Notes: a model not told the origin generated them from the sequence alone. Positions 1 through 64,000 are shown, counted from the stretch's first letter. The stretch: 64,000 nt of DNA from Candidatus Nitrospira neomarina (GCF_032051675.1 NZ_CP116968.1:2170001-2234000), one strand, 5' to 3'. Translations and numbers: made by a program.

Positions 1-165
1 TTTCCCGACCCAAAGGGTACGGCTTCACATCATGTTCTACCACCAGATCTCCAATCTTCTGCTTGAGTTTCTTCATCTGTTCCACCTTCAGCGCCCTTCG
101 TCTTTGAGCTGCTGCCGCAGACCGTTTTCTCCCGCCCGAAGAAACTGATCTTGCTACCCCTCGTC
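1..165 (-). pseudogene. IS2-like OrfA remnant at window edge
   Basis: On the minus strand the first 165 bases read as a decayed copy of the C-terminal part of an IS3-family OrfA. They hold a KKLKQKIGDLVVE-like coiled-coil stretch ending in KPYPLGRE. The same segment occurs in the two better copies at 1749-2075 and 53225-53530. Several frameshifts are present and the rest of the element lies outside the window. It cannot be functional. Confidence 0.6.
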
Positions 166-929
166 CCATAGTGGACCCCAAAATTCAGACCATAAGCTTC
201 GTAAAATTGGGCCGTGGTTTGAAAGGGGGACGCGATGGGGAACAAACGGGTCAGGCACAGTGCTGAATTTAAAGCCAAGGTGGCTCTTGAAGCCTTGAAG
301 GGGCTGACGACCGTCAACGAGTTGGCCGGGCAGTATCAGGTGCATCCGAGGCAGATCAGCCAATGGAAGCGGCAAGTGCAAGGGGGAGCACGCGAACTTT
401 TTACCGGCGCTCGTGGGAAAAGCGCCCAAGACTCCGAAGCCGTTCATGCGAAACTGTACAAAGAAATCGGTCGCTTGAAGATGGAGTTGGATTGGATAAA
501 AAAACTGCCGGGCTCGGTTGACGTCAAACGGCAGTGGATTGTGCCAGGCCATCCGCAGCTGAGTATTCGACGGCAATGTGAGTGACTGAACCTTGGACGA
601 GCCAATTGGTACTACCCCCCTATGGAGGAAACCGCAGACACCCTGGAGCTCATGCGACACCTTGATCAGCAATATACTCGGACGCCCTTTTACGGCAGCC
701 GACGGATGGCTATCTATCTGAATGGCGTCGACTATGAGGTGAATCGCATGCGTGTGCAGCGCCTCATGCGACTGATGGGCTTGGAAGGGGTGGCTCCTGG
801 TCCACACACGAGCCGCCCGCATCCGGCTCACACCATCTATCCCTATTTGCTGCGGGGCCTGGTGATTGATCGGCCGAACCAGGTGTGGTGCACGGATGTG
901 ACGTATATTCCTGTAGTGCTCCCCTGAAA

Positions 930-1752
930 TCAAGCCACCTGTGAACATTGTTCTTGGCGAAATTGCCGCGGACTTCGGTACTGCAAGGCTTGATGCAGGC
1001 GCTCCTCGTTATACCACCGCAGCCATTGATTAATAATCTGCCTTGCCTCTTCAAAATTCTCAAAGGGGTGTTGCCAGGCACATTCTTCTTTCACACTCCG
1101 AAAGATCCCTTCAATGAGTCCATTATTTTGTTGGGGCGTGTAGGGAGTGATAAACTCCTGCGCCAGGCGATAGTCTCCACGGGCTTGGCGAAAGCGGCGG
1201 CTTTGAAAAATTAAGCCGTTGTCACTTCGGAGGACTGGGGTGGGCCCAACAGGCCGGAGGGTCCCGAAGCGAGCTATACAACCGGCTTCCAGAGCTTGTT
1301 CAGCCTCTTTGGCTCTCCCCCGCAAGGCAAACTCATAGCCGATTAGCTCTCGATCATGACCATCAATCACGTCCCCCAGCCACCCTGGCCACACGGAATA
1401 GGCGTGACATCCATCGCCCATCGACAATTACTCTCCGTCGTCCGACTCCGCCGACTTTGCACGCGGGGCCGTGGGGTCCTGATCCGTTGATGGACGAGCC
1501 ATTGCCTAATGCGTAGCACGCGATAGACCGCTTTCCGATTCACGTGCAGCCCTCCCCCGTGTAACAGTGCCAAGAGTCGTCGATAGCCATACGTAGGATG
1601 CTGCTTAAACAACTGCTGCAGCGGAGTGGCGAAGACTTCGGAAACGCGCGTCGTTGCTCGCTGCCCCCTGAGCGTCTGCGCATGCGAGCCCGAGCGACCT
1701 GTAACACTGAACAGACCCGGCGTTCCGAGACATCCGTGTGGGCCACTCTCAC
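930..1752 (-). pseudogene. IS2-like OrfB (copy 1), frameshifted
   Basis: The transposase catalytic subunit is spread over three frames. The first piece (to about 1612) begins AHTDVSERRVCSV, the next (1367-1612) carries HPTYGYRRLLALL and MDVTPIPCGQGGWG, and the last (930-1427) starts at VIDGHDREL and carries DNGLIFQS and the IEGIFRSVKEE glutamate region. Comparison with copy 2 shows a 3-bp loss in the YGGGLHV region here, and both copies share a frame break before VIDGHD. The DDE residues are present in the DNA but not in one polypeptide. Confidence 0.75.
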
Positions 1753-2075
1753 GCGTCGGACATCCCTCGGGCCAAAGGGTACGGTTTCAAGGCTTCCCGT
1801 AAGACATCATTGTCGACCACCAGGTCCCCAATTTTCTGTTTGAGTTTCCTGATCTGCTCATCTTTGAGGGCCTCTTCGTCCTTGGGCCAACTTCGTAACG
1901 CATTTTCCGCTCCCACCAGAAATCGTTCGCGCCAGGCCTCCACCTCGGCGACGGTTAGTCCATGGACTCGAGCCGCTTCGACTACCGAAGTTTCTCCCTT
2001 CTCAATACTCAACACTAGGGTCACTCGCCGTTTTGCGGTCCAACGTTGAATGGGTTCGTCTGGTTCCTCTGCCAT
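1749..2075 (-). CDS. IS2-like OrfA (copy 1)
   Basis: This is a small DNA-binding OrfA protein. The start is placed at the ATG at 2075 because AGGAGGTGGATC, a strong ribosome-binding site, lies directly upstream. The protein opens MAEEPDEPIQRW, has a helix-turn-helix-like segment (SVVEAARVHGLTVAEVEAW) and a coiled coil (LKDEQIRKLKQKIGDLV), and ends shortly after KPYPLARGMSDA. In this family OrfA overlaps OrfB and a -1 frameshift makes OrfAB. OrfA itself looks whole, but OrfB behind it is broken, so autonomous transposition is unlikely. Confidence 0.7.
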   Translation of the reverse strand: MAEEPDEPIQRWTAKRRVTLVLSIEKGETSVVEAARVHGLTVAEVEAWRERFLVGAENALRSWPKDEEALKDEQIRKLKQKIGDLVVDNDVLREALKPYPLARGMSDA

Positions 2076-2639
2076 GATCCACCTCCTGAATAAAAGCATT
2101 ATGTCTTATGGGTGGACTCACTTTCGAGGGGAGCAGGATATTCCCATGCACCGGGGCTGTATGTTTCTGGTGGCCATTCTCGATTGGTATAGCCGCTATG
2201 TTTTAGCGTGGATGGTGTCGAACGCCCAGGACACGACCTTCTGTCTGGATGCGCTCGAGCAGGCATTCACCCAAGGTTGTCGGGCGATTTTCAATAGTGA
2301 TCAGGGCTGTCAGTTCACGAGTGCCGCCTTCACGAGTCGGCTCGACGCGGCTGAGGTCCAGATCAGTATGGATGGACGAGGCCGCGTTTTTGACAACATC
2401 TTTATCGAACGACTGTGGCGCACGGTCAAGTACGAAGACATCTATCTGCACGACTATCGCAACGGGGTAGATCTGGAGCGGGGCTTACCCACCTATTTTC
2501 AATTTTACAACGCCGACGGCTCCATCAGGCTTTGGATTATCACACGCCAGAACAAGTTCATTTCGAGAAGTCGGCCACGCACGGAAATACGGATAAACTA
2601 TTATTCGAAGCTGACTTGTTTTCCTATTTCAGTGGTCTT

Positions 2640-3053
2640 GACAATGTGGTCCACTATAGCCTCCAAGAAGCTTTGGTTCACTCTGGCGCTCCGGACATCT
2701 TCAACACCGATCAGGGGGCACAATTCACTAATGAGGCGTTCACGGCGGTGCTCCGGACCCAACACATCACGATCAGCATGGACGAAAAAGGCGTTGGATT
2801 GACAATGTCTTCGTCAAACGCCTATAGCGCAGTGTGAAGTACGAGGATATCTACCTGCGGGCCTATGACACTCCCGCAGTCTTGCAGAGGGGGTGAACGC
2901 ATTATTTTTGTTCTATAAGAGTGAACGCCGGCATCAAGCAATAACCCGCCTGATGCCGCGTTTTTTGCAGATCCAGAAGTAAAGGAAGCCGCATAATAGC
3001 AAGCAGAAATTTCACTGATCGAGCGATCCAAAAATCGGGGTCTATTTCTGCCG
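2640..3053 (+). pseudogene. Second IS3-family OrfB C-terminal relic
   Basis: Directly behind the interrupted IS3 there is another OrfB tail. It reads EALVHSGAPDIFNTDQGAQFTNEAF, then ISMDEKG, a frame break, VKYEDIYLRAYDTP, a stop, and a decayed FYKSERRHQA region. Its terminal repeat near 3015-3053 (TTTCACTGATCGAGCGATCC...) resembles the right end of the IS3 element at 20652-21928. It is a truncated, mutated fragment of a sibling element, not a gene. Confidence 0.65.
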
Positions 3054-3348
3054 ACCGATTTAGGGCTGTTAGATTATCCGAGCTCTCTAAATTTTTTAGT
3101 TCCGAATTGCCGCGCGCTGGCATCCTGAGATCTCTCCTTTGTTGGTTGAATGGGTATGTTAAGCCACAACCATTTCGACCGGAGACACCCGCCGTTTAAA
3201 CTCACCGTAGTCACTACTCTCATACATAACTCTTCAATTGTCAGCCCCTTTATTTCGCTTGAGTGTGAACTACTCTTCTTCAATGTTTTCCCCACATTTT
3301 TTCAACTTCCAAACGCTTCGTATAATTTGCTTGCCTGTTAGCGCACCA
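3054..3348. other. Spacer between IS relics and the EPS block
   Basis: About 295 bases with no coding sequence that I can support on either strand. No convincing intrinsic terminator was seen downstream of the amidotransferase gene that ends at 3349. Confidence 0.4.
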
Positions 3349-5313
3349 TTAACCTCGCAAAATTGATTTTACAGCATCACTTTCTGGATCAGCTTGATAG
3401 CCATTTCCATCAATGAAAATTCTGAGCCAGAGTTCAAGGTTTATTAATGTCAACAAGTGGTCTGTATGATCTTGTTGCCGATTGCGGTGGCTCGCGATGG
3501 TGGCCTTTACCTGGTCCCACCGGAAAAGGCCCCTTTTCCTTACCTGGGATTCTGAAAGAGTCTCATTCATGATGACCTCTAGATCTTTTCGTAACCAGGC
3601 TCCCAATGGTGCACCAAACCCACGTTTGGGGCGCTTCAAAATCCCTTCCGGCAACCAGGGGGACACAGCTTTTTTCAACAATCGTTTGGTTGTAAACCCA
3701 TGAATTTTGAGATGTGAAGGAATCCTGTTGGCGAGTTCTACCAATTTATGATCAATAAATGGGGCCCGGCATTCTATTGAGGCAGCCATGGTCATCTTAT
3801 CAGTAAGAGCCAACAAATCATCAGGCAGCGAAGTTTTTAAATCCACATAAATCACTTGCCCTAAATCGTCACAAGTCATGGCTTGATCAAAATACCTTTC
3901 CATGGCTTTGCTATATGGAATATTTCCCAAGGGCTGTACAGAATGATCGTGAACGGGGAGACATTCCAAAATTTCTGGCGAAAAAACTCCAACATAAGAC
4001 ATATACCGAAGGGATGGTGTCAATTCACCAGTTTTAAGAAACCCATTAACATAGCGAGCCATATTGGATAAATAAGAATGTCGGTCCTTGGGCAATCTAT
4101 CAAATACAGCAGGCAGCCATCGATTCCGTATGGCTTTGGGAAGCATTTTATAGTATTGGATAAACTCGCCTCCCAAATATCTCCTATACCCCCCGAATAA
4201 TTCGTCCCCTCCCACTCCTGACAAAATCACTTTTACCGATTTCCTTGCAAGCTCAGACACCAAATAGGTCGTAATAAATGCTGAATCGGCTATGGGTTCT
4301 TCCAAATACCAGAGCAGCTTGGGCAATAAGCTCGCCACATCAGGGGTCACCATAATTTCATGGTGGTCCGTCCCCATGGCATCAGCGACAATCCTGGCGT
4401 AGGGCAATTCATTATAATACTGGTCTTCTCCTCCAAAACCGATGGCAAAAGTTTTAACAGGCTGATCGGTTGAACGGGCCATGGCGGCCACAATTGCACT
4501 CGAATCAATCCCTCCACTCAGAAATGCTCCCAAGGGAACATCACTCACCAACTGAGTTTTGACCGAATCCATGAATGCGTTACGAACCTGCTCTATCCAC
4601 TCTTCTTCCGAATAGTCTTCAGAAGGCTGGATTTGAACATCCCAATACTTTTCTTCATGGATCTTCCCATTCTGAATCATGAGAAAGTGCCCAGGAAGGA
4701 TTTTTTCTATGCCTTCTAACAGAGTCCATGGAGCCGGGACATATCCCAGAGCTAGGTACTCTTGGAGAGCTTGAAAATTCAAGCGACGAGGCACACTTCC
4801 ATCTTGGAGAATAGATTTTAATTCTGAACTGAACAAGACTCGATGAGGCTCCTTCCTTATATAGAGAGGCTTTTCGCCAAGCCGATCCCTCCCAAGGATA
4901 AACCGTGATCGAGGCCCATCCCAGATTGCCACAGCAAACATGCCGCGGAGTTGACCAAATACCTCCAATCCGATTTCTTCATAAAGATGAACGATGACTT
5001 CCGTATCACTAAATGTACGGAAACGATGGCCCTGCTCCTCTAATGTGATCCTCAATTCTCTGAAATTGTAAATTTCACCATTACAGACAACCCAGATCGA
5101 TTCATCTTCATTTGGGATGGGTTGGTGACCGCCCTCGATGTCAAGGATACTGAGCCGACGCATTCCAAACCCCATGGCTTCCCCAAGGAAGAATCCTTCA
5201 TCATCCGGCCCTCGATGCACCATAATTTGTCCCATTTTTTTTAGAAGTTCCCCGCGAGCAGATTTAGAAATACTTTTCTGATCAACATCAACCACACCAA
5301 AAATTCCACACAT
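3349..5313 (-). CDS. Asparagine synthase-type amidotransferase, XrtA-associated
   Basis: This 654-aa protein has the two-domain plan of glutamine-dependent asparagine synthetases. The class II glutaminase domain starts MCGIFGVV with the nucleophilic Cys2 and carries RRLSILD, NGEIYNF and SDTEV signatures. The C-terminal synthase domain carries the PP-loop LSGGIDSSA near residue 266 and GVGGDELFGGYRRY. It is longer than E. coli AsnB (554 aa) and matches the XrtA/PEP-CTERM amidotransferase type (TIGR03108-like). Family members use glutamine and ATP to convert a carboxylate to an amide. In this cluster the substrate is more plausibly a sugar uronate than free aspartate (inference). It is the last gene of the minus-strand EPS block, separated from the methyltransferases by an IS relic. 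Confidence 0.9.
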   Translation of the reverse strand: MCGIFGVVDVDQKSISKSARGELLKKMGQIMVHRGPDDEGFFLGEAMGFGMRRLSILDIEGGHQPIPNEDESIWVVCNGEIYNFRELRITLEEQGHRFRTFSDTEVIVHLYEEIGLEVFGQLRGMFAVAIWDGPRSRFILGRDRLGEKPLYIRKEPHRVLFSSELKSILQDGSVPRRLNFQALQEYLALGYVPAPWTLLEGIEKILPGHFLMIQNGKIHEEKYWDVQIQPSEDYSEEEWIEQVRNAFMDSVKTQLVSDVPLGAFLSGGIDSSAIVAAMARSTDQPVKTFAIGFGGEDQYYNELPYARIVADAMGTDHHEIMVTPDVASLLPKLLWYLEEPIADSAFITTYLVSELARKSVKVILSGVGGDELFGGYRRYLGGEFIQYYKMLPKAIRNRWLPAVFDRLPKDRHSYLSNMARYVNGFLKTGELTPSLRYMSYVGVFSPEILECLPVHDHSVQPLGNIPYSKAMERYFDQAMTCDDLGQVIYVDLKTSLPDDLLALTDKMTMAASIECRAPFIDHKLVELANRIPSHLKIHGFTTKRLLKKAVSPWLPEGILKRPKRGFGAPLGAWLRKDLEVIMNETLSESQVRKRGLFRWDQVKATIASHRNRQQDHTDHLLTLINLELWLRIFIDGNGYQADPESDAVKSILRG

Positions 5314-5560
5314 TAAACTGCTCCTTAGAATCTCAGAACAATGACCGGTGGCTATGTCGGATAGACCAACACCAGGCTGCCTGAAGTTAGGGGTTTTTGG
5401 TAAATACCTTATTCTCCGTCAGTATAGAAGAAATGGATTTACGCCAGTGGGTGCTATCATTTTGTTATTGATCGTCCCAAGGGTAGTTACTGCTAGGAGA
5501 CGGCGTACTTAGTCATCTCTTAATGAATGAACCAGAGCAGTGGTGCGTTGGATGAATTGC
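5314..5560. other. Spacer upstream of the amidotransferase
   Basis: No gene is supported here. It separates the amidotransferase start from the IS630-like relic, so the amidotransferase may depend on a local promoter. None could be identified with confidence. Confidence 0.3.
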
Positions 5561-6460
5561 AACACATTGTTCGCCGAATGTTTCATGTGAGCTTGTGACT
5601 CCCAAAAAGGTGTTTCTCAGGTCCATTTTGGCATGACTCCAGACACCGTTTCATCCGTTCAACTCTGAGGCATATCTGGAGAAATAGCCCAACGGGATGG
5701 CCCCATAGGCCTGTTCTACTAAATGTCGTGTTACATGGGAGACATGGTAGATGCTCGATCAGCAACCATAAAAATAGGCCGATTAATATCCCAATGAGAT
5801 TTCTTGAGGAAATCGACAAACATCGTCGAATGCATCAGGGCCTCAATCACTGCAAGACCCCAAGCGGACTCACCGCCGGGAGAAGCTTGATCCAAAATCG
5901 GTCCCCATGGTCTTTCACCACATAAATTTGCCAATGGACACCCAGGGTGGGGCCCAAAAAATGAGCCGCGCGGACGGCCTATTCGTCCACAAAATTGTTT
6001 TCGAGGCCCCGTCTTTGCGCGGGCCATTGGAGTTAGGGAAAATTTCGGCCAAATTGGCCAGCGGTTCTTCCGAACGCTGATTCTATGATCGGTAAAGGTT
6101 CTCTGAGGGTTGTGGCCCATTTGGTGGAGTGGGCGGGAACTCGAGTTCTTACTCAGGAGCATTTCACGATACCGTTTAACCACCTGACGGACCAGCCTCA
6201 AGGCCCCAGGATAAAAAGGGAACTGATACTGCTGCGGATTGCCTTTGGTGGTGTCCTCATCCATCCAGAACATTAGCTCGTGCGTCACCTTTCGCAGCCA
6301 TCCGCTTCGCATGCCCTCATACACCAAGGGTCAGCTGGGCCCCCGCCGGCACCCGCCCAACTATGCAAAAGCCGCCTGTGGGAGAATCTGGAATATTCGC
6401 GCAAGAAGGATCGGCGGCCTCCCACTCTTGCCCTCGACCACTTTTTTTAGACCATGAGAC
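5560..6460 (-). pseudogene. IS630-like transposase relic
   Basis: Three minus-strand frames together resemble an IS630-family DDE transposase. The upstream part has a GRPP-type linker, the middle has MGHNPQRTF (cf. LGLSPQRP), then FVDE followed by a stop near 5980, WIKLLPAVSPLGVL, and FVDFLKKSHWDINRPIFMVADR (cf. FIDFLKRL...RPVFLIVD). Stops and frameshifts break it repeatedly and no terminal repeats were found. It lies between two EPS genes and would interrupt an ancestral operon. The family call rests on remembered motifs only. Confidence 0.5.
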
Positions 6461-6594
6461 CGTTGGGCAGCTCGCGTCCTCATCTCCTTCGAATCAGATG
6501 GTTACTTAACAGCCAATATGCCTAAAATTTTGGGACAATCAAAAGCGACATTTATTTAGGACGCTTTAAGTCAGGTAGTGAAAATCCGAACGCA

Positions 6595-7368
6595 TTAATC
6601 ATTGCTTTCTTTTATGCTAAGGTAGAGAAATGCATGCGCCAAAACAACGGAGAGTCCGGGCACGAGTCCGATCAAGCGTATGGTTCTCTCGGATAAAAGT
6701 GGAGCCAGCCAAGGCACCCCCCTAGGGGGAAGATAAATTCCTGTCTTCTTAATTAGCCTCACCCCTCGAGCCAAAAGTAACGCGGTGATCATAGAAGAAG
6801 AGTGGGTATGCAAACGAGGCGACCTTCCTATAGCCCAATCATAGAGACGTTTCCCCAATGCCAATAGTTCAAGTGAATTAAGGGCTTCTACAATAAGAAA
6901 ACCATTGGGGCGTAAAACCCGTACCATTTCATCCAAGGCCCGCTCTGGACTTCCAAGTGCTTGAATGACACCTACAGAGGTCACCAGATCAAAACTTTCA
7001 TCTTTAAAAGGCAAATGATAGGCTTCACCACACAAATAGGGACTGTTTTTTTCTGAATCCGCGGTCAGTGCCCGGTGAAGAGTGGGGATTGAATAATCGA
7101 GACCAACTACCTTGTGCCCTCCATTCGCTAAATACCGCACATAAGTCCCTGCTCCACACCCCAGATCTAAGGCTCTCAACGGACAGAGAAGTGGCTGGGT
7201 CTGGAGGAGATCAGCAAATCTTTCGAATCGAGTCCAGAGTCCTTTTTCTGACCATCCTGAGACTAGATCATCCCTCTCATATGTACGCCCAAAGCGTTCA
7301 AATCGAGCCCGCCATTCTTCCTCAAAGGTTTTCATATTTGAAATGGCTTTCGTCGAGGCAACACACAC
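6595..7368 (-). CDS. SAM-dependent class I methyltransferase
   Basis: A 257-aa protein with a Rossmann-fold methyltransferase core. Motif I is LDLGCGAGTYVRYL near residue 66, followed by GLDYS and FDLVTSVGVIQALG. The acceptor is unknown. In an EPS cluster an O- or N-methylation of a sugar or lipid-linked intermediate is likely (inference). The listed start is a GTG seven bases behind the preceding gene's stop. An internal ATG at 7335 (MKTFEEEW) is a good alternative because residues 1-11 do not look conserved. The C-terminal 80 residues are rather hydrophobic (VVLAHAFLYLSI). It is the second of two adjacent methyltransferases. Confidence 0.8.
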   Translation of the reverse strand: MCVASTKAISNMKTFEEEWRARFERFGRTYERDDLVSGWSEKGLWTRFERFADLLQTQPLLCPLRALDLGCGAGTYVRYLANGGHKVVGLDYSIPTLHRALTADSEKNSPYLCGEAYHLPFKDESFDLVTSVGVIQALGSPERALDEMVRVLRPNGFLIVEALNSLELLALGKRLYDWAIGRSPRLHTHSSSMITALLLARGVRLIKKTGIYLPPRGVPWLAPLLSERTIRLIGLVPGLSVVLAHAFLYLSIKESND

Positions 7369-7375
7369 TAAAATC

Positions 7376-8086
7376 TTAAGCCTTGATTTTTTTTAACTCA
7401 ACAAGCAACCACCCTCTTAAAAAACCAAGACATTCATACTTACTAATGATTTTCTCATAAAGTGTTGCAATCATGAAAAGGACGGAACTAAACATAAAGC
7501 TCGCAGGGTATTGCCCTAGCCACTGAAATTCTACAATTTCAAACCCATGGCTTTTACATAATTTCTGTATGGATGAATACGTATTTGCTTTATAATAAGC
7601 AGGAAAAACATCTTCCATAGCTCTCCCTTCGGTTTTGGATACGATATATTTATGGAATTTATTTGGTATAAGAAGAGATAATATGGCTACATAATCACCA
7701 AGATTTGGAACTAAAAAAATGAAGCGACCGCTTGGCTTTAAGATTCTATTTATTTCCTCAAATACAGCATTAGGATCAATGACGTGTTCAAGTACTGCTC
7801 TAGAAATAACAACATCTATCGAATTATCCGGAACCTTTATGGATGAAATATCCCCTTTGCAGTATCTAATTCCTGGCAAAGGTTCGGTACTGTCTTCTAA
7901 ATCGACACCAATAAGAATTTTTGCTTTACCAACAAACTTTCTCAATATGGGAGCCGTGCGACCACATCCGGCGTCTAAAATCGTATCGTCAGAACGGAGA
8001 ACAGATACGATTTTATTTTCATATTTTCTATAAGGATGATCTTCGGAGTTAAAATATTTCTTTCGTAAATCGTCAGTTGTTAACAC
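7376..8086 (-). CDS. SAM-dependent class I methyltransferase
   Basis: A 236-aa Rossmann methyltransferase with LDAGCGRTAPIL (motif I, near residue 37), GVDLEDS and IDVVISRAVLEHV, the usual Methyltransf_11/25 layout. The start is a GTG at 8086 with AAAGGGG about nine bases upstream. A hydrophobic stretch near residues 195-215 (SFMFSSVLFMIATLYEK) suggests membrane association. The gene is clearly more AT-rich than its neighbours, suggesting separate acquisition. The substrate is unknown. Modification of the EPS or its lipid carrier is the contextual guess. Confidence 0.8.
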   Translation of the reverse strand: MLTTDDLRKKYFNSEDHPYRKYENKIVSVLRSDDTILDAGCGRTAPILRKFVGKAKILIGVDLEDSTEPLPGIRYCKGDISSIKVPDNSIDVVISRAVLEHVIDPNAVFEEINRILKPSGRFIFLVPNLGDYVAILSLLIPNKFHKYIVSKTEGRAMEDVFPAYYKANTYSSIQKLCKSHGFEIVEFQWLGQYPASFMFSSVLFMIATLYEKIISKYECLGFLRGWLLVELKKIKA

Positions 8087-8179
8087 AATAATCCCCTTTC
8101 ATTATTACTATAAACGCCTTGTTCTCTTTTGGGGGTGTTTTGTCATTACCTGCAAGAAACTATTGGGCTCAATTGATTC

Positions 8180-9442
8180 CTATCTTGCCATTTGAAGCGT
8201 TTCTTGCGTCTTACGAACGGTCAGAGCCTTCAAAATTATCACAATTGCCACAAGATGATAGAATAGATCAAAATACGATCTGCTGAGGAACAATCCAGAT
8301 ACAACATACCCGACCAGACTTGCTTCCAACATCTGAGCATAATTCAATACCCATTGCTGTTCAGGATCATCTTTGGCTATCCGAATCATTTTTCTTACGC
8401 TTAATATCGAAGAGACAATTAACCCCGCAAAAAGAGCCAATCCAGTAAATCCATGTTCAGCCAAAACCTGAAAGAAAATACTATGGGCATCCACTCTATG
8501 GTTGGGAGCCTCAGGGAAATATCGAGCATACATTTCCGGGGTAAAAGCCCGAAATCCCGCACCAAGCAATGGTCGATCCAGGCCCACTCGGGTCGCCATT
8601 GTCCATGCATTGATTCTTTCCATTGAAGAACCATCTTCTTCATAAGTTTGGATAGTATCCATCCGGGAAAACCATTTTTCCGGCAAAGCTTCAAGAGCTA
8701 CAGGGATTGCTAACGCTAACAGAAAAAGCGTTAAAAATTTAGAGCGGCTTTTCAGAAAGATAACCGCGAGCACTGCCCCAAGCCCCAATAAAGCCCCTCG
8801 CGAATATGTAACTAATATGGCAACGATGGAAAAGACAAAGAAAGCCAAAAGTGTGCGACGCAACCAGACTCGAGTCTCATCGCGTCTTAGAAATAACAGA
8901 ATGGGCAAAATCATAACTAAGGCGAGCCCGATTTCGGTATTTCCTTCCATGAAACTTCCTTCGGGACCAAGAACACGATATTGTCCCCCCGTCATTACAG
9001 CCCAGATTCCCCCTTTGAAACCATAGTACCCAATTGACAGGGCCATAACGTACAATAACCAGCGAATCTTCTCACGATCCTGAATGACCAGAATGGTTAC
9101 AAAGGTCATAAGCAAAACCTTTGATACTTTTCCCAGTGCATTCCACGCATCTTCTTGGTATTCGGCAAACATCGTAGAACAGAAAAAAACGAGCCATAAG
9201 AGAATGAGCAAAACAAATTCCCTGTTCCAGGGAATGCGATAGCGCTCCTTGGAGAAAAACAACCCACCCAGGGTGGCGACAGCCACCATTTGCGCAAATG
9301 GAAAGATACTTGCTATCCCCCAGGTCAACCGATGAGGGTTCATGTAGCCAAGCCACGACCACATTAATACACCAACCCATGGCTTTAAAAAACAGAAAGG
9401 GAGAGACCCTATGACAATCAGTATGACTAGTGCATCACGCAT
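8180..9442 (-). CDS. O-antigen ligase/polymerase-like membrane protein, XrtA-associated
   Basis: This is a multi-pass inner-membrane protein of about 420 aa, largely made of hydrophobic helices (roughly ten or more). The N-terminal region (FLKPWVGVLMWSWLGYMNPHRLTWG) and VTYSRGALLGLGAVLAV are characteristic of the exosortase-A-associated putative O-glycosylation ligase (TIGR03097-like, Wzy_C/O-ligase fold). A large loop holds the conserved GAGFRAF and HSIFFQVLAEHGF. The family is thought to transfer or polymerise lipid-linked glycans at the periplasmic face. I place the start at the ATG at 9442 (MRDALV), since the upstream TTG at 9499 adds a cysteine-bearing tail not expected in the family. 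Confidence 0.85.
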   Translation of the reverse strand: MRDALVILIVIGSLPFCFLKPWVGVLMWSWLGYMNPHRLTWGIASIFPFAQMVAVATLGGLFFSKERYRIPWNREFVLLILLWLVFFCSTMFAEYQEDAWNALGKVSKVLLMTFVTILVIQDREKIRWLLYVMALSIGYYGFKGGIWAVMTGGQYRVLGPEGSFMEGNTEIGLALVMILPILLFLRRDETRVWLRRTLLAFFVFSIVAILVTYSRGALLGLGAVLAVIFLKSRSKFLTLFLLALAIPVALEALPEKWFSRMDTIQTYEEDGSSMERINAWTMATRVGLDRPLLGAGFRAFTPEMYARYFPEAPNHRVDAHSIFFQVLAEHGFTGLALFAGLIVSSILSVRKMIRIAKDDPEQQWVLNYAQMLEASLVGYVVSGLFLSRSYFDLFYHLVAIVIILKALTVRKTQETLQMAR

Positions 9443-9499
9443 GGATTTACAAACTTGAAGACCACAGACAAACTTCCCTGCTTTTACAAACTGGGGCAA

Positions 9500-9824
9500 T
9501 CATTGTCGTACTAACTGTTTATATTGGACATGGTGACTTTACGTTGATTACAGCAAACAAATTCATTAAATATTGCTGATATTTTTTTGTCAGTTGAGCG
9601 CGTTCAAGGCGTTCAATCGACAGAGCAATGGTGTTGTACCTCTGACACGTCTACTCATCCCCATTCATTTTAATCAACAATTCACGTAAAGTTATGAATG
9701 CCATGGAGGCCACAAGATTGGATTCATTTCGGTCTCCCAAAAAACTGACTTCTGTCACCCGTGTCGATTTAAGTGAAAATTTGAGGACGAAACATAATTT
9801 ATGTACAGGTTACACACCACCACT
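9500..9824. other. Spacer between deacetylase and O-ligase genes
   Basis: About 325 bases with no supported gene on either strand. A promoter for the downstream 9442-3349 genes may lie here, but I see no confident -35/-10 or sigma-54 element. Confidence 0.3.
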
Positions 9825-10925
9825 CTACGACCCCGATAAACGAAACTTGTTCCACCCTAACCTCAATGGCGCAATGTTGTGGTGGTCTGAAGACAGACCT
9901 AGGCGTCTGAGCTCAAACCGATCTGTGTGAACACAATTTGTCCCATGAATAGTTGTAACTCCACAGAGAAAACCTTCATCTCGAAGCACTTCTTTAATGG
10001 TTTCATTAAAATCCTTGCGATTTCCATTGGGATAGGCAAACAAATCGGCTGCGAGTCCTAGGTTTTTTTCGATTGCGGCTTTGGATATCTTGATTTCCTG
10101 TATCGCCTCCCCGATAGGTAAGCAGGTAAGTAGCGGATGGCTAACCGTATGGACACCAATAGAAATCTGTTGTTGAGCCATTTCTTTAATATGCCACCAC
10201 TCCAATTTTTCAAATCCAGGGCAACTCCAATCCTTTGCAAACCCCAAATCAACTCGTAGCCTTGCAATAAGGCCCTTCCAATCACAAAACTCGAAGCCAC
10301 GAAGAAATTGTCTAAATACCCACAAAGCCTGCCGTCGTTCTTGAAGGGTCTTGAGAGAATAGGTCGTATCGCCAATAGCAACAGTTGGAGCTTCAGTACG
10401 TCGAAAAGCATCAAAAACCAAATCATGCCAAAGAGGTTCTTGTTCAGATTCCAGGGGACCCGTTGACAAAAAAATAGTTGCAGGCACACCTAATGCTCTC
10501 AATATAGGATAGGCATGCTCGTAATTATCCCGATAACCATCATCAAAGGTAATTGCCAGTGCATTAGGTGGTAAATCAGATTGTTGAGCCCGAAGAAGGA
10601 CTTCTTTAAGGGGCAAGATCTGAAAGGATTTGGACAACGTTTCAAGTTGCCGCTTAAAGACGCTTGGGTGAATTCCGCCGATAAAAGGGTCCGGGGAATC
10701 ATTCACTCGATGCCCAACAAGGATGAGAAAATGAAAATCCTTTCGCTTTCGGATATAGGGAAAAATGACTTTTTCATCTCCACAATCCAGTCGTTTCACT
10801 TCGCAATAATCGGCGATAAACAACAAAAAAGATAATAACCCAAACTTTTCCAGACACTGAAAAGTCCACAACAATACAAGATGTTTAAATTCCCTACCCA
10901 TAGACTTATTTTTGTTGGAGGCCAA
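9825..10925 (-). CDS. Polysaccharide deacetylase (NodB fold)
   Basis: A 366-aa protein with a NodB homology domain. It has TFDDGYRDNYEHA near residue 128, which supplies the catalytic Asp and a metal Asp, and GVHTVSHPLLT, the metal-binding His pair, near residue 245. LFAYPNGNR comes later. Family members remove N-acetyl groups from amino sugars. An EPS-linked, XrtA-type deacetylase of the envelope is the likely role. The N-terminal 40 residues are hydrophobic (VLLWTFQCLEKFGLLSFLLFIADY) and may anchor the protein. Its start overlaps the end of the FemAB-like gene by 20 bases, indicating translational coupling. Alternative internal starts exist (M9). Confidence 0.85.
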   Translation of the reverse strand: MASNKNKSMGREFKHLVLLWTFQCLEKFGLLSFLLFIADYCEVKRLDCGDEKVIFPYIRKRKDFHFLILVGHRVNDSPDPFIGGIHPSVFKRQLETLSKSFQILPLKEVLLRAQQSDLPPNALAITFDDGYRDNYEHAYPILRALGVPATIFLSTGPLESEQEPLWHDLVFDAFRRTEAPTVAIGDTTYSLKTLQERRQALWVFRQFLRGFEFCDWKGLIARLRVDLGFAKDWSCPGFEKLEWWHIKEMAQQQISIGVHTVSHPLLTCLPIGEAIQEIKISKAAIEKNLGLAADLFAYPNGNRKDFNETIKEVLRDEGFLCGVTTIHGTNCVHTDRFELRRLGLSSDHHNIAPLRLGWNKFRLSGS

Positions 10926-12033
10926 GAGGCGCTTTCCACCAATCCCTGATTCGCTTACACATCGGCACTATCCTACCTTCCAATTCCCACGTCAGCCTTC
11001 CGGTCAGGGTACGGTTGAATACATCAATTCTGACATTAGTTCGAAAGTCATCCGCCCAATGAAGCTTATAGGCATTAAGACCTGGCCCGTAGTTGTATTC
11101 TTGATATCCGTTGACAAATAACCATTGTAGAATTTGGGCTTCTAAGTAGGCGCCTGGAGAACATTCTTTATAGGCTTCGTCAAAATCGGACCTAAGGGCA
11201 AAGACCTTTCCTTTACTTTCCAGGTCATATTCCATCGCAATAGGTACTCCATTCGTTTTCAGAAGCCAGACCATCAGCCAACCTCGGGAATCTCCCACCA
11301 TAGTCAGGATTGAAAAAAAGCGTCTTAGATCCTCCGTATTTGCCAGCGATTTTCCTTCTTGGTATTTCCACCCCTGCCGAGAAACCTGAAGGACCTCTTG
11401 CATTACGGAACCATTGAAATTTTGCCGAAAGCACTGAACTTCAACCTTCGGAAGCTTCGAAACGCGATTGGCAATATTTCGCTGAGTTTTCCGAAGCCGG
11501 GGACCATGACCTTGAAGGAATGAATCCCACTGCCCTTGAATAGCGAGAAATGGAGTTACCGAGGCTGTTTGCAAAAGATGTTTATTTCCCCCCTCCACAA
11601 AGCGGTTTAACACCTCTTTAAAATTCGGCGACTGGTTTGGCCACTGCGTTAGCATCAACACATCCCAGCAATGCCCCAATGTTCCATCAAAATATTCAAG
11701 AATTGCTGAAAGGACTTGTCGCTGATTTTCTTTTTCCACAATAAAGTCAACAAGTGGGGTATCCTGATTGGTGATAAATTCCATTTGTTTGACAGGAATC
11801 CCTCGAACATATCTCTCAGTACGCCATAGGGGGGCAATTCCAAGAAGTTTCGGACCATCACGAACTGTGAGAATATATAATGGTGGAGGATTCTCATATT
11901 GCTCCAACAAACACTGAAACCATTCATGAGTCAAAAAAGGGGAATACTGCTCACTCCTTTCAAGTAAATGTTCCCACTCATCATGTAAAGTCAGAAAATC
12001 GCATTTGGTGGAAATTGGTTCAACTTGTATCAC
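10906..12033 (-). CDS. GNAT/FemAB-like acyltransferase (CelD/BcsL type)
   Basis: A 375-aa protein with the two-lobed FemAB/CelD GNAT architecture. The first lobe holds FLTHEWFQCLLEQY and LGIAPLWR. The second holds the Acetyltransf_6-like region with AMEYDLESKGKVFALRSDFDEAY and SPGAYLEAQILQWLF, followed by EYNYGPGLNAYKLHWADD. Such proteins accompany XrtA EPS loci and are presumed to add acyl or aminoacyl groups to glycan or lipid acceptors. The acceptor here is unknown. It starts 12 bases behind the Asn-synthase-like gene and overlaps the deacetylase downstream, so the three genes read as one operon. Confidence 0.8.
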   Translation of the reverse strand: MIQVEPISTKCDFLTLHDEWEHLLERSEQYSPFLTHEWFQCLLEQYENPPPLYILTVRDGPKLLGIAPLWRTERYVRGIPVKQMEFITNQDTPLVDFIVEKENQRQVLSAILEYFDGTLGHCWDVLMLTQWPNQSPNFKEVLNRFVEGGNKHLLQTASVTPFLAIQGQWDSFLQGHGPRLRKTQRNIANRVSKLPKVEVQCFRQNFNGSVMQEVLQVSRQGWKYQEGKSLANTEDLRRFFSILTMVGDSRGWLMVWLLKTNGVPIAMEYDLESKGKVFALRSDFDEAYKECSPGAYLEAQILQWLFVNGYQEYNYGPGLNAYKLHWADDFRTNVRIDVFNRTLTGRLTWELEGRIVPMCKRIRDWWKAPLGLQQK

Positions 12034-12045
12034 CTTACCTCTCCA

Positions 12046-13923
12046 TCAGTTCCAGTATCGACGATGCCATAATTCCAACATCATCAGATTCCAAAGGATG
12101 GTTCCGTAAAATGAGGTGGAATCAGTTTGATGGTCTTTAACTATCTTCTCTAACATCTTTTTTTTGAAATACCCCCGCTGCACACTTCTTGGACTTAGCA
12201 CTAAATCCCGCATCATCTCATTGAGACCTTGGTGAGTGCGAAGCCAAATATGAATGGGCAGGCCAAATCCGTGTTTGGATTTATTCCGAATCTCTTGGGG
12301 GAGCACATCAGAATAGGCATCCTTAAAAAATGTTCGTAGTGTTAGTCCCCGCATCTTCAAGGCAGCAGGCACCGAGGCGGCAAATTCCACAAAATTATGA
12401 TCCATAAAGGGAAAACGTACAGTGACCCCGGCAGCCTCTGTCGTCTTCATGACTTTAATAAGGTCATTGTCGGTCATCACAAGCTTTAAGTCGACATACA
12501 GTTGCCGATCGAGTTCGGTATTAGCCTGAGCTTGGGCATAATGTTCATGCACTGCACAATAGGGATTGAAATCAAATCCAATCGCTTCCAGGATTGAATC
12601 GTCAAAAAGCTCAGGCAAAGGAATAATTTCATAAAGTCCATGTGCGCAAAGACGGGAGGGATAAGGGACCTTGGCACGCTGAATATATCGTTTACTTTTG
12701 CCAAGTATAGGCACGGGCAGCAAGGGCTCAAGACCAAAGATCGAAGGTTCTATGAAGAATCGCCTCAGCCATACCGGCATACGAAAATAGTAATCAAAAA
12801 GTTTCTGCGTTGCATAACGCTTGTTTCCAGCAAACAACTCATCTCCCCCATCTCCGGCGTAAAGAAACTTAATTCCGTGATCTCGGGCAAGCTTAGCGCA
12901 AAAGTAGGCAGGTATGGCGGAAGAATTCCCATAGGGCTCATCGAAAGCCTCCGTAAGAATGGGAAGAGCAGACATCGTATCCTCCGCGGAAACATAATAT
13001 TCATGATGACCGGAACCAAAAGCCTTAGCTGCAATTCTGGCATATTCCATCTCGTTAAAACTCTGTTCTAGAAATCCAATAGAAAAACTGTCGATCTGAC
13101 GTTGTAAAAGTCTGGTAATCACTCCAGTTACAGTAGTGCTATCAATTCCTCCACTAAGAAATGTACCAATCTGAGAACGCAACCCATCGCAGGCAAGCCG
13201 AATTGATAGAGCCTCATCAAATTGGTCCCGTAGGGCATTCGTTAATTCTCTTCGAGGCATTCGGGAAGGGGCAGAAAATTGAACATCCCAATAGGTTTTT
13301 ACCGTTAGCTGTCCATGTTTCATCATGAGGTAAGAACCCGGAGGAATTTTTTTTATTTCCTTGAAAATGGTCTGGGGAGTGGGAATCGAATAGGACGCAG
13401 CCATAATGACAAGCGCACAAGGATTGATCGACCGCTTGATATCGAGAGGACAGGCGGACAATGCCTTTATTGATGAAGCAAAAACAAGTTTTTCCTGATC
13501 CAGATAATAAAAAAGCGGATGAACTCGAAAACGATCGGTCACAAGATACAGTATTTCTTGTAATCCATCCCACAGAGCTATGACGAATTCACCGCGAATA
13601 CGTTCGACAAAACCTATACCCTCTTTCTGATAAATCGTCAGCAAGGCTTTAATTTGGCTACAACGGTCGACATCATCACTAAAGAGTTCCTGTTGATTAA
13701 AGATGCAGCCGTGAAGAACTAACCCCATAGGTTGGCCATTCCGCTCCTCATGATGTGCCACAGAAATTCGCCCAGGAAAAGGAGCAGATCCTAAACCAAC
13801 ATTCCGACAGATGAAAGTTTGACCATTTTGGCGGGAAGCAAGGCCCTCCAACATCGGAGACAAATGCGGAGAGTCCACATTCCGTTGTCCATCATGAAAG
13901 ACCACCCCGCAAATCCCGCTCAT
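12046..13923 (-). CDS. Asparagine synthase-like protein with Ser in place of catalytic Cys
   Basis: A 625-aa homologue of glutamine-dependent asparagine synthetase. The N-terminus reads MSGICGVV, so the glutaminase nucleophile Cys2 is replaced by Ser, with another Cys at position 5. A glutaminase-fold domain follows (LVLHGCIFNQQEL, GIGFVERIRGEFVIALWD). The synthase domain keeps its PP-loop LSGGIDSTT near residue 257 and AGDGGDELFAGNKRY. It could use free ammonia or be supplied by a partner, or form a non-amide bond (inference). The start ATG overlaps the stop of the TPR gene by one base (TAATG), indicating coupling. Confidence 0.85.
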   Translation of the reverse strand: MSGICGVVFHDGQRNVDSPHLSPMLEGLASRQNGQTFICRNVGLGSAPFPGRISVAHHEERNGQPMGLVLHGCIFNQQELFSDDVDRCSQIKALLTIYQKEGIGFVERIRGEFVIALWDGLQEILYLVTDRFRVHPLFYYLDQEKLVFASSIKALSACPLDIKRSINPCALVIMAASYSIPTPQTIFKEIKKIPPGSYLMMKHGQLTVKTYWDVQFSAPSRMPRRELTNALRDQFDEALSIRLACDGLRSQIGTFLSGGIDSTTVTGVITRLLQRQIDSFSIGFLEQSFNEMEYARIAAKAFGSGHHEYYVSAEDTMSALPILTEAFDEPYGNSSAIPAYFCAKLARDHGIKFLYAGDGGDELFAGNKRYATQKLFDYYFRMPVWLRRFFIEPSIFGLEPLLPVPILGKSKRYIQRAKVPYPSRLCAHGLYEIIPLPELFDDSILEAIGFDFNPYCAVHEHYAQAQANTELDRQLYVDLKLVMTDNDLIKVMKTTEAAGVTVRFPFMDHNFVEFAASVPAALKMRGLTLRTFFKDAYSDVLPQEIRNKSKHGFGLPIHIWLRTHQGLNEMMRDLVLSPRSVQRGYFKKKMLEKIVKDHQTDSTSFYGTILWNLMMLELWHRRYWN

Positions 13924-14501
13924 TACTTTTCTCCCTGGTTCTTACGCAAATGGTTAGCTTTCGCGATGGCTTCCTTTGCACGTTTGGAGTCACCCTGAAG
14001 ATTGTAGGCCTCTCCTAGCCACTCATATGCCACCATCAATTGCTCATTCATTTGAATAGCCTCATGCAGGTGGTTGATGCCTTCTTCGATCCGTCCAACC
14101 TCGACCAGAAAATGCCCATATTGGCCATGCGTGATTGCATGCTGGGGAAATAAATGAAGAGCCTTCCTAAAATACTGATCCGCCAAATTAGGATCGTTTT
14201 TCATCTTGGCTATAGAAGCTATAAAAAGTAAGGCATTTGGATGGTTGGGCCAATAACGAAGGATAAACTCCAACTCCGCGATAGCCAACTGCAAGTTCCC
14301 TGAAGCAGATCCTTCTCGAAAGTGCTTATAGAATGTGCCCTTGCTCAGATGATATTGCTCATTGGTATTAAGCAGTTTTTGGTCTCGTAAAGGGTCAAAA
14401 TAGTCATTATTAAAGGTTTGGGCAGAGAGAGAAAAAACGCCTCCCCCCAACGTAAAATAGAGTAAAAGGATTCTAAAAATCAGAAACGGCGATGAGGTCA
14501 T
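13923..14501 (-). CDS. Small exported TPR protein
   Basis: A 192-aa protein with an N-terminal hydrophobic segment (FRILLLYFTLGGGVFSLSAQ) resembling a Sec signal peptide with a cut after SAQ. Three or four tetratricopeptide repeats follow. Helical pairs such as NPNLADQYFRKALHLFPQH and EEGINHLHEAIQMNEQL recur at about 34-residue spacing. TPR proteins in EPS loci act as periplasmic scaffolds (for example for export or polymerisation complexes). No partner can be named. It is translationally coupled to the Asn-synthase-like gene at 13923 and lies 111 bases from the next gene upstream. Confidence 0.75.
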   Translation of the reverse strand: MTSSPFLIFRILLLYFTLGGGVFSLSAQTFNNDYFDPLRDQKLLNTNEQYHLSKGTFYKHFREGSASGNLQLAIAELEFILRYWPNHPNALLFIASIAKMKNDPNLADQYFRKALHLFPQHAITHGQYGHFLVEVGRIEEGINHLHEAIQMNEQLMVAYEWLGEAYNLQGDSKRAKEAIAKANHLRKNQGEK

Positions 14502-14612
14502 CCGAACACCTTTCCACCAACCTGCTTGGTGAAAGCATTTACTTTTCTGTCACATAAAAGACAAGGTCTCTCAAGATATAAATATGCGAGAGGAATTCTT
14601 TATTTTTCAATG

Positions 14613-16448
14613 TTATGAATCTGCATTTTGTTCCGCTTCTAGGCTTCGAAGAGTATATTCAATACTAAAAATTCTCATCAACTGTTCGTTCCATAAAAAA
14701 TCAGAATCTTGTGAAGCGCTCAGGAATCTCTTTAATGGAGCTTTCTCCAGAATCTGCAAGGTACGCATGCTAGATGGATTCAACAAATCTCGCACTGCAT
14801 CTTCCTTCAACAGAGTGTTTAGTCTTGAATCGGGGTTACAGATAAATTGAGAACCAAACACATTCAGATTCGCCATTTGTGAGAGTTTATGAATTCCCTT
14901 TTTTCCAAAATGGACAACCAGTGGAAAAAACCGGTGCATATTATTCCAGGTCAAGGGTTCGGCAGGATGACCCAGTGCAAGAGGATATCTTGCAAAGGTA
15001 GGATCGTACCTGTGCAGCATGTGTCTGATGAGTAAACTCCTGACCCGAAACTGGGTTTTAGTCTGCAAAACAACTTCCAGGACGGAGCGAAGTCCAAATG
15101 GCGAGAGGCATGGACGAAGACGATTGGTGCTACTTGCGATCCGTCCTTGCCAACGATGAATTCTCATTGACAGATTTACAAAATCCATCTGAAAGGTGTT
15201 GGGAAAATGAGCAAGCCCCTCTGTCAAGCGGTCTATGACACCGGAAAGATGATCCACGATATCGACTTGAATTTCATGGGGAAAGATGGTGCGATCATAA
15301 GCTCCAAAGGCGTATCGGCGTTTGACAAGCAAATTTCCATCCAACTTCCCAGATGCACCCAGGTAGGGGAACAATAATTCCCACCAGAGCCCACGAGCCA
15401 ATCCTCCAAAAGATCCATTGACACTAAGATCGAACTTTCCAATCAAGCGCTCCTGAGTTTGCAAAATGCCCGCGTATTCAAAAAGGTTACACTCCCCATC
15501 GGTCATTTGAAACGCCCGCATAATTGCCTCCAGAGAAACTTGCGGTGTGCGTGGTAGATGAATGTGGTCAAGCCCAGCTACCCTAGCAAGCCCTTTGGAC
15601 ACGATTACATCGGGATTTTGCGGTTGACCTGATACCGTACATGTAACTGGGACACCGGCCCCAAGGAACGCCGCCACAAGAGCACGGGAATCATACCCCC
15701 CCGTCAAATCACAAATAGGAGTGGGATACCGTCCTCCCAAAAAACGGGCGGAACGTGTTAGTGCTTCCCAAAGAGAATCCGTAGAATATCTTCCCTCAAA
15801 GGCCTCTGGCGTCAGATGTTTTATATCCCAATAATGCTGTTCCCTTTGTACCCGACCAGCAGAAAATGTAAAGATGGTTGCGCCTGGAAGTTTATGAACG
15901 TTCTTAAACAATGTCCTTTCCTCAAATATGGTACCGACACTAAGAAACTCCTGGCATCCAAGGGGATCAAGCTCAACCATCCCTAACCTTCCCAACACTA
16001 AGGAAGAACTCGACAATGCGATTCCGCAGCTAAATTCTCGGGCAAAACAATGACAGCTTCCGGTAATATCTGTGATCAGAGTCACCTCACCAGTTCGTCC
16101 ATCTCCGATTAAGATAGTAAAAAACCCTTCTAGGGCTCCAGCTAATTTAAGAGAACCAATCTCCAGATACTGAGTGAGAAGACATTGTTCTGTTTGGCAC
16201 TCAAAAGATTGACGATGGATCCATGTACCAATAGCAAGAAGCCAACTCCCCGTCTTTGGGTCGCCAACCACTGCCCCCCCAGATCCATCTGTTCGGGCAA
16301 AGGAAACCGCAAACGCCTCTTTTGACTGCGCAGCACCTTGGGGTTTCAAGGCAAGGAGTCGACTTGCAGCCTGACGTCCCTTTTCATAGGTCTGGGAGGC
16401 TTCATTCCGTAATTCCTCCGGATAGAGGAAAGCCAAAAATGCACCCAA
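14613..16448 (-). CDS. Divergent asparagine synthase-like protein
   Basis: A 611-aa protein with recognisable but divergent Asn-synthetase architecture. There is no N-terminal Cys2 (it begins MGAFLAFLYPEEL). A weak glutaminase-like domain holds LEGFFTILIGDGRTGEV and the synthase PP-loop is altered to LTGGYDSRAL near residue 246. The C-terminal part lacks the usual GGDELF motif and instead has GSFGGLARGLWW. The start is a TTG at 16448 with GAGGAG eight bases upstream. ATP-dependent adenylation of a carboxylate is conceivable but unproven. It sits 16 bases behind a GT4 gene, within the operon. It is the third Asn-synthase-like gene of this minus-strand block when read from the left. Confidence 0.7.
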   Translation of the reverse strand: MGAFLAFLYPEELRNEASQTYEKGRQAASRLLALKPQGAAQSKEAFAVSFARTDGSGGAVVGDPKTGSWLLAIGTWIHRQSFECQTEQCLLTQYLEIGSLKLAGALEGFFTILIGDGRTGEVTLITDITGSCHCFAREFSCGIALSSSSLVLGRLGMVELDPLGCQEFLSVGTIFEERTLFKNVHKLPGATIFTFSAGRVQREQHYWDIKHLTPEAFEGRYSTDSLWEALTRSARFLGGRYPTPICDLTGGYDSRALVAAFLGAGVPVTCTVSGQPQNPDVIVSKGLARVAGLDHIHLPRTPQVSLEAIMRAFQMTDGECNLFEYAGILQTQERLIGKFDLSVNGSFGGLARGLWWELLFPYLGASGKLDGNLLVKRRYAFGAYDRTIFPHEIQVDIVDHLSGVIDRLTEGLAHFPNTFQMDFVNLSMRIHRWQGRIASSTNRLRPCLSPFGLRSVLEVVLQTKTQFRVRSLLIRHMLHRYDPTFARYPLALGHPAEPLTWNNMHRFFPLVVHFGKKGIHKLSQMANLNVFGSQFICNPDSRLNTLLKEDAVRDLLNPSSMRTLQILEKAPLKRFLSASQDSDFLWNEQLMRIFSIEYTLRSLEAEQNADS

Positions 16449-16464
16449 ACTGTCTTCTCCTCAA

Positions 16465-17667
16465 TTAAAAAGATGTATCCAATTTCTTCGTCTCTATGAG
16501 CTTATCAAGAGATTTCATAGAAGAGTCCCAAGAATGGGTTTTTTGAATCTGCTTTTTCGCCGCGTTTGCCAAGCGAACACGGAGGGAAGGATTTTTTAAA
16601 AGTTGGATTACTCGATGGGCAAAATCTTCTGGGGTAGCTGATACGAAAAGATGCTCATCTTCCTTAGCTTGAATTCCTCTTGCGGCCTGAGGAGTTGCCA
16701 CAACAGGAAGACCCATCGCTATGGACTCCAAAATTTTATTTTGAGTCCCCCTGGCAATTCGTAAAGGAGCTACGGTTAGAGTGGCGTTTCGAAGAAAGGG
16801 CCTCACATCCGGCACCGTACCCGTAACAGTAACATTGGGTAGCTCCCCTAGTTTCCGGATACTTTTTGCAGGATCGGCTCCAACAACCAAAAATTGAGCA
16901 TGGGGCAATTCCTTCTGAATAATTGGAAAAACCTCTTCTGCAAAAAAGAGAGCCCCATCAACATTCGGGAAATAATCCATCCTACCTAAAAAAACAATGG
17001 TGGCATCCCGCGCTATTGGCTCATTTCCATTTTTCATAGAAAAGTAAGAGGTGTCCACTCCATTAGGAATCACCCCACAAGGGGTTGGTACCTTCAAATT
17101 GTCATATTCCTTCCATTCGCCAGTGGTCGTGACCAAACAATGATCGAATCTTTTCGCCATTTCCTGTTCAAAGCTTCGAAGTTTTTTAGCTTCAAGCGCA
17201 TATCCAAGATTTAATGGAAATGCTCGCCATGTGGCATAATCTGTCCATTTCATCGAATCGATATCGCCGAAATCAAGCACTTTGAAACAACCTGGCAATT
17301 CGGAAACATAAGGAGCAACAAAGGCACAGTGAACAAGAACCATATCAAACTTTATCGATTCCGAAACCTCCCGGATTCGCTGAAACAGTCGAGGAGACCA
17401 GAAATACGCAGCAGATGATGGCGTCCGGGTTGGCAAAGCTCCAAATGCCTGCACCCAGCGAAGAGAAGGAGGGACCACCTCGGCAATCACTTCGGCACAG
17501 TATTGGCGAATTTCGCTTCCTTGCTCCAACTCCTGATGCGTTTCTGCCAGCGTGGCGACCACAACTCGGTGCTTATCACTCAAATGTTTTATCATATGAA
17601 ATGGACGAATTTTTCCTCCACGGTTTGGCGGATAGGGAAAACGGTGGCAGACAAAAAGAATATTCAT
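16465..17667 (-). CDS. GT4 glycosyltransferase, XrtA-associated (TIGR03087-like)
   Basis: A GT-B glycosyltransferase of about 400 aa. The N-terminal motif ILFVCHRFPYPPNRGGKIRPFH is typical of the PEP-CTERM/EpsH1-associated sugar transferase type 1. The donor-binding C-terminal half has VFLGRMDYFPNVDGALFF, VVGADP and LRIARGTQNKILESIAMGLPVVAT. Family members use nucleotide-activated sugars at the cytoplasmic membrane face. Donor and acceptor cannot be read from sequence. I place the start at the second Met (17667, MNILFVC) because MVLP precedes the conserved strand. It lies 16 bases upstream of the divergent Asn-synthase gene in the same operon. Confidence 0.85.
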   Translation of the reverse strand: MNILFVCHRFPYPPNRGGKIRPFHMIKHLSDKHRVVVATLAETHQELEQGSEIRQYCAEVIAEVVPPSLRWVQAFGALPTRTPSSAAYFWSPRLFQRIREVSESIKFDMVLVHCAFVAPYVSELPGCFKVLDFGDIDSMKWTDYATWRAFPLNLGYALEAKKLRSFEQEMAKRFDHCLVTTTGEWKEYDNLKVPTPCGVIPNGVDTSYFSMKNGNEPIARDATIVFLGRMDYFPNVDGALFFAEEVFPIIQKELPHAQFLVVGADPAKSIRKLGELPNVTVTGTVPDVRPFLRNATLTVAPLRIARGTQNKILESIAMGLPVVATPQAARGIQAKEDEHLFVSATPEDFAHRVIQLLKNPSLRVRLANAAKKQIQKTHSWDSSMKSLDKLIETKKLDTSF

Positions 17668-17698
17668 GGGCAAAACCAATTAAGGAGAAAGATTGGAT

Positions 17699-18934
17699 CT
17701 AATGCATCTCATCATAAACCCGCAAACAAATCTCGGAAAACCTTTTGACCGCCTCGTTCCATCCACAACGTGTCTCAACGAACTCCCTAGCAGACCTGCC
17801 AATTTCGTTTCGTACAATGGGATCCTGTAAAAGACGGATAACGCACTTAGCAAATTCTTGCGGTTGGTCAGCCAAAAGGACATGCTTCCCGTGTTCTACG
17901 GGCAACCCCTCGGTCCCCACTCGAGTGGAAACAATGGCCTTTCCCATTGCCATCGCCTCATAGACTTTGATCCGTGTACCCCCACCTATTCGGAGGGGAA
18001 TGATGTAAACGCTTTTTTGACGAATATAGGGGCGAACATCTTCAACTCTTCCGACAATTCTTATCTCTGGATATTCCTCCACGGTTCGCCGCAGGTAGGC
18101 CGATGGGTTTCTCCCCACAACAGTTAGGGTGACATCAGGAATGGCAACCCTAATGCGGGGTAAAATGTTTCGCGCAAAAAAAACAATTGCGTCCTCATTA
18201 GGAAGCCAATCCATTGCCCCCACAAATACCAAACTGTTCCCTTGAGGGTTCTTTTCATCTGCAGAAAAGTAAATCAAATCGACCCCTGTTGGAATCGCAT
18301 GGACATTAGGCACTCCAAAATCCTTCTGTAAGATCAACTTATCTTGTTCCGACACAGCCACAACCGCATTAAATTGTTGACACATCTTCTTTTCAAACCG
18401 CTCCATTTTCTTCCATTGTGCCCACCAGAACATTTTCATGAAGGCATTTCTGGCGGTCTGAAAATGTCGTTTGACAATCATAGATTCGACATTATGTTGA
18501 AATAACAGAGTGGGAAATCCCATAACATTACGAAAATTTAAGGTCGGTTGCAGGAAATCACAGATCAAGAGATCAAACTCTCTATTTTGCACAAGTTCTG
18601 CAATCTTCCCCTCAATGGCTCTAGAGTAATCATTCTTCACAGAAATGGGATACCGAGAAAAATTCCACGCCAACACTCTTGCATAGAAGGAGAATGAGTA
18701 TTTGAACACCTCTTTCCATAAGACATACTGAAAATCATCACATAATTTTTTTACCTGACCTAAGTAAGGTTCATCTTTGGGACTTTCAAAATGGCACAAT
18801 AGGGTGATGTCAAAATGTTTCTTGAGTCCCTCTAGCATTTTTCCGGTCCGAATCTTTCCTCCTGTATCCATAGGAAGCGGGAATCGTTGAGAGAAGAACA
18901 GGACCCTTAGTCTTTTCGCACCATCTGTATTCAT
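17699..18934 (-). CDS. GT4 glycosyltransferase, XrtA-type paralogue
   Basis: A 411-aa GT-B enzyme related to the neighbouring gene. The N-terminal strand RVLFFSQRFPLPMDTGGKIRTGKML parallels the PNRGGKIRPFHM motif of that protein. The C-terminal half has VFVGAMDWLPNEDAIVFFARNILP, VVGRNPSAYL and LRIGGGTRIKVYEAMAMGKAIVSTRVG. The pair probably arose by duplication. Role: sequential addition of sugars to a lipid-linked repeat unit (inference). It is 18 bases downstream of the AlgD-like gene, and both probably share a transcript. Confidence 0.85.
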   Translation of the reverse strand: MNTDGAKRLRVLFFSQRFPLPMDTGGKIRTGKMLEGLKKHFDITLLCHFESPKDEPYLGQVKKLCDDFQYVLWKEVFKYSFSFYARVLAWNFSRYPISVKNDYSRAIEGKIAELVQNREFDLLICDFLQPTLNFRNVMGFPTLLFQHNVESMIVKRHFQTARNAFMKMFWWAQWKKMERFEKKMCQQFNAVVAVSEQDKLILQKDFGVPNVHAIPTGVDLIYFSADEKNPQGNSLVFVGAMDWLPNEDAIVFFARNILPRIRVAIPDVTLTVVGRNPSAYLRRTVEEYPEIRIVGRVEDVRPYIRQKSVYIIPLRIGGGTRIKVYEAMAMGKAIVSTRVGTEGLPVEHGKHVLLADQPQEFAKCVIRLLQDPIVRNEIGRSAREFVETRCGWNEAVKRFSEICLRVYDEMH

Positions 18935-18952
18935 GACTTTTCTCTTGAACTC

Positions 18953-20269
18953 TTACCAACAAATCCCTTCGTTCCCGGGATTCATTTCCTTCAGATCCGA
19001 ACTCACCCGTACAAGATCCAGTATCACTTTATCTTTCAGATACGGCTGGATGTCTGTAGAAAATTTCCCAAAAGATTTTGCAATGACCAGCACCTCGGAT
19101 TCTTGGATCACGTCACCAAGGTTGTCTGACACCAGCCCAGAAATATGGGGAATCTCCCTCTCAATATACTCTTTGTTCGCGCCAAATATTTTCGAGAGAA
19201 ACACCTCTGGATCATAAATTTTGACCTGATAACCTTTACCCAGCAAATTTTCGACAAGCGCCACTGTGGGAGATTCGCGCAAGTCATCCGTCCCTTCTTT
19301 AAAGCTCAACCCAAGAACTCCGACATTTTTCTTGCCCTTGCCGATGACGAGATTTACAGCTCGCTGAACATGCAACCGGTTGCTTTCCATCAAAGAGGAA
19401 AGTAGAGGGGAGACAAGATCCAACGCTTTACATTGATAAAGTATGGCCCTCAGGTCTTTGGGCAAGCATGATCCTCCAAATGCAAAGCCTGGCTTGAGGT
19501 AGGCCGGAGATATATTCAACTTTGTATCTTGGCAAACCAGCTTCATGATCTGATGGCTATCCATATCAAGCGCCTTGCAAAGAATACCAATCTCATTGGC
19601 AAAAGTGACTTTGAGCGCATGGAAGACATTGCACACGTACTTGACCATCTCGGCCACTTCGAATGTCGTGCGTTCCATTGGCGCATCAATCGCTTCGTTC
19701 AGACTCGCGACAATATCTCCTCCACGTGAGGTGGTTTCTCCAATAATGGTAAAAGGTGGATTATAAAAATCATGAATCGAGCTTCCTTCACGTAGGAATT
19801 CTGGGTTAAAACACACATCAAAATCTTTATGGGCCTTTTTCCCTGCACCCTCTTCTAAAAGGGGAATCAATGTTTGGCGAATAGTCCCGGGTAAGACCGT
19901 GCTTCGAAAAACGAAACAATGATATTCCCTTTTTTTCCTCAATGCACTTCCAAGCTCACGGCTGATAGTCTTGACAGTATGAAGATCTAATGATCCGTTG
20001 CTGCAAGAAGGAGTACCGACACAGACCAGACTGACATCCGACTCCATTACAGCTCTGGATAAGTCCGTTGTTGCCTGAAGGGTTCCCTTTTTACGACCCG
20101 AAAGGATCAAATCCTCAAGACCTTTTTCAACAATAGGACTTTTGCCCTCGTTGATCATAGAAACTTTCATTTCATTGATATCTACGCCGATGACCTGGTG
20201 TCCGTCCTGACTCAAACATGCTGCGGTCACACATCCAACATAGCCTAAGCCAAAAATACTGACCTTCAT
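18953..20269 (-). CDS. algD: GDP-mannose 6-dehydrogenase, AlgD-like
   Basis: A 438-aa nucleotide-sugar dehydrogenase. The N-terminal Rossmann motif is SIFGLGYVGCVTAACLS. VCVGTPS and RSTVLPGT follow, and the catalytic region GFAFGGSCLPKDLRA contains the nucleophilic Cys near residue 269. Conserved stretches such as GKSPIVE near the N-terminus, CNVFHALKVTFANEIG in the middle and the terminal GICW resemble Pseudomonas AlgD more than UDP-glucose dehydrogenases. The reaction would be GDP-mannose plus two NAD+ to GDP-mannuronate. This implies a uronic acid in the polymer. It heads the operon that continues to 9825 or beyond. The 380-base leader separates it from an inserted IS3. UDP-sugar specificity cannot be fully excluded. 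Confidence 0.85.
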   Translation of the reverse strand: MKVSIFGLGYVGCVTAACLSQDGHQVIGVDINEMKVSMINEGKSPIVEKGLEDLILSGRKKGTLQATTDLSRAVMESDVSLVCVGTPSCSNGSLDLHTVKTISRELGSALRKKREYHCFVFRSTVLPGTIRQTLIPLLEEGAGKKAHKDFDVCFNPEFLREGSSIHDFYNPPFTIIGETTSRGGDIVASLNEAIDAPMERTTFEVAEMVKYVCNVFHALKVTFANEIGILCKALDMDSHQIMKLVCQDTKLNISPAYLKPGFAFGGSCLPKDLRAILYQCKALDLVSPLLSSLMESNRLHVQRAVNLVIGKGKKNVGVLGLSFKEGTDDLRESPTVALVENLLGKGYQVKIYDPEVFLSKIFGANKEYIEREIPHISGLVSDNLGDVIQESEVLVIAKSFGKFSTDIQPYLKDKVILDLVRVSSDLKEMNPGNEGICW

Positions 20270-20651
20270 ATTTCCAACCTCCTCCGAAAGGAACAGCCAA
20301 ACCTGCTAATGACAATCAAAATCTTGCTCACGAATAGAACCTAAAGTATCGACATTTTTGGTGTCGGCTTTTCAATTTCCCAAAAAGGAATTTTCTTCTA
20401 CTGCATTTAGGCAAAGACCACCTATCTTCAAACAACGGTCTTCAAGCAGCTCTGCGCAACACACTACTGAGGTGAAACAATACGGCACCGCCTGCAAAGG
20501 GAAAAACTCTCTCACATCACCAAGCAAGAGAATCTCCGCCCAAGAGTGTGGAATACTCTTAATGACAGTAATCGGTATTTCGGTATTAGTTCTTAATGCA
20601 ATACATTTCAATGAGGGGAAAATTGCCGGACATCACTAAAATGGTTCTTGG
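20270..20651. other. Leader region upstream of the algD-like operon
   Basis: About 380 non-coding bases between the dehydrogenase start and the left end of an IS3 element. It should hold the promoter for the downstream genes unless the IS cut the original operon. I found no convincing sigma-54 (GG-N10-GC) or sigma-70 site. Confidence 0.35.
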
Positions 20652-20741
20652 AAGTGGTGAACCCCATTCATTAGACAGGAATTTCCGGATGCTCAGTGAA
20701 ATCTTCTGCGGTATATTTTTGTTCAACGAAAGGAGCAGAAG

Positions 20742-21032
20742 ATGGCACGACGATCACGAAGGAATCACTCCCCCGCTTTTAAGGCCACAGTCGCCTTGGC
20801 GGCCGTTCGAGGCGACCGAACGCTGGCAGGGTTGGTGAAACAATTTGATGTGCATCCCAATCAGATCCAGGGCTGGAAGAAACAGCTGCTGACCAAAGCC
20901 GAGCACGTATTTGGGGCAAGTACGGCGGATACCGCCACTCATGACCAGATTCAGCAGAAACTCCATGCCAAGATCGGGCAGCTGACGATGGAGAAGGATT
21001 TTTTAGCCAACGCGCTCGGGCACGGCCGATGA
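20742..21032 (+). CDS. IS3-family OrfA
   Basis: A 96-aa helix-turn-helix protein beginning MARRSRRNHSPAFKATVALAAV and ending in a coiled-coil segment (LHAKIGQLTMEKDFLANAL). It has the standard IS3 OrfA length and layout (HTH_Tnp_1 type). An AGGAGCAGAAG ribosome-binding region lies about five bases upstream of the ATG. The stop overlaps the OrfB start by four bases (ATGA), so OrfB is translated by coupling or via frameshift. It is intact, but its partner OrfB is broken. Confidence 0.8.
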   Translation: MARRSRRNHSPAFKATVALAAVRGDRTLAGLVKQFDVHPNQIQGWKKQLLTKAEHVFGASTADTATHDQIQQKLHAKIGQLTMEKDFLANALGHGR

Positions 21033-21873
21033 GCGAGCGCAAAGCGATGATCAAGGTCAAACAAGAGCTCTCTGTGATTGGTCAGCGTGGGTTGTTCGCC
21101 GTCCCTCGCTCAAGTGCGTATGCTCGCTCACAGGTTGTCTCGGAGTCCGAGATCGAATTGATGAGACAGCTCCACGCGCTCTATCTCCAATGGCCGCTCT
21201 ACGGGAGTCGGCGGCTGTGCGTTGAGCTTCGGCATCGAGGGTATGGAGTGAACCGGAAGCGGGTCCAGCGTCTGATGCGGAAAATAGGGCTCCGGGCTAT
21301 CTATCCAAAGCCCCGCACTTGTCAGCCTGGCAAGGGGCATAAGGTGTATCCCTACCTGCTGAGAGGCCTGAATATTGAACGCTCGAATCAGGTCTGGGCG
21401 AGTGACATCTGTTATATCCCCATGGCCAAAGGGTTTCTGTATCTAACGGTCATTATGGACTGGCACTCACTCGAATGCTGGCTTGGCGGGGCTCAAAGAC
21501 CCTGGAGACCGAGGCATGCGTGGAAGCGCTGGAAGAAGCACTCGGCTATTATGGAGCACCAGAAATTTTCAATTCCGACCAGGGGCCACCATACACCAGC
21601 GAGGGGTTCATGGCGGTGCTCAAAGCTCAGAGAGTGCAGATCAGTATGGATGGGAAAGGTCGGTGGGTCGACAATATCTTTGTGGAACGTCTCTGGCGGG
21701 GCGTGAAGTACGAGGATGTGTATCTCCGAGCCTATGACACTCCAACCACGCTGCGGGCTGGCCTGACAAGCTGTTTTCAATTCTATAACCGCGCACGCCG
21801 TCATCAGACATTGAACCGACAAATACCCAATGCCGTATATTTTGCTGATCTCCAAACAAAGCAGGTGGCGTAA
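21029..21873 (+). pseudogene. IS3-family OrfB with a frameshift
   Basis: The DDE transposase reads well to IMDWHS near 21470, after which the frame changes and MLAWRGSKTLETEACVEALEEAL continues to the natural end at 21873. The catalytic residues lie in ASDICYIPM (D), NSDQGPPYTSEGF (D) and FVERLWRGVKYED (E). A single small indel separates them, so a full-length enzyme is not made unless a frameshift corrects it. Confidence 0.8.
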
Positions 21874-22111
21874 AGAAAGGCAGAAATTTCACTTATCGAT
21901 CTGTCCAGAAATCAGGGTCCACTTCTCAAAAACCATCTCTTCAAATAGACATAGGGATTCAAGAAAACCTTTATGATTGCCCAAAATTCATTAGTATTTG
22001 GGAGGTGCCCTCGGTAGTCATGAAATCTGCTTAGTATCCGAAAGCCATTCGTGAGAGGAACGTGACTTTATTCTTTCGGAAAATAGTACCGTGCGTTACC
22101 AGTGCGTTCGG

Positions 22112-23293
22112 TTACCCAACTGCACTCTTAAACACCTCATACTCCTGCCCCGCAACCTGTTCCCATGTACGACGATGGACATGCTGACTTATGAGATCAG
22201 CATCCCAGACCTTATTGAGTGCTTCAATAATGGCCTTTGCCATAGCTTCAGGAGAACGATCCGTGAGAATGCCCACGTCTGGTGAATTTACAAGATCGGG
22301 TATTCCTCCAACACGCGTAGCCACAACCGGAGTCCCGCATGCTAAGGATTCGAGAATGACATTAGGGCATCCCTCCCGGCTAGATGCCAAACAAAATAGA
22401 TCTGCCGACCGGTACCACTTAGGTAAAAAATAATGTGGAACCGGCCCCATGACGCGTACGTTATGCGTCAGATTCAGGTCTATCACAAGGCTCTCCAGGG
22501 ATAGGCATTCCTTTCCCTCCCCGATGAGTACGAGAATGGGAAGTGAATCTAGACCTTCACTATCTCTCAAAAATGCCAACGCTTTCACAAGAAGATCCAT
22601 CCCTTTATTTGGTGTATAATTGCCTACCGAGAGCACCAGCTTTTGATTTCCCTCAAAACTAATCGATTTTCGTGCCTCAGCCTTGGAGGACGGATAGAAT
22701 GTTTCAGAGTCAACACCATTAGGAATCACCCTAATTTTATTTTGAGAGATTCCGAGTTGACCAATCTTCTCAGCTAAGGGATTCGATACAGAGATCACAG
22801 AAGAGGCACGAGACAGAGTTAGCCGCAGGAGAGAACGAATGATTGGAAGATCCGCGCAAACATTCACATCACTTCCTCGGGCCGTAACTACAACAGGACA
22901 CCCCAAATATTGTCCGATCAACATCCCGGCGAACCCATCCGGATAAACAAAATGTGCATCTACGATATCAGGAGGAAATTCACGACATATGCGTTTCACT
23001 AGGGGCAAGGAACATAGGGCCATCAGGAAACCATGTATGGCCATGCCTATTTTGGGAGCCATGATATAGCGGGGATGGTACACTTTTATTCCGTCTACAA
23101 ATTCTCTTTTCTGAACACGGCGGTATGACATTCGCCATCCAAACCCAATTGGCGGATAGTACGGGACTGGGGAAACAATTTGAACGTGGACACCAGGTAA
23201 GGCGGCAATCCGAGTTAGTCGTTCCTTGACAAAAATACCGTGATTTGGACAAACATTGTTAGGATACAGGGAGGTAAAACCAAGAATATTCAC
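22112..23293 (-). CDS. GT4 glycosyltransferase
   Basis: A 393-aa GT-B glycosyltransferase. The N-terminal acceptor domain begins MNILGFTSLYPNNVCPNHGIFVKERL. The interdomain region has VTARGSDVN and VSNPLAEK, and VIPNGVDSETFYPS opens the donor domain. SVGNYTPNKGMDLLVKAL and SREGCPNVILESLACGTPVVATRVGG complete the nucleotide-sugar site, with the E-x7-E motif in the last of these. It probably extends a lipid-linked EPS repeat at the cytoplasmic face (inference). It lies 20 bases from the upstream amidotransferase gene and was separated from the algD-like gene by an IS3 insertion. Confidence 0.85.
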   Translation of the reverse strand: MNILGFTSLYPNNVCPNHGIFVKERLTRIAALPGVHVQIVSPVPYYPPIGFGWRMSYRRVQKREFVDGIKVYHPRYIMAPKIGMAIHGFLMALCSLPLVKRICREFPPDIVDAHFVYPDGFAGMLIGQYLGCPVVVTARGSDVNVCADLPIIRSLLRLTLSRASSVISVSNPLAEKIGQLGISQNKIRVIPNGVDSETFYPSSKAEARKSISFEGNQKLVLSVGNYTPNKGMDLLVKALAFLRDSEGLDSLPILVLIGEGKECLSLESLVIDLNLTHNVRVMGPVPHYFLPKWYRSADLFCLASSREGCPNVILESLACGTPVVATRVGGIPDLVNSPDVGILTDRSPEAMAKAIIEALNKVWDADLISQHVHRRTWEQVAGQEYEVFKSAVG

Positions 23294-23313
23294 CGTCTAA
23301 TTAGAATCCATGT

Positions 23314-25194
23314 TCATGAATAGCTATATACCTGTTGCCAAAGTCGAAACATCAAAATGGTCCACAAAACGGTCGAACGATCGTGCAGTCCACTTTGATG
23401 CTCCCGCCAGAAACGTTCCACCGTTTTCTTATTGAGCAGCCCATCATCGTGAGAAGAAAAAATCACATCACCAGCCAAACTTTTTAGATCTTGCCGCAAC
23501 CACAAAGCGAGCGGAATTCCAAATCCCATTTTCTCGCGGTGCAAAATGCTCGCTGGCAGCATATGACCCAATGCTTTCTTGAAAATATATTTTCCAGTAG
23601 ACCCACGGAGCTTGAGATGAAAGGGAATGGTCGCGACAAGCTCCATGAACTCATGATCCAATAGTGGAGCCCGAACCTCAAGGGAATGCGCCATGCTGGC
23701 CCTATCTACCTTAACCAGAATATCATCCGGCAGGTAGGTTTTGATATCCAAGTAGAGTATGCGAGAAAAAGAGTCAAGCCCGACGGGTTTTTCATAATAA
23801 CTTCGGAAGAGTTCAAAGGTTTCGTACTCTCCTAGTTGGTGCAACACATCCTGACTAAGAAGGACTGATTTAAGTTCCGGACTCACCGCAGATACGGAGC
23901 GAAAATACGCCTCAAGATGTGAACAAGCAAGGCTTTCAAACGTGGCCTTTCCCCGAAACATCCGTGGAGCCCAATCCATTTTTGGATACAGCACAGATAA
24001 GGGTCCAAATACAGCTTTTCGAAGCCCTGGAGGCAATAAACTCCGCAAGTCTTCTTCCCGCTTATCAAATGCATAACGGCGATATCCCGCAAAATTCTCG
24101 TCACCCCCATCCCCGGAAAGAGCAACGGTCACATATTCTCGGGCAACCTGGGAAACATAATACGTAGGAATGGCAGAAGAATCAGCAAAGGGTTCATCAT
24201 AGAACCAGACCAATTTCTCAAGAATATGAGCAGCATCGGGTTTGACAATCACCTCATGATGATCTGCTTTGAACCGATTGGCAATCTCCCGCGCATACTC
24301 CAGCTCATTAAATTCTTCTTCGACAAACCCAATTGAAGAGGTCTGGACCGGCTTCCCAGTCAGCAGACTCATCAGCCCCACAACCGCTGAAGAATCGATC
24401 CCTCCTGAAAGAAAAGCCCCCAAGGGAACGTCGCTAATGAGTCGGAGTTGTGTTGCCTCTTTGAGAGCATCCATCAATCGTTCTTCCCATTCATCCTCTC
24501 TTCTGTGAGGGTTGGGATCGAAATGTAAATCCCAATACTCTTTTTCTTCAACACCCTTCTCTGTTATTCGAACAAAGTGGCCGGGTTGGACTTTACGAAT
24601 AGCTTTATTGATCGACTTTGGTGCTGGGACATATAAAAGAGAGAAGTAATCGGACAAGGCTTGCAAATCGATTTCTTTTTTAACACCTGGCACGGTCAAA
24701 ATAGCCTTCATCTCTGACGCAAAGGCCACTTGATCTTTGTCGACTAAATAATACAGAGGCTTTTTTCCGACCCGATCCCTGGCAAGCACTAACTTTTTCT
24801 TGCTCCCATCCCAGAGCGCAATCGCAAACATTCCACGAAAAAATTGAAAACATTCTTCTCCATACTCTTCATAAGCGTGAACAATGACTTCCGTATCCGA
24901 CCACGTTTTAAATTGATGACCTTTTCGGACCAAATCGTGGTGAAGGGATTGAAAATTATATATTTCCCCATTAAACACAACCCAAACCGACTGGTCCTCA
25001 TTGGCCATGGGTTGATGCCCACCCTCAAGGTCGATGATCGACAGCCTGCGATGTCCAAGTCCAATGGGGCCAGTCACGTAATACCCCGCGTCATCAGGTC
25101 CACGATGGACCAACGTATCCGCCATCCTCTCGATCATGGCGTGATGAACAGGTTCCCCTGACCACACGTTAAATATTCCGCAAATACCACACAT
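23314..25194 (-). CDS. Asparagine synthase-type amidotransferase, XrtA-associated
   Basis: About 626 aa, with Cys2 intact (MCGICGIF) and glutaminase motifs GHRRLSIIDLEGGHQPM and NGEIYNFQSL. The PP-loop is LSGGIDSSA and the synthase part has GDGGDENFAGYRRYAFD. It is close in plan to the protein at 3349-5313 (TIGR03108-like). The start is placed at the second Met (25194) so that Cys becomes residue 2, as the mechanism requires after Met removal. The enzyme would transfer glutamine nitrogen to an adenylated carboxylate. A uronic acid of the EPS is my inferred substrate, given the GDP-mannuronate-forming gene nearby. Its neighbours are two GT4 genes in one tight cluster. Confidence 0.9.
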   Translation of the reverse strand: MCGICGIFNVWSGEPVHHAMIERMADTLVHRGPDDAGYYVTGPIGLGHRRLSIIDLEGGHQPMANEDQSVWVVFNGEIYNFQSLHHDLVRKGHQFKTWSDTEVIVHAYEEYGEECFQFFRGMFAIALWDGSKKKLVLARDRVGKKPLYYLVDKDQVAFASEMKAILTVPGVKKEIDLQALSDYFSLLYVPAPKSINKAIRKVQPGHFVRITEKGVEEKEYWDLHFDPNPHRREDEWEERLMDALKEATQLRLISDVPLGAFLSGGIDSSAVVGLMSLLTGKPVQTSSIGFVEEEFNELEYAREIANRFKADHHEVIVKPDAAHILEKLVWFYDEPFADSSAIPTYYVSQVAREYVTVALSGDGGDENFAGYRRYAFDKREEDLRSLLPPGLRKAVFGPLSVLYPKMDWAPRMFRGKATFESLACSHLEAYFRSVSAVSPELKSVLLSQDVLHQLGEYETFELFRSYYEKPVGLDSFSRILYLDIKTYLPDDILVKVDRASMAHSLEVRAPLLDHEFMELVATIPFHLKLRGSTGKYIFKKALGHMLPASILHREKMGFGIPLALWLRQDLKSLAGDVIFSSHDDGLLNKKTVERFWREHQSGLHDRSTVLWTILMFRLWQQVYSYS

Positions 25195-25212
25195 AGATCG
25201 CAATCCCGAATG

Positions 25213-26412
25213 TTACAATGAGACCCTTTTCACTTTAGTCTTGGTTGCAAGCAATTTCGTATACAATTGATCGTAATCACTGACCATTCGGTCAAGATTA
25301 AATTCTCTTTCCACAACATCACGACCCGCCAGGCCATGCTTCAATAGCAGAGCTGGATCCCCCACATAGGTAGCCAATGCATTTCGAAGGGCATTCACAT
25401 CCCCAGTTGGAATCAAAAACCCGGTGACACCATCAATCACCAGTTCAGGATTTCCACCCACTCGAGTGGCGATTACCGGAAGGCCTGAAGCCATAGCTTC
25501 CAAAATGGTATTCGAGAGTCCTTCGCGAAGCGATGGGAGGACAAACACATCCATGCGGCTTAACCATGTGGGTATATCAGATTGCTGCCCTGCAAAATGA
25601 ACGTGGGTGTTCAACTGAAGCTTTTCAACCAAGGCTTCGAGGTTGTGTTGACACGGGCCGTATCCAACAAGCAAAAGATGAACGGACTGGCCACCGTGAA
25701 CGAGATCGGCAAAGGCCCTGATCAACAATTCTTGATCCTTGACAGGATCAAAGCGTCCAACCGTCCCGATGGTTATTACGGCATCTTGTTGATGTCGCTC
25801 TGCCCCTCTTTTCCATAAAGAAAACCTCTTCACATCTACTCCATTGGGAATTGCCACGACTTTGCCTTCAGGGATCCCGACTGATTTCACCAACCACGAA
25901 CCGAGATCCTGAGAAACCGCCACGAATTGATCAACGAACCATCCAATTAGACGTCGGGTCCATCTTCGAATGATTCGACGGCCATCAGGATCGGTCATAT
26001 CACGCCCATGCTCTCCATGGACTACAATGGGCACACCGGCCATCTTTGCCGGCAAAATCGCATCAATCGTTCCCCAATTACGGGTATGAACGACATCGAC
26101 TGGATTGGCTTGAAACAACTGAAACAATTTCCCAGGGAGGTGCCAATCCAAACCAGGAGTCTTGTTAAGTTCAAAGACCTTCACATCCCTCCGCTGCACG
26201 TGTCCGATAAAATTCCCTGAGCGCTGAATACAACAAAGACTATGCCTGAAACGCTCACAATCCAATCGATTGATGAGATTCACAACCCCATTTTCTAATC
26301 CACCTTTATCGAATGAAGTTACCACATGCATAATATGAATCGGAGGAGGCGAAGGTATTTTCACCTGTGAATCCCTATCGTGAGGTAAGAGTTTCGCATC
26401 ACAATTCAGCAT
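25213..26412 (-). CDS. GT4 glycosyltransferase, XrtA-associated (TIGR03088-like)
   Basis: A 399-aa GT-B enzyme. The N-terminal motif HIMHVVTSFDKGGLENGVVNLINRL is typical of the PEP-CTERM/EpsH1-associated sugar transferase type 2. GEHGRDMTDPDG and AIPNGVDVKRF follow. The donor site has GTVGRFDPVKDQELLIRAF and SLREGLSNTILEAMASGLPVIATRVGG. A start closer to the conserved HIMHVV strand is possible (first 25 residues are variable). It appears to begin the GT4/amidotransferase/GT4 sub-operon, with about 250 non-coding bases on its upstream side. Confidence 0.85.
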   Translation of the reverse strand: MLNCDAKLLPHDRDSQVKIPSPPPIHIMHVVTSFDKGGLENGVVNLINRLDCERFRHSLCCIQRSGNFIGHVQRRDVKVFELNKTPGLDWHLPGKLFQLFQANPVDVVHTRNWGTIDAILPAKMAGVPIVVHGEHGRDMTDPDGRRIIRRWTRRLIGWFVDQFVAVSQDLGSWLVKSVGIPEGKVVAIPNGVDVKRFSLWKRGAERHQQDAVITIGTVGRFDPVKDQELLIRAFADLVHGGQSVHLLLVGYGPCQHNLEALVEKLQLNTHVHFAGQQSDIPTWLSRMDVFVLPSLREGLSNTILEAMASGLPVIATRVGGNPELVIDGVTGFLIPTGDVNALRNALATYVGDPALLLKHGLAGRDVVEREFNLDRMVSDYDQLYTKLLATKTKVKRVSL

Positions 26413-26661
26413 TTGTAGTTTTCAATGTTTCATTCCGGCCCTTAAAACACCACAAATCATTTTGCTGCTATCAAGATGATCGCTAGATTGCGAAGATTGT
26501 TCCACGTATTGATTTTGAAAGATGTTGATTCTGTATCATCATCGGAATGATATTCCTCAAGCTTAACCGATAAAAACCCATATGGAAAACAAGATCAGAT
26601 GGCCAGACAATGGAAGACGGGGTTTTGTCTTATCAGCCATTTCTTAAAGACCAGGAATGTA

Positions 26662-28176
26662 TCAGCCCATAATTCGACCCAGGATAGTGACCCGCAACCA
26701 GACATAGGTGCTTCTTACATAATGGGTAATTTCACGGTGCACCTCCACGACCACATCAGTTCGTGGTTTATTCCCCATTGCCAGAAAGTACACAAAATAG
26801 GAAAGCCCACCGACCACAATCATGGTGAAAAGAACTGTGAACATATTCGTTCCCACGAAATTCTGAAGGAGTATCCGACCTATCCCTAGGCACACGGACA
26901 TGACGGCGCATCCTAGAAGAGACGGCATGAGCACGATGGCATAGTCCACAAACTGAACCTTGACTAATTGTCTGACTAGAATGAGTAATAGAATCAAAAA
27001 GATGCCGGCCCCAACAAGAACCGCAGTGGCCACGCCGATCAATCCCCAATAGCTCCCAATCATAACCCCCACAAACATGATGACGAAATAAATGGCCTGA
27101 CGCTTCAATTCAAACCCAACAAAACCCATGGCCGTAATCAATGAAACAGCGATAGAGTCTAGCGACAACAGCAGGCCCGCAAAGCTCATGATCCGCAGGG
27201 GAGCCACCGTGCCTATCCATTTTTCCCCATACAGCACGGTCACAAGTTCTGGAGCCACCCAGAAAAGCCCGACAACAACAGGGGCGCAAAACCATGAGGT
27301 AACGCACGTCGCTTTAAGAAACCCTTTTTGCAATTGACCGATATTATGTTGTGCTTCTGAAAAGGCTGAAAAGAGAACAAGATTAATCGAATTTGAGATC
27401 TTATCCAAAGGTAGAGTCATTAATGTATAGGCTCGCTCGTACAACCCTAATTGACCTGCCCCCAATAACCTGCCCACCAACACATAATCCACATTTTTGG
27501 CAATATCATTTAACACATTGACTAAGGTCATCTTTCCTGTATAGGGGATAAGGTCACGTAACGCTCCCAGACTAAAGTGCCAGGAAGGAACCCACTTACT
27601 CACATTTACGAGATAAATCGCATTGGTTAAATGCCCGGCAAGTCTTCCACCCACCAAACTCCAGACCCCAAAACCAACATATGCACATGTAACGGACACC
27701 CCACCAGATACAAGCTGCTGAAACAGCGTGGCTAACCCGGAAGCTTTAAAATTAATTGCCTTACGTAATATTGCCGTGGGAATTGAAATGAAAGGGAGAA
27801 TAAACATATACAGGGCAAGAACCTTCAGAACATCCCCAATGAGCTCATTACGAAAAAACTCCGCAATGAAGGGAGAGAGCACTATTAGCCCAAAGTAGAC
27901 CAAACTTCCCAAAACCAATTGCACAAGCCATACCGTCGCATAATGTTCTTTCCGAATCGAGGGGAATTGAATCAGCGCAGCGACAAACCCTGAACTGACA
28001 ATAGAACTGCTAATTTCCAAAAAGATAATGAGGGCTGCCAAAACTCCAAAATCTGCTGGCGAAAGCAACCGTGCAAGGGCCACTCCCAGGCCAAACGTCA
28101 GGACTTGTCCACACAATGTGGTTACACCTGACCATGCCACTCCACGCTTGGTTCGACCTTCAAGACTTTCTTTCAT
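26662..28176 (-). CDS. Polysaccharide flippase (MOP superfamily, Wzx-like)
   Basis: A 504-aa integral membrane protein with about twelve to fourteen predicted helices. The N-terminal region is TKRGVAWSGVTTLCGQVLTFGLGVALARLLSPADFG, the signature of polysaccharide_synt_3 family exporters, and LVGRLLGAGQLGLYERAYTLMTLP lies mid-protein. Such proteins flip lipid-linked oligosaccharides across the inner membrane. Its start overlaps the end of the PMT-like gene by four bases, indicating coupling. A second, only distantly similar flippase lies at 45722-47173. Confidence 0.9.
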   Translation of the reverse strand: MKESLEGRTKRGVAWSGVTTLCGQVLTFGLGVALARLLSPADFGVLAALIIFLEISSSIVSSGFVAALIQFPSIRKEHYATVWLVQLVLGSLVYFGLIVLSPFIAEFFRNELIGDVLKVLALYMFILPFISIPTAILRKAINFKASGLATLFQQLVSGGVSVTCAYVGFGVWSLVGGRLAGHLTNAIYLVNVSKWVPSWHFSLGALRDLIPYTGKMTLVNVLNDIAKNVDYVLVGRLLGAGQLGLYERAYTLMTLPLDKISNSINLVLFSAFSEAQHNIGQLQKGFLKATCVTSWFCAPVVVGLFWVAPELVTVLYGEKWIGTVAPLRIMSFAGLLLSLDSIAVSLITAMGFVGFELKRQAIYFVIMFVGVMIGSYWGLIGVATAVLVGAGIFLILLLILVRQLVKVQFVDYAIVLMPSLLGCAVMSVCLGIGRILLQNFVGTNMFTVLFTMIVVGGLSYFVYFLAMGNKPRTDVVVEVHREITHYVRSTYVWLRVTILGRIMG

Positions 28177-30260
28177 GAATGAGGTAAAAAACGATATACG
28201 CGAGTTTGTTCGTCACGTCCCACATAGACCTCACAGCGACAGGTCACAACTTGCTGGGACAAGAGGGCTTCTACTGATTTCGGGTCTTCACTCGAGGTAA
28301 TAAGCCATATGGTTTTGTCTTTGTGCTGTTTAAGAATGGCGTCGACTCCTTGCGGGCTCGTCACGGGTCTGGACCGCGTGTATTTGTCGAACCACTCTCC
28401 ATTTTGTTGATAACTATACTGTTGCATGCCCTCAGGCAAACGAAGCCAATAGTCAACTTGTCCCACATAAAAAGTCTGCTCAAACACATCCATCGCAATC
28501 ACCACATCATCTTCCTGAAGATGCTTCCTCACATATCGCCCCGGCCCCTGGTGATCAGGATGATGGGGATACCCATGCAATATAGAGGGAATTTCTTGGT
28601 TATAATCGAGGCGTCCCATCTTCATGGCTGCCCACACGTGATGCTGTTCATTGATGACGGGAACGACCAGGAGGAACAATGTAAAGCTCAAAACTGCCGT
28701 CACAGTAGTAGTTTTTGTTGAATACCCTCCACTCAAAAACCGGTCATGGATCAGTTCTCCGAGAAACTGTGCGATACGAGCGACTCCCCATGCCATGATC
28801 ATTAAATAAAACGGGTAGAGCGGCAGCGTGTAGCGAAGCCCAATCCACTCTCGAGTCAATCCCAACACCAATAACGGCAACCAAAACCATACGAAAATCG
28901 GAGCTTCGCGACGAAGACAACCTAAACCTTGATGTCGAGTCAGGATCCAGAACACCGAAGTCAATATCATGACTCCGCTCATAACGGGAAAGGCTTCAAT
29001 GTACATTAGGATGTGCAGAGCTGGATAATAGAAAGAGTCTTTAAGAACTTTTCGTATTAAATCAATCTGGGAGACAACATTCAAACCAGTTCCTTGCCAG
29101 ATTGCTATTCCATAAAACACCCAAAACCCAAGAACCATAGAGAGCAAAACCAGTAAAGATTGCACAAAACGAAGCCTTGCGACTTCTCGCAACTTTTCAC
29201 CCAAGGTCAATCCCAGCAGAAGCACACAAACAGCCACCAAACCGAACAGGTTAAAAAGCGCAAAACCTGATAGGAGAAAGCTAATAATGTATAACCAGGA
29301 AGGAATCGCTTCCCGCCTGGCTAAGAAGCGGTAACTGGTCAAGACCCACAAGATCACACACAGCACCAAACCACAGAACAGCAAAAAATGCTGTTCCCTC
29401 ATGTCGGACAGCATCCAAAACTGTGGCAGAAAATGGAAGTGTAAGGCATTCTGAATCTTAACCAAAAGGCTTACCTGTGCCACACCTTGATCTTGGATGA
29501 CTCCAGGAACAACAAACGCTTCGAACTTCTGGTACCCATACCAGAAAATAGAAAGCCCTAAACTCACAGTGAGTACAAGAAACTGTTCCTTAAAAGCCAG
29601 CCGATACATACCAAAGAAAATTGGAAGGCACCAAAAACCCATTAAAAGAATTCCCAGTTCATGGGAAGTGATAGTCAATAACGCTCCGACAACAGCTAGA
29701 ACCCGATACATTGGATTTTTATCGATGAACCCCTTTTCAAACCAGAGGAGAGAAACCAGAAAAAATGTCAGAAAGGCTGAATACATCCGGCCCTCTCGAG
29801 AGATGTCAATATGCCAAGCCGAACAAACCAAAAACCAGGTTGCCATCAGTCCAGGTAACCTACCAATGTGGCGCCTTGCCAGGGAATAAAAGATAGGGAG
29901 CGCGATGAGGCCCAGAACCGCGCTCGGAACCCGTATAGCCAATTCACTCAGGCCAAATATCAGCGCTGAGGCTGCAGCCATATAGGAATAGGGCGCCGCC
30001 CGCCAATAAGCCATTCCCGACGGCATATGGGGAAACCCATCAGCCAAAATGGCTTGAACGGCAAGCATGGTGTGTTCCTCATCACCATAAAGACTGAGAT
30101 CACCCAGCCCAGGAAACCGAAAAAAAGCTCCCACAGCCATAATCACCAGGAGGTGAACCCCATGATATCTCGAAAGACATCTACGATAAGAAGAGGAATC
30201 TTTTGGAAAAGGCATCAACATTTCTTCAGGGGGAGCGTCTCCCGAACCCGTATCGACCAT
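28173..30260 (-). CDS. PMT/ArnT-like membrane glycosyltransferase (GT-C fold)
   Basis: About 695 aa with ten or more hydrophobic helices. The first periplasmic loop carries FRFPGLGDLSLYGDEEHTMLAVQAIL, in which the acidic DEE cluster corresponds to the catalytic Asp/Glu loop of GT39/GT83 transferases. AAPYSYMAAASALIFG and PSAVLGLIALPIFYSLARR follow. Enzymes of this fold take a sugar from polyprenyl phosphate and add it to protein or glycan on the periplasmic side. I choose the ATG at 30260, because the GTG at 30434 lies inside the upstream FemAB gene and its extra residues look unlike a membrane-protein start. The tail after the last helix (YVGQVDYWLRLPEGMQ) is soluble and periplasmic. Confidence 0.8.
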   Translation of the reverse strand: MVDTGSGDAPPEEMLMPFPKDSSSYRRCLSRYHGVHLLVIMAVGAFFRFPGLGDLSLYGDEEHTMLAVQAILADGFPHMPSGMAYWRAAPYSYMAAASALIFGLSELAIRVPSAVLGLIALPIFYSLARRHIGRLPGLMATWFLVCSAWHIDISREGRMYSAFLTFFLVSLLWFEKGFIDKNPMYRVLAVVGALLTITSHELGILLMGFWCLPIFFGMYRLAFKEQFLVLTVSLGLSIFWYGYQKFEAFVVPGVIQDQGVAQVSLLVKIQNALHFHFLPQFWMLSDMREQHFLLFCGLVLCVILWVLTSYRFLARREAIPSWLYIISFLLSGFALFNLFGLVAVCVLLLGLTLGEKLREVARLRFVQSLLVLLSMVLGFWVFYGIAIWQGTGLNVVSQIDLIRKVLKDSFYYPALHILMYIEAFPVMSGVMILTSVFWILTRHQGLGCLRREAPIFVWFWLPLLVLGLTREWIGLRYTLPLYPFYLMIMAWGVARIAQFLGELIHDRFLSGGYSTKTTTVTAVLSFTLFLLVVPVINEQHHVWAAMKMGRLDYNQEIPSILHGYPHHPDHQGPGRYVRKHLQEDDVVIAMDVFEQTFYVGQVDYWLRLPEGMQQYSYQQNGEWFDKYTRSRPVTSPQGVDAILKQHKDKTIWLITSSEDPKSVEALLSQQVVTCRCEVYVGRDEQTRVYRFLPHS

Positions 30261-30367
30261 GGTAAGACGGAAAGATTTCGAAAAGGAAAGAAGAATTCTT
30301 TCTCCCTCACGATTATTCCCATCATATTCAGTCAGGCAAAGTTGGCAGGATGAAACCTGCCGGGAAA

Positions 30368-31408
30368 TTACGGAACATAGCGAATGAGGTGAGGTCCTAC
30401 AATGTTGGCAATTGGAAGAGGAAGCTTCTTCCACAACGCAATGAAGGGTTTAAATTTTGAGTTTGTCGGACTCACATTGGGGATCTCTTTTTGCTTATGC
30501 AACGAATACTGATACGGTAAAGGAAGGGGCTCAAATCCCCAATGGCGCTTAAAGTCAAAGGATCCGGTTCCCCGCTTACTTCTCCCAAAATCAAAAATCG
30601 TAAAACCGTGCTCACAGCCATACTTCATAAGTTCCCAGTACATAAAGTCATTCACGGCAAAGTGAAAATATGATTTCAATGCTCCACTATAGTGGGGCAT
30701 CACCCGGTTTTTATAGAAAAATGTAAGAACCGCAGCGACTGGGGTTTCCTGATGCCAAACCGTATGAATTCGCACCTTTTCTTCGAAAATTTCCATGAGA
30801 CATTGAAAATATTTGTAGGGGAACACCGGAGTCCCTAGGTTATGAACACTATGTGCATAGATTTCATAGAACAGAGGGATACTTTCCTTGCCATTAACGG
30901 ATGAAACTAAATCATGCTTCATTCCCTGGCGAATCATCCGTCGTTGTTTCCTGGGGATAGCGGCCATATTCTTATCCGCATCTGATTCAAGTTCCCGTTC
31001 AAATGTCACGTACAGATCTTTCTCAGGAAGATCCACACCACACGGGCTTGCCTGCCGGAGTTCAATATAATCGGCACCAAGCTCCTCCGCTAATTCCTGG
31101 GCTCGATGCAAGAGGGAATTGACCGCCACGGAGTTATCTGCACAAATTCCACCGGTAACCCCAAAAGGCACCGAAATCAGAGCATTTCCACAAATGATGT
31201 TTTTCACTTGAAATAACGGCAAACACCCGCATATCCCGCAATCATCATATGCAGCCAGGTAACAAGAGCGATAGCCAAATGTTTTTTCAATGACTTTTTT
31301 CCAGCCAATAAGATGAAAAAAGGTACCCTGAGGGGATCTGTCAACAAAATCATCCCACAATTTTTCTTCATGGTCTTGAAAAAATGACACCCGTACGTTT
31401 TCTTTCAT
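30368..31408 (-). CDS. FemAB-family protein, XrtA/PEP-CTERM-associated (TIGR03019-like)
   Basis: About 346 aa with the FemAB GNAT-like fold. Lobe one has GTFFHLIGWKKVIEKTFGYRS, LPLFQVKN and SVPFGVTGGICAD. The linker region AAIPRKQRRMIRQGMKHDL is highly characteristic of the PEP-CTERM FemAB family. Lobe two has HYSGALKSYFHFAVNDFMYWELMKYG and FDFGRSKRGTGSFDFKRHWGFE. The reaction is presumed acyl or aminoacyl transfer, with substrate unknown. The start is chosen at 31408 (MKENVRV) with GAAAGAAAA upstream, rather than the ATG 33 bases earlier. It lies between the GT2 pair and the PMT-like gene. Confidence 0.85.
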   Translation of the reverse strand: MKENVRVSFFQDHEEKLWDDFVDRSPQGTFFHLIGWKKVIEKTFGYRSCYLAAYDDCGICGCLPLFQVKNIICGNALISVPFGVTGGICADNSVAVNSLLHRAQELAEELGADYIELRQASPCGVDLPEKDLYVTFERELESDADKNMAAIPRKQRRMIRQGMKHDLVSSVNGKESIPLFYEIYAHSVHNLGTPVFPYKYFQCLMEIFEEKVRIHTVWHQETPVAAVLTFFYKNRVMPHYSGALKSYFHFAVNDFMYWELMKYGCEHGFTIFDFGRSKRGTGSFDFKRHWGFEPLPLPYQYSLHKQKEIPNVSPTNSKFKPFIALWKKLPLPIANIVGPHLIRYVP

Positions 31409-31467
31409 AGAAAATTTTCTTTCAGGAATTCGCCATGTCACCAGAAGTGGGATTGACTCAAATCAGC

Positions 31468-32460
31468 TTATTTTAAAATCTTCTGGACAGCATAATCTTT
31501 GAGTTTCCGTGCATGAGTAAAAATAATCATTTCGCCCAGTAAACCAATTGAGGCGGTTTGGACGCCAAGCACCATCAACAAGACTCCTAAGATGAGCAGT
31601 GGCCGGTCGGTAAGACCTGTAAGGCCAAAGAGTTTTTGGATCGCCAGAATCATGGATATGATGAAACCGCCTGAAAATAGCCCCGCACCAATCAAGCCAA
31701 AGAATCGTAAAGGCTTTTTGGTAAATTTGAAAAGGAAGACCACCGTCAGAATATCAAGGATTCTGCGGAGATAAACACCTGGCCGATAAATTCGTGAATG
31801 ACAATCCGCAGGATGCTGGAGAACATTTTTCTCTACAACACGAAACCCTCGGTGATAGGCGAGCAACGGGAGGAACCGATGCAGATCACCATACAGTTGA
31901 ACTTCATGAATCACATGCTTTCGGATACCCCGAAGGCTACAGCTCATATCATGAAAATTCACGTCGGTTAAATACCAGACAACAAAGTGAAAGACATAAT
32001 TCTGCAACCGATTGATCCAAATATCACGACGAGGGTGTCGACGTGTGACAACAAGGTCGTAACCTTCCTTCAAAGAGTTCACCACCAATTGCAGACTCTC
32101 AGGCAAGGTTTGAAAATACGCGGGCAACGTGATGAACATGTCTGATTTTGCATGCTGAAATCCCACCATAAGAGCGGTGGCTTCTCCAAAGTGACGTGGT
32201 AGAGAAATAACGTGAATGGGTTTACCCTTAGCAATGAGGCCTTCAAGGGAGTGCCGCGCACTTTCAAAGCCCCCATCCAGGACAAAAATAAATTCAAATG
32301 ACTTCACTAAGCCGGTCAAAATTTCAGCATGCGCAAGATAAATATCACAGAGTGAATCATTTCGCTCTGTCACAGGAATAACAACAGACACCGCGAATTG
32401 ACGTTGCTCTGGACACTCTCCACTCAGGTGGGCCACGGAAGAAGGAGAAATTGAAGGCAT
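31468..32460 (-). CDS. GT2 glycosyltransferase with C-terminal membrane helices
   Basis: A 330-aa GT-A enzyme of the DPM1/GtrB/ArnC type. It has VSVVIPVTERNDSLCDIYL at the N-terminus, FVLDGGFESA (equivalent to VDDGS in relatives), LPRHFGEATALMVGFQHA and a CSLRGIRKHV acceptor-side motif. Two C-terminal transmembrane helices (GLIGAGLFSGGFIISMILAI and LLILGVLLMVLGVQTASIGLLGEM) follow. Members move a sugar from a nucleotide donor to polyprenyl phosphate. The usual DDG and DGDLQ aspartates are partly altered (THPA-like ITLPAYFQTLPE), so activity may differ from its neighbour's. It sits 68 bases downstream of a paralogous GT2 gene. Confidence 0.8.
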   Translation of the reverse strand: MPSISPSSVAHLSGECPEQRQFAVSVVIPVTERNDSLCDIYLAHAEILTGLVKSFEFIFVLDGGFESARHSLEGLIAKGKPIHVISLPRHFGEATALMVGFQHAKSDMFITLPAYFQTLPESLQLVVNSLKEGYDLVVTRRHPRRDIWINRLQNYVFHFVVWYLTDVNFHDMSCSLRGIRKHVIHEVQLYGDLHRFLPLLAYHRGFRVVEKNVLQHPADCHSRIYRPGVYLRRILDILTVVFLFKFTKKPLRFFGLIGAGLFSGGFIISMILAIQKLFGLTGLTDRPLLILGVLLMVLGVQTASIGLLGEMIIFTHARKLKDYAVQKILK

Positions 32461-32528
32461 AGTGGCAAGAGGATCGAAAAATGAAGAATAGAATAACTGA
32501 TCTGGGATTGTTCTCTCGTTAATGACGC

Positions 32529-33506
32529 CTAAGACAGGAAATCCCTTTCTTGATCTTTATAATCAAATCGGACAGTGAGTCGATGATCTTGAGAAAAAAT
32601 ACCTCTCAGCATCTGCTCAGGACGGTAATCCCCTGCATAGAGAAACATTTCTGCCAAAATTCCCATGGCAACCAGGTGTCCACCGAGTGCATAAAACAAA
32701 AAGGCGATCGCTGGCCACACTACTCCCGATCCCTCGGGAAGGAACATCACAAACAAGCCTACGCTACCCAAAAAAATCGCAGGGAGAGCGAGAGCACCAA
32801 ACCATATTGCTGGTTGTGCTGAAAACCCAGTCACCATTTTCACTAAGAACAGATCCAAAAACACCCGCCAAGCTCTTGAAATCCCATATTTACTTGTTCC
32901 AAATCTTCTAGAATGATGAGTCACAACCAATTCAGCAATACGAGCACCTGCCAAGGTTGCCATAGCAGGAATAAACCGATGAAGTTCAGAGTACAAAGCT
33001 ACGCGTTTAATAATTGGAGCCCGGTAAGCCTTCAAGGAACAACCATTATCGTGGATAGGCACTCCGGTTATTTTCCCAATAAGCCAGTTCGCGATGATGG
33101 AAGGTAGCCGACGGGACAAAAACTTATCTTTCCTTTCCTTCCTCCATCCACATACCACTTCATAGCCCTCTCCAATTTTAGTCAAAAGCCTAGGAATATC
33201 AGAGGGATCATTCTGCAAATCTCCATCCATGCTGACAATAACCTGTCCCCGAGCGAGACGAAAACCTGCGTTCATGGCCGCCGTTTGTCCATAGTTTTTC
33301 CGAAAACGAATGACTTTGACCCGTTGATCGTTTTGGTGCAACGCTGCTAATAACTCAAAGGTTCGGTCCTGGCTTCCATCATCCACAAACACAATTTCAT
33401 AGGATTGCCCACTCTGATCGCATGCCGTTCGAATAGCATCATAGAGAAGAAGAATGCTTTCCTCCTCATTGTAAATGGGAACAACGATGGAAAGTAGAGG
33501 TCGCAT
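32529..33506 (-). CDS. Polyprenyl-phosphate glycosyltransferase (GT2, GtrB/ArnC-like)
   Basis: About 325 aa. A GT-A domain carries SIVVPIYNEEESI, FVDDGSQDRT, FRKNYGQTAAMNAGFRLARG, SMDGDLQNDPSDI and NGCSLKAYRA, all canonical for DPM1/GtrB enzymes that charge undecaprenyl phosphate with a hexose. Two C-terminal helices (FGALALPAIFLGSVGLFVMF and VVWPAIAFLFYALGGHLVAMGIL) anchor it. The start at 33506 (MRPLLS) is preferred because the upstream 38 residues precede the first strand and look non-conserved. It is the first gene of the minus-strand block. With the PMT-like gene it forms a plausible lipid-donor/transferase pair. Confidence 0.85.
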   Translation of the reverse strand: MRPLLSIVVPIYNEEESILLLYDAIRTACDQSGQSYEIVFVDDGSQDRTFELLAALHQNDQRVKVIRFRKNYGQTAAMNAGFRLARGQVIVSMDGDLQNDPSDIPRLLTKIGEGYEVVCGWRKERKDKFLSRRLPSIIANWLIGKITGVPIHDNGCSLKAYRAPIIKRVALYSELHRFIPAMATLAGARIAELVVTHHSRRFGTSKYGISRAWRVFLDLFLVKMVTGFSAQPAIWFGALALPAIFLGSVGLFVMFLPEGSGVVWPAIAFLFYALGGHLVAMGILAEMFLYAGDYRPEQMLRGIFSQDHRLTVRFDYKDQERDFLS

Positions 33507-33620
33507 ATTCAGAGACCTAATTCCAAGTACCGCCCAATAAAAGACCCTGAGGGCAGGTTTTTCACCAAATGACTCTTGACTCTGAGTCGTCTCATTATGT
33601 GCTTCTCTGGAATTCCCCAC

Positions 33621-34150
33621 ATAAATGAATGCCTTTTTTTTAGTTCTCTAAACAACAACTACCTTCGTAACAGAATCAAGCTGACGATAAAAACATGCGC
33701 CCCCTCTACGGTCAAAGGCATTTCCCAAGAACAGGAAATCCTGACCTACACCGGCCAGGATACAAGCAAAACATAAATCATCCATTTGCGTGAGAACCCG
33801 AAAAAAGACTGTGCATATAAGTTTCGGATACGGAAAGACTAAACTCAAGGGCGGGCACAATCAGATTGGAGGACGGACTCAGCAAAAACCCGGCAACCTG
33901 CCGATTCAGGTGGACACACGACTGGGGAAAAAGTATTCCAGTAAGGAACAAAATTGCTGAGTTTCGCTCGGCAAGCGAATGAACCTATCTCCAGATAAAG
34001 CAGGTCATGACGTAAGAAAATTCTTACTATACTCAATCCATAAAATAAGTAAAGATCCCTGCACTAAAGGCGGGGCTATACAAAAAACCTTAAAACACTG
34101 ACGTTGGTCCCATTCCGAGACAGTTCTTAACTAGAACAGAGGGCGGCTTC
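33621..34150. other. Non-coding region upstream of the EPS block
   Basis: About 530 bases without a supported gene. By position it should carry the promoter of the minus-strand block. I cannot name a specific site. Confidence 0.35.
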
Positions 34151-34850
34151 GGTCGTTTGATTGAAACTGACGTTGTCTTAGAAACTCATTCGGTGTCAGG
34201 TGCCGAGTGCGCTATGTGGGCGACGGTGATTTTTATCCTGCCGCCACGTTTCGAGGATCAGTCGGGCCTCGTTGAGAGACAGGAACTAATTGACGGTCAA
34301 GCATTCGTCCCGCAAACGGCCGTTAAAGGATTCAATAAAAACGTTTTCCACAGATTTGCGCGGATGAATGAAGTCGAGCTGCACCCCGCGGTGGTACGCC
34401 CAATCTTCCAGTGCCCGTGATTGGAATTCGGTGCCGTGATCGACGGTAATCGACCGTGGGCCGGAGTTCCCTTTCAGGGCACGATCTAAGGCCTGCCCAC
34501 CAGTTCTCCCGACATTCGAACCCCCGCCTCTAGCACCGGGCTCTGCCGACTCCCGTTATCGACGACGGTGAGAATGCGAAACGGGCGGCCATCCGCCAGG
34601 GTATCATGAACAAAATCCATGCTCCAGCGCTCAGCTGGTCCCATGGGAGGGTGAGCGGGCCCCCGATGCAGCGTTATATGCTTTCGCCTTCGGACCCGCA
34701 TACGGAGTTGGAGCCCTCCCAGGCGATAGAGACGACCCACGCGCTTCCGATTCACGAGCCAGCCTTCGCGACAGAAGAGGATCCAGATCCGTAGAAAACC
34801 AAACCGCGGACAAGCCTGCGCCAAATTACGAATCCGGATGGGCAAGGCCG
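34150..34850 (-). pseudogene. IS407-group IS3-family OrfB relic
   Basis: Minus-strand sequence reads as an OrfB with RREGWLVNRKRVGRLYRLGGLQLR-like and ERWSMDFVHDTLADGRPFRILTVVD motifs. It then changes frame and continues with DHGTEFQSRALEDW, LDFIRPRKSVEN and FIESFNGRLRDECL, with an in-frame stop after LTVN. The signatures are characteristic of the IS407 group. N-terminus and OrfA are missing and at least two frame breaks are present. A possible OrfA fragment of the same type lies at 38740-38880. Confidence 0.75.
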
Positions 34851-34854
34851 ATTG

Positions 34855-35300
34855 ATTCTATGCCCGGGTCCGCCGGCCCACAGATCATGCCATCGCGAAA
34901 CAGTTCTACCGCAGCATTAAACAGGGGAAGATTTATGCGGTGGGCAATTATCCGGATAAACGCTCAGCTCGCGAGGAGATCGGACTAAATATCAAGGATT
35001 ACAACCATCGCTGACTGCATCAGAGCTTGAGGAGCTTCACGCCGGGCTATGTGCATCAGATTAATAACCAAACCGCCTTGTGGCAGGAACGGCAAGCCCT
35101 CAACCAGGCGGCCCAGAAACGACGGCGGGCCTACTGCCTCCAGACGTCACGGCGCTCCCAGAGAAAGAAACGGAGGGAACGCTCGGTTATGGCCCAAGGC
35201 GCGATCGTCAGTTATTGGCCCAATATGGAAGCCGTTTTTGGGGGGCAGGTGACCAATAGGCCCCTTCCCAGCCAGTGGGAGGAGAATCCCCTAAAAACGA
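34855..35300 (+). pseudogene. IS3-type transposase C-terminal relic
   Basis: Plus-strand sequence contains an integrase-core tail: HAIAKQFYRSIKQGKIYAVGNYPDKRSAREEIG, a stop where an arginine is expected before LHQSL, then SFTPGYVHQINNQT. It begins abruptly, head to head with the IS407-type relic. Only the last catalytic helix survives. Confidence 0.55.
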
Positions 35301-35344
35301 CTCACGAAATCATCTAGCCTCTCTCATTAAGAAAAACCTAGACA

Positions 35345-35830
35345 TTGAACCTAGCGGGATGGATGAAGAAGCAGAACGACCTTGCCCATCTGGTGCGTAA
35401 CTGGGTTGGCTATCATGCCATGCGCATAGGACTAATATCCGAGTTGGAGCGCTCATCAAGCAAGTATTTCACCCAGGGTGACGGAAAACGAGCTACGGAT
35501 TTCATAATTGAAATTACCAAAGTTGCTGGTGGTTTAGGAGCTAAAAATATATTCGTATTCGTACCCGAAAAAATTCAAGTCCCGTCCAGGACCAAAAACC
35601 CATTGCGTGCCGCGACTAGTCCAAGAGGCCGCAAGGGTGGCGAAAGTGCCCTCGATTGTTCCGACGCTGAAGTTGATAAAAAACTGAAACGTTAGGTGAG
35701 CTCTATTTTGTCCAGGACGCGCACTGGACCCCGAAAGGACATGAGTGGATAGCGCAAACCTTATCGGAGCAAATTGACGTTCTAAATCTGATCCACCTAG
35801 AAAAAGAAAAATATGGTTTGCCATGCAGAA
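35345..35830 (+). pseudogene. Fragment of an SGNH/AlgX-AlgJ-like protein
   Basis: A first frame (35345-35695) contains KVAGGLGAKNIFVFVPEKIQV and ends DAEVDKKLKR. After one frame change the sequence continues ELYFVQDAHWTPKGHEWIAQTLSEQI (to about 35790), which matches the D-x-H end of SGNH-hydrolase-like acetyltransferase partners. The N-terminal GDS part is not recognisable. It may be the remnant of an older O-acetylation gene on the opposite strand to the intact AlgJ-like gene at 35923-37017. The assignment rests on short motifs. Confidence 0.45.
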
Positions 35831-35922
35831 ATCGGTTGTCTGTTCTTTCGCTCCGCTCCGTGTGCCCGGAAATTGCTGCACAACCTGCTTGCGGATACTC
35901 CAGCACGTCGAGTCAATCACAA

Positions 35923-37017
35923 TTATTGATGAACCAGATCGCGACGCTCCAGCGCACCGAGCACGGCGTATGCCGCCATTTGGTATCCTAAATAGCCGCA
36001 GTGCGAATCGTTCGGCAGGTAGAAATCAATCACGCCATCCTCGACCGCCGCCTTAAACTCATCTTTTAATTTTGTCATGTGCAATCCAGGTTCATTTTCG
36101 AACAAACCAATTACAGACATATTGCGGTACATCGGGTCCTCGATGTAATCGGCGTAGACCGTGGTCTTGTCCGGAAACCCCAGAGTAAGGAATGTCGTCC
36201 GGCCGGCCGCCTCGATGCGACTCTGCAGGGCCATCAGGCTGCAATTGGCGGTGGCGATTTGGTGCGGTGTTACCCCGAGATTATTAAAATCACGTGTCAG
36301 CACAAGCAGACGATCGCTGACAGCGTTGGAAAACAGGTTGTCCCGCGACAGTTTAAATTCGTGGACTTCGGTCGGATTAAAATCGGGAATGCGCCGATAC
36401 AGGGCCTTCCGCAAGTAGTTAACGGCGTTGGTAATGCCGATACCTTCTACCGGGACCTGCGGGTAATCATCCATGGTTATCCATTCAATCTCGACAGCCA
36501 TCGGATTCGCCGGAGGCAGGCGCAGGGGTTCCGGATGACGATGAACCGAATTCCCATCCTGATTGGGACATCGATCATGGTTATCGATAAAGTTGCGTTC
36601 CACGGATTCGTAAATGAAAAGTCGCGGAGGGGCGCTCCGATACATCCTACTGGACAGCACACGGTCGATATCGATTTCGTTCATGTTTAAGGTGATGATC
36701 GACCAACCAGTCGCGGCGGCAAGGTAGTTCTGCCACCCCTTGGATAAATCATCGGAAAACGAATCTCCGAACACGACAACATCAAACGGACGATCATATT
36801 CTTCGATACTTCTGGCCCTGGTGAACAGGGGTTGTGGAAAATGTTCCTGTAAGGTAGTCCAGCCGATTTGGCTCTCCAGATACCCACCCATGCGGGTCAG
36901 TTCCCCCACCAATGGCTTCATATGGATAAGCAGACCAAAAATGACGCACAGCAGCAGCAAAAACAGGGAAAAGAAAACGCGATTGTACACTTGGAAAGGA
37001 TCGGTGGACATCGACAT
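35923..37017 (-). CDS. AlgJ/AlgX-like SGNH O-acetylation protein
   Basis: About 364 aa. An N-terminal signal anchor (VYNRVFFSLFLLLLCVIFGLLIH) is followed by a periplasmic domain with VVVFGDSFSDDLS, the nucleophilic Ser of the GDS motif, and NDSHCGYLGYQMAA near the C-terminus, the D-x-H pair of SGNH esterases. The layout matches AlgJ/AlgX family partners of MBOAT O-acetyltransferases. It would transfer acetyl to polysaccharide hydroxyls in the periplasm. The start at 37017 overlaps the AlgI-like stop by one base (TGATG). A second Met lies six bases on. The gene pair is noticeably more GC-rich than the main EPS block. Confidence 0.75.
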   Translation of the reverse strand: MSMSTDPFQVYNRVFFSLFLLLLCVIFGLLIHMKPLVGELTRMGGYLESQIGWTTLQEHFPQPLFTRARSIEEYDRPFDVVVFGDSFSDDLSKGWQNYLAAATGWSIITLNMNEIDIDRVLSSRMYRSAPPRLFIYESVERNFIDNHDRCPNQDGNSVHRHPEPLRLPPANPMAVEIEWITMDDYPQVPVEGIGITNAVNYLRKALYRRIPDFNPTEVHEFKLSRDNLFSNAVSDRLLVLTRDFNNLGVTPHQIATANCSLMALQSRIEAAGRTTFLTLGFPDKTTVYADYIEDPMYRNMSVIGLFENEPGLHMTKLKDEFKAAVEDGVIDFYLPNDSHCGYLGYQMAAYAVLGALERRDLVHQ

Positions 37018-38591
37018 CAAAACTGAAAGTAGAGGAATTCGCTGGTTCGATCCATAGCCTGTATTGACCACCAGAACATCGCAAAGACGACGATTGCCCA
37101 CAGCGCCCTGGGTTGCCACGCGATCCAACTCGAAGGCTGCGAGCGGATGGTGACATGAGTAATATCCAACGCGGAACTATACCCTCCGAGCAACTGGTAG
37201 GTGTTAGGCGCAAACCAAACGATTAATAGCAACAGTGCCAAAAGCAGGTATTGCTCGGGTCCACCGAAATGTGGCACGGCTGGCTCGAATGCCCAGCCTA
37301 CACCCTGCAAGTAGTCACCCAGCGACGCAACATTGTTGAGGTAGCCGCGATACGAGGTGGGCAAGGCGACTCCGTTGAGGCCGAGCATGCCCTTGAGAAT
37401 GTTGGTGGCGGCCGAAAAACTTTCCGACCGAAAAAATACCCAGGCGATGACGACGGCGAGAAAGGTCATGATGCGACCCAACCAAAAACTGATCCAGCCG
37501 TGGCGGATTTCTTGGCGACCCAGCACTTGGCGTAACCCTCGCCATGCGTAGTTGACGCACAGGTAAACGCCGTGCAGAGCGCCCCAGGCTACGAATGTCC
37601 AACCGGCGCCATGCCAGAGCCCACCGAGTAGCATCGTCACCATCAAACTCGTGTAACGGCGCGTCCTTCCGTAGTAGCTGCCACCCAAGGGTATATAGAG
37701 GTAATCACGCAGAAAACGCGAAAGCGATATATGCCAGCGTCGCCAAAATTCGATGATGCTGCTGGCCTTATACGGCGAGTAGAAATTCAGCGGAAGGCGA
37801 ATTCCGAACAGGTAGGCCAGCCCTACGGCCATGTCCGAATAGCCGGAGAAGTCGAAGTAAAGCTGGAAGGTATAGGCAAGCGCCCCCCCCCAGGCCTCAA
37901 AGAAGGTAATGGGATGAAAATCCCGGGCAGCATTGAACATGGGAGTAGCATGCAGCGCAATCTCGTCCGCGATTACCACTTTCTTGAACAGGCCGATGAT
38001 AAAAATTGTGGAGCCAACGGCCAGATGGGCATGATTAAAAACAAAGGTTTGTGCCCTGAAGAACTGCGGCAGCATTTCGCTGTGATGGACGATGGGGCCG
38101 GCGATCAATTGCGGGAAAAAGGTCACAAACAGGCAATAAGACAGAAAATCGGGTTCCTGAATCTCCCGGCGGTAGGCATCGACGAGAAATGTAATCTGCT
38201 GGAAGGTGAAAAAGGAAATCGCCAGAGGGAGAATGATTGTCTTTAAATGATAGCCGGTTCCAAGCATCCAGTTGATGTTATCCACAAAAAAGTTGGCATA
38301 TTTGAAATAGGCCAGCGCACCGAGATTGGCACTGATGCCGACTATTAGCACCAGCCTTCGTCTGGATTGATTGTCCATGCCGCTGAGCGTCCGGCCAAGC
38401 AGGAAGTTGAAGCCGATTGATATGAGAAGGAGCAGCAGGTAGACCGGATTCCACCAGCCATAGAAGAACAGCGAGGCAAGCACCAACCAACTCAAGGCTG
38501 CGCGGTACCAGCCGAAATGGCCGAACAAGTAGTAAAGACCGGCGACGGCCGGGATGAATAGCAGGATAAATTCGTAGGAATTAAAGAGCAT
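37017..38591 (-). CDS. MBOAT O-acetyltransferase, AlgI-like
   Basis: A 524-aa membrane-bound O-acyltransferase beginning MLFNSYEFILLFIPAVAGLYYL. It has about eleven hydrophobic helices, the family motif FFPQLIAGPIVHH, LYFDFSGYSDMAVGLAYLFGI, FWRRWHISLSRFLRDYLYIPLGG, and the catalytic LWHGAGWTFVAWGALHG. The members of this family pass acetyl groups from a cytoplasmic donor to a periplasmic SGNH partner. The adjacent AlgJ-like gene, coupled by TGATG, fits that role. Together with an AlgD-like enzyme elsewhere in the window they recall alginate acetylation. No alginate polymerase is seen. The flanks are IS relics on both sides. Confidence 0.9.
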   Translation of the reverse strand: MLFNSYEFILLFIPAVAGLYYLFGHFGWYRAALSWLVLASLFFYGWWNPVYLLLLLISIGFNFLLGRTLSGMDNQSRRRLVLIVGISANLGALAYFKYANFFVDNINWMLGTGYHLKTIILPLAISFFTFQQITFLVDAYRREIQEPDFLSYCLFVTFFPQLIAGPIVHHSEMLPQFFRAQTFVFNHAHLAVGSTIFIIGLFKKVVIADEIALHATPMFNAARDFHPITFFEAWGGALAYTFQLYFDFSGYSDMAVGLAYLFGIRLPLNFYSPYKASSIIEFWRRWHISLSRFLRDYLYIPLGGSYYGRTRRYTSLMVTMLLGGLWHGAGWTFVAWGALHGVYLCVNYAWRGLRQVLGRQEIRHGWISFWLGRIMTFLAVVIAWVFFRSESFSAATNILKGMLGLNGVALPTSYRGYLNNVASLGDYLQGVGWAFEPAVPHFGGPEQYLLLALLLLIVWFAPNTYQLLGGYSSALDITHVTIRSQPSSWIAWQPRALWAIVVFAMFWWSIQAMDRTSEFLYFQF

Positions 38592-38739
38592 TGTGGTGGA
38601 TTTCAGGTGGTTTTTTATTGGTGTCCTGGTCAGAACCGGCCAAATACAGAACTCCTCTGTTCGCACGATTCCGTAAATCTGTAGCTTTGTATTCTCAGTT
38701 ACCTACCGCCGTTTTGGAGCCACTTGGATTGTTGGGTTT

Positions 38740-38880
38740 TCCGAGTGATCATGAAAACCCCATGTTGCCGGGCGGCCGCGTCAATGGGTTGTGCTTCCAC
38801 GTCACGCAAAATCCGCACAATCTGCTCTTCTGAGTATCGCTTCCTCCTGTCGGTTCTCCTCTGATTGAGGAAAACCTAAC
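38740..38880 (-). pseudogene. IS3-family OrfA fragment
   Basis: The minus strand reads RRKRYSEEQIVRILRDVEAQPIDAAARQHGVF, a typical OrfA helix-turn-helix, then drifts out of register. It could be the lost OrfA of the IS407-type relic at 34150-34850, with the AlgI/AlgJ genes now between them, but no junction proves this. Confidence 0.55.
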
Positions 38881-38924
38881 ATACCGGATGGTCTAATTTT
38901 TAGAGAGCACTCCTCAGTCTCAAA

Positions 38925-39090
38925 AAAGAGTGCGTGTGGCAACACCAATTTGAGGAGTTTGAGGACGCCCGGCGGAGGATCAACCCATGGATGCGTGGGT
39001 ACAACAAGGACCGGCAGCATCTAGCCCTACAATACAAAAGTCCTCGACAATATCGGAAGGAACAATACTCACAGGTGTGTACCAACGCCT
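38925..39090 (+). pseudogene. IS2-like OrfB C-terminal fragment
   Basis: The sequence ECVWQHQFEEFEDARRRINPW, a spacer, and LALQYKSPRQYRKEQYSQV corresponds residue by residue to the last 50 residues of OrfB in the two IS2-like copies. It is a diverged sibling, cut on both sides and adjoining an IS1595-like relic. Confidence 0.6.
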
Positions 39091-39590
39091 CCGAGAAGCC
39101 TTGTATCATCTGGCCGAGTTGGAAGGGGTGGGAAACGCAAAGGGTGGAGCGAGTTGGATGAAGCCTACTTTGGGGGCCGCCGGAAGGGCAAACGGGGGCG
39201 AGCCGCTGCGGGCAAAAGCGTCGTGGTCGGACTCCTGGAACGGGAACACTGTGTGCACAACATAAGTTGTGGAGTCGGTCAGTGCCGAGGAACTCATGCG
39301 GCATATCCAGGCCAAAACGCGCAAGGGGTCGGGCTATTACACCGATGCCTTTCGGGGATATCAGTCCTTGAAACGGTATGGGAAACATCATACGATCAAC
39401 CATTCAAAACGCTTTGTGAGCCGGAGCCGAGTGAAAAACCATATCACCGGGATTGAAGGCTTTTGGAGTTATGCCAAACATATTTTGTATCACTATCGGG
39501 GTGTCTGGAAGTATCATTTTCCCATGTATCTGAAAGAAATCGAATATCGCTTTAACCACCGAACAGAGAACTGATTCAAGCGGTTCTTGA
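39090..39590 (+). pseudogene. IS1595-family transposase relic
   Basis: The sequence reads LDEAYFGGRRKGKRGRAAAGKSVVVGLLERE, then a frame break near 39265, then ESVSAEELMRHIQAKTRKGSGYYTDAFRGYQSL, HHTINHSKRFVS and IEGFWSYAKHILYHYRG. These are the DDE-like ISXO2/IS1595 signatures. The zinc-ribbon N-terminus is missing. Confidence 0.75.
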
Positions 39591-39634
39591 AGATCTATTT
39601 TAGTTACGTTTCGACCTAATTACCTTTAAATAAT

Positions 39635-41007
39635 GGATCTTCGCGTAGTTGTGTGGGTGATTTCGATCATTTTAAAGGATTGGCAACAAGCAAGTCAGGA
39701 TTTTCAATCGCAGATACTCTTTATCGCGCAGCCCATACGAGCGCCGCTGAATGACGCGTATCTTGTTGTTTAAACCTTCGACGAATCCCAATACGACTTT
39801 AATTTCCGGTTTACAATAAGCCGTGATTCTACCCAATGACGATCCATCATCTCGCCGAATTTTTCATACGGCTTCAATCGCTGCCACTTGAGGCTGGCGC
39901 GCCAGCTCTCGAAGAAGCGTCGCGCCCATCCCTCACTCTGGTAGCTCCAGAGTTGACCGAAAGACTCCATGAGCAGGTAAGCGGTATTGAGCCATTTGTT
40001 CGCCGCCAGCAGGGTCTTCAGTGCTCGCCTGTCATCCATGTTCAGGTTCTCGCGGTGCGACAGCAAGGTGTATTTCTGACCCTTAATGAAACGTCGGTTG
40101 TCGCCAGTCAATCGTGCGTACTCGGTGCGACGGACTCCAGTGCATTAGTCAAATGGCGTATGACGTGAAACTTCTCAAACAGGATCGCCGCTTGCGGTGC
40201 TTTGTCGGTTGTTGCGTTGCGAAACGGCTTCCACATATCCATCACCGCAAGGCGGATACCCGCACTCTTCTTCGGTCCCAGCCAATCATAAAACTGCGCC
40301 ATGCTCGCTTCGGATCGATCCTGCCCGCCAAACCAGATCGGGCGACGGCGGATCAAATCGCTCACCACGATGCGGTAGGTATGCCCTTTGCGAATCGAGA
40401 TTTCGTCGATGCCAATCGCCTTGGAGCCAGGGGTGCCAGCACGCGCCAACTGAGCCGTCATGTACTGCTTGTCCAACACTTTGACCGCGTGCCAGTCCAG
40501 GTGCAGCTCCTTGGCCACCTCCTTCACGGTGGCACTGCGACAGCGCCGACCAACGTAAAATGCAAACCGCCTGGTGTACAGCGGGTTGTCGGCAAGGAAG
40601 TCGAGGTGTTCCCGCTTCACTTTGCCGCAACTTCGGCAATGCACCCGTCGAATCCCGACCTCCAGATAAACGCGCGTATCCGCGCAGGAGAGGTCGCAAA
40701 TTCTCCGCGTGCTACGGTCGTACCACACAGAGTGCACCAAGCCGCAGGCACCACAGACAGTTTCTTTGAGCGTCGAAACAAGGCAATGACCCGTGCCTTC
40801 GGATCGCCGAACACACCTTGAGCTTTGCTCAACGGTCGAAAACCGAGAAATGCATATGCGTCCAGAAGACGATTGGATTTAGATGAAGTAGCCCTCGCAA
40901 CATCATGCCAAAATTCCAGCCGTCTTAAAATGCCTATTTGCAAATATGGACAACGGGTTCAGGCGTTCAACGTGCCGTCTTTTACCCACACTATTACGCC
41001 ATGAGCC
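39635..41007 (-). mobile_element. ISL3-family element with readable ends
   Basis: Terminal inverted repeats are visible. The left end starts GGATCTTCGCGTAGTTGTGT and the right end, inverted, GGCTCATGGCGTAATAGTGT. Flanking 8-mers are TAAATAAT on the left and TAATTAAT on the right, an ISL3-sized duplication with one mismatch. Length is 1373 bp. Confidence 0.8.
39770..40870 (-). pseudogene. ISL3-family transposase, frameshifted
   Basis: Three frames cover the protein. The N-terminal piece reads DAYAFLGFRPLSKAQGVFGDPKARV (to about 40740). The middle piece reads VHSVWYDRSTRRICDL, CRSCGKVKREHLDF, AIGIDEISIRKGHTY, VVSDLIRRRPIW and AVMDMWKPFRNA (40108-40740), with the DDE aspartates. The C-terminal piece begins TGDNRRFIKGQKYTLLSHREN (39770-40111). 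Frame breaks occur near 40740 and 40110. Motifs match the ISL3 DDE family. Confidence 0.8.
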
Positions 41008-41059
41008 TAATTAATAAAGGGAGAATCTTTTCAACCGATTTACCAAAATAAAAAGGTGA

Positions 41060-42120
41060 ATTCAACTTGTAAGTGCAACTCACCAGTTCGGTTTAGGAGG
41101 TCAGTTGCGGTAGCATCCTGGCTTCTTTTACCGGCTAGTAAGAAGAGCACTGATGAGACACCACACACAACTGACCCTGGAGCAACGCTATCAGATTCAG
41201 GTCTTATTGAACATGGGCCATCCCTATCAGGAGATCGCCACTGTGGTTGGAGTCCACAAATTCACCATTAGCCGTGAAGTGCAACGGAATCAGGGGAGAC
41301 GGGGATATCGCACACAACAAGCCCATCGTTTCACCCTGACTCGGTGCTGCAGGAAAATCCACAGCCACATTCCAGCCGCCACGTGGCACCGCATCAACCG
41401 CCTGTTCAAGGAAGAGTGGAGCCCGGAACAGATCAGCGGATGGTTGCGGACTAGCCATGGGCCCACAGTCAGTCATGAATGGATCCAAAAACATGCCTAT
41501 CGCGATAAACGCTGCCAGGGAACCCTGTTCAGGCATTTACGGTGTCAGCGGCAGCACCGCAAACGCTATGGTACCTACAGTCGTCGGGGCCCCCTCCCCA
41601 ACCGCATCTCTATCGAACACCGTCCCGCGATTGTTGAGCGTCGCACGCGGCTGGGGGATTGGGAGTTGATACGCTGGTGGGCAAGGCCATAAACAAGCCT
41701 TGGTCTCGTTAACGGAGCGCAAATCACAATTGAGCCTCATCGCCAAAATCACCCGCCGGTGTGCCGACGCGGTCGCCACCTCAGTGATGGCCTTATTGAA
41801 ACCGCTGACGCTCCCCTTGCACACCCTGACTGCAGATAACGGCAGAGAATTCGCCCATCACACCACGATCACCAATCCCTCAAGGTGCGCTTCTTCTTTG
41901 CCCATCCCTACGCGGCTTGGGAACGCGGGCTCAATGAAAACACGAATGGGCTCATTCGCCAATATTTCCTCAAACACCGGCCCTTTGCCACCCTCACTCA
42001 GCAAGAGATTCAGCAGGTCATGAATAAACTGAATAATCGCCCGAGGAAAAGCCTTGGGCCTAAAACTCCGAATCAAGTATGTTTTGGCATCAACCCAGTC
42101 GTTGCACTAGCGAGTTGAAT
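41060..42120 (+). mobile_element. IS30-family element
   Basis: Ends read ATTCAACTTGTAAGTGCAAC on the left and, inverted, ATTCAACTCGCTAGTGCAAC on the right. The length of about 1061 bp is typical of IS30. It lies only 52 bases from the ISL3 element. Confidence 0.8.
41153..42118 (+). pseudogene. IS30-family transposase, frameshifted
   Basis: The N-terminal part (41153-41692) has the HTH_38 domain LTLEQRYQIQVLLNMG, then ISREVQRN, WSPEQISGWL and LGDWEL. The frame changes and KQALVSLTERKS...TADNGREFAHH follows to 41890. Another change leads to FFAHPYAAWERGLNENTNGLIRQYF (41885-42118). The DDE triad is present in the DNA but divided among three frames. Confidence 0.8.
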
Positions 42121-42529
42121 CCAAGAAATATAAAGACCCAAGGCGAGTGAAGATAAAGAGTTTAAGGAAGAATTATTCTTTTTTTTGATAGACGGGAATA
42201 ATCAACAGAAGCATTGGTCAGCCTTCAAAGCCATACGCGGCGAACGCAGATACGACCTGTAAATGCTACCTAAACTAGAAAATGAGATTTAAGAAAAGAA
42301 ATGGCGTCCCGGGATAAAATATTTTTAACTAGACATCCACCTTCAACCCGAACGCAGAGACGCGGCTAAGATTGAGGGAAATATCCCCTGAAAAAAGTGA
42401 TCGAGGGAATCAATTTCCTGATGGCATCAAAAAAACTCACCCGAAATCCTGGTCACTAATGATCATCAATGCAGACATCAGGTTTCAAAATTGCTCATAG
42501 ATTTTATGGAGACACCGTGGCACATCATC
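42121..42529. other. Non-coding stretch after IS30
   Basis: About 400 bases with no supported gene or recognisable IS sequence. Confidence 0.3.
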
Positions 42530-43618
42530 TCATTGCTCAGTTGCTTTCAAATTCTGTGGAGGATTCGGAGGTACAGTATCCACATTATTGATGAGCGGAT
42601 GTGTGCGAAGTTTGATAACATTGATATTCCAGCTTGGGTCATCGCTGTAATACCATTTCCACTCGTTGCCATCTCGAAATATTTTATTTTGTAGTTCCCC
42701 CGATGTAGTGATGACCCGCTCATTTTGAATATTCTTCATGTCGTTCAGAGAGGTGGTAGCAAAATAAAGATTGTCATTGTTGACGCCAGGATGATTACCA
42801 CCATAAGGATTGTATATTAATGTGACGGTGTTGTTATCGTCGTGCAAATAGGCGTCGAGTCCGGACCAGCCCCAGGCAAGTGCACTAACCCCCCCTAATT
42901 CACTGAGGCTCAATGGGTTGGATCCTCTAGATGCAAATTTTCCCATTGCGCCCTCAGCAACAGTGACGTACAGACCGAACTGGCTGCCATTGTATACCCA
43001 GTCTGCAGCATAAACTTCGTGCGTATTTGTGGCGTACGTACCCCCTACCGCACCCTCCACCGTCCAGTTTTTTCCATCAACCGATGTACCTAAAAACACT
43101 TGCGCATCAACGCCTGTATCACACCCACAGGAATATGAAGGTCCATTCGCACCAAAGTCACATGTCTGAGAACCCCCCGGAGACTCAACTCCAAAGTATC
43201 CGTAAAACTTCCCCTTAGAGGGAAGATACTTAATATACGCCGTTCGAATACCTTCTTCATGTGCGTGTACGGGTACAAAGTTATGAGGTTTCAAAACGGG
43301 ATTGCCTGAGAATTTCGTAAAGTTAACTCCATCCGTGCTGGTGGCGAGGCCGAGAGCTTGATGGTTGACGTCACCATCATTATTCCAACACCCGTCAAAC
43401 CCAGCAAGATAATGCAAATAATAGATCCCGCCGACTTTTGCTATACCACTGACAGCGATACCCGGCTTATTCTCCCAAGCAATGTTGCTACTATTCTGAA
43501 GAACAATACCTTTTTCGGTCCATCCAGAAAGTTTTTCTGGAATCGTATCCACAGCAAAAGCCTGCCCTGTTATTGACAAAATTATAATTCCAACGAGTAA
43601 AAACCGAATTGCCAACAT
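42530..43618 (-). CDS. Secreted five-bladed beta-propeller-like protein, C-terminally cut
   Basis: A 362-aa protein with a clear Sec signal peptide (FLLVGIIILSITGQAFA). The body has repeated blade motifs: YYLHYLAGFDG, LGLATSTDGVNFTKFSGNPVL, GTSVDGKNWT and LYFATTSLNDM. These are typical of GH43/GH130-like five-bladed propellers that bind or cleave glycans. It ends DTVPPNPPQNLKATEQ, which is how a fibronectin type III domain normally begins, so a C-terminal FN3 module seems lost. AGGAGGGG lies just upstream of the ATG. Family and substrate are not identified. An EPS-binding or -processing role is only contextual. Confidence 0.7.
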   Translation of the reverse strand: MLAIRFLLVGIIILSITGQAFAVDTIPEKLSGWTEKGIVLQNSSNIAWENKPGIAVSGIAKVGGIYYLHYLAGFDGCWNNDGDVNHQALGLATSTDGVNFTKFSGNPVLKPHNFVPVHAHEEGIRTAYIKYLPSKGKFYGYFGVESPGGSQTCDFGANGPSYSCGCDTGVDAQVFLGTSVDGKNWTVEGAVGGTYATNTHEVYAADWVYNGSQFGLYVTVAEGAMGKFASRGSNPLSLSELGGVSALAWGWSGLDAYLHDDNNTVTLIYNPYGGNHPGVNNDNLYFATTSLNDMKNIQNERVITTSGELQNKIFRDGNEWKWYYSDDPSWNINVIKLRTHPLINNVDTVPPNPPQNLKATEQ

Positions 43619-44164
43619 ATTGGTGTCCCCTCCTATAAATTCTTGAATCGAATCTATGCCGAATCTACTGCTATTCTACTCTCCTACTCTTTATTTCCAT
43701 TGGCTTTCCATTTATTTTATGAAACTGGTGTTTAGACTTTTTGGCTCTTTGCGTTTTTTTATAAAGTTTCACACCCATAGAGCGGGGCTTCTTAAAAACC
43801 TAAACAGCCTATTGCCTCCCCTTCGCTCCAAGCTTCCATTCATACCCATGCAAAGCAAGGGACTTTCTAGCAAGTTTAGTAATATCTTTGTGGATGAGAG
43901 CAAAATCTAAGCCATTAATCTAGCCCAGCTAAGGTTCAAGGGTATTTCCTACGCCCATATTTCCTTTTCACCTTAAATTCGGGGGAAAAAATAAAATCTT
44001 AAGCTCAAAATCATACCGTCCATGGGTTAATTTATAATCATTAATAATAATATAGCGTCATGAAATCTAAAACCAAACAAGACTTGCGTATCCTAAAACA
44101 ATTTCAAAGCGCATGGCGTAGCATTCAGCAATATTACGTAATTGCAGAAAAAGTTTCTGGCAAG
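43619..44164. other. AT-rich stretch without recognised genes
   Basis: About 545 bases. Short open frames exist but none has coding character or a good ribosome-binding site. Confidence 0.3.
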
Positions 44165-44720
44165 AAACAGGACAATGTTCGCATGAGATCAAAATGAATC
44201 TGGTGTTTATGCGCCCAGTGCCCCATGGCTCGGCCCATCAATTCGCTCTCATTGTCCACGGCAATCGATTAAGGTGCCGAATATTCCTGAAGGACCCTTT
44301 CCCAACCCCTTGGCGACTTTCTCTCCCGCAACAGACTGATCCACTAATAACAAGAAAAACTCGGGCGTGTATTGCTCGATGAAATTCAGGACTGGGAACC
44401 ACCGGCCATTGATCAAACGATCACTGACAATATCCATTCTTAACCGCTCGTTCGAGGCTTTGGCGTGATCCATTGGAGTGCGGGCGCGCATGGCCGGCAG
44501 CTCTCGGAGATGCATTCCTAAACCCTCACTACCGCAACTCTCGAATTACGCTTAACCCGAGATCCGCATACCTACGCTTCCAGGTGTCATAGGTTTATTC
44601 AATGATGCCGAGTTTGTCAGATATCACGCCGACTTTTTCCCCACCCCCTGCTTGTGTAAAGCCCTAACAAATTACTGATCCATGAAGCGTTTCTTACCTA
44701 TGTTCGTGTCCTCCTTGCGT
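44165..44720 (-). pseudogene. IS3-family OrfA/OrfB relic
   Basis: Minus-strand traces of OrfA (KKRFMDQ, ISDKLGIIE, YDTWKRRYADLG) lie at 44560-44710. OrfB follows with ERLRMDIVSDRLINGRWFPVLNFIEQYT, then VDNESELMGRAMGHWAHKH near 44200. Stops and frame changes are frequent. The pattern fits the IS407 group, more decayed than the relic at 34150. Confidence 0.6.
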
Positions 44721-45721
44721 GCCTAGAAAAACCAGGCTGCGGGGCCGATTCTCAACTTGCCATTGGCCGCCTTTTCGGATTTTGGGTCACTGAGCCCTCC
44801 AGGCCCCTCAAAGGCAAAGTGTCATCTGCTACCTCCTGAAGTTAAGTGGGTATTCACGGCAGAGATTACGTGATTGATTCACCCATATCACTGAACGACC
44901 GGGGGGGCCGCACTAGCGCAAAATGCAGCCCTGCCTGAATAAACGGATGTTAGTTGCCAATCCAAAAGGAGAGGCGGAACTTTGAGTCAATTCATTCCCA
45001 TGGGGATCGTGATTTAAGGCCGCACGGAAGGGAAACAGTTCCAAACTTCCCGCTGCATCGGCCAGGGTGCCTTTGCCCCCGTTTCGCAGTGCATGTCCGC
45101 TTTGGCCTTGAGACGATCACTTAGCTGGTAGAGGAGGAACAACAATATGCTAAAGTGGATACCTGAACAGCTTACCATCAGCCGCAGGGGCGGCGGGGAT
45201 GAAGTCTTACTGGCCCATAAATAACGGCTGTGCAAAAGCCCAAGGGCGAGATGGATTTTCTTTTCCTTATGGGCAGCTCTATAAAGGGAATCCAAAATGG
45301 AGAAAGATGGCACGACACCGGTTGTCCAAATAGACTGTGGAGCTCTGGAAAATTTCAACCTACTTTGGACTTGACTCGGGATAAGCACTATAGAAAAAAA
45401 GAATTTCCATGAAAGTTCATTTCAATTCGAGATATTCTAAAAGCAAATTCTTGAATCGTTCAACTCAGGTATTGGCCCTTTCTGGCCGAAGTAAAAAGAC
45501 ATAAGCAAGCTTATTCCCTGGCCTAAAGCCCAATACTTCAGACCTCCACAGCTCAAATTTTATTCTAACCAAACTTGAGCTGGCTAATTGGCCTCCCCAC
45601 CACTGATAGTGTCGGGGATTCGGTTGAGCATTCTTCCCCAGGCTTAAACGCCTGTGGTTGCCTGTTTGGTTTTATAAAATAGTGAAACAATCGTATAAGC
45701 AATTTTGCCCCTATTTAAGAT
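44721..45721. other. Gene-poor kilobase
   Basis: No coding sequence that I can support on either strand. A small hairpin (CAGGC-loop-GCCTG) followed by a T-rich stretch occurs near 45640-45675. It could end an upstream transcript, but no gene precedes it. Confidence 0.3.
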
Positions 45722-47173
45722 ATGTTTAAAAACTTTAGTTTTCTAACCTTTGGCCGGGCTTCTGGAGATTTTTTCAATTTTCTTCTTTTTGTTCTCATTG
45801 CTAGGACCTTTGGACAGGAAAGTATTGGGCATTATTCCTTTGCAATGGCTCTGGGCGGATTTTGCATTGCATTTGCCGACTTTGGTCTTTATTACCTCAC
45901 CATAAAAGAATTAAGCCATAAGGTCTTACCTTTTGGACAATCCTTTGCTTCCATATGGTCTCTGAGGATAATATTGGCTGTGAGTGTGACGGTAGCTTTG
46001 ATTTTTCTCACCCCTTTCATGCCGGTTTCTGAACACGCCCAATCCCTGATCTTAATCATTGGCATTTCGTTTATATTCGGCACGCTAGTGGATGGGTTTT
46101 CTGCCGTGTTTATTGCTCATGAGAATATGCAGCTAGCGGGCTTACTTGACTTTTCCCATCGTGTGACTGGCGCTTTGACCGCCATAGTGGTTTTGCTTTT
46201 GGGAGGCAATCTTTTTTTAGCGGTAGGCATGCTCCCGATTATGGCCGTCGTACATAGTTGGGGTGGATATTATCTTGCGAAGAAAAGATATGGCCGCCTT
46301 AAGCTGGCCACGTCCTGGTCATCCGTATCCAAGAGATTTCGTTCGACCATTCCGTATGGTCTCTCAGAATTACTCGGCCAAATGGCCATGCGAACTAACA
46401 TAGTGTTGTTGGGATTTCTGCTTGGGACAACAGCCGCAGGGACCTATAATGTTGCCTACCGAATAGTTTTTAGTCTTATTTTCTTCTCGATTTTTGTACG
46501 CATCATCCTTCTTCCCATGGCCTCAAGTTTACATACCCAGGATAAAGACCAACTCGTTGCGTTGTATCGCAACTCGCTTAGCCTCATGGTGTTTTTTGGA
46601 CTGCCAACCTCATGCGGGATTTGGTTGATCGCTCCAGACCTTATTGATTTGCTCTATGGAAAAATTTATTCTGAATCGATTCCTGTGTTGCGTATCTTAT
46701 CTGCGTTAATTTTCCTATTCAGCGTGAGGAACATTTTAGGAACATTCCTGACTGCGGTAAACTTGCAATCTGAAAAAACAAAAAGAGAGGCTTACGGAGC
46801 ACTTTCGATTATCACAGGCAACCTCCTTTTAATTCCAATTTGGGGAGTGCTGGGATCCGCTTTCGCAACCATAGGATCTGAAATCCTCCTATTAGTCCTG
46901 TTCATAATGCCTTTGAGTTCAATCCTGGGTTGGCCAGGAATCGGACGAACAATTGTGAGAAGTGGCATTGCCTGTTTTTCATTTATCGTTCCTTTTTTAT
47001 TTTTTTCCACTGCGCCGTTGTTTGCAAAAGTTCTGGTGTCCATTTTTCTTTACTTTGCGACACTGTTTTTATTCACGGAAGTAAGACAAAACGAACTCCC
47101 CAAGTTCTGGAAATTATTTCGGAACAGCCCACGAAGGACCATTCCAGCCACGGAAGGGAATTGTCAGCCATAG
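45722..47173 (+). CDS. Polysaccharide flippase (MOP superfamily, Wzx-like)
   Basis: A 483-aa membrane protein with about twelve to fourteen hydrophobic helices. It begins MFKNFSFLTFGRASGDFFNFLLFVLIARTFGQESIG, the usual opening of Wzx/RfbX-type exporters, and has an AGTYNVAYRI motif in the middle and a long run of C-terminal helices. It would translocate a lipid-linked glycan. It is the only plus-strand EPS gene in this half and stands alone, with a gene-poor region before it and IS relics behind. It differs clearly from the flippase at 26662-28176, suggesting a second glycan or a remnant of another locus. Confidence 0.88.
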   Translation: MFKNFSFLTFGRASGDFFNFLLFVLIARTFGQESIGHYSFAMALGGFCIAFADFGLYYLTIKELSHKVLPFGQSFASIWSLRIILAVSVTVALIFLTPFMPVSEHAQSLILIIGISFIFGTLVDGFSAVFIAHENMQLAGLLDFSHRVTGALTAIVVLLLGGNLFLAVGMLPIMAVVHSWGGYYLAKKRYGRLKLATSWSSVSKRFRSTIPYGLSELLGQMAMRTNIVLLGFLLGTTAAGTYNVAYRIVFSLIFFSIFVRIILLPMASSLHTQDKDQLVALYRNSLSLMVFFGLPTSCGIWLIAPDLIDLLYGKIYSESIPVLRILSALIFLFSVRNILGTFLTAVNLQSEKTKREAYGALSIITGNLLLIPIWGVLGSAFATIGSEILLLVLFIMPLSSILGWPGIGRTIVRSGIACFSFIVPFLFFSTAPLFAKVLVSIFLYFATLFLFTEVRQNELPKFWKLFRNSPRRTIPATEGNCQP

Positions 47174-47503
47174 TGGGGAGGTGAGTCAGGGCATGGAAGG
47201 AATAAAAGTGTATTTTCCCTCAGACCTAAAACAACAATTTAACCAGGGGCAAAAATCAATTTTTAGCTTCCTTGAATCTTTGGACGGCTTTCCTTTGACT
47301 CGCCAATTCTGTGATTCAGATACGAACCTTACATGACTTTGAGTAATTTGGAGGAGAATTGAAAAAAACTTGAGAAAGTTGAGGGAGAAGCCTCAATTTC
47401 CCCATCTTAGCTATGTAATCGAACTTAGTGTGAATATGTTTTGGCCAATCAAAACTAAGCGTCCTTAAAATGTCCGAGTGATTGAAGTGGTCTTCCCTCG
47501 TTT
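47174..47503. other. Spacer after the flippase
   Basis: About 330 bases with no gene or terminator that I can support. Confidence 0.3.
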
Positions 47504-47975
47504 TCACGGACAGGTTAAAGAAGACTCCTGATGATACCGTTCGCAAAAAATCCTGGGTGCCACTCCCTGGGTAAAGGAGTGCGCCCGCTGTCGGATATAA
47601 AATCCCTCGATGTAGTCAAAGACATCGGTGCGGGCCTCTGCTCGGGTGCGATACTGACGCCGATGGACCCGTTCCCGCTTGAGTAACCCAAAGAAACTTT
47701 CTGCGACCGTATTGTCATAGCAGTTCCCTACCCCACTCATACTACTGACAATTCCATGCGCCTGGAGGAATGCTTGAAAATCCTGTGACGTATACTGGGT
47801 CCCCCGGTCTGAATGCAGGATGACCGCATTCGGAACCCGTCGCTGCCATACCGCCATTAGGACGGCTTGGATCACCAACTCGCGCCACAATTGCGATTGC
47901 ATGGACTAGCCAATGACTTGGCGTGAAACAAATCCAGGACCACCGCCAGGTAGAGCCAGCCTTCGCTCGTGGGAA
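47504..47975 (-). pseudogene. IS3-family OrfB C-terminal half
   Basis: Reads PTSEGWLYLAVVLDLF, a frame break, MQSQLWRELVIQAVLMAVWQRR, HSDRGTQYTSQDFQAFL, GNCYDNTVAESFFGLLKRE and RAEARTDVFDYIEGFY, the classic IS3 DDE core. The N-terminal half of OrfB is absent. A group II intron remnant adjoins its upstream end, and the OrfA of what appears to be the same element lies at 48480-48666. Confidence 0.8.
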
Positions 47976-47976
47976 G

Positions 47977-48421
47977 TAGAGTAAGAAACAGGGCGTAGAA
48001 ATATACTATTTCCCTGCTTCTCCTCCCCGAACCGTACGTGCACCTTTCAGCGCATACGGCTCTCCACCTAGTCGTGGCTCATGACCATAAATTTGCGTTG
48101 CATTTCACTGATGCTCAAAGGTCTTCACCTCACTAAAGTCAGATAGTCTGCTTCACAATTCGACTAAGCTGCTCCCCTTCGCCCTGTAACAGGCTTTCCC
48201 TGTCTCCGACTACTACGGAAGCTCCGCCAGCAATAAGGGCATCAGATTCGCACGCCCTTGGCATCCCTCCATCGCCTTCCAGAGTTCCCATGTTGGACTC
48301 AAGCATGCGGAGGAGGTGGCCGGTCGCAATCTTTCTCCTTGCTTGCCGCAAGTCGTCACGGACGCCGCGTACTAGCTACGCACTCCACGCCGCTGGATGG
48401 CCACCCGGCTACATCTCGCAC
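47977..48421 (-). ncRNA. Group II intron remnant without reverse transcriptase
   Basis: On the minus strand a 34-nt segment at 48062-48029 folds as group II domain V: GAGCCGTA pairs with TACGGTTC, with a GAAA loop and the AGC triad. It is followed by a domain VI-like hairpin (GAAGCAGGGAAATA ... TATTT ... CCCTGTTTCTT) near 48022-47980. Upstream, a GC-rich structured stretch begins GTGCGAG at 48421, matching the 5' GUGYG consensus. Only about 445 nt separate the proposed ends and no reverse transcriptase frame is present. A short frame with MQRKFMVMSHD may be a trace of its start. Exact 3' end is uncertain by a few bases. Confidence 0.65.
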
Positions 48422-48479
48422 CGCCCCCCCCAATTGTTATACTTTCATACATAACAGACACGACAACTATCCTGACACA

Positions 48480-48666
48480 GATGGGGGTGTCCCTGTCCCA
48501 GGAAAAGCTTTCGGCCCTCGTAGTCCGGCTTCCCGACACCACCGCCCCAACATGGCGGCATTGATCCCTAAATCCCGTGCCACCTGCGTAATGGCCCCAC
48601 CAGCTTGCTTGGCCACCTGAACAGCCTCTGTTTAAACTCCTGACTGTACGTTCTCCGTTGCTCCAT
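48480..48666 (-). pseudogene. IS3-family OrfA fragment
   Basis: Begins MEQRRTYSQEFKQ with a strong AGGAGGTGTGTC upstream. After one frame change it continues AVQVAKQAGGAITQVARDLGINAAMLGRWCREAG and GPKAFPGQGHPHL, then ends. It matches the OrfB half at 47504-47975 in type and orientation. About 60 bases separate it from the group II intron 5' end. Confidence 0.7.
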
Positions 48667-48727
48667 GACACACCTCCTTGCCAAGTATGGCGCGTTTCTG
48701 ATGTGTCCGTAAAATCAGGGGAGGACC

Positions 48728-49015
48728 ATATGTCGACCAATCCGATCGAGAGCATGTCCTCACTCGTCCGGCACAGCGAGCGAAAGATCAAACGCACCCG
48801 AGGCAGCGCGATGCTCCAGCGTTAACTGGGGACGGTGTTGCTCTACTGCAAGAAACAGTTTAAGCGCGTGAAAGGCTTTGCAGGATTTGCTTAGGTCATG
48901 GCGACCATCAGGGCTGAACAAGCGGACCAGCAGATCCCTTCGACGACGAAGGCAGCGTAAAATAACCATGGGGGTTGCACAGGCAATTTCAACAAACTTA
49001 TTGACAACCTTAAAA
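48728..49015 (+). pseudogene. IS256-family transposase 3' fragment
   Basis: Reads MSTNPIESMSSLVRHSERKIKRTRGSAMLQR, a stop, LGTVLLYCKKQFKRVKGFAG, then a terminal repeat-like AATTTCAACAAACTTATTGAC near 48985-49010. It is the last quarter of the same element as the intact transposase at 58811-59890, with several substitutions and stops. Confidence 0.75.
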
Positions 49016-49202
49016 ATGATCTCACTCTAAATCTAATACAGTCTTGAAGTTAGAGTTGCTGCATATTATTCTGCGTGAATTTTCTTCATCGCCGGTATGG
49101 TTAGGGTTGAGCCGTGCCAGCGCAGAGAGTTAGGGATGGTCGCTAGGATTGAATTGAATTCGAGTTAACAAACGCATAAATTATCCATTTTCTAATATGC
49201 GA

Positions 49203-49808
49203 TTAGCCGACAAGCTTTATAATAGCGCACTCTCCTTGTGAGAATGGTATATCGCTTGTTTCTCTCTTCTGAATTAGCCAATGCGGATCGTTTTCGAATA
49301 AATCCAAATGCTGACAATTATAATAGACTAAAAGAACTTCCTTCTTAATTCTAAACGTTTCAGACATGCGATCTTTGAATTCTTTCATAACGTCGCGATG
49401 GAATGGATTGTAAAGATAGAAAATGGTCCCATTCACAGGGATAACATCAAGGATATTTCCATGTATGATAGTTACGTTCTTGTATTTATTTAACTGTTTT
49501 TTAGCGTAGGTTGCCACTTCCTCGTCGAGTTCGACTCCGATAATCTGATTCGAATATCCTTCACTTATCCACCAACGGATTACTCTTCCTCGCCCGCAAC
49601 CAACATCGACAAGGACGTCGGTTGGTTTGATAAGTTTTTCGAAAATATTGGGCAACACGTCGTATTCTGTGCTAGCGGTATCTATAGCGCCAATATTTGC
49701 GTACCGAGTTTTGATGGTTCTCCCAAATAAACCGCCAAATCTTAAGTCTCTAATTATATTACGGATTATTTTCAGTGCTCGACTCGGACTTTTTAAAAAA
49801 ATAGCCAT
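49203..49808 (-). CDS. SAM-dependent methyltransferase
   Basis: A 201-aa protein with a methyltransferase core: LVDVGCGRGRVIRWWIS near residue 77, IGVELDEEVATYAKKQL and an FYLYNPFHRDVMKEF strand replacing the usual aspartate-rich motif IV. The N-terminal 30 residues are basic and amphipathic (LKSPSRALKIIRNIIRDLRFG). The gene is AT-rich relative to the surrounding IS relics. The substrate is unknown. It lies next to a PhyH-like gene on the same strand, and both are islands among mobile elements. Confidence 0.75.
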   Translation of the reverse strand: MAIFLKSPSRALKIIRNIIRDLRFGGLFGRTIKTRYANIGAIDTASTEYDVLPNIFEKLIKPTDVLVDVGCGRGRVIRWWISEGYSNQIIGVELDEEVATYAKKQLNKYKNVTIIHGNILDVIPVNGTIFYLYNPFHRDVMKEFKDRMSETFRIKKEVLLVYYNCQHLDLFENDPHWLIQKRETSDIPFSQGECAIIKLVG

Positions 49809-49888
49809 TTAAGTGCCTCTTCTTTGGTTTTTGACAGGTATGACTTGGCAGATTCTCCCGCGCCAGGACGCAAAGCAGACCTGACAAA

Positions 49889-50640
49889 CTACAAGGTCTG
49901 CACCATGCGCTTATAGAGTTGGATCTTCTCGGGGTAGAAGCCTGCACTGAGTGCCTTGCGGCCCTTGGGTGTCTTGAGTTCGCCCCGAAGTCCCTCGAAC
50001 ACTTTGTCCCATTCGACGGTTTGTTTGACGAGCTTGTTGAAAATCCCGATCTCCGGCCAAAACATCGACGGTACCTGTGTGGTCGACAGAAGTCCGTTGG
50101 GGCCCTTGTAGACAAACTTGATGGCAAGACAGTGCTTGGCTTCCGAGGTATTCGTTCTATGAAAGCGCCGCGGGTTGATGACGAGAATGTCGCCGACGTC
50201 AATCGTTGGGGTATGAAGCCTCGCCTGTTCGATGGCAGCCAAGGAACGTGTGGTTTTGTTCTTTTTGCTGAAATTGGTGAACGTGCAGTCATCACCATCG
50301 ACCTTCAGACTATGATAGTAGCGGTCAGGCGTATCATTGAGTTGGTCGATGAAACACAAGGGGTCGGTTACGTGATCCGACGACAAGAGGATCCAAGCGT
50401 TGAGGGCGTGTTCGAATGTAAACAACTCGGTGTCCATATGCCAGCCCGTGGCAAACGTGTCGTCGGTGTAAATGTAGAAATCATTCAGGTAGTACAACGT
50501 TTCTCCGGTTTGTTCTTCGATCGTGCGTTTGATCTTTGTAAAGGCGGGAATATCGAGAGAATCGATCAGTGTGTAGCTCGGTATGGCCCCTTTCCTGGGA
50601 TAGGTGTCTCTTGCAAGCCTGCTTGAGGGACGAGATGTCG
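49889..50640 (-). pseudogene. PhyH-like 2-oxoglutarate/Fe(II) dioxygenase, 5' end damaged
   Basis: The open 202-residue part carries ATGWHMDTELFTF, an H-x-D iron site, and GDILVINPRRFHRTN, with the distal His, as in phytanoyl-CoA dioxygenase-like enzymes. Family members hydroxylate small substrates using Fe(II) and 2-oxoglutarate. The frame stays open upstream through IPSYTLIDSLDIPAFTKIKRTIEEQTGETLYYL, then appears to shift near 50600 to VLTEDDISSLKQACKRHLS, with a stop earlier still. The only available start inside the frame is a TTG at 50497. I therefore treat it as disrupted, although a short functional form cannot be excluded. Confidence 0.55.
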
Positions 50641-50829
50641 TCCTCGGTCAAAACACTCTGAACGTGCTAGAAGTCCGTTGCTAGCTCACCCATATCAAAC
50701 CCACTCTGCTAAATCCCACCTAAATTATAAAATATCTCGAATGCACTTTCGGACGTTTGCGAGGGGATCTTTAACCGCCAAAACCTGGAGACACCATTGA
50801 TAGGAGTTTCCAGCTAGGCACGAAGGACA

Positions 50830-51153
50830 GAGTGAGACTATCTGAGGAGACCGTACATATCTACAAGTCGGATATCGTGTAAGTCTAGTCGATCTCTCTG
50901 GCTGTTTGAATTCTCGCCAGCGTCGCAAAGCCTTCTCCGCACCTGCCCCAACTTGAACATCCTGTGGAGCATATCGTCACGGGTCAGACAGCCCTTGGTC
51001 TGTGCGCTCCAAAGGCAAATCATCCCAAACGTGGATTCAATCGGAATGGTAGTGCGTAGACTCTGCAATGGGCTTACGGAAACGCGTAGAACGTGAGTAG
51101 CCCCTCGCGATCTGTACGCAAACAAGCCGTTACCTGAAGTCGTCTAGTTGAAA
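50830..51153 (-). pseudogene. IS256-family (second type) transposase, C-terminal segment
   Basis: Minus-strand sequence reads ACLRTDREGLLTFYAFP, a frame break, then SLRTTIPIESTFGMICLWSAQTKGCLTRDDMLHRMFKLGQ, which is the IS256/mutator C-terminal motif. It is the downstream part of a gene whose upstream part lies at 52500-52690, and the IS3 element at 51154-52499 has split them. Confidence 0.65.
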
Positions 51154-51196
51154 TGGACACCTCGAAAAGAGCGATAATCGCCAATGGAGGTGTGCC

Positions 51197-51457
51197 ATGG
51201 GAAGCCAGGGAAGAAAACAGTATGCGGCCGACTTTAAACGGGACGCCGTCGCCCTCGTCATCCAACAGGGATATTCTGTGGTCGAGGCGACCAAGAATCT
51301 CGGGGTGAACGCGGGCTTGCTCCGTCGCTGGAAAACAGAGATGGAGGGGACGGGGACGGGTGCCTTTCCTGGGAAAGGCCATCAAACGCCGGATCAGGCT
51401 GAACTGTATCGTCTGCGGGAGGAGAACCGGCGGCTCCGGATGGAACGGGATATTTAA
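51197..51457 (+). CDS. IS3-family OrfA
   Basis: An 86-aa OrfA beginning MGSQGRKQYAADFKRDAVALVIQQGYSV, a helix-turn-helix domain, then NLGVNAGLLRRWKTE and a leucine-rich coiled coil (LYRLREENRRLRMERDI). AGGTGTGCC lies upstream of the ATG. It ends at a run of eight A residues following ATTT (51452-51462). This is the kind of slippery tract at which a -1 frameshift joins OrfA to OrfB (the continuation would read KKATALFASEP). OrfA appears intact. Confidence 0.8.
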   Translation: MGSQGRKQYAADFKRDAVALVIQQGYSVVEATKNLGVNAGLLRRWKTEMEGTGTGAFPGKGHQTPDQAELYRLREENRRLRMERDI

Positions 51458-51492
51458 AAAAAAGCCACGGCCCTCTTCGCGAGCGAACCGCG

Positions 51493-52383
51493 ATGAGGTT
51501 CGCGTTTATTCACCGGGAAAGGCTGAGGTATCCGTTGACCGTGCTCTGCCAGGTGTTGCAGGTCAGTCGCATTTGGTATTATGCCTTTCTGAAAGGGCGC
51601 CCGCCCGCCCCAGATCACGCGATGTGTGCCCAGGTGCGCCGTCTACATTACGCGTCTCGTCGCACCTACGGGCAACGACCCTTGTGTCAGGCGTTGCGAG
51701 CTGAAGGGGTGCTGGTGGGTCGGTGGCGCACCCGAACCCTCATGCGGCACGCAGGGGTAAACGTGAAGCCGAAGCGGCCCTGGGTCCCACGCACCACAGA
51801 CAGCCGCCATGGGGAGCCGGTGGCACCCAATCGCTTAGAGCGGCAGTTTACGATTGAGACACCGAACCAGATGTGGGGCAGTGACATCACGGATCTGCCT
51901 ACACAAGAAGGGTGGCTCTATCTGGCGGGGGGGTGGATCTCTTTTCCCGAAAGATTGTGGGCTGGTCCATGGCATCTACCATGGAGACCTCGCTAGTGGC
52001 GACCGCCTTGACCATGGCTATTGGCCGGCGGCACCCCCCGCCTGGACTCCTGCATCACTCGGATCGCGCGAGTCAGTATGCGAGTCAGACCTATCTAGCA
52101 CTGCTCCAGCGGCATCAGATCATCGGCAGCATGAGTCGGCGGGGCAATTGTTGGGATAATGCGGTCGTGGAGCGTGTTCCGCAGTGTGAAACACGAAGGG
52201 CTCGACGACACTGCCTCGAAGCAGTCCCCTGCAACCGGCCAACCCATCGTCATCGACTATATGGAAATGTTTTATAATAGTCACCGGTTACACTCGTCGT
52301 TGGGCTACCTGTGCCCGAATGATTTTGAAACGCAGGCCCAGGGTTTGACACCGCAGCCGGATGGGACACAAGGGGGGATCTGA
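51493..52383 (+). pseudogene. IS3-family OrfB with two frame breaks
   Basis: The frame from 51493 carries MRFAFIHRERLRYPLTVLCQVLQVSR, MCAQVRRLHYASRRTYGQRPL and MWGSDITDLPTQEGWLYLA. It breaks near 51935. VDLFSRKIVGWSM, HHSDRASQYASQTYLALL and GNCWDNAVVE follow in another frame. A second break near 52170 leads to IVIDYMEMFYNSHRLHSSLGYLCP. DDE residues are all visible but not in one frame. Confidence 0.8.
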
Positions 52384-52499
52384 GGTATGGCCGATGAGGA
52401 GATCGTTTAATAGAGGGCCATTATGGAAGCCAGTATTCAGAAGGATTCAGGGAAAACTCTGAGGCCGAGAAATTATTCACGCTCTTTTCGAAGTGTCCA

Positions 52500-52690
52500 T
52501 TGTTACTGAACCACTTCAACCTTCTGATATTTCGGCTCATAAGTTTTCAGAAACAGGTCGAACGTTCGCTATGCAGTGGCCTTGGTCTCGGGCTGCCAAA
52601 TGTCCTGTAAGGCCTGCTTGGCTTTTGGTTGTATACTGGTCGGGAACGCGTTCAAGACATCGCCCGTCTTTTGACATCAGCTCCGTTGCT
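52500..52690 (-). pseudogene. IS256-family (second type) transposase, upstream segment
   Basis: The minus strand reads DVLNAFPTSIQPKAKQALQDIWQPETKATAHRTFDLFLKTYEPKYQKV, a standard IS256-family middle region that normally runs into LxxDREALLTFYDFP. That continuation is found at 51130-51070, on the other side of the inserted IS3. Confidence 0.65.
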
Positions 52691-52789
52691 GTCGAGTCTG
52701 TAGGAAAATTTCTTACGAGGCCCCCCAGAAGCCAATGGCACCATGCTCAACGGCCAACACCGGAGTATGGAGTCCGGCGCTTTCAGATG

Positions 52790-53120
52790 TAAGAGGTCCC
52801 CCCGCGCTCCAAGCGGATTCTGTTCGTGCCCGGCAGCGGAGTGGACTCCTCAAGGGCTTGGAGCAGTGGAGCTATGCCGATACCAAACGCATGTTACGAG
52901 AACTGGAGACGTGGTTACGGACCAAGAACGAGTCGGCCGCAGATTCACTCCTGGAAGCCTTCCAGGAGCTGTTGACGCTTCATCGGCTGAAGGTGCCGGC
53001 GTTGCTGTACAAAACGTGTATTTCAACCAACCCGATCGGGAGCATGCTCTCACCGTCTGGCACACCGAGCGGAATATCAAGCGCACACGGGAAGAGGTCG
53101 ATATGCCTCAGCGAACAAAA
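52790..53120 (+). pseudogene. IS256-family transposase C-terminal fragment
   Basis: Reads SKRILFV, a decayed stretch, then YADTKRMLRELETWLRTKNESAADSLLEAFQELLTLHRLKVPALL and, after a frame break, WHTERNIKRTRE. It corresponds closely to residues about 140-290 of the transposase at 58811-59890. It stops in the conserved MLQR region and immediately adjoins the N-terminus of another copy. Confidence 0.7.
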
Positions 53121-53224
53121 TAAAAGTCAAGGTGACACGACCCCGGCTCCACGACGTGATATCCTGCTCCCCTCGAAAGTGAGTCCACCCATAAGACATA
53201 ATGCTTTTATTCAGGAGGTGGATC

Positions 53225-53815
53225 ATGGCAGAGGAACCAGACGAACCCATTCAACGTTGGACCGCAAAACGGCGAGTAACCCTAGTGTTGAGTATTGAGA
53301 AGGGAGAAACTTCGGTAGTCGAAGCGGCTCGAGCCCATGGACTAACCGTCGCCGAGGTGGAGGCCTGGCGCGAACGATTTCTGGTGGGAGCGGAAAATGC
53401 GTTACGAAGTCGGCCCAAGGACGAAGAGGCCCTCAAAGATGAGCAGATCAGGAAACTCAAACAGAAAATTGGGGACCTGGTGGTCGACAATGATGTCTTA
53501 CGGGAAGCCTTGAAACCGTACCCTAGGGATGTCCGACGCCTCGGAACGCCGGGTCTGTTCAGTGTTACAGGTCGCTCGGGCTCGCATGCGCAGACGCTCA
53601 GGGGGCAGCGAGCAACGACGCGCGTGTCCGAAGCCTTAGCCACTCCGCTGCAGCAGTTGTTTAAGCAGCATCCTACGTATGGCTATCGACGACTCTGGGC
53701 ACTGTTACGATACGGGGGAGGGCTGCACGTGAATCGGAAAGCGGTCTATCGCGTGCTACGCATTAGGCAATGGCTCGTCCATCAACGGACCAGGACCCCA
53801 CGGCCCCGCGTGTAA
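53225..53815 (+). pseudogene. Fused OrfA-OrfB N-terminal part of IS2-like copy 2
   Basis: From the ATG at 53225 (AGGAGGTGGATC upstream) OrfA runs through KQKIGDLVVDNDVLREALKPYP. Because of the two deletions it stays in frame with OrfB sequence (GTPGLFSVTGRSGSHAQTL, HPTYGYRRLWALLRYGGG). It ends at a TAA at 53813 where copy 1 has CAA in PRVQSRRSR. The result is a 196-residue DNA-binding protein without the DDE core. It could act as an inhibitor of related transposases, but this is speculation. Confidence 0.7.
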
Positions 53816-53844
53816 AGTCGGCGGAGTCGGACGACGGAGAGTAA

Positions 53845-54342
53845 TTGTCGATGGGCGATGGATGTCACGCCTATTCCGTGTGGCCAGGGTGGCTGGGGGA
53901 CGTGATTGATGGTCATGATCGAGAGCTGATCGGCTATGAGTTTGCCTTGCGGGGGAGAGCCAAAGAGGCTGAACAAGCTCTGGAAGCCGGTTGTATAGCT
54001 CGCTTCGGGACCCTCCGGCCTGTTGGGCCCACCCCAGTCCTCCGAAGTGACAACGGCTTAATTTTTCAAAGCCGCCGCTTTCGCCAAGCCTGTGGAGGCT
54101 ATCGCTTGACCCAGGAGTTTATCACTCCCTACACGCCCCAACAAAATAATGGACTCATTGAAGGGATCTTTCGGAGTGTGAAAGAAGAATGTGCCTGGCA
54201 ACACCGCTTTGAGAATTTTGAAGAGGCAAGGCAGATTATTAATCAATGGCTGCGGTGGTATAACGAGGAGCGCCTGCATCAAGCCTTGCAGTACCGAAGT
54301 CCGCGGCAATTTCGCCAAGAACAATGTTCACAGGTGGCTTGA
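53845..54342 (+). pseudogene. IS2-like OrfB C-terminal part (copy 2)
   Basis: A 165-residue open frame holds VIDGHDRELIGYEFALRGR, SDNGLIFQSRRFRQ and IEGIFRSVKEECAWQHRF, the last two DDE residues. The first Asp motif (MDVTPIP) lies in another frame, as in copy 1. The protein is nearly identical to that encoded at 930-1427. Confidence 0.75.
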
Positions 54343-54529
54343 TTTCAGGGGAGCACTACAGTGATACGCAGGGAAATGCGGCTCAAGTCCTATTGGCACT
54401 TTTCCGAGAAAATTGGTGGAGAAACTCCTGCGCGGGACCTCGCCGCAGAAACCGGCGGAGACCGTCCGCAGGATTCGGTCAGGCATTTGTAATGAGCTTA
54501 TAGACAACCTCAAAAGCAGAGGACGACTA

Positions 54530-54766
54530 GTGAAAGCAGAGATAATACATGCACTGACTGATTACTTCCATAGCACTTACAATACGGTGCTAAAACCGGA
54601 TGAAAACATATTTCACTCGGGGATAATTGACTCTCTAGGATTCGTGGCGCTGGTTACCTTTCTTGAGGAAAAATTTGATACTTCTCTAGAACCCGAGGAC
54701 CTAATCGAGGATAACTTCGACTCCCTAGATACGATAGCTAACCTCATATCAGGCAAAAAAGAATGA
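54530..54766 (+). CDS. Acyl carrier protein
   Basis: A protein of about 78 aa when started at the GTG at 54530, with AGAGGA upstream. The frame is open further back but that part is IS256 remnant. The phosphopantetheine site is GIIDSLGFVAL with Ser35, followed by FLEEKFDTSLEPEDL and FDSLDTIANLI, the acyl carrier fold. It would carry an acyl or aminoacyl group loaded by the AMP-ligase encoded next. Its stop overlaps the ligase start by four bases. The gene is AT-rich like the following three. Carrier proteins of this kind accompany XrtA ligase/decarboxylase pairs. Confidence 0.85.
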   Translation: MKAEIIHALTDYFHSTYNTVLKPDENIFHSGIIDSLGFVALVTFLEEKFDTSLEPEDLIEDNFDSLDTIANLISGKKE

Positions 54767-56310
54767 GACCATACTTGTTTCAACATTCTCTAGAATTTTC
54801 GGCAGAAAAATATCCTAAAAAACAAGCAATAAAGCACAATGATGATTTTATAACATATGAAGAACTCTGCCCTAAGGCTGCGGCTTTGGGATATGAACTA
54901 AAGCAAATCGGAATACCTAAAGGGGAAAGAATTGGCATACTACTTGACAAGTCAATCAATCAGGTCATATCCCTTTTGGGAATTCTTTATGCAGACATGA
55001 TCTTTGTCATCATAAACCCCATGCTTCGTGCAAGCCAAATTCAGCATATTTTATCTGATTGCTCTATTGAATGCGTAATCACCTCAAAGAAATATCTAAA
55101 TAAAATTGGATCAGTCATGGAAGAAAGTAAAGTTAAAAATTTATTATTAGAAGATAGCTTTAATGAAATCATCAGCAACAATTATGGTAAAAGGCCAGAT
55201 TGCCTTAATATAAGTGATGATATCAGCAACATTATTTACACTTCTGGCTCGACTGGACTACCAAAGGGCATAGTGATAAGCCATCGCAATTTGATTGATG
55301 GCGCAAGTATTGTCAGCAAATATCTCCATATAACAGAGGATGAAAGAATACTCGGTTTATTGCCATTTAACTTTGATTATGGCTTAAATCAACTCACTAC
55401 AACCCTTACAAAGGGATGTACCATAGTCCTATTTCAGTTCTTCATGCCTAATACATTCTTGAAAATTTTGCTCGAGGAAAACATAACCGGTCTCGCTGCC
55501 ATTCCTCCTATTTGGGCGTCAGTATTTAATCCCAAGCTATGTAAGATCGATGATAGCCAGCATTTTTCAGAATTAAGATATATAACCAATTCGGGGGGCA
55601 AACTTCCTGTTGCTACGGTGCGAAAAATAAGAAACGCATTTCAAGACACCAAACTCTTTTTGATGTACGGCCTTACAGAAGCGTTTCGATCAACCTATCT
55701 TGACCCAGAAGAAGTAGATAAAAAACCGGACTCCATAGGAAAAGCAATACCTAATGTTCAAGTAGAAATCATAAACGAAACCGGCAAACCATGTAGACCA
55801 GAAGAAGTCGGAGAGTTGATACATCGCGGTGCTTGCATTGCAAAAGGATATTGGAATAATCCTGAACTCACGGCTAATGTTTACAGACCAAATCCGCTCT
55901 TTCCCAATGGCAATCAATTCCTTGAAACGGTGGTATATTCAGGAGACCTTGCAAAAAAGGATTCTGAGGGCTTCATCTATTTCCTGGGGAGAAAGGACGC
56001 AATGATCAAAACAGAAGGATATCGCGTTTCCCCAACGGAAGTTGAGGAATTACTCATGAATTTTGGTGGGATAAACGAAGCTGTGGTTTTCGGCGTGGAG
56101 ATAGAACACATTGGGACGAAAATAATTGCTATTATTACAGCAAACGGTGAAATCGAGATAGACGATGTTATTGCTTACTGTCGGAGAGAGGCTCCATCGT
56201 ATCTTGTTCCTCATGAAATCATTCTAAGGGATAATCTTCCGAAGACCGACACGGGAAAGATCGACAGAAAATTCGCCATCAATGAGGCAATCGAAAAGCA
56301 TGTCAATTGA
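54763..56310 (+). CDS. AMP-forming acyl ligase, XrtA-associated (TIGR03098-like)
   Basis: A 515-aa ANL-superfamily enzyme. Core motifs are YTSGSTGLPKG near residue 165 (ATP loop), YGLTEAFRSTYLDPEE, YSGDLAKKDSEGF and FLGRKDAMIKTEGYRVSPTEVEEL. The C-terminal PKTDTGKIDRK contains the catalytic lysine. Length and the LTEAFRSTYL signature fit the exosortase-A-associated acyl-CoA ligase type, which resembles amino-acid-activating adenylation domains. It probably adenylates a carboxylate and passes it to the ACP encoded just upstream (ATGA overlap). The product might then be moved onto EPS by the GNAT-like protein downstream (inference). The substrate is not readable. Confidence 0.88.
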   Translation: MRPYLFQHSLEFSAEKYPKKQAIKHNDDFITYEELCPKAAALGYELKQIGIPKGERIGILLDKSINQVISLLGILYADMIFVIINPMLRASQIQHILSDCSIECVITSKKYLNKIGSVMEESKVKNLLLEDSFNEIISNNYGKRPDCLNISDDISNIIYTSGSTGLPKGIVISHRNLIDGASIVSKYLHITEDERILGLLPFNFDYGLNQLTTTLTKGCTIVLFQFFMPNTFLKILLEENITGLAAIPPIWASVFNPKLCKIDDSQHFSELRYITNSGGKLPVATVRKIRNAFQDTKLFLMYGLTEAFRSTYLDPEEVDKKPDSIGKAIPNVQVEIINETGKPCRPEEVGELIHRGACIAKGYWNNPELTANVYRPNPLFPNGNQFLETVVYSGDLAKKDSEGFIYFLGRKDAMIKTEGYRVSPTEVEELLMNFGGINEAVVFGVEIEHIGTKIIAIITANGEIEIDDVIAYCRREAPSYLVPHEIILRDNLPKTDTGKIDRKFAINEAIEKHVN

Positions 56311-57526
56311 TTTTCTCAGCATAGCCAAGAATCACAGTACACCTCTTTATGTATATGATTTTGATGCCATTCAATCACGCTTACGTCAATTAAGGTCATT
56401 ATTCGGAGAAAACATACAACTCTATTATGCCGTTAAGGCCAATTCAAATCTGAAATTATTAACTTATATGCGACGATTTATAGACGGATTAGATATCTCC
56501 TCTGCAGGCGAGATGAAACAGGCCCTTTTGGCTAGCTATCAAACAGATCAGCTAAGCTTTGCAGGCCCTGGGAAAACGACCCAGGAGCTTGAGTTTGCCG
56601 TAAAGAATGATTGTGGCAGCATTAATGTAGAGTCAATTGACGAGATCAAAGCACTCATAACTATTACGGAACAACTAAACTGCAAAGTGAACATCTTCCT
56701 TCGCATCAACCCTGCTCAACTCACCCCACAATTCGCAATTAAAATGGGAGGCAAAGCAACCCAGTTCGGCATTGAAGAGGAAAACATCGAACAAGCAATA
56801 TCTCTCATTTCACAACATAATCACCTATTTAATTTTATCGGGTATCACATCTATGCGGGCACCCAGTGCCTTGACCCACAAGGTCTGCTCGATAACATAG
56901 CCTACACACTCAATCTGGTTCAGAGATTAGTTTCACAACATAGCTTAAAACCCCATAAGCTCAACCTTGGCGGTGGGTTTGGTTTGCCGTACTTCGAAAA
57001 TGACCACGAACTTGACATCAAAGAAGTTGCCCAAAACATTAACTCTATGCTCAGGACTTTTGAGAAAATAAATTCGTTGAATTTAACCTACGTTTTAGAA
57101 CTTGGTCGATATATAGTTGGAGAATTTGGCTACTATTTAACCAAAATATTGGCTACAAAAGAGTCCCGTGGCAAAACTTATTGCATTGTAGATGGAGGCA
57201 TGCATCAAAATATGTCTGCGGGTGGAAATTTCGGACAGATAATAAGAAAAAACTATAAGATTCGTAACCTTTCTCATTGTTCTGAACCAATGAAAAAAGT
57301 AGACCTTGCGGGCTGCCTATGTACAACCCTGGATACTCTTGCTACGAACATTTACATAAACTCTCCGAAAGTGGGAGATGTCCTGTTATTTGAAAACTCA
57401 GGGGCATATGGGTTTACAGCCTCACCATTACTTTTTTTGGGGCATGAAACACCTAAAGAGATTCTTATTAGGGAGGGTCAAATGGAAATAATCCGATCAT
57501 CAAAGCAGCTAACAGATTTCAATTAG
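56300..57526 (+). CDS. PLP-dependent decarboxylase, XrtA-associated (TIGR03099-like)
   Basis: A 408-aa fold-type III enzyme of the DapDC/ornithine decarboxylase family. The PLP lysine is in YYAVKANSN (Lys46). HIYAGTQ, LNLGGGFGLPYF, LELGRYIVGE and the phosphate-site VDGGMHQN follow. The C-terminal CLCTTLDTL supplies the catalytic Cys and Asp contributed across the dimer. The start at 56300 (MSIDFLS) overlaps the ligase end by 11 bases. An upstream ATG at 56282 adds six residues. It could decarboxylate an amino acid, possibly an ACP-bound one, to give an amine. The specific substrate is unknown. The order ACP-ligase-decarboxylase is conserved in many XrtA loci. Confidence 0.88.
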   Translation: MSIDFLSIAKNHSTPLYVYDFDAIQSRLRQLRSLFGENIQLYYAVKANSNLKLLTYMRRFIDGLDISSAGEMKQALLASYQTDQLSFAGPGKTTQELEFAVKNDCGSINVESIDEIKALITITEQLNCKVNIFLRINPAQLTPQFAIKMGGKATQFGIEEENIEQAISLISQHNHLFNFIGYHIYAGTQCLDPQGLLDNIAYTLNLVQRLVSQHSLKPHKLNLGGGFGLPYFENDHELDIKEVAQNINSMLRTFEKINSLNLTYVLELGRYIVGEFGYYLTKILATKESRGKTYCIVDGGMHQNMSAGGNFGQIIRKNYKIRNLSHCSEPMKKVDLAGCLCTTLDTLATNIYINSPKVGDVLLFENSGAYGFTASPLLFLGHETPKEILIREGQMEIIRSSKQLTDFN

Positions 57527-57542
57527 GCTCAAACTTTCTCAA

Positions 57543-57678
57543 ATGGTCGCCATGGAAAGAATCTGCAGCGCTGACCTTCCGAAAGTACTGCCCCTACTAT
57601 CCGAGTTCAATCCGCAGTCCGTGGAAATAGATTAAGGTAAATTATTCAACTACAATTGGAAGAAAGCTAAAGACAATT
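57543..57678 (+). repeat. 136-bp partial duplication of the GNAT-like gene 5' end
   Basis: The segment repeats, at an offset of 136 bases and with a few substitutions, the first part of the next gene. Both contain GCGCTGACCTTCCGAAAGTA and a TACAATTGGAA stretch. The first copy opens with an ATG at 57543 and stops after about 30 codons (GATTAA), where the second has GATTGG. It is a tandem duplication with a decayed upstream copy. Confidence 0.85.
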
Positions 57679-58626
57679 ATGGTCTCTACAGAGCGAATCT
57701 ACAGCGCTGACCTTCCGAAAGTACTGCCCCTACTATCCGAGTTTAATCCGCAATCCGCGAAAATAGATTGGGCTAAATTATTTAACTACAATTGGGAAAA
57801 AGATGAAGACTATTGTGGCCTTGGCCTTCTTCACGGGGGAAATGTAGTAGGATTCCTTGGTACCATCTTTAGCCGCAGAAGAATTAAAAACAAGGAAATA
57901 AAGTTTTGCAATCTCACTTCCTGGTATGTCAAAGAAGAGTTTCGGAATAAAGCGCTATCTCTTATGTGGCCCATTCAAAGACTAAAGGATTATACAGTTA
58001 CTGATTTAACTCCTACACGTGATGTGAGCTTAATACTTGACAAGCTTGGATTCGATGAATTGGATTCCCGAATCAGAATTTTACTTCCTTTTCAGTGTGG
58101 AAGGAGAAAACACGATGCTCCATCTGCCGTATTTATCAATGATGGTAATACAATAATAGATTTGCTGAGTGACACTGACTCAAAGGTATTTCATGATCAT
58201 TTACCTTCTCAATGTAAGCACAGCGTTATCAAAGACAAGCTAGATTACTGCTACATTATTTACACCGTGATTTCCGTGCGGAAAATAAATTGCGCATATA
58301 TTCATTATTTAAGTAATTTAGATCTTTTCCTAAAATACAATGATCAATTCAGGAATGATTTGCTAACCTCCTGCAACGCTAATTTTATTATTCTGGATTC
58401 TAGGCTTGTAAGGAATGAAAATTTACCGTCCAGCTTTACCTTTCCAGTTCGGGCTCCAAAATTCTTCAAATCATCTATATTAACTGCTCAACAAATCGAT
58501 AACTTATATTCAGAACTCACTTTACTAAATGTAAGCACAATTCCCAGACTCCGAAGCCTTGTTTGGGATGCGCGCCATGTACTTTCCAATTGGAAGGACC
58601 ACCTTACGAAATTTAAAAGATCCTAG
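57679..58626 (+). CDS. GNAT-like acyltransferase candidate
   Basis: A 315-aa protein. The N-terminal half resembles a GNAT domain: YSADLPKVLPLLSEFNP, YCGLGLLHGGNVVGFLGTIFSRR (beta strands 2-4), SWYVKEEFRNKALSLMWPI in place of the Q/RxxGxG/A pyrophosphate loop, and LTPTRDVSLILDKLGFDELDS. The C-terminal half is not recognised. It closes the ACP/ligase/decarboxylase operon and shares its AT-rich composition, so transfer of the activated group to a sugar or amine is a reasonable guess. Without a canonical acetyl-CoA loop, the acyl donor could be the ACP (speculative). A decayed copy of its own 5' end precedes it. Confidence 0.6.
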   Translation: MVSTERIYSADLPKVLPLLSEFNPQSAKIDWAKLFNYNWEKDEDYCGLGLLHGGNVVGFLGTIFSRRRIKNKEIKFCNLTSWYVKEEFRNKALSLMWPIQRLKDYTVTDLTPTRDVSLILDKLGFDELDSRIRILLPFQCGRRKHDAPSAVFINDGNTIIDLLSDTDSKVFHDHLPSQCKHSVIKDKLDYCYIIYTVISVRKINCAYIHYLSNLDLFLKYNDQFRNDLLTSCNANFIILDSRLVRNENLPSSFTFPVRAPKFFKSSILTAQQIDNLYSELTLLNVSTIPRLRSLVWDARHVLSNWKDHLTKFKRS

Positions 58627-58706
58627 GCTATATGTAGGCTTGATATGGAATTACAGTCCTATCCATGCTCGCTTGTTAAATTGGGCAAGCCGAAAGAGCT
58701 GGTAGC

Positions 58707-58757
58707 AGTGGTCCCCCTCTATTGGACAGCTATTTCCAGATGCTAAGTGAAATCAGA
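58707..58757 (+). repeat. IS3 left-end fragment
   Basis: AGTGGTCCCC, ATTGGACAG and ATTTCCAGATGCTAAGTGAAAT match, in order and spacing, the left end of the IS3 element at 20652-20705. Only this end is present. It abuts the IS256-family transposase region. Confidence 0.6.
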
Positions 58758-58810
58758 AGTGGGCCCACGATGCGGGCTCCATCTACTTTGGCGATCAAAA
58801 GATCCACGCG

Positions 58811-59890
58811 ATGCGTTCCCGGCTTCGCGACGTGGTCCGGGGGGAAATGCCGCTCCCGTCCTATCAGCGTTTGAAGACCCCCGGGCAGTTCTACGAGGAG
58901 GTGTTGGAGAAACTCTTACGCGGGGTCTCGGCGCAGCAATACGAGGAGACCGTCCTCGACGCGGCACAGGCCTTCGGCGTCTCGCCATCGACCATTTCCC
59001 AGAAGATGGTAACGCTGACGGCCCAGAAGCTGAAGGCCTTCCAAGAGCGGTCGCTGGTGGCGTTCAGGCCATTTGCAATCTTCCTCGACACGATCCACCG
59101 GGGCGCCGAGGCGTTTCTCGTCGCGCTAGGCGTGGACGTGAGCGGCCAGAAGATGGCCCTGGGCTTTTGGCAGGGCTCCTCCGAGAATCACGAGATTGGC
59201 GGCGCGCTGTTCGCCGATCTGGAACGCCGCGGCCTGGTGCTCTCCAAGCGGATCCTGTTCGTGACCGACGGGGGGAGTGGCTTGCTCAAGGCGCTGCGGG
59301 AACGGTTCGGCAAGAAGCTGGTGCATCAACGCTGTGCGCTCCACAAGAGTCGGAACCTGCAACGGCATCCGGCCAAGCGCTACCGCAAAGAGGCCCATCG
59401 CCGGCTCACCACGGCGTTGGAACACACGAGCTACGCCGATGCCAAACAGATGCTGCGAGAGCTGGAGACATGGCTGCGGACCAAGAACGAGTCGGCGGGG
59501 GATTCGCTTCTGGAAGCCTTCGAAGAGTTGTTGACGTTGCATCGGTTGAAGGTCCCGCCACGGCTGCGCAAGACGCTGATGTCGACCAACCCGATTGAGA
59601 GCATGTTCTCACTGGTTCGCCACAGCGAGCGGAATATCAAACGCACCCGAGGCAGCGCGATGCTCCAACGTTGGCTGGGGACGGTGTTGCTGTACTGCGA
59701 GCAGCAGTTTAAGCGCGTGAAAGGCTTTGCAGGGACTGCGCAAGTCCTTGCGACCATCGAGGCCGAGCACATGGAGCAGCCATTCGCTCCGAGAAGAAGG
59801 TGGCGTAAAATAGGGAGCCGCTCAGAAAATTTCAACGGACTTCTTGACAATTTCCTATTTTTGGCCGTGGTACTGAACACGGTTCCTTGA
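58811..59890 (+). CDS. IS256-family (mutator-type) transposase
   Basis: A 359-aa transposase. It has LRGVSAQQYEETVLDAAQAFGVSPSTISQKMV at the N-terminus, the DDE core FAIFLDTIHRG, VSGQKMALGFWQGSSENHEI, LFVTDGGSGLLKAL and HKSRNLQRHPAKRYRKEAH. The C-terminal STNPIESMFSLVRHSERNIKRTRGS motif is also present. It is the only transposase in the window that appears uninterrupted. The left end is blurred by an IS3 fragment, and the right terminal repeat (AATTTCAACGGACTTCTTGAC) is at about 59836. It is much more GC-rich than the adjoining ACP operon. Mobilising activity cannot be judged without both ends. Confidence 0.85.
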   Translation: MRSRLRDVVRGEMPLPSYQRLKTPGQFYEEVLEKLLRGVSAQQYEETVLDAAQAFGVSPSTISQKMVTLTAQKLKAFQERSLVAFRPFAIFLDTIHRGAEAFLVALGVDVSGQKMALGFWQGSSENHEIGGALFADLERRGLVLSKRILFVTDGGSGLLKALRERFGKKLVHQRCALHKSRNLQRHPAKRYRKEAHRRLTTALEHTSYADAKQMLRELETWLRTKNESAGDSLLEAFEELLTLHRLKVPPRLRKTLMSTNPIESMFSLVRHSERNIKRTRGSAMLQRWLGTVLLYCEQQFKRVKGFAGTAQVLATIEAEHMEQPFAPRRRWRKIGSRSENFNGLLDNFLFLAVVLNTVP

Positions 59891-60177
59891 CAAGTCAAAT
59901 GTCTGGGAGATGAAACCTCAGTGTGGACACGATCTGGTAATACAAGGGGTCCTGAAGACGATGTGTTAACGCACCACTACGAGACCTGCGTTCGAGATTT
60001 GGATTGCTAGACGCTGTTTTTATCCTAAGCGAGACCGCTAGAAGTCTATTTACATTAATGTCCTCCAAGGCGACGCATACTACACCAAATCCATCTACCA
60101 CTAAAAGAAAGACTTGATAGGCTCGGATCGCAATGATGAGTCGCTTCATTTCCTCGAGAATAGTAAAAGAGCGGTCA
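59891..60177. other. Spacer after IS256
   Basis: About 290 bases without a supported gene. A short minus-strand open frame exists here but shows no family resemblance. Confidence 0.3.
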
Positions 60178-60354
60178 TCACCAACAGGACAGAAAAACCG
60201 TTACCGATAGCCAGAGGCGAATTGCCATGAGGACCCCTAATAGTCCGCTACCTAATCCTAGTAGCGGAAGGGGACTGCCTGATACCTCCTGTCCATAGGT
60301 AATCGCAAGAATGAGAAAAATGAAATGTGAACCCGTCAGCGAGAAGCTTGGCAA
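60178..60354 (-). CDS. Small hydrophobic ORF with a sorting-signal-like tail
   Basis: A 58-codon frame from a TTG at 60354. A hydrophobic first half (HFIFLILAITYGQEVSG) resembles a signal peptide. It is followed by SPLPLLGLGSGLLGVLMAIRLW, which recalls the short Pro-rich start plus glycine/leucine helix of exosortase sorting tails (for example VPLPAxxWLFGSGLLG types). A canonical PEP motif and the closing Arg cluster are missing, and no ribosome-binding site is seen. It may be a small exported protein, a remnant, or chance. Confidence 0.3.
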   Translation of the reverse strand: MPSFSLTGSHFIFLILAITYGQEVSGSPLPLLGLGSGLLGVLMAIRLWLSVTVFLSCW

Positions 60355-60527
60355 TGGTTAAATATCCAAAATTCGGGAATCATCTATAATCTTGCCCTAG
60401 CCTGGCTCTCGGTTCCTTCATTCATAACACAGCCGTTCTCTTAGGAGGCAAATGGTTCTCAAATACAGATAGGGCAGAGTTACATGCCTGCCCATTCTCG
60501 TTACCCCATCAACATGACGAACACCAA

Positions 60528-61652
60528 CTACCCTACTCCACCGAATAGCCTCAACAATGGTATGCGTCCAACACCTGGAAGCCTGTAGACATATCTAGGT
60601 GGCAGCCGTGGAATGGGGACGGGCAGGACTTCAACAGGATTTACGAATCTTGGCAGGAGACTCCCCCAAGCGTTTGAAACGTATCCAGCCTCATGCGAAA
60701 GCTCCACTGCCAGTGCAGATCCCCTATACCAGGGAAAGCAGAAATGCTGCGCACGGCTGCCTGGGAGTCTTGCTTCGATTGCTGCCTTCGAATGACGTAA
60801 GTCCTTGAGGATGGCGTTTCGCTGTTCCTCGGCAGTTTCAAATCGTTCCGGAGCAATTTCTTCCCGTGCTTTCTTCAGAATTTGGGTGAGTTGACGCCGC
60901 CAATCACGAGCCTGAAAAAAGGCCTCACCGCCATGCTCTGCTACGTACCTGACACACAACTCTTCAATCTGAGTGTTTTCGAAATAGGCCGGATGTACAG
61001 ACATGCGAGCATTCCATTCATATATGGGTGAGCCCCAGAGGTTATGAAGTTCCGGACTCAGACCATCCCTATTTTGTTGACGAGCTGGCGCGAGATCAGA
61101 TTGCAGGAAGGAGGTGGAAAGGCCGGGCCTTGTGAAATCCACAACTTTCGAAGAGATTGGAATACTGTGATGGTACAGAGAATGCGACTGGAAATCGATG
61201 ACACCGCTTCTATGCATTTCTAATATCTGTGGCCAACTGCAAAGAGCACGGCCTGTGTCATTTGCATGCAGATTTGCTACTCCATCTGACACTCGCCCAG
61301 GAACTATATAAGCCACGGCCCTTTGCTTGAACTTAATGAGCAGGGGAAAGGCAACGGTGTATAGGCTGGCTTGACCATCATCGAACGTCAGCATCACTTC
61401 ACGTTTACGTCGTAAAGATGTATCGACTATCCGTTCGTAATATTCATCTCCCGTTAGGGTTACATAATTATTATGGGCGATAAATTCCAAGACCGGTTCG
61501 AGGCTGGCAGTTGAGACGTCGTGAAACTGAAAGACAGGTATCTGTTCCGGGTCCACATCCGAACGAACAAATGCCGGGTAACGTCCGAGTCCCAATCCGA
61601 GCAGCTCGTTACGATTCTTCTCAAAGCTTCTCTTTAAATCTCGTATAAACAA
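60528..61652 (-). CDS. Polysaccharide deacetylase-like protein
   Basis: A 374-aa protein with a NodB-like fold: VFQFHDVS at the N-terminal strand, REVMLTFDDGQASLYTVAFPLL near residue 95 (catalytic and metal Asp pair), IDFQSHSLYHHSIP (metal-binding histidines, near residue 153) and FCFPWYRGS (the P-W/R motif). It is extended by an insertion between the His motif and the third motif, as in envelope-associated deacetylases or deacetylase-like carbohydrate esterases. It lies nine bases behind the GT4 gene and ends that operon. Role: removing an acyl group from a glycan (family-based). No signal peptide is evident, so a cytoplasmic role on a precursor is possible. Confidence 0.75.
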   Translation of the reverse strand: MFIRDLKRSFEKNRNELLGLGLGRYPAFVRSDVDPEQIPVFQFHDVSTASLEPVLEFIAHNNYVTLTGDEYYERIVDTSLRRKREVMLTFDDGQASLYTVAFPLLIKFKQRAVAYIVPGRVSDGVANLHANDTGRALCSWPQILEMHRSGVIDFQSHSLYHHSIPISSKVVDFTRPGLSTSFLQSDLAPARQQNRDGLSPELHNLWGSPIYEWNARMSVHPAYFENTQIEELCVRYVAEHGGEAFFQARDWRRQLTQILKKAREEIAPERFETAEEQRNAILKDLRHSKAAIEARLPGSRAQHFCFPWYRGSALAVELSHEAGYVSNAWGSLLPRFVNPVEVLPVPIPRLPPRYVYRLPGVGRIPLLRLFGGVG

Positions 61653-61661
61653 GTTACCATC

Positions 61662-62771
61662 TTACGTAGGAGTAACCACACATTCAAACGCGTCCAGCGT
61701 GGCTCTTGCCGTCTTTTCCCAGGAGAAACGCGCCGCATTTTCATACCCCTTGGCAATAAGGGTTTGTCGGAGGTTCTCATCGGTCAACACTCGGACAATG
61801 GCATTCGCAATATCCGCTACGTCCAGTGGATCGACATACATGGCGGCATTGCCTGCTGCTTCGGGCATTCCTCCTGTACGACTGGTGACTAAAGGGCAAC
61901 CGCAAGCATTCGCTTCGATATTTGGGAGTCCAAAACTTTCATAGTGTGAAGGAAACACTGTTGCGGCAGCGAGATTGTAAAACGCCACCAACTCATTCTG
62001 TGGAACATAGCCGGCAAAATGCACACTTTCCTTTAGTCCCAGAGTCTCAATCGCATTCAGGTCATTCTGGTACTTCCAGCGCATCCCTCCTGCTACGACG
62101 AGGTGAATGTTCATATCTTTTCTCACCGTAGAAAACGCTTCCAATAACCGGCCAAAATTCTTACCAGGGTAAATATGCCCGGCGAACAGAATAAATCGCC
62201 GTGGAAGATTATATTTTGCTCTAACAACCTCCAACTGTTCTGGATCACTGATGGATCGGAATATGGGGTCAGTGGCGAGATAGGCCACTTTTACTTTAAC
62301 TGGATCAATACCCAGGTACGAAATGATATCCTCTTTTGCTCGCTTGGATACCGCAATGATCAGTGAGGCCCGCTTTAAGTACTGCGGGTAAACTGTTTTA
62401 AAGAACCAGAGATCCGCAGACTGATGAAATTCGGGATAAACAAACCGCTCCGTCCCATGAAGCACCATGGCCGTTTTACATCTTGCCAGGAACGGGATGG
62501 CGAATTTCGTGTGAAAGATCAAGTCCAATCCTTCCCGGTGGGCATACCTCGGCACCGCCCATTGATCCCACATCCACTTGCCTTTGGCAGGTAGGTACAC
62601 TTCACGAACGCGATCCGTGCCCTTAAGCGAGCCGAGATGCGCCTTGTGAGAATACAGAATGTGATACTCGTTTCGTGCATCTAGATCCAACATCGAAGGA
62701 ATGACGCTTCGGGTATACACCCCGATACCCCCGTTTTCCCCCCAGGTTCTGGCACATATACCTATCCTCAC
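61662..62771 (-). CDS. GT4 glycosyltransferase
   Basis: A 369-aa GT-B enzyme of the mannosyl/rhamnosyltransferase-like GT4 type. It has GICARTWGENGGIGVYTRSVIP at the N-terminus, VLHGTERFVYPEFH, IIAVSKRAKEDI, ILFAGHIYPGKNFGRLLEAF and the donor site VFPSHYESFGLPNIEANACGCPLVTSRTGGMPE with the E-x7-E motif. Donor sugar is unknown. A short overlap (ATGA) couples it to the ACP gene upstream, and it runs directly into the deacetylase-like gene. It is probably part of a second EPS or glycolipid operon transcribed from the right. Confidence 0.88.
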   Translation of the reverse strand: MRIGICARTWGENGGIGVYTRSVIPSMLDLDARNEYHILYSHKAHLGSLKGTDRVREVYLPAKGKWMWDQWAVPRYAHREGLDLIFHTKFAIPFLARCKTAMVLHGTERFVYPEFHQSADLWFFKTVYPQYLKRASLIIAVSKRAKEDIISYLGIDPVKVKVAYLATDPIFRSISDPEQLEVVRAKYNLPRRFILFAGHIYPGKNFGRLLEAFSTVRKDMNIHLVVAGGMRWKYQNDLNAIETLGLKESVHFAGYVPQNELVAFYNLAAATVFPSHYESFGLPNIEANACGCPLVTSRTGGMPEAAGNAAMYVDPLDVADIANAIVRVLTDENLRQTLIAKGYENAARFSWEKTARATLDAFECVVTPT

Positions 62772-63028
62772 GCGGAGGCCTCGTCCGGTAACGTCACTCC
62801 GTGCTTGATGAGCAGCGCCTCAATTTGTCTGGATGACGACAGGTCTGCGGCTTGTTCATCTTCAAGGGTCACACCTAATATTTCTTCAAGCTCCATGATC
62901 AGGCGCAGATGATTAATGGAATCCCATTCGGAGAATTCCCGACGTTGCAGATCGTCAATATCCGTGGGGATATCCACCTGTAGGACGACTGACAGAAACT
63001 CGATCACCCTCGCATGTGTGTTTGACAT
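62768..63028 (-). CDS. Acyl carrier protein
   Basis: An 86-aa carrier protein started at MSNTHARV (63028). The phosphopantetheine site is EFSEWDSINHLRLIMELEEI, with Ser37 in WDS, followed by LGVTLEDEQAADLSSSRQIEALL, a typical ACP of polysaccharide and glycolipid clusters. It lies between an AMP-ligase gene 20 bases upstream and a GT4 gene it overlaps by four bases. It differs strongly from the ACP at 54530-54766. It may hold the acyl group activated by the adjacent ligase. Confidence 0.85.
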   Translation of the reverse strand: MSNTHARVIEFLSVVLQVDIPTDIDDLQRREFSEWDSINHLRLIMELEEILGVTLEDEQAADLSSSRQIEALLIKHGVTLPDEASA

Positions 63029-63048
63029 TATGTCAGTCCTTTTTTTCA

Positions 63049-64000
63049 TTATTTTTTGTGAAACGCTGCGTGGGATTCCACCTTGAGCTCGCGATGAAGC
63101 ATCTTGCCGAGGCTGTTTTTTGGCAACGCGTCGACGGCCTCGACATAAAATGGGACCTTGTGGCTCGGAAGATATCGGGTACAATGCCGGGTCACGGCCT
63201 TAAGATCCGCAGACGCCCGATCCCGAAAGACCACAAAGGCCTTGGCGACCTGGCCGAGGACACGATGCGGCACACCAAGTACGGCTACCTCGGCGACTTC
63301 TGTAAGTTCCCGTATGCAGTATTCAACCTCCACCGGTGCATATTTCCTCCCGCCACAGTTAATGACGTCGGCTTTGCGACCGTGAAAGTAAAAAAGGCCG
63401 TGGGAATCTTTGTGGCCCATGTCTCCGGTTCTCATCCAGCCTCCTGGAGCAAATAACGCTTCTGATTCATTGGGGAGGTTATGGTAGCCATGACACACGT
63501 GCGGACCGCGCACAAAAAACTCGCCCTCAATCCCGTCATCGACAACGCATCCGGCATCGTCGACAACGAACATTTCAACACCGGGTATCGGAACGCCAAT
63601 GGAATCTGGATGCTCCCGAGCCATGGCGTCGGTTAGGATCGTGCAGGTGGAGGCCTCCGTCAGGCCATAGGAATTGACCAAATCCACCTCCGGGAAACGC
63701 GCTTTGATATCCCAATGGGTTTTGGGGTCGATCACAGCGCTGGAATTCATCAACAACCGCAAAGATGGCAGGTGATCGGCATTAAACTCCGGATAGACCA
63801 TCAGCATTTTAAACGTAGCAGGAACCGCACGAAAGCAGGTCACAGCCTGCCCACGAATTCTCGCCAAGAGGTCCGCAGCATCAAATCGCTCCACCAACAC
63901 AATTCTGCCGCCCACCTCAACCATAGGTAGCATTTGGCTGACGAGGGCGCTTGAATGACTGAGTGGCATAACAATCGCAATAACATCGTCGTGCCGATAA
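63049..64000 (-). CDS. AMP-forming acyl-CoA/ACP ligase, cut by window edge
   Basis: The C-terminal 317 residues of an ANL enzyme. The frame stays open to base 64000, reading RHDDVIAIVMPLSHSSAL at the edge. Motifs are NSYGLTEASTCTILT, GWMRTGDMGHKDSHGLFYFHGRKADVINCGGRKYAPVEVE and the catalytic-lysine end LPKNSLGKMLHRE. The N-terminal ATP loop (SGTTG-type) lies outside. It is transcribed with the ACP, GT4 and deacetylase-like genes. The chemistry is carboxylate adenylation and thioester formation. The substrate is unknown. Confidence 0.85.
   Translation of the reverse strand, partial: YRHDDVIAIVMPLSHSSALVSQMLPMVEVGGRIVLVERFDAADLLARIRGQAVTCFRAVPATFKMLMVYPEFNADHLPSLRLLMNSSAVIDPKTHWDIKARFPEVDLVNSYGLTEASTCTILTDAMAREHPDSIGVPIPGVEMFVVDDAGCVVDDGIEGEFFVRGPHVCHGYHNLPNESEALFAPGGWMRTGDMGHKDSHGLFYFHGRKADVINCGGRKYAPVEVEYCIRELTEVAEVAVLGVPHRVLGQVAKAFVVFRDRASADLKAVTRHCTRYLPSHKVPFYVEAVDALPKNSLGKMLHRELKVESHAAFHKK

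Follow-up and report, generated by a model that had tools for sequence, protein, structure and literature searches.

The locus analyzed here, lying in a window of 64,000 nucleotides from Candidatus Nitrospira neomarina, raises the question of what four asparagine-synthase homologues (P1–P4), encoded on the minus strand together with an AlgD-like dehydrogenase, might contribute to a polysaccharide. A sequence-only reading had proposed an amidated uronate polymer and had listed two complete Cys2 amidotransferases, two divergent homologues, and a GDP-mannose dehydrogenase. The amidotransferase inventory held up. Both complete enzymes (P1, 3349–5313, 654 aa; P4, 23314–25194, 626 aa, with its ATG at 25194) start with MCGI and carry GATase and Asn_synthase Pfam domains (Asn_synthase E 9e-98 and 1e-102, respectively), and the divergent homologues correspond to P2 (12046–13923) and P3 (14613–16448).

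By its gene content, the block represents the section of an exosortase-A (XrtA/PEP-CTERM) exopolysaccharide (EPS) locus that encodes glycosyltransferases and modifying enzymes, a context left unnamed in the sequence-only reading. TIGR03097, TIGR03087, TIGR03088, and TIGR03019 were matched inside the window, and XrtA, TIGR03006, and TIGR03013 are encoded just outside it, with XrtA at genome position 2256820–2258415, about 23 kb past the window end; the TIGR03108-type enzyme P4 thus shares a locus with exosortase A and its partner genes. On the minus strand are two SAM methyltransferases, MT1 (6595–7368; Methyltransf_11, E 3e-25; possibly for sugar methylation) and MT2 (7376–8086), a 71% identical copy of which sits between P1 and AlgD in genome G006, as well as an exosortase-A-associated O-antigen ligase/polymerase family protein (8180–9499; TIGR03097 and Wzy_C; 470 bits, cut-off 188). 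A polysaccharide deacetylase (9825–10925) and a TPR protein whose N terminus resembles a signal peptide (13923–14501) are conserved neighbors of P2, and a GNAT/FemAB-like acyltransferase (10906–12033; Acetyltransf_6, E 1e-16) is encoded between the deacetylase and P2. The same strand also encodes a TIGR03087-family glycosyltransferase (a) (16465–17679; 440 bits, cut-off 317), a TuaC-like glycosyltransferase that is a conserved partner of P4 (22112–23293), a TIGR03088-family glycosyltransferase (25213–26412; 412 bits, cut-off 409), a Wzx-like flippase (26662–28176), a PMT_2-type membrane glycosyltransferase (28173–30434), a VimA-like FemAB family XrtA-associated protein (30368–31441; TIGR03019, 408 bits, cut-off 260), and the polyprenyl-phosphate glycosyltransferases GT2a (31468–32460) and GT2b (32529–33620). 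On the plus strand, an exosortase-A-associated set (54413–57526) comprises an acyl carrier protein, assigned by eye, a TIGR03098 AMP ligase, and a BtrK-like PLP decarboxylase. Also on this strand, a frameshifted pair of IS3-type transposase reading frames (21029–21873) lies between AlgD and the glycosyltransferase gene that follows; in genome G427 this interval measures only 370 bp. A Wzx-like flippase, a Wzy_C family protein, a TIGR03013 initiating transferase, and numerous glycosyltransferases suggest that the product is a heteropolysaccharide, and a repeat unit with one or few uronic acids is more likely than the uronate polymer first envisaged.

Every residue checked in P1 and P4 was found to be kept, in agreement with the earlier claim of intact glutaminase and PP-loop motifs. 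Both retain Cys1, Arg49, Asn74, Gly75, Glu76, Asp98 (E. coli AsnB numbering), and SGGIDS, the residues of a glutamine-hydrolyzing class II amidotransferase. Against the XrtA/PEP-CTERM amidotransferase family TIGR03108 (curated cut-off 816.9 bits), P4 scored 806.1, P1 553.8, and P2 330.2 bits; P4 is thus a borderline member, its orthologue in genome G008 scoring 825.4 bits, and P1 and P2 are non-members. In the tree, P1 and P4 branch with exosortase amidotransferases and WbpS, P4 grouping with the Vibrio XrtA amidotransferase, and a WbpS clade (10 rows, support 100) leaves out P1, P2, and P4; the WbpS reference was plasmid-borne, from a wbpO/wbpP-like neighborhood. Where AsnB has a glutamate in its aspartate site (residue 348), P1 has Val and P4, P2, and WbpS have Asp, so that none of the three proteins from this locus has the glutamate of an asparagine synthetase. 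A hydrophobic residue 348 was considered as a mark of AlgD-linked enzymes and was discarded: the closest sister clade of P1, mostly from genomes without AlgD, likewise has a non-acidic residue there. On residue 348 and tree position, the two enzymes resemble uronate amidotransferases more closely than asparagine synthetases.

The AlgD-like protein (18953–20269) matches the P. aeruginosa GDP-mannose 6-dehydrogenase 1mfz end to end with 52.8% identity, scoring 504 bits where the best UDP-glucose dehydrogenase reached 232, and it keeps the catalytic C268 as well as K210, N214, E157, E161, and K324, departing from the P. aeruginosa enzyme at positions 256 and 259. The similarity agrees with the GDP-mannose dehydrogenase of the sequence-only reading and makes GDP-mannose the probable substrate. 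No Alg8/Alg44 synthase or epimerase was recognized among the identified proteins of the window and exosortase region. Adjoining the gene, likewise on the minus strand, is a TIGR03087-like glycosyltransferase (b) (17699–18934), a candidate GDP-uronate user; in 18 of 25 loci a TIGR03087-type gene is found within 2 kb of AlgD, and in 14 within 100 bp. Across 41 genomes, an asparagine-synthase homologue was found within 5 kb of 5/6 AlgD-like genes and of 0/87 other nucleotide-sugar dehydrogenase genes (Fisher p 1e-7). This association of AlgD, glycosyltransferase, and amidotransferase is new here. Adjacency to AlgD alone cannot fix the substrate, because AlgD-adjacent homologues in other genomes fall in several clades and some (G278, G403, and a Mariprofundaceae contig) have Glu at position 348.

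Of these enzymes, the P1 clade alone is restricted to genomes with AlgD. Six of 236 genomes contain it, each of them AlgD-positive (hypergeometric p 2e-6, uncorrected for kinship), and within the genus the figures are 3/3 versus 0/18. P2 and P4 are found also where no AlgD was detected: a P4/P2 module without it is present in G266, G410, and G416 and partly in G415 and G016, and the idea that P2 tracks AlgD was weakened by the lack of AlgD in 5 of the 13 P2 genomes. Judging from this distribution, P1 is the likelier enzyme to act on the AlgD-derived residue, with P4 belonging to a core module that exists also without AlgD. Given this pattern and the missing glutaminase nucleophile of P2 and P3, the earlier proposal that several amidotransferases act on mannuronate is not supported.

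Could P1 and P4 simply be glutamine-dependent asparagine synthetases that reside in an EPS locus by chance? Both do exceed the asparagine synthase (TIGR01536) cut-off of 267 bits, with 488 and 513 bits, but so does P2, which lacks the catalytic cysteine. Moreover, the glutamate replaced by Val in P1 and Asp in P4 is essential in human ASNS, where the corresponding Glu364 is required for asparagine synthesis and the E364A and E364Q variants are inactive with aspartate (PMC6748925). The orthologues of P1 and P4 are located in polysaccharide loci, and neither protein groups with E. coli AsnB, the clustering with free-asparagine synthetases that the sequence-only reading had said would count against it. 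We therefore regard this reading as highly improbable. A more serious contender, though still rather unlikely, is that the substrate of the amidotransferases is a different uronic acid or carboxylate in the EPS, for instance an N-acetylhexosaminuronic acid or a linking sugar, and that the AlgD-derived mannuronate stays unamidated. Of 41 relatives, 34 have TIGR03108 matches and only six have AlgD, and the P4/P2 module can do without AlgD. WbpS of P. gingivalis acts on a diacetamido-uronic acid (PMC7468200), and the deacetylase and VimA-like FemAB genes of the present locus recall the Wbp/Vim pathway of that organism. On the other hand, the tight AlgD linkage and the absence of the P1 clade from genomes other than those with AlgD speak for at least one of the enzymes serving the AlgD product.

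The other two homologues have lost the glutaminase site, a loss not mentioned in the sequence-only reading. P2 begins with MSGICG and has Ser for the catalytic Cys, His for Asn74, Cys for Glu76, and Gln for Asp98, but keeps an intact PP-loop (SGGIDST). The Cys1 position (the Cys2 nucleophile) is vacated in all 13 P2 homologues found, with the PP-loop intact, and on this ground P2 is not a glutamine-fed amidase. Ser at position 2 was dismissed as a replacement nucleophile, since homologues have Gly or Ala there. The predicted structure of P2 (pLDDT 89.8) matches class II amidotransferases along its whole length and is closest to 7ylz, AsnB, and the beta-lactam and carbapenam synthetases. We report this conserved glutaminase-dead subfamily as new. 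P3, with Cys2 absent and a TGGYDS loop, likewise lacks the nucleophile of a glutamine-hydrolyzing enzyme; it had no Pfam or PDB match, its predicted structure was poor (pLDDT 46.5), and close homologues were found only in G427 and G236, the latter with the PP-loop variant TSGYDS. It is probably a more distant, non-glutaminase relative.

Since P2 has kept the adenylating half and lost the glutaminase, its most likely substrate is a different amine, or else free ammonia, which would liken it to beta-lactam and carbapenam synthetases. There is some chance, though a minor one, that it still makes simple amides from free ammonia or with a partner glutaminase such as P4, which is encoded near P2 in several genomes: the synthetase half has been preserved, and free ammonia can serve enzymes of this class, human ASNS having been assayed with ammonium chloride (PMC6748925). 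The long-lasting loss of Cys1, Asn74, Glu76, and Asp98 across 13 genomes nevertheless suggests that what the enzyme requires is something other than ammonia. It is very unlikely that P2 and P3 are decaying pseudo-enzymes; the missing glutaminase residues and the varied PP-loop of the G236 P3 homologue would fit such decay, yet the P2 frame is free of internal stops in every genome, its neighbors are fixed, and its PP-loop motif is invariant across several genera.

The joint explanation that we favor, and that seems to us about equally likely to prove right or wrong, is an exosortase-A EPS locus in which AlgD-derived mannuronate and uronamide formation by P1/P4 are combined with the use of another amine by P2. 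Gene content, catalytic residues kept or lost, and gene neighborhoods are read directly from the sequence, and from them we infer the following chemistry. GDP-mannose would be oxidized to GDP-mannuronate by the AlgD-like enzyme, and the neighboring TIGR03087-type glycosyltransferase would transfer the mannuronate to a lipid-linked repeat unit. P1 and P4, acting separately, would draw ammonia from glutamine, and their PP-loop domains would adenylate a uronic acid carboxylate so that the uronamide is released, as is thought for WbpS. P2 would employ its adenylating half with an amine from elsewhere or free ammonia. Counting against this scheme, the nearest syntenic locus (G427) has AlgD, P2, P3, and P4 without a P1-clade gene, and TIGR03108 enzymes are found with no uronate dehydrogenase nearby in Vibrio pYa108 and most relatives. 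P1 also falls far short of the TIGR03108 cut-off and P4 slightly short of it, and the sister clade closest to P1 comes mainly from genomes lacking AlgD.

These findings bear on the makeup of exosortase-linked polysaccharides and on the compound that exosortase A couples to its proteins, which has been called unidentified (PMC7468200). The repeated grouping of a GDP-mannose dehydrogenase with amidotransferases and a neighboring glycosyltransferase predicts one specific residue, mannuronamide, and the P2 subfamily predicts a second amide chemistry. A full-text literature search found no published case of a mannuronamide polysaccharide. In a bolder version, which we think improbable, P2 and perhaps P3 would be distinct exosortase-locus amide ligases that join a uronic acid carboxylate to a non-ammonia amine; the amine could be an aminoacyl group that the nearby acyl carrier protein, TIGR03098 ligase, and BtrK-like decarboxylase assemble and the FemAB-type transferases move. 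The resulting amine-bearing sugar would be a candidate for the compound used in exosortase A protein joining, comparable to the Wbp/Vim linking sugar (PMC7468200).

Several known systems resemble parts of this locus. The AlgD-like enzyme shares 53% full-length identity and the catalytic residues with AlgD, but its gene is placed in a Wzx/Wzy-type locus. In beta-lactam and carbapenam synthetases the glutaminase domain supplies no ammonia, and P2 resembles them in its AsnB fold, inactivated glutaminase site, and intact PP-loop adenylating domain; this is a likeness and not membership, P2 being encoded in a polysaccharide locus and only 14–16% identical in structural alignment. WbpS, the P. aeruginosa O6 uronamide synthase with precedents in P. 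gingivalis (PGN_1234; PMC7468200) and H. pullorum (PMC6025236), belongs to the class II amidotransferases, has the glutaminase and PP-loop residues seen in P1 and P4, and shares Asp348 with P4, but it accompanies UDP-HexNAc uronate genes where a GDP-mannose dehydrogenase is found here. Uronamide formation by a WbpS-like enzyme in exosortase-type loci, the underlying idea, has been proposed before (PMC3684757, PMC7468200). The Rubrivivax gelatinosus psc1 EPS cluster combines PEP-CTERM genes, femA, and a deacetylase with three WbpS-like asparagine synthases, one of which affects aggregation and was likened to the uronamide-forming WbpS; the passages describing the cluster name capL and no AlgD-like gene and do not discuss the state of the glutaminase sites (PMC3684757). 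Finally, XrtA/PEP-CTERM loci, such as that of Vibrio pYa108, have the same gene set, with a TIGR03108-type amidotransferase between glycosyltransferases, FemAB, deacetylase, export genes, and XrtA. Compared with these, the present locus differs in its AlgD-like dehydrogenase, which has a glycosyltransferase of its own next to it, and in its four asparagine-synthase homologues, two of them without a glutaminase.

The genes that the sequence-only reading had assigned to an amidated uronate polymer were all found where it had placed them, and all lie on the minus strand. Two of the four asparagine-synthase homologues, P1 (3349-5313) and P4 (23314-25194), proved to be complete class II amidotransferases as proposed, and the two divergent homologues correspond to P2 (12046-13923) and P3 (14613-16448). 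By similarity, the dehydrogenase gene (18953-20269) encodes an AlgD-like, probable GDP-mannose dehydrogenase. Its product matches the P. aeruginosa enzyme over the full length with 504 bits (52.8% identity, catalytic residues conserved), compared with 232 bits for the best UDP-glucose dehydrogenase.

Active-site residues were compared using the numbering of E. coli AsnB. P1 and P4 retain Cys1, Arg49, Asn74, Gly75, Glu76, Asp98 and the SGGxDS loop. Residue 348, a glutamate in AsnB, is Asp in P4, P2 and the uronamide synthase WbpS, and Val in P1. Its human counterpart, Glu364, contacts the aspartyl adenylate in a model, and the enzyme needs it to be active (PMC6748925). In P2, Cys1, Asn74, Glu76 and Asp98 are gone and the PP-loop is retained. 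This gene was found in 13 of the 236 genomes of the same order, and Cys1 is absent from all 13 homologues, with Ser, Gly or Ala in its place where the start is clear. The predicted structure of P2 (pLDDT 89.8) matched TsnB9, AsnB and the beta-lactam/carbapenam synthetases along its entire length in a structure comparison. For P3, the structural model was unreliable, and close homologues were detected in only two of the relatives compared, G427 and G236.

Clustering with asparagine synthetases had been named as an outcome that would speak against the polymer proposal. In two quick maximum-likelihood trees, none of P1, P2 and P4 joined E. coli AsnB, itself a long branch in trees whose deep branches are weak. 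P4 clusters with its own orthologues and a Vibrio exosortase A (XrtA) amidotransferase. P1 makes up a separate clade nested in a larger group in which residue 348 is non-acidic, and a fully supported clade of 12 rows holds P2. WbpS lies in a clade apart from P1, P2 and P4. A P. aeruginosa plasmid (CP075839.1, 58021-71850) carries an O6-like O-antigen stretch with wbpO-, wbpP- and WbpS-like genes and an insertion sequence inside it.

Judged by profile matches, the genes around P1-P4 and AlgD are an exosortase-A exopolysaccharide (EPS) system. The window matches TIGR03097, TIGR03087 (twice, once below the cut-off), TIGR03088 and TIGR03019, and the same locus encodes a Wzx-like flippase, a deacetylase and GT2 enzymes. 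Beyond the end of the window, at a distance of about 8-24 kb (genome positions 2242547-2258415), lie XrtA (TIGR03109), its deacetylase (TIGR03006), the initiating transferase (TIGR03013) and the chain-length/kinase and export proteins. The single PEP-CTERM protein match (TIGR02595) adjoins XrtA. The plus strand at 54413-57526 encodes an acyl carrier protein (recognized by eye), a TIGR03098 AMP ligase and a PLP decarboxylase that, among solved structures, best matches the glutamyl-ACP decarboxylase BtrK; this set could possibly be an aminoacyl-carrier module of the exosortase system. An AlgI/DltB-like MBOAT O-acyltransferase (37017-38666, minus strand) and a frame that overlaps it and belongs to no known family (35923-37128, minus strand) may possibly serve EPS O-acetylation. 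Numerous remnants of insertion sequences, together with transposase frames of which some are frameshifted, split the EPS region into blocks (930-2837, 21029-21873, 34486-34845, 39154-42023, 47504-54342 and 58747-59890). The frame at 930-1427 recurs, nearly identical and inverted, at 53845-54342.

Of the 236 genomes searched within the order, 29 yielded AlgD-like genes. Among the 41 nearest, an asparagine-synthase homologue lies within 5 kb of AlgD in 5 of 6 cases versus 0 of 87 for other nucleotide-sugar dehydrogenases. Of 23 AlgD loci flanked by 15 kb or more of sequence, 12 had a same-strand homologue within 5 kb and 17 within 20 kb; a TIGR03087-type glycosyltransferase (GT) lies within 2 kb of AlgD at 18 of 25 loci. 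The P1 clade spans six genomes, all of them AlgD-positive, and 8 of the 13 P2 genomes are AlgD-positive. The linkage p-values ignore shared ancestry, for which a within-genus contrast provides a partial control in the case of P1 (3/3 vs 0/18). One relative, G427, keeps nearly the entire locus in the same gene order without a P1-clade gene, and two others, G266 and G410, combine P1-like genes with P4 and P2, and no AlgD was found in either. Because of this gene order and the co-occurrence of P1, P2, P4 and AlgD, two modules seem to exist: a cassette of AlgD and a GT, with or without P1, and a core module (TuaC-like GT-P4-TIGR03088 / TPR-P2-deacetylase). In another genome, G429, the P1-clade gene and the AlgD-like gene are each present twice (C90, C121 and C10), consistent with either a duplicated cassette or contamination (8%).

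Gene content and active-site residues are seen directly in the sequence, and the best reading is a heteropolysaccharide for which the AlgD-like enzyme would supply a uronic acid, P1 and/or P4 would form uronamide, and P2 would carry out another amide-forming step; the substrates and products are inferred. In a limited search of open-access papers, neither the AlgD cassette nor the glutaminase-dead subfamily was found. The general idea of uronamides in exosortase loci is already known, since both P. gingivalis (PMC7468200) and H. pullorum (PMC6025236) need WbpS to make uronamides, and an EPS cluster of PEP-CTERM type contains three such genes, one of whose products has been likened to uronamide-forming WbpS (PMC3684757). 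Exosortase loci have also been noted to carry genes for TIGR03108, FemAB and deacetylase proteins, with the suggestion that the exosortase acceptor is an amino-acid-modified sugar (PMC7468200).
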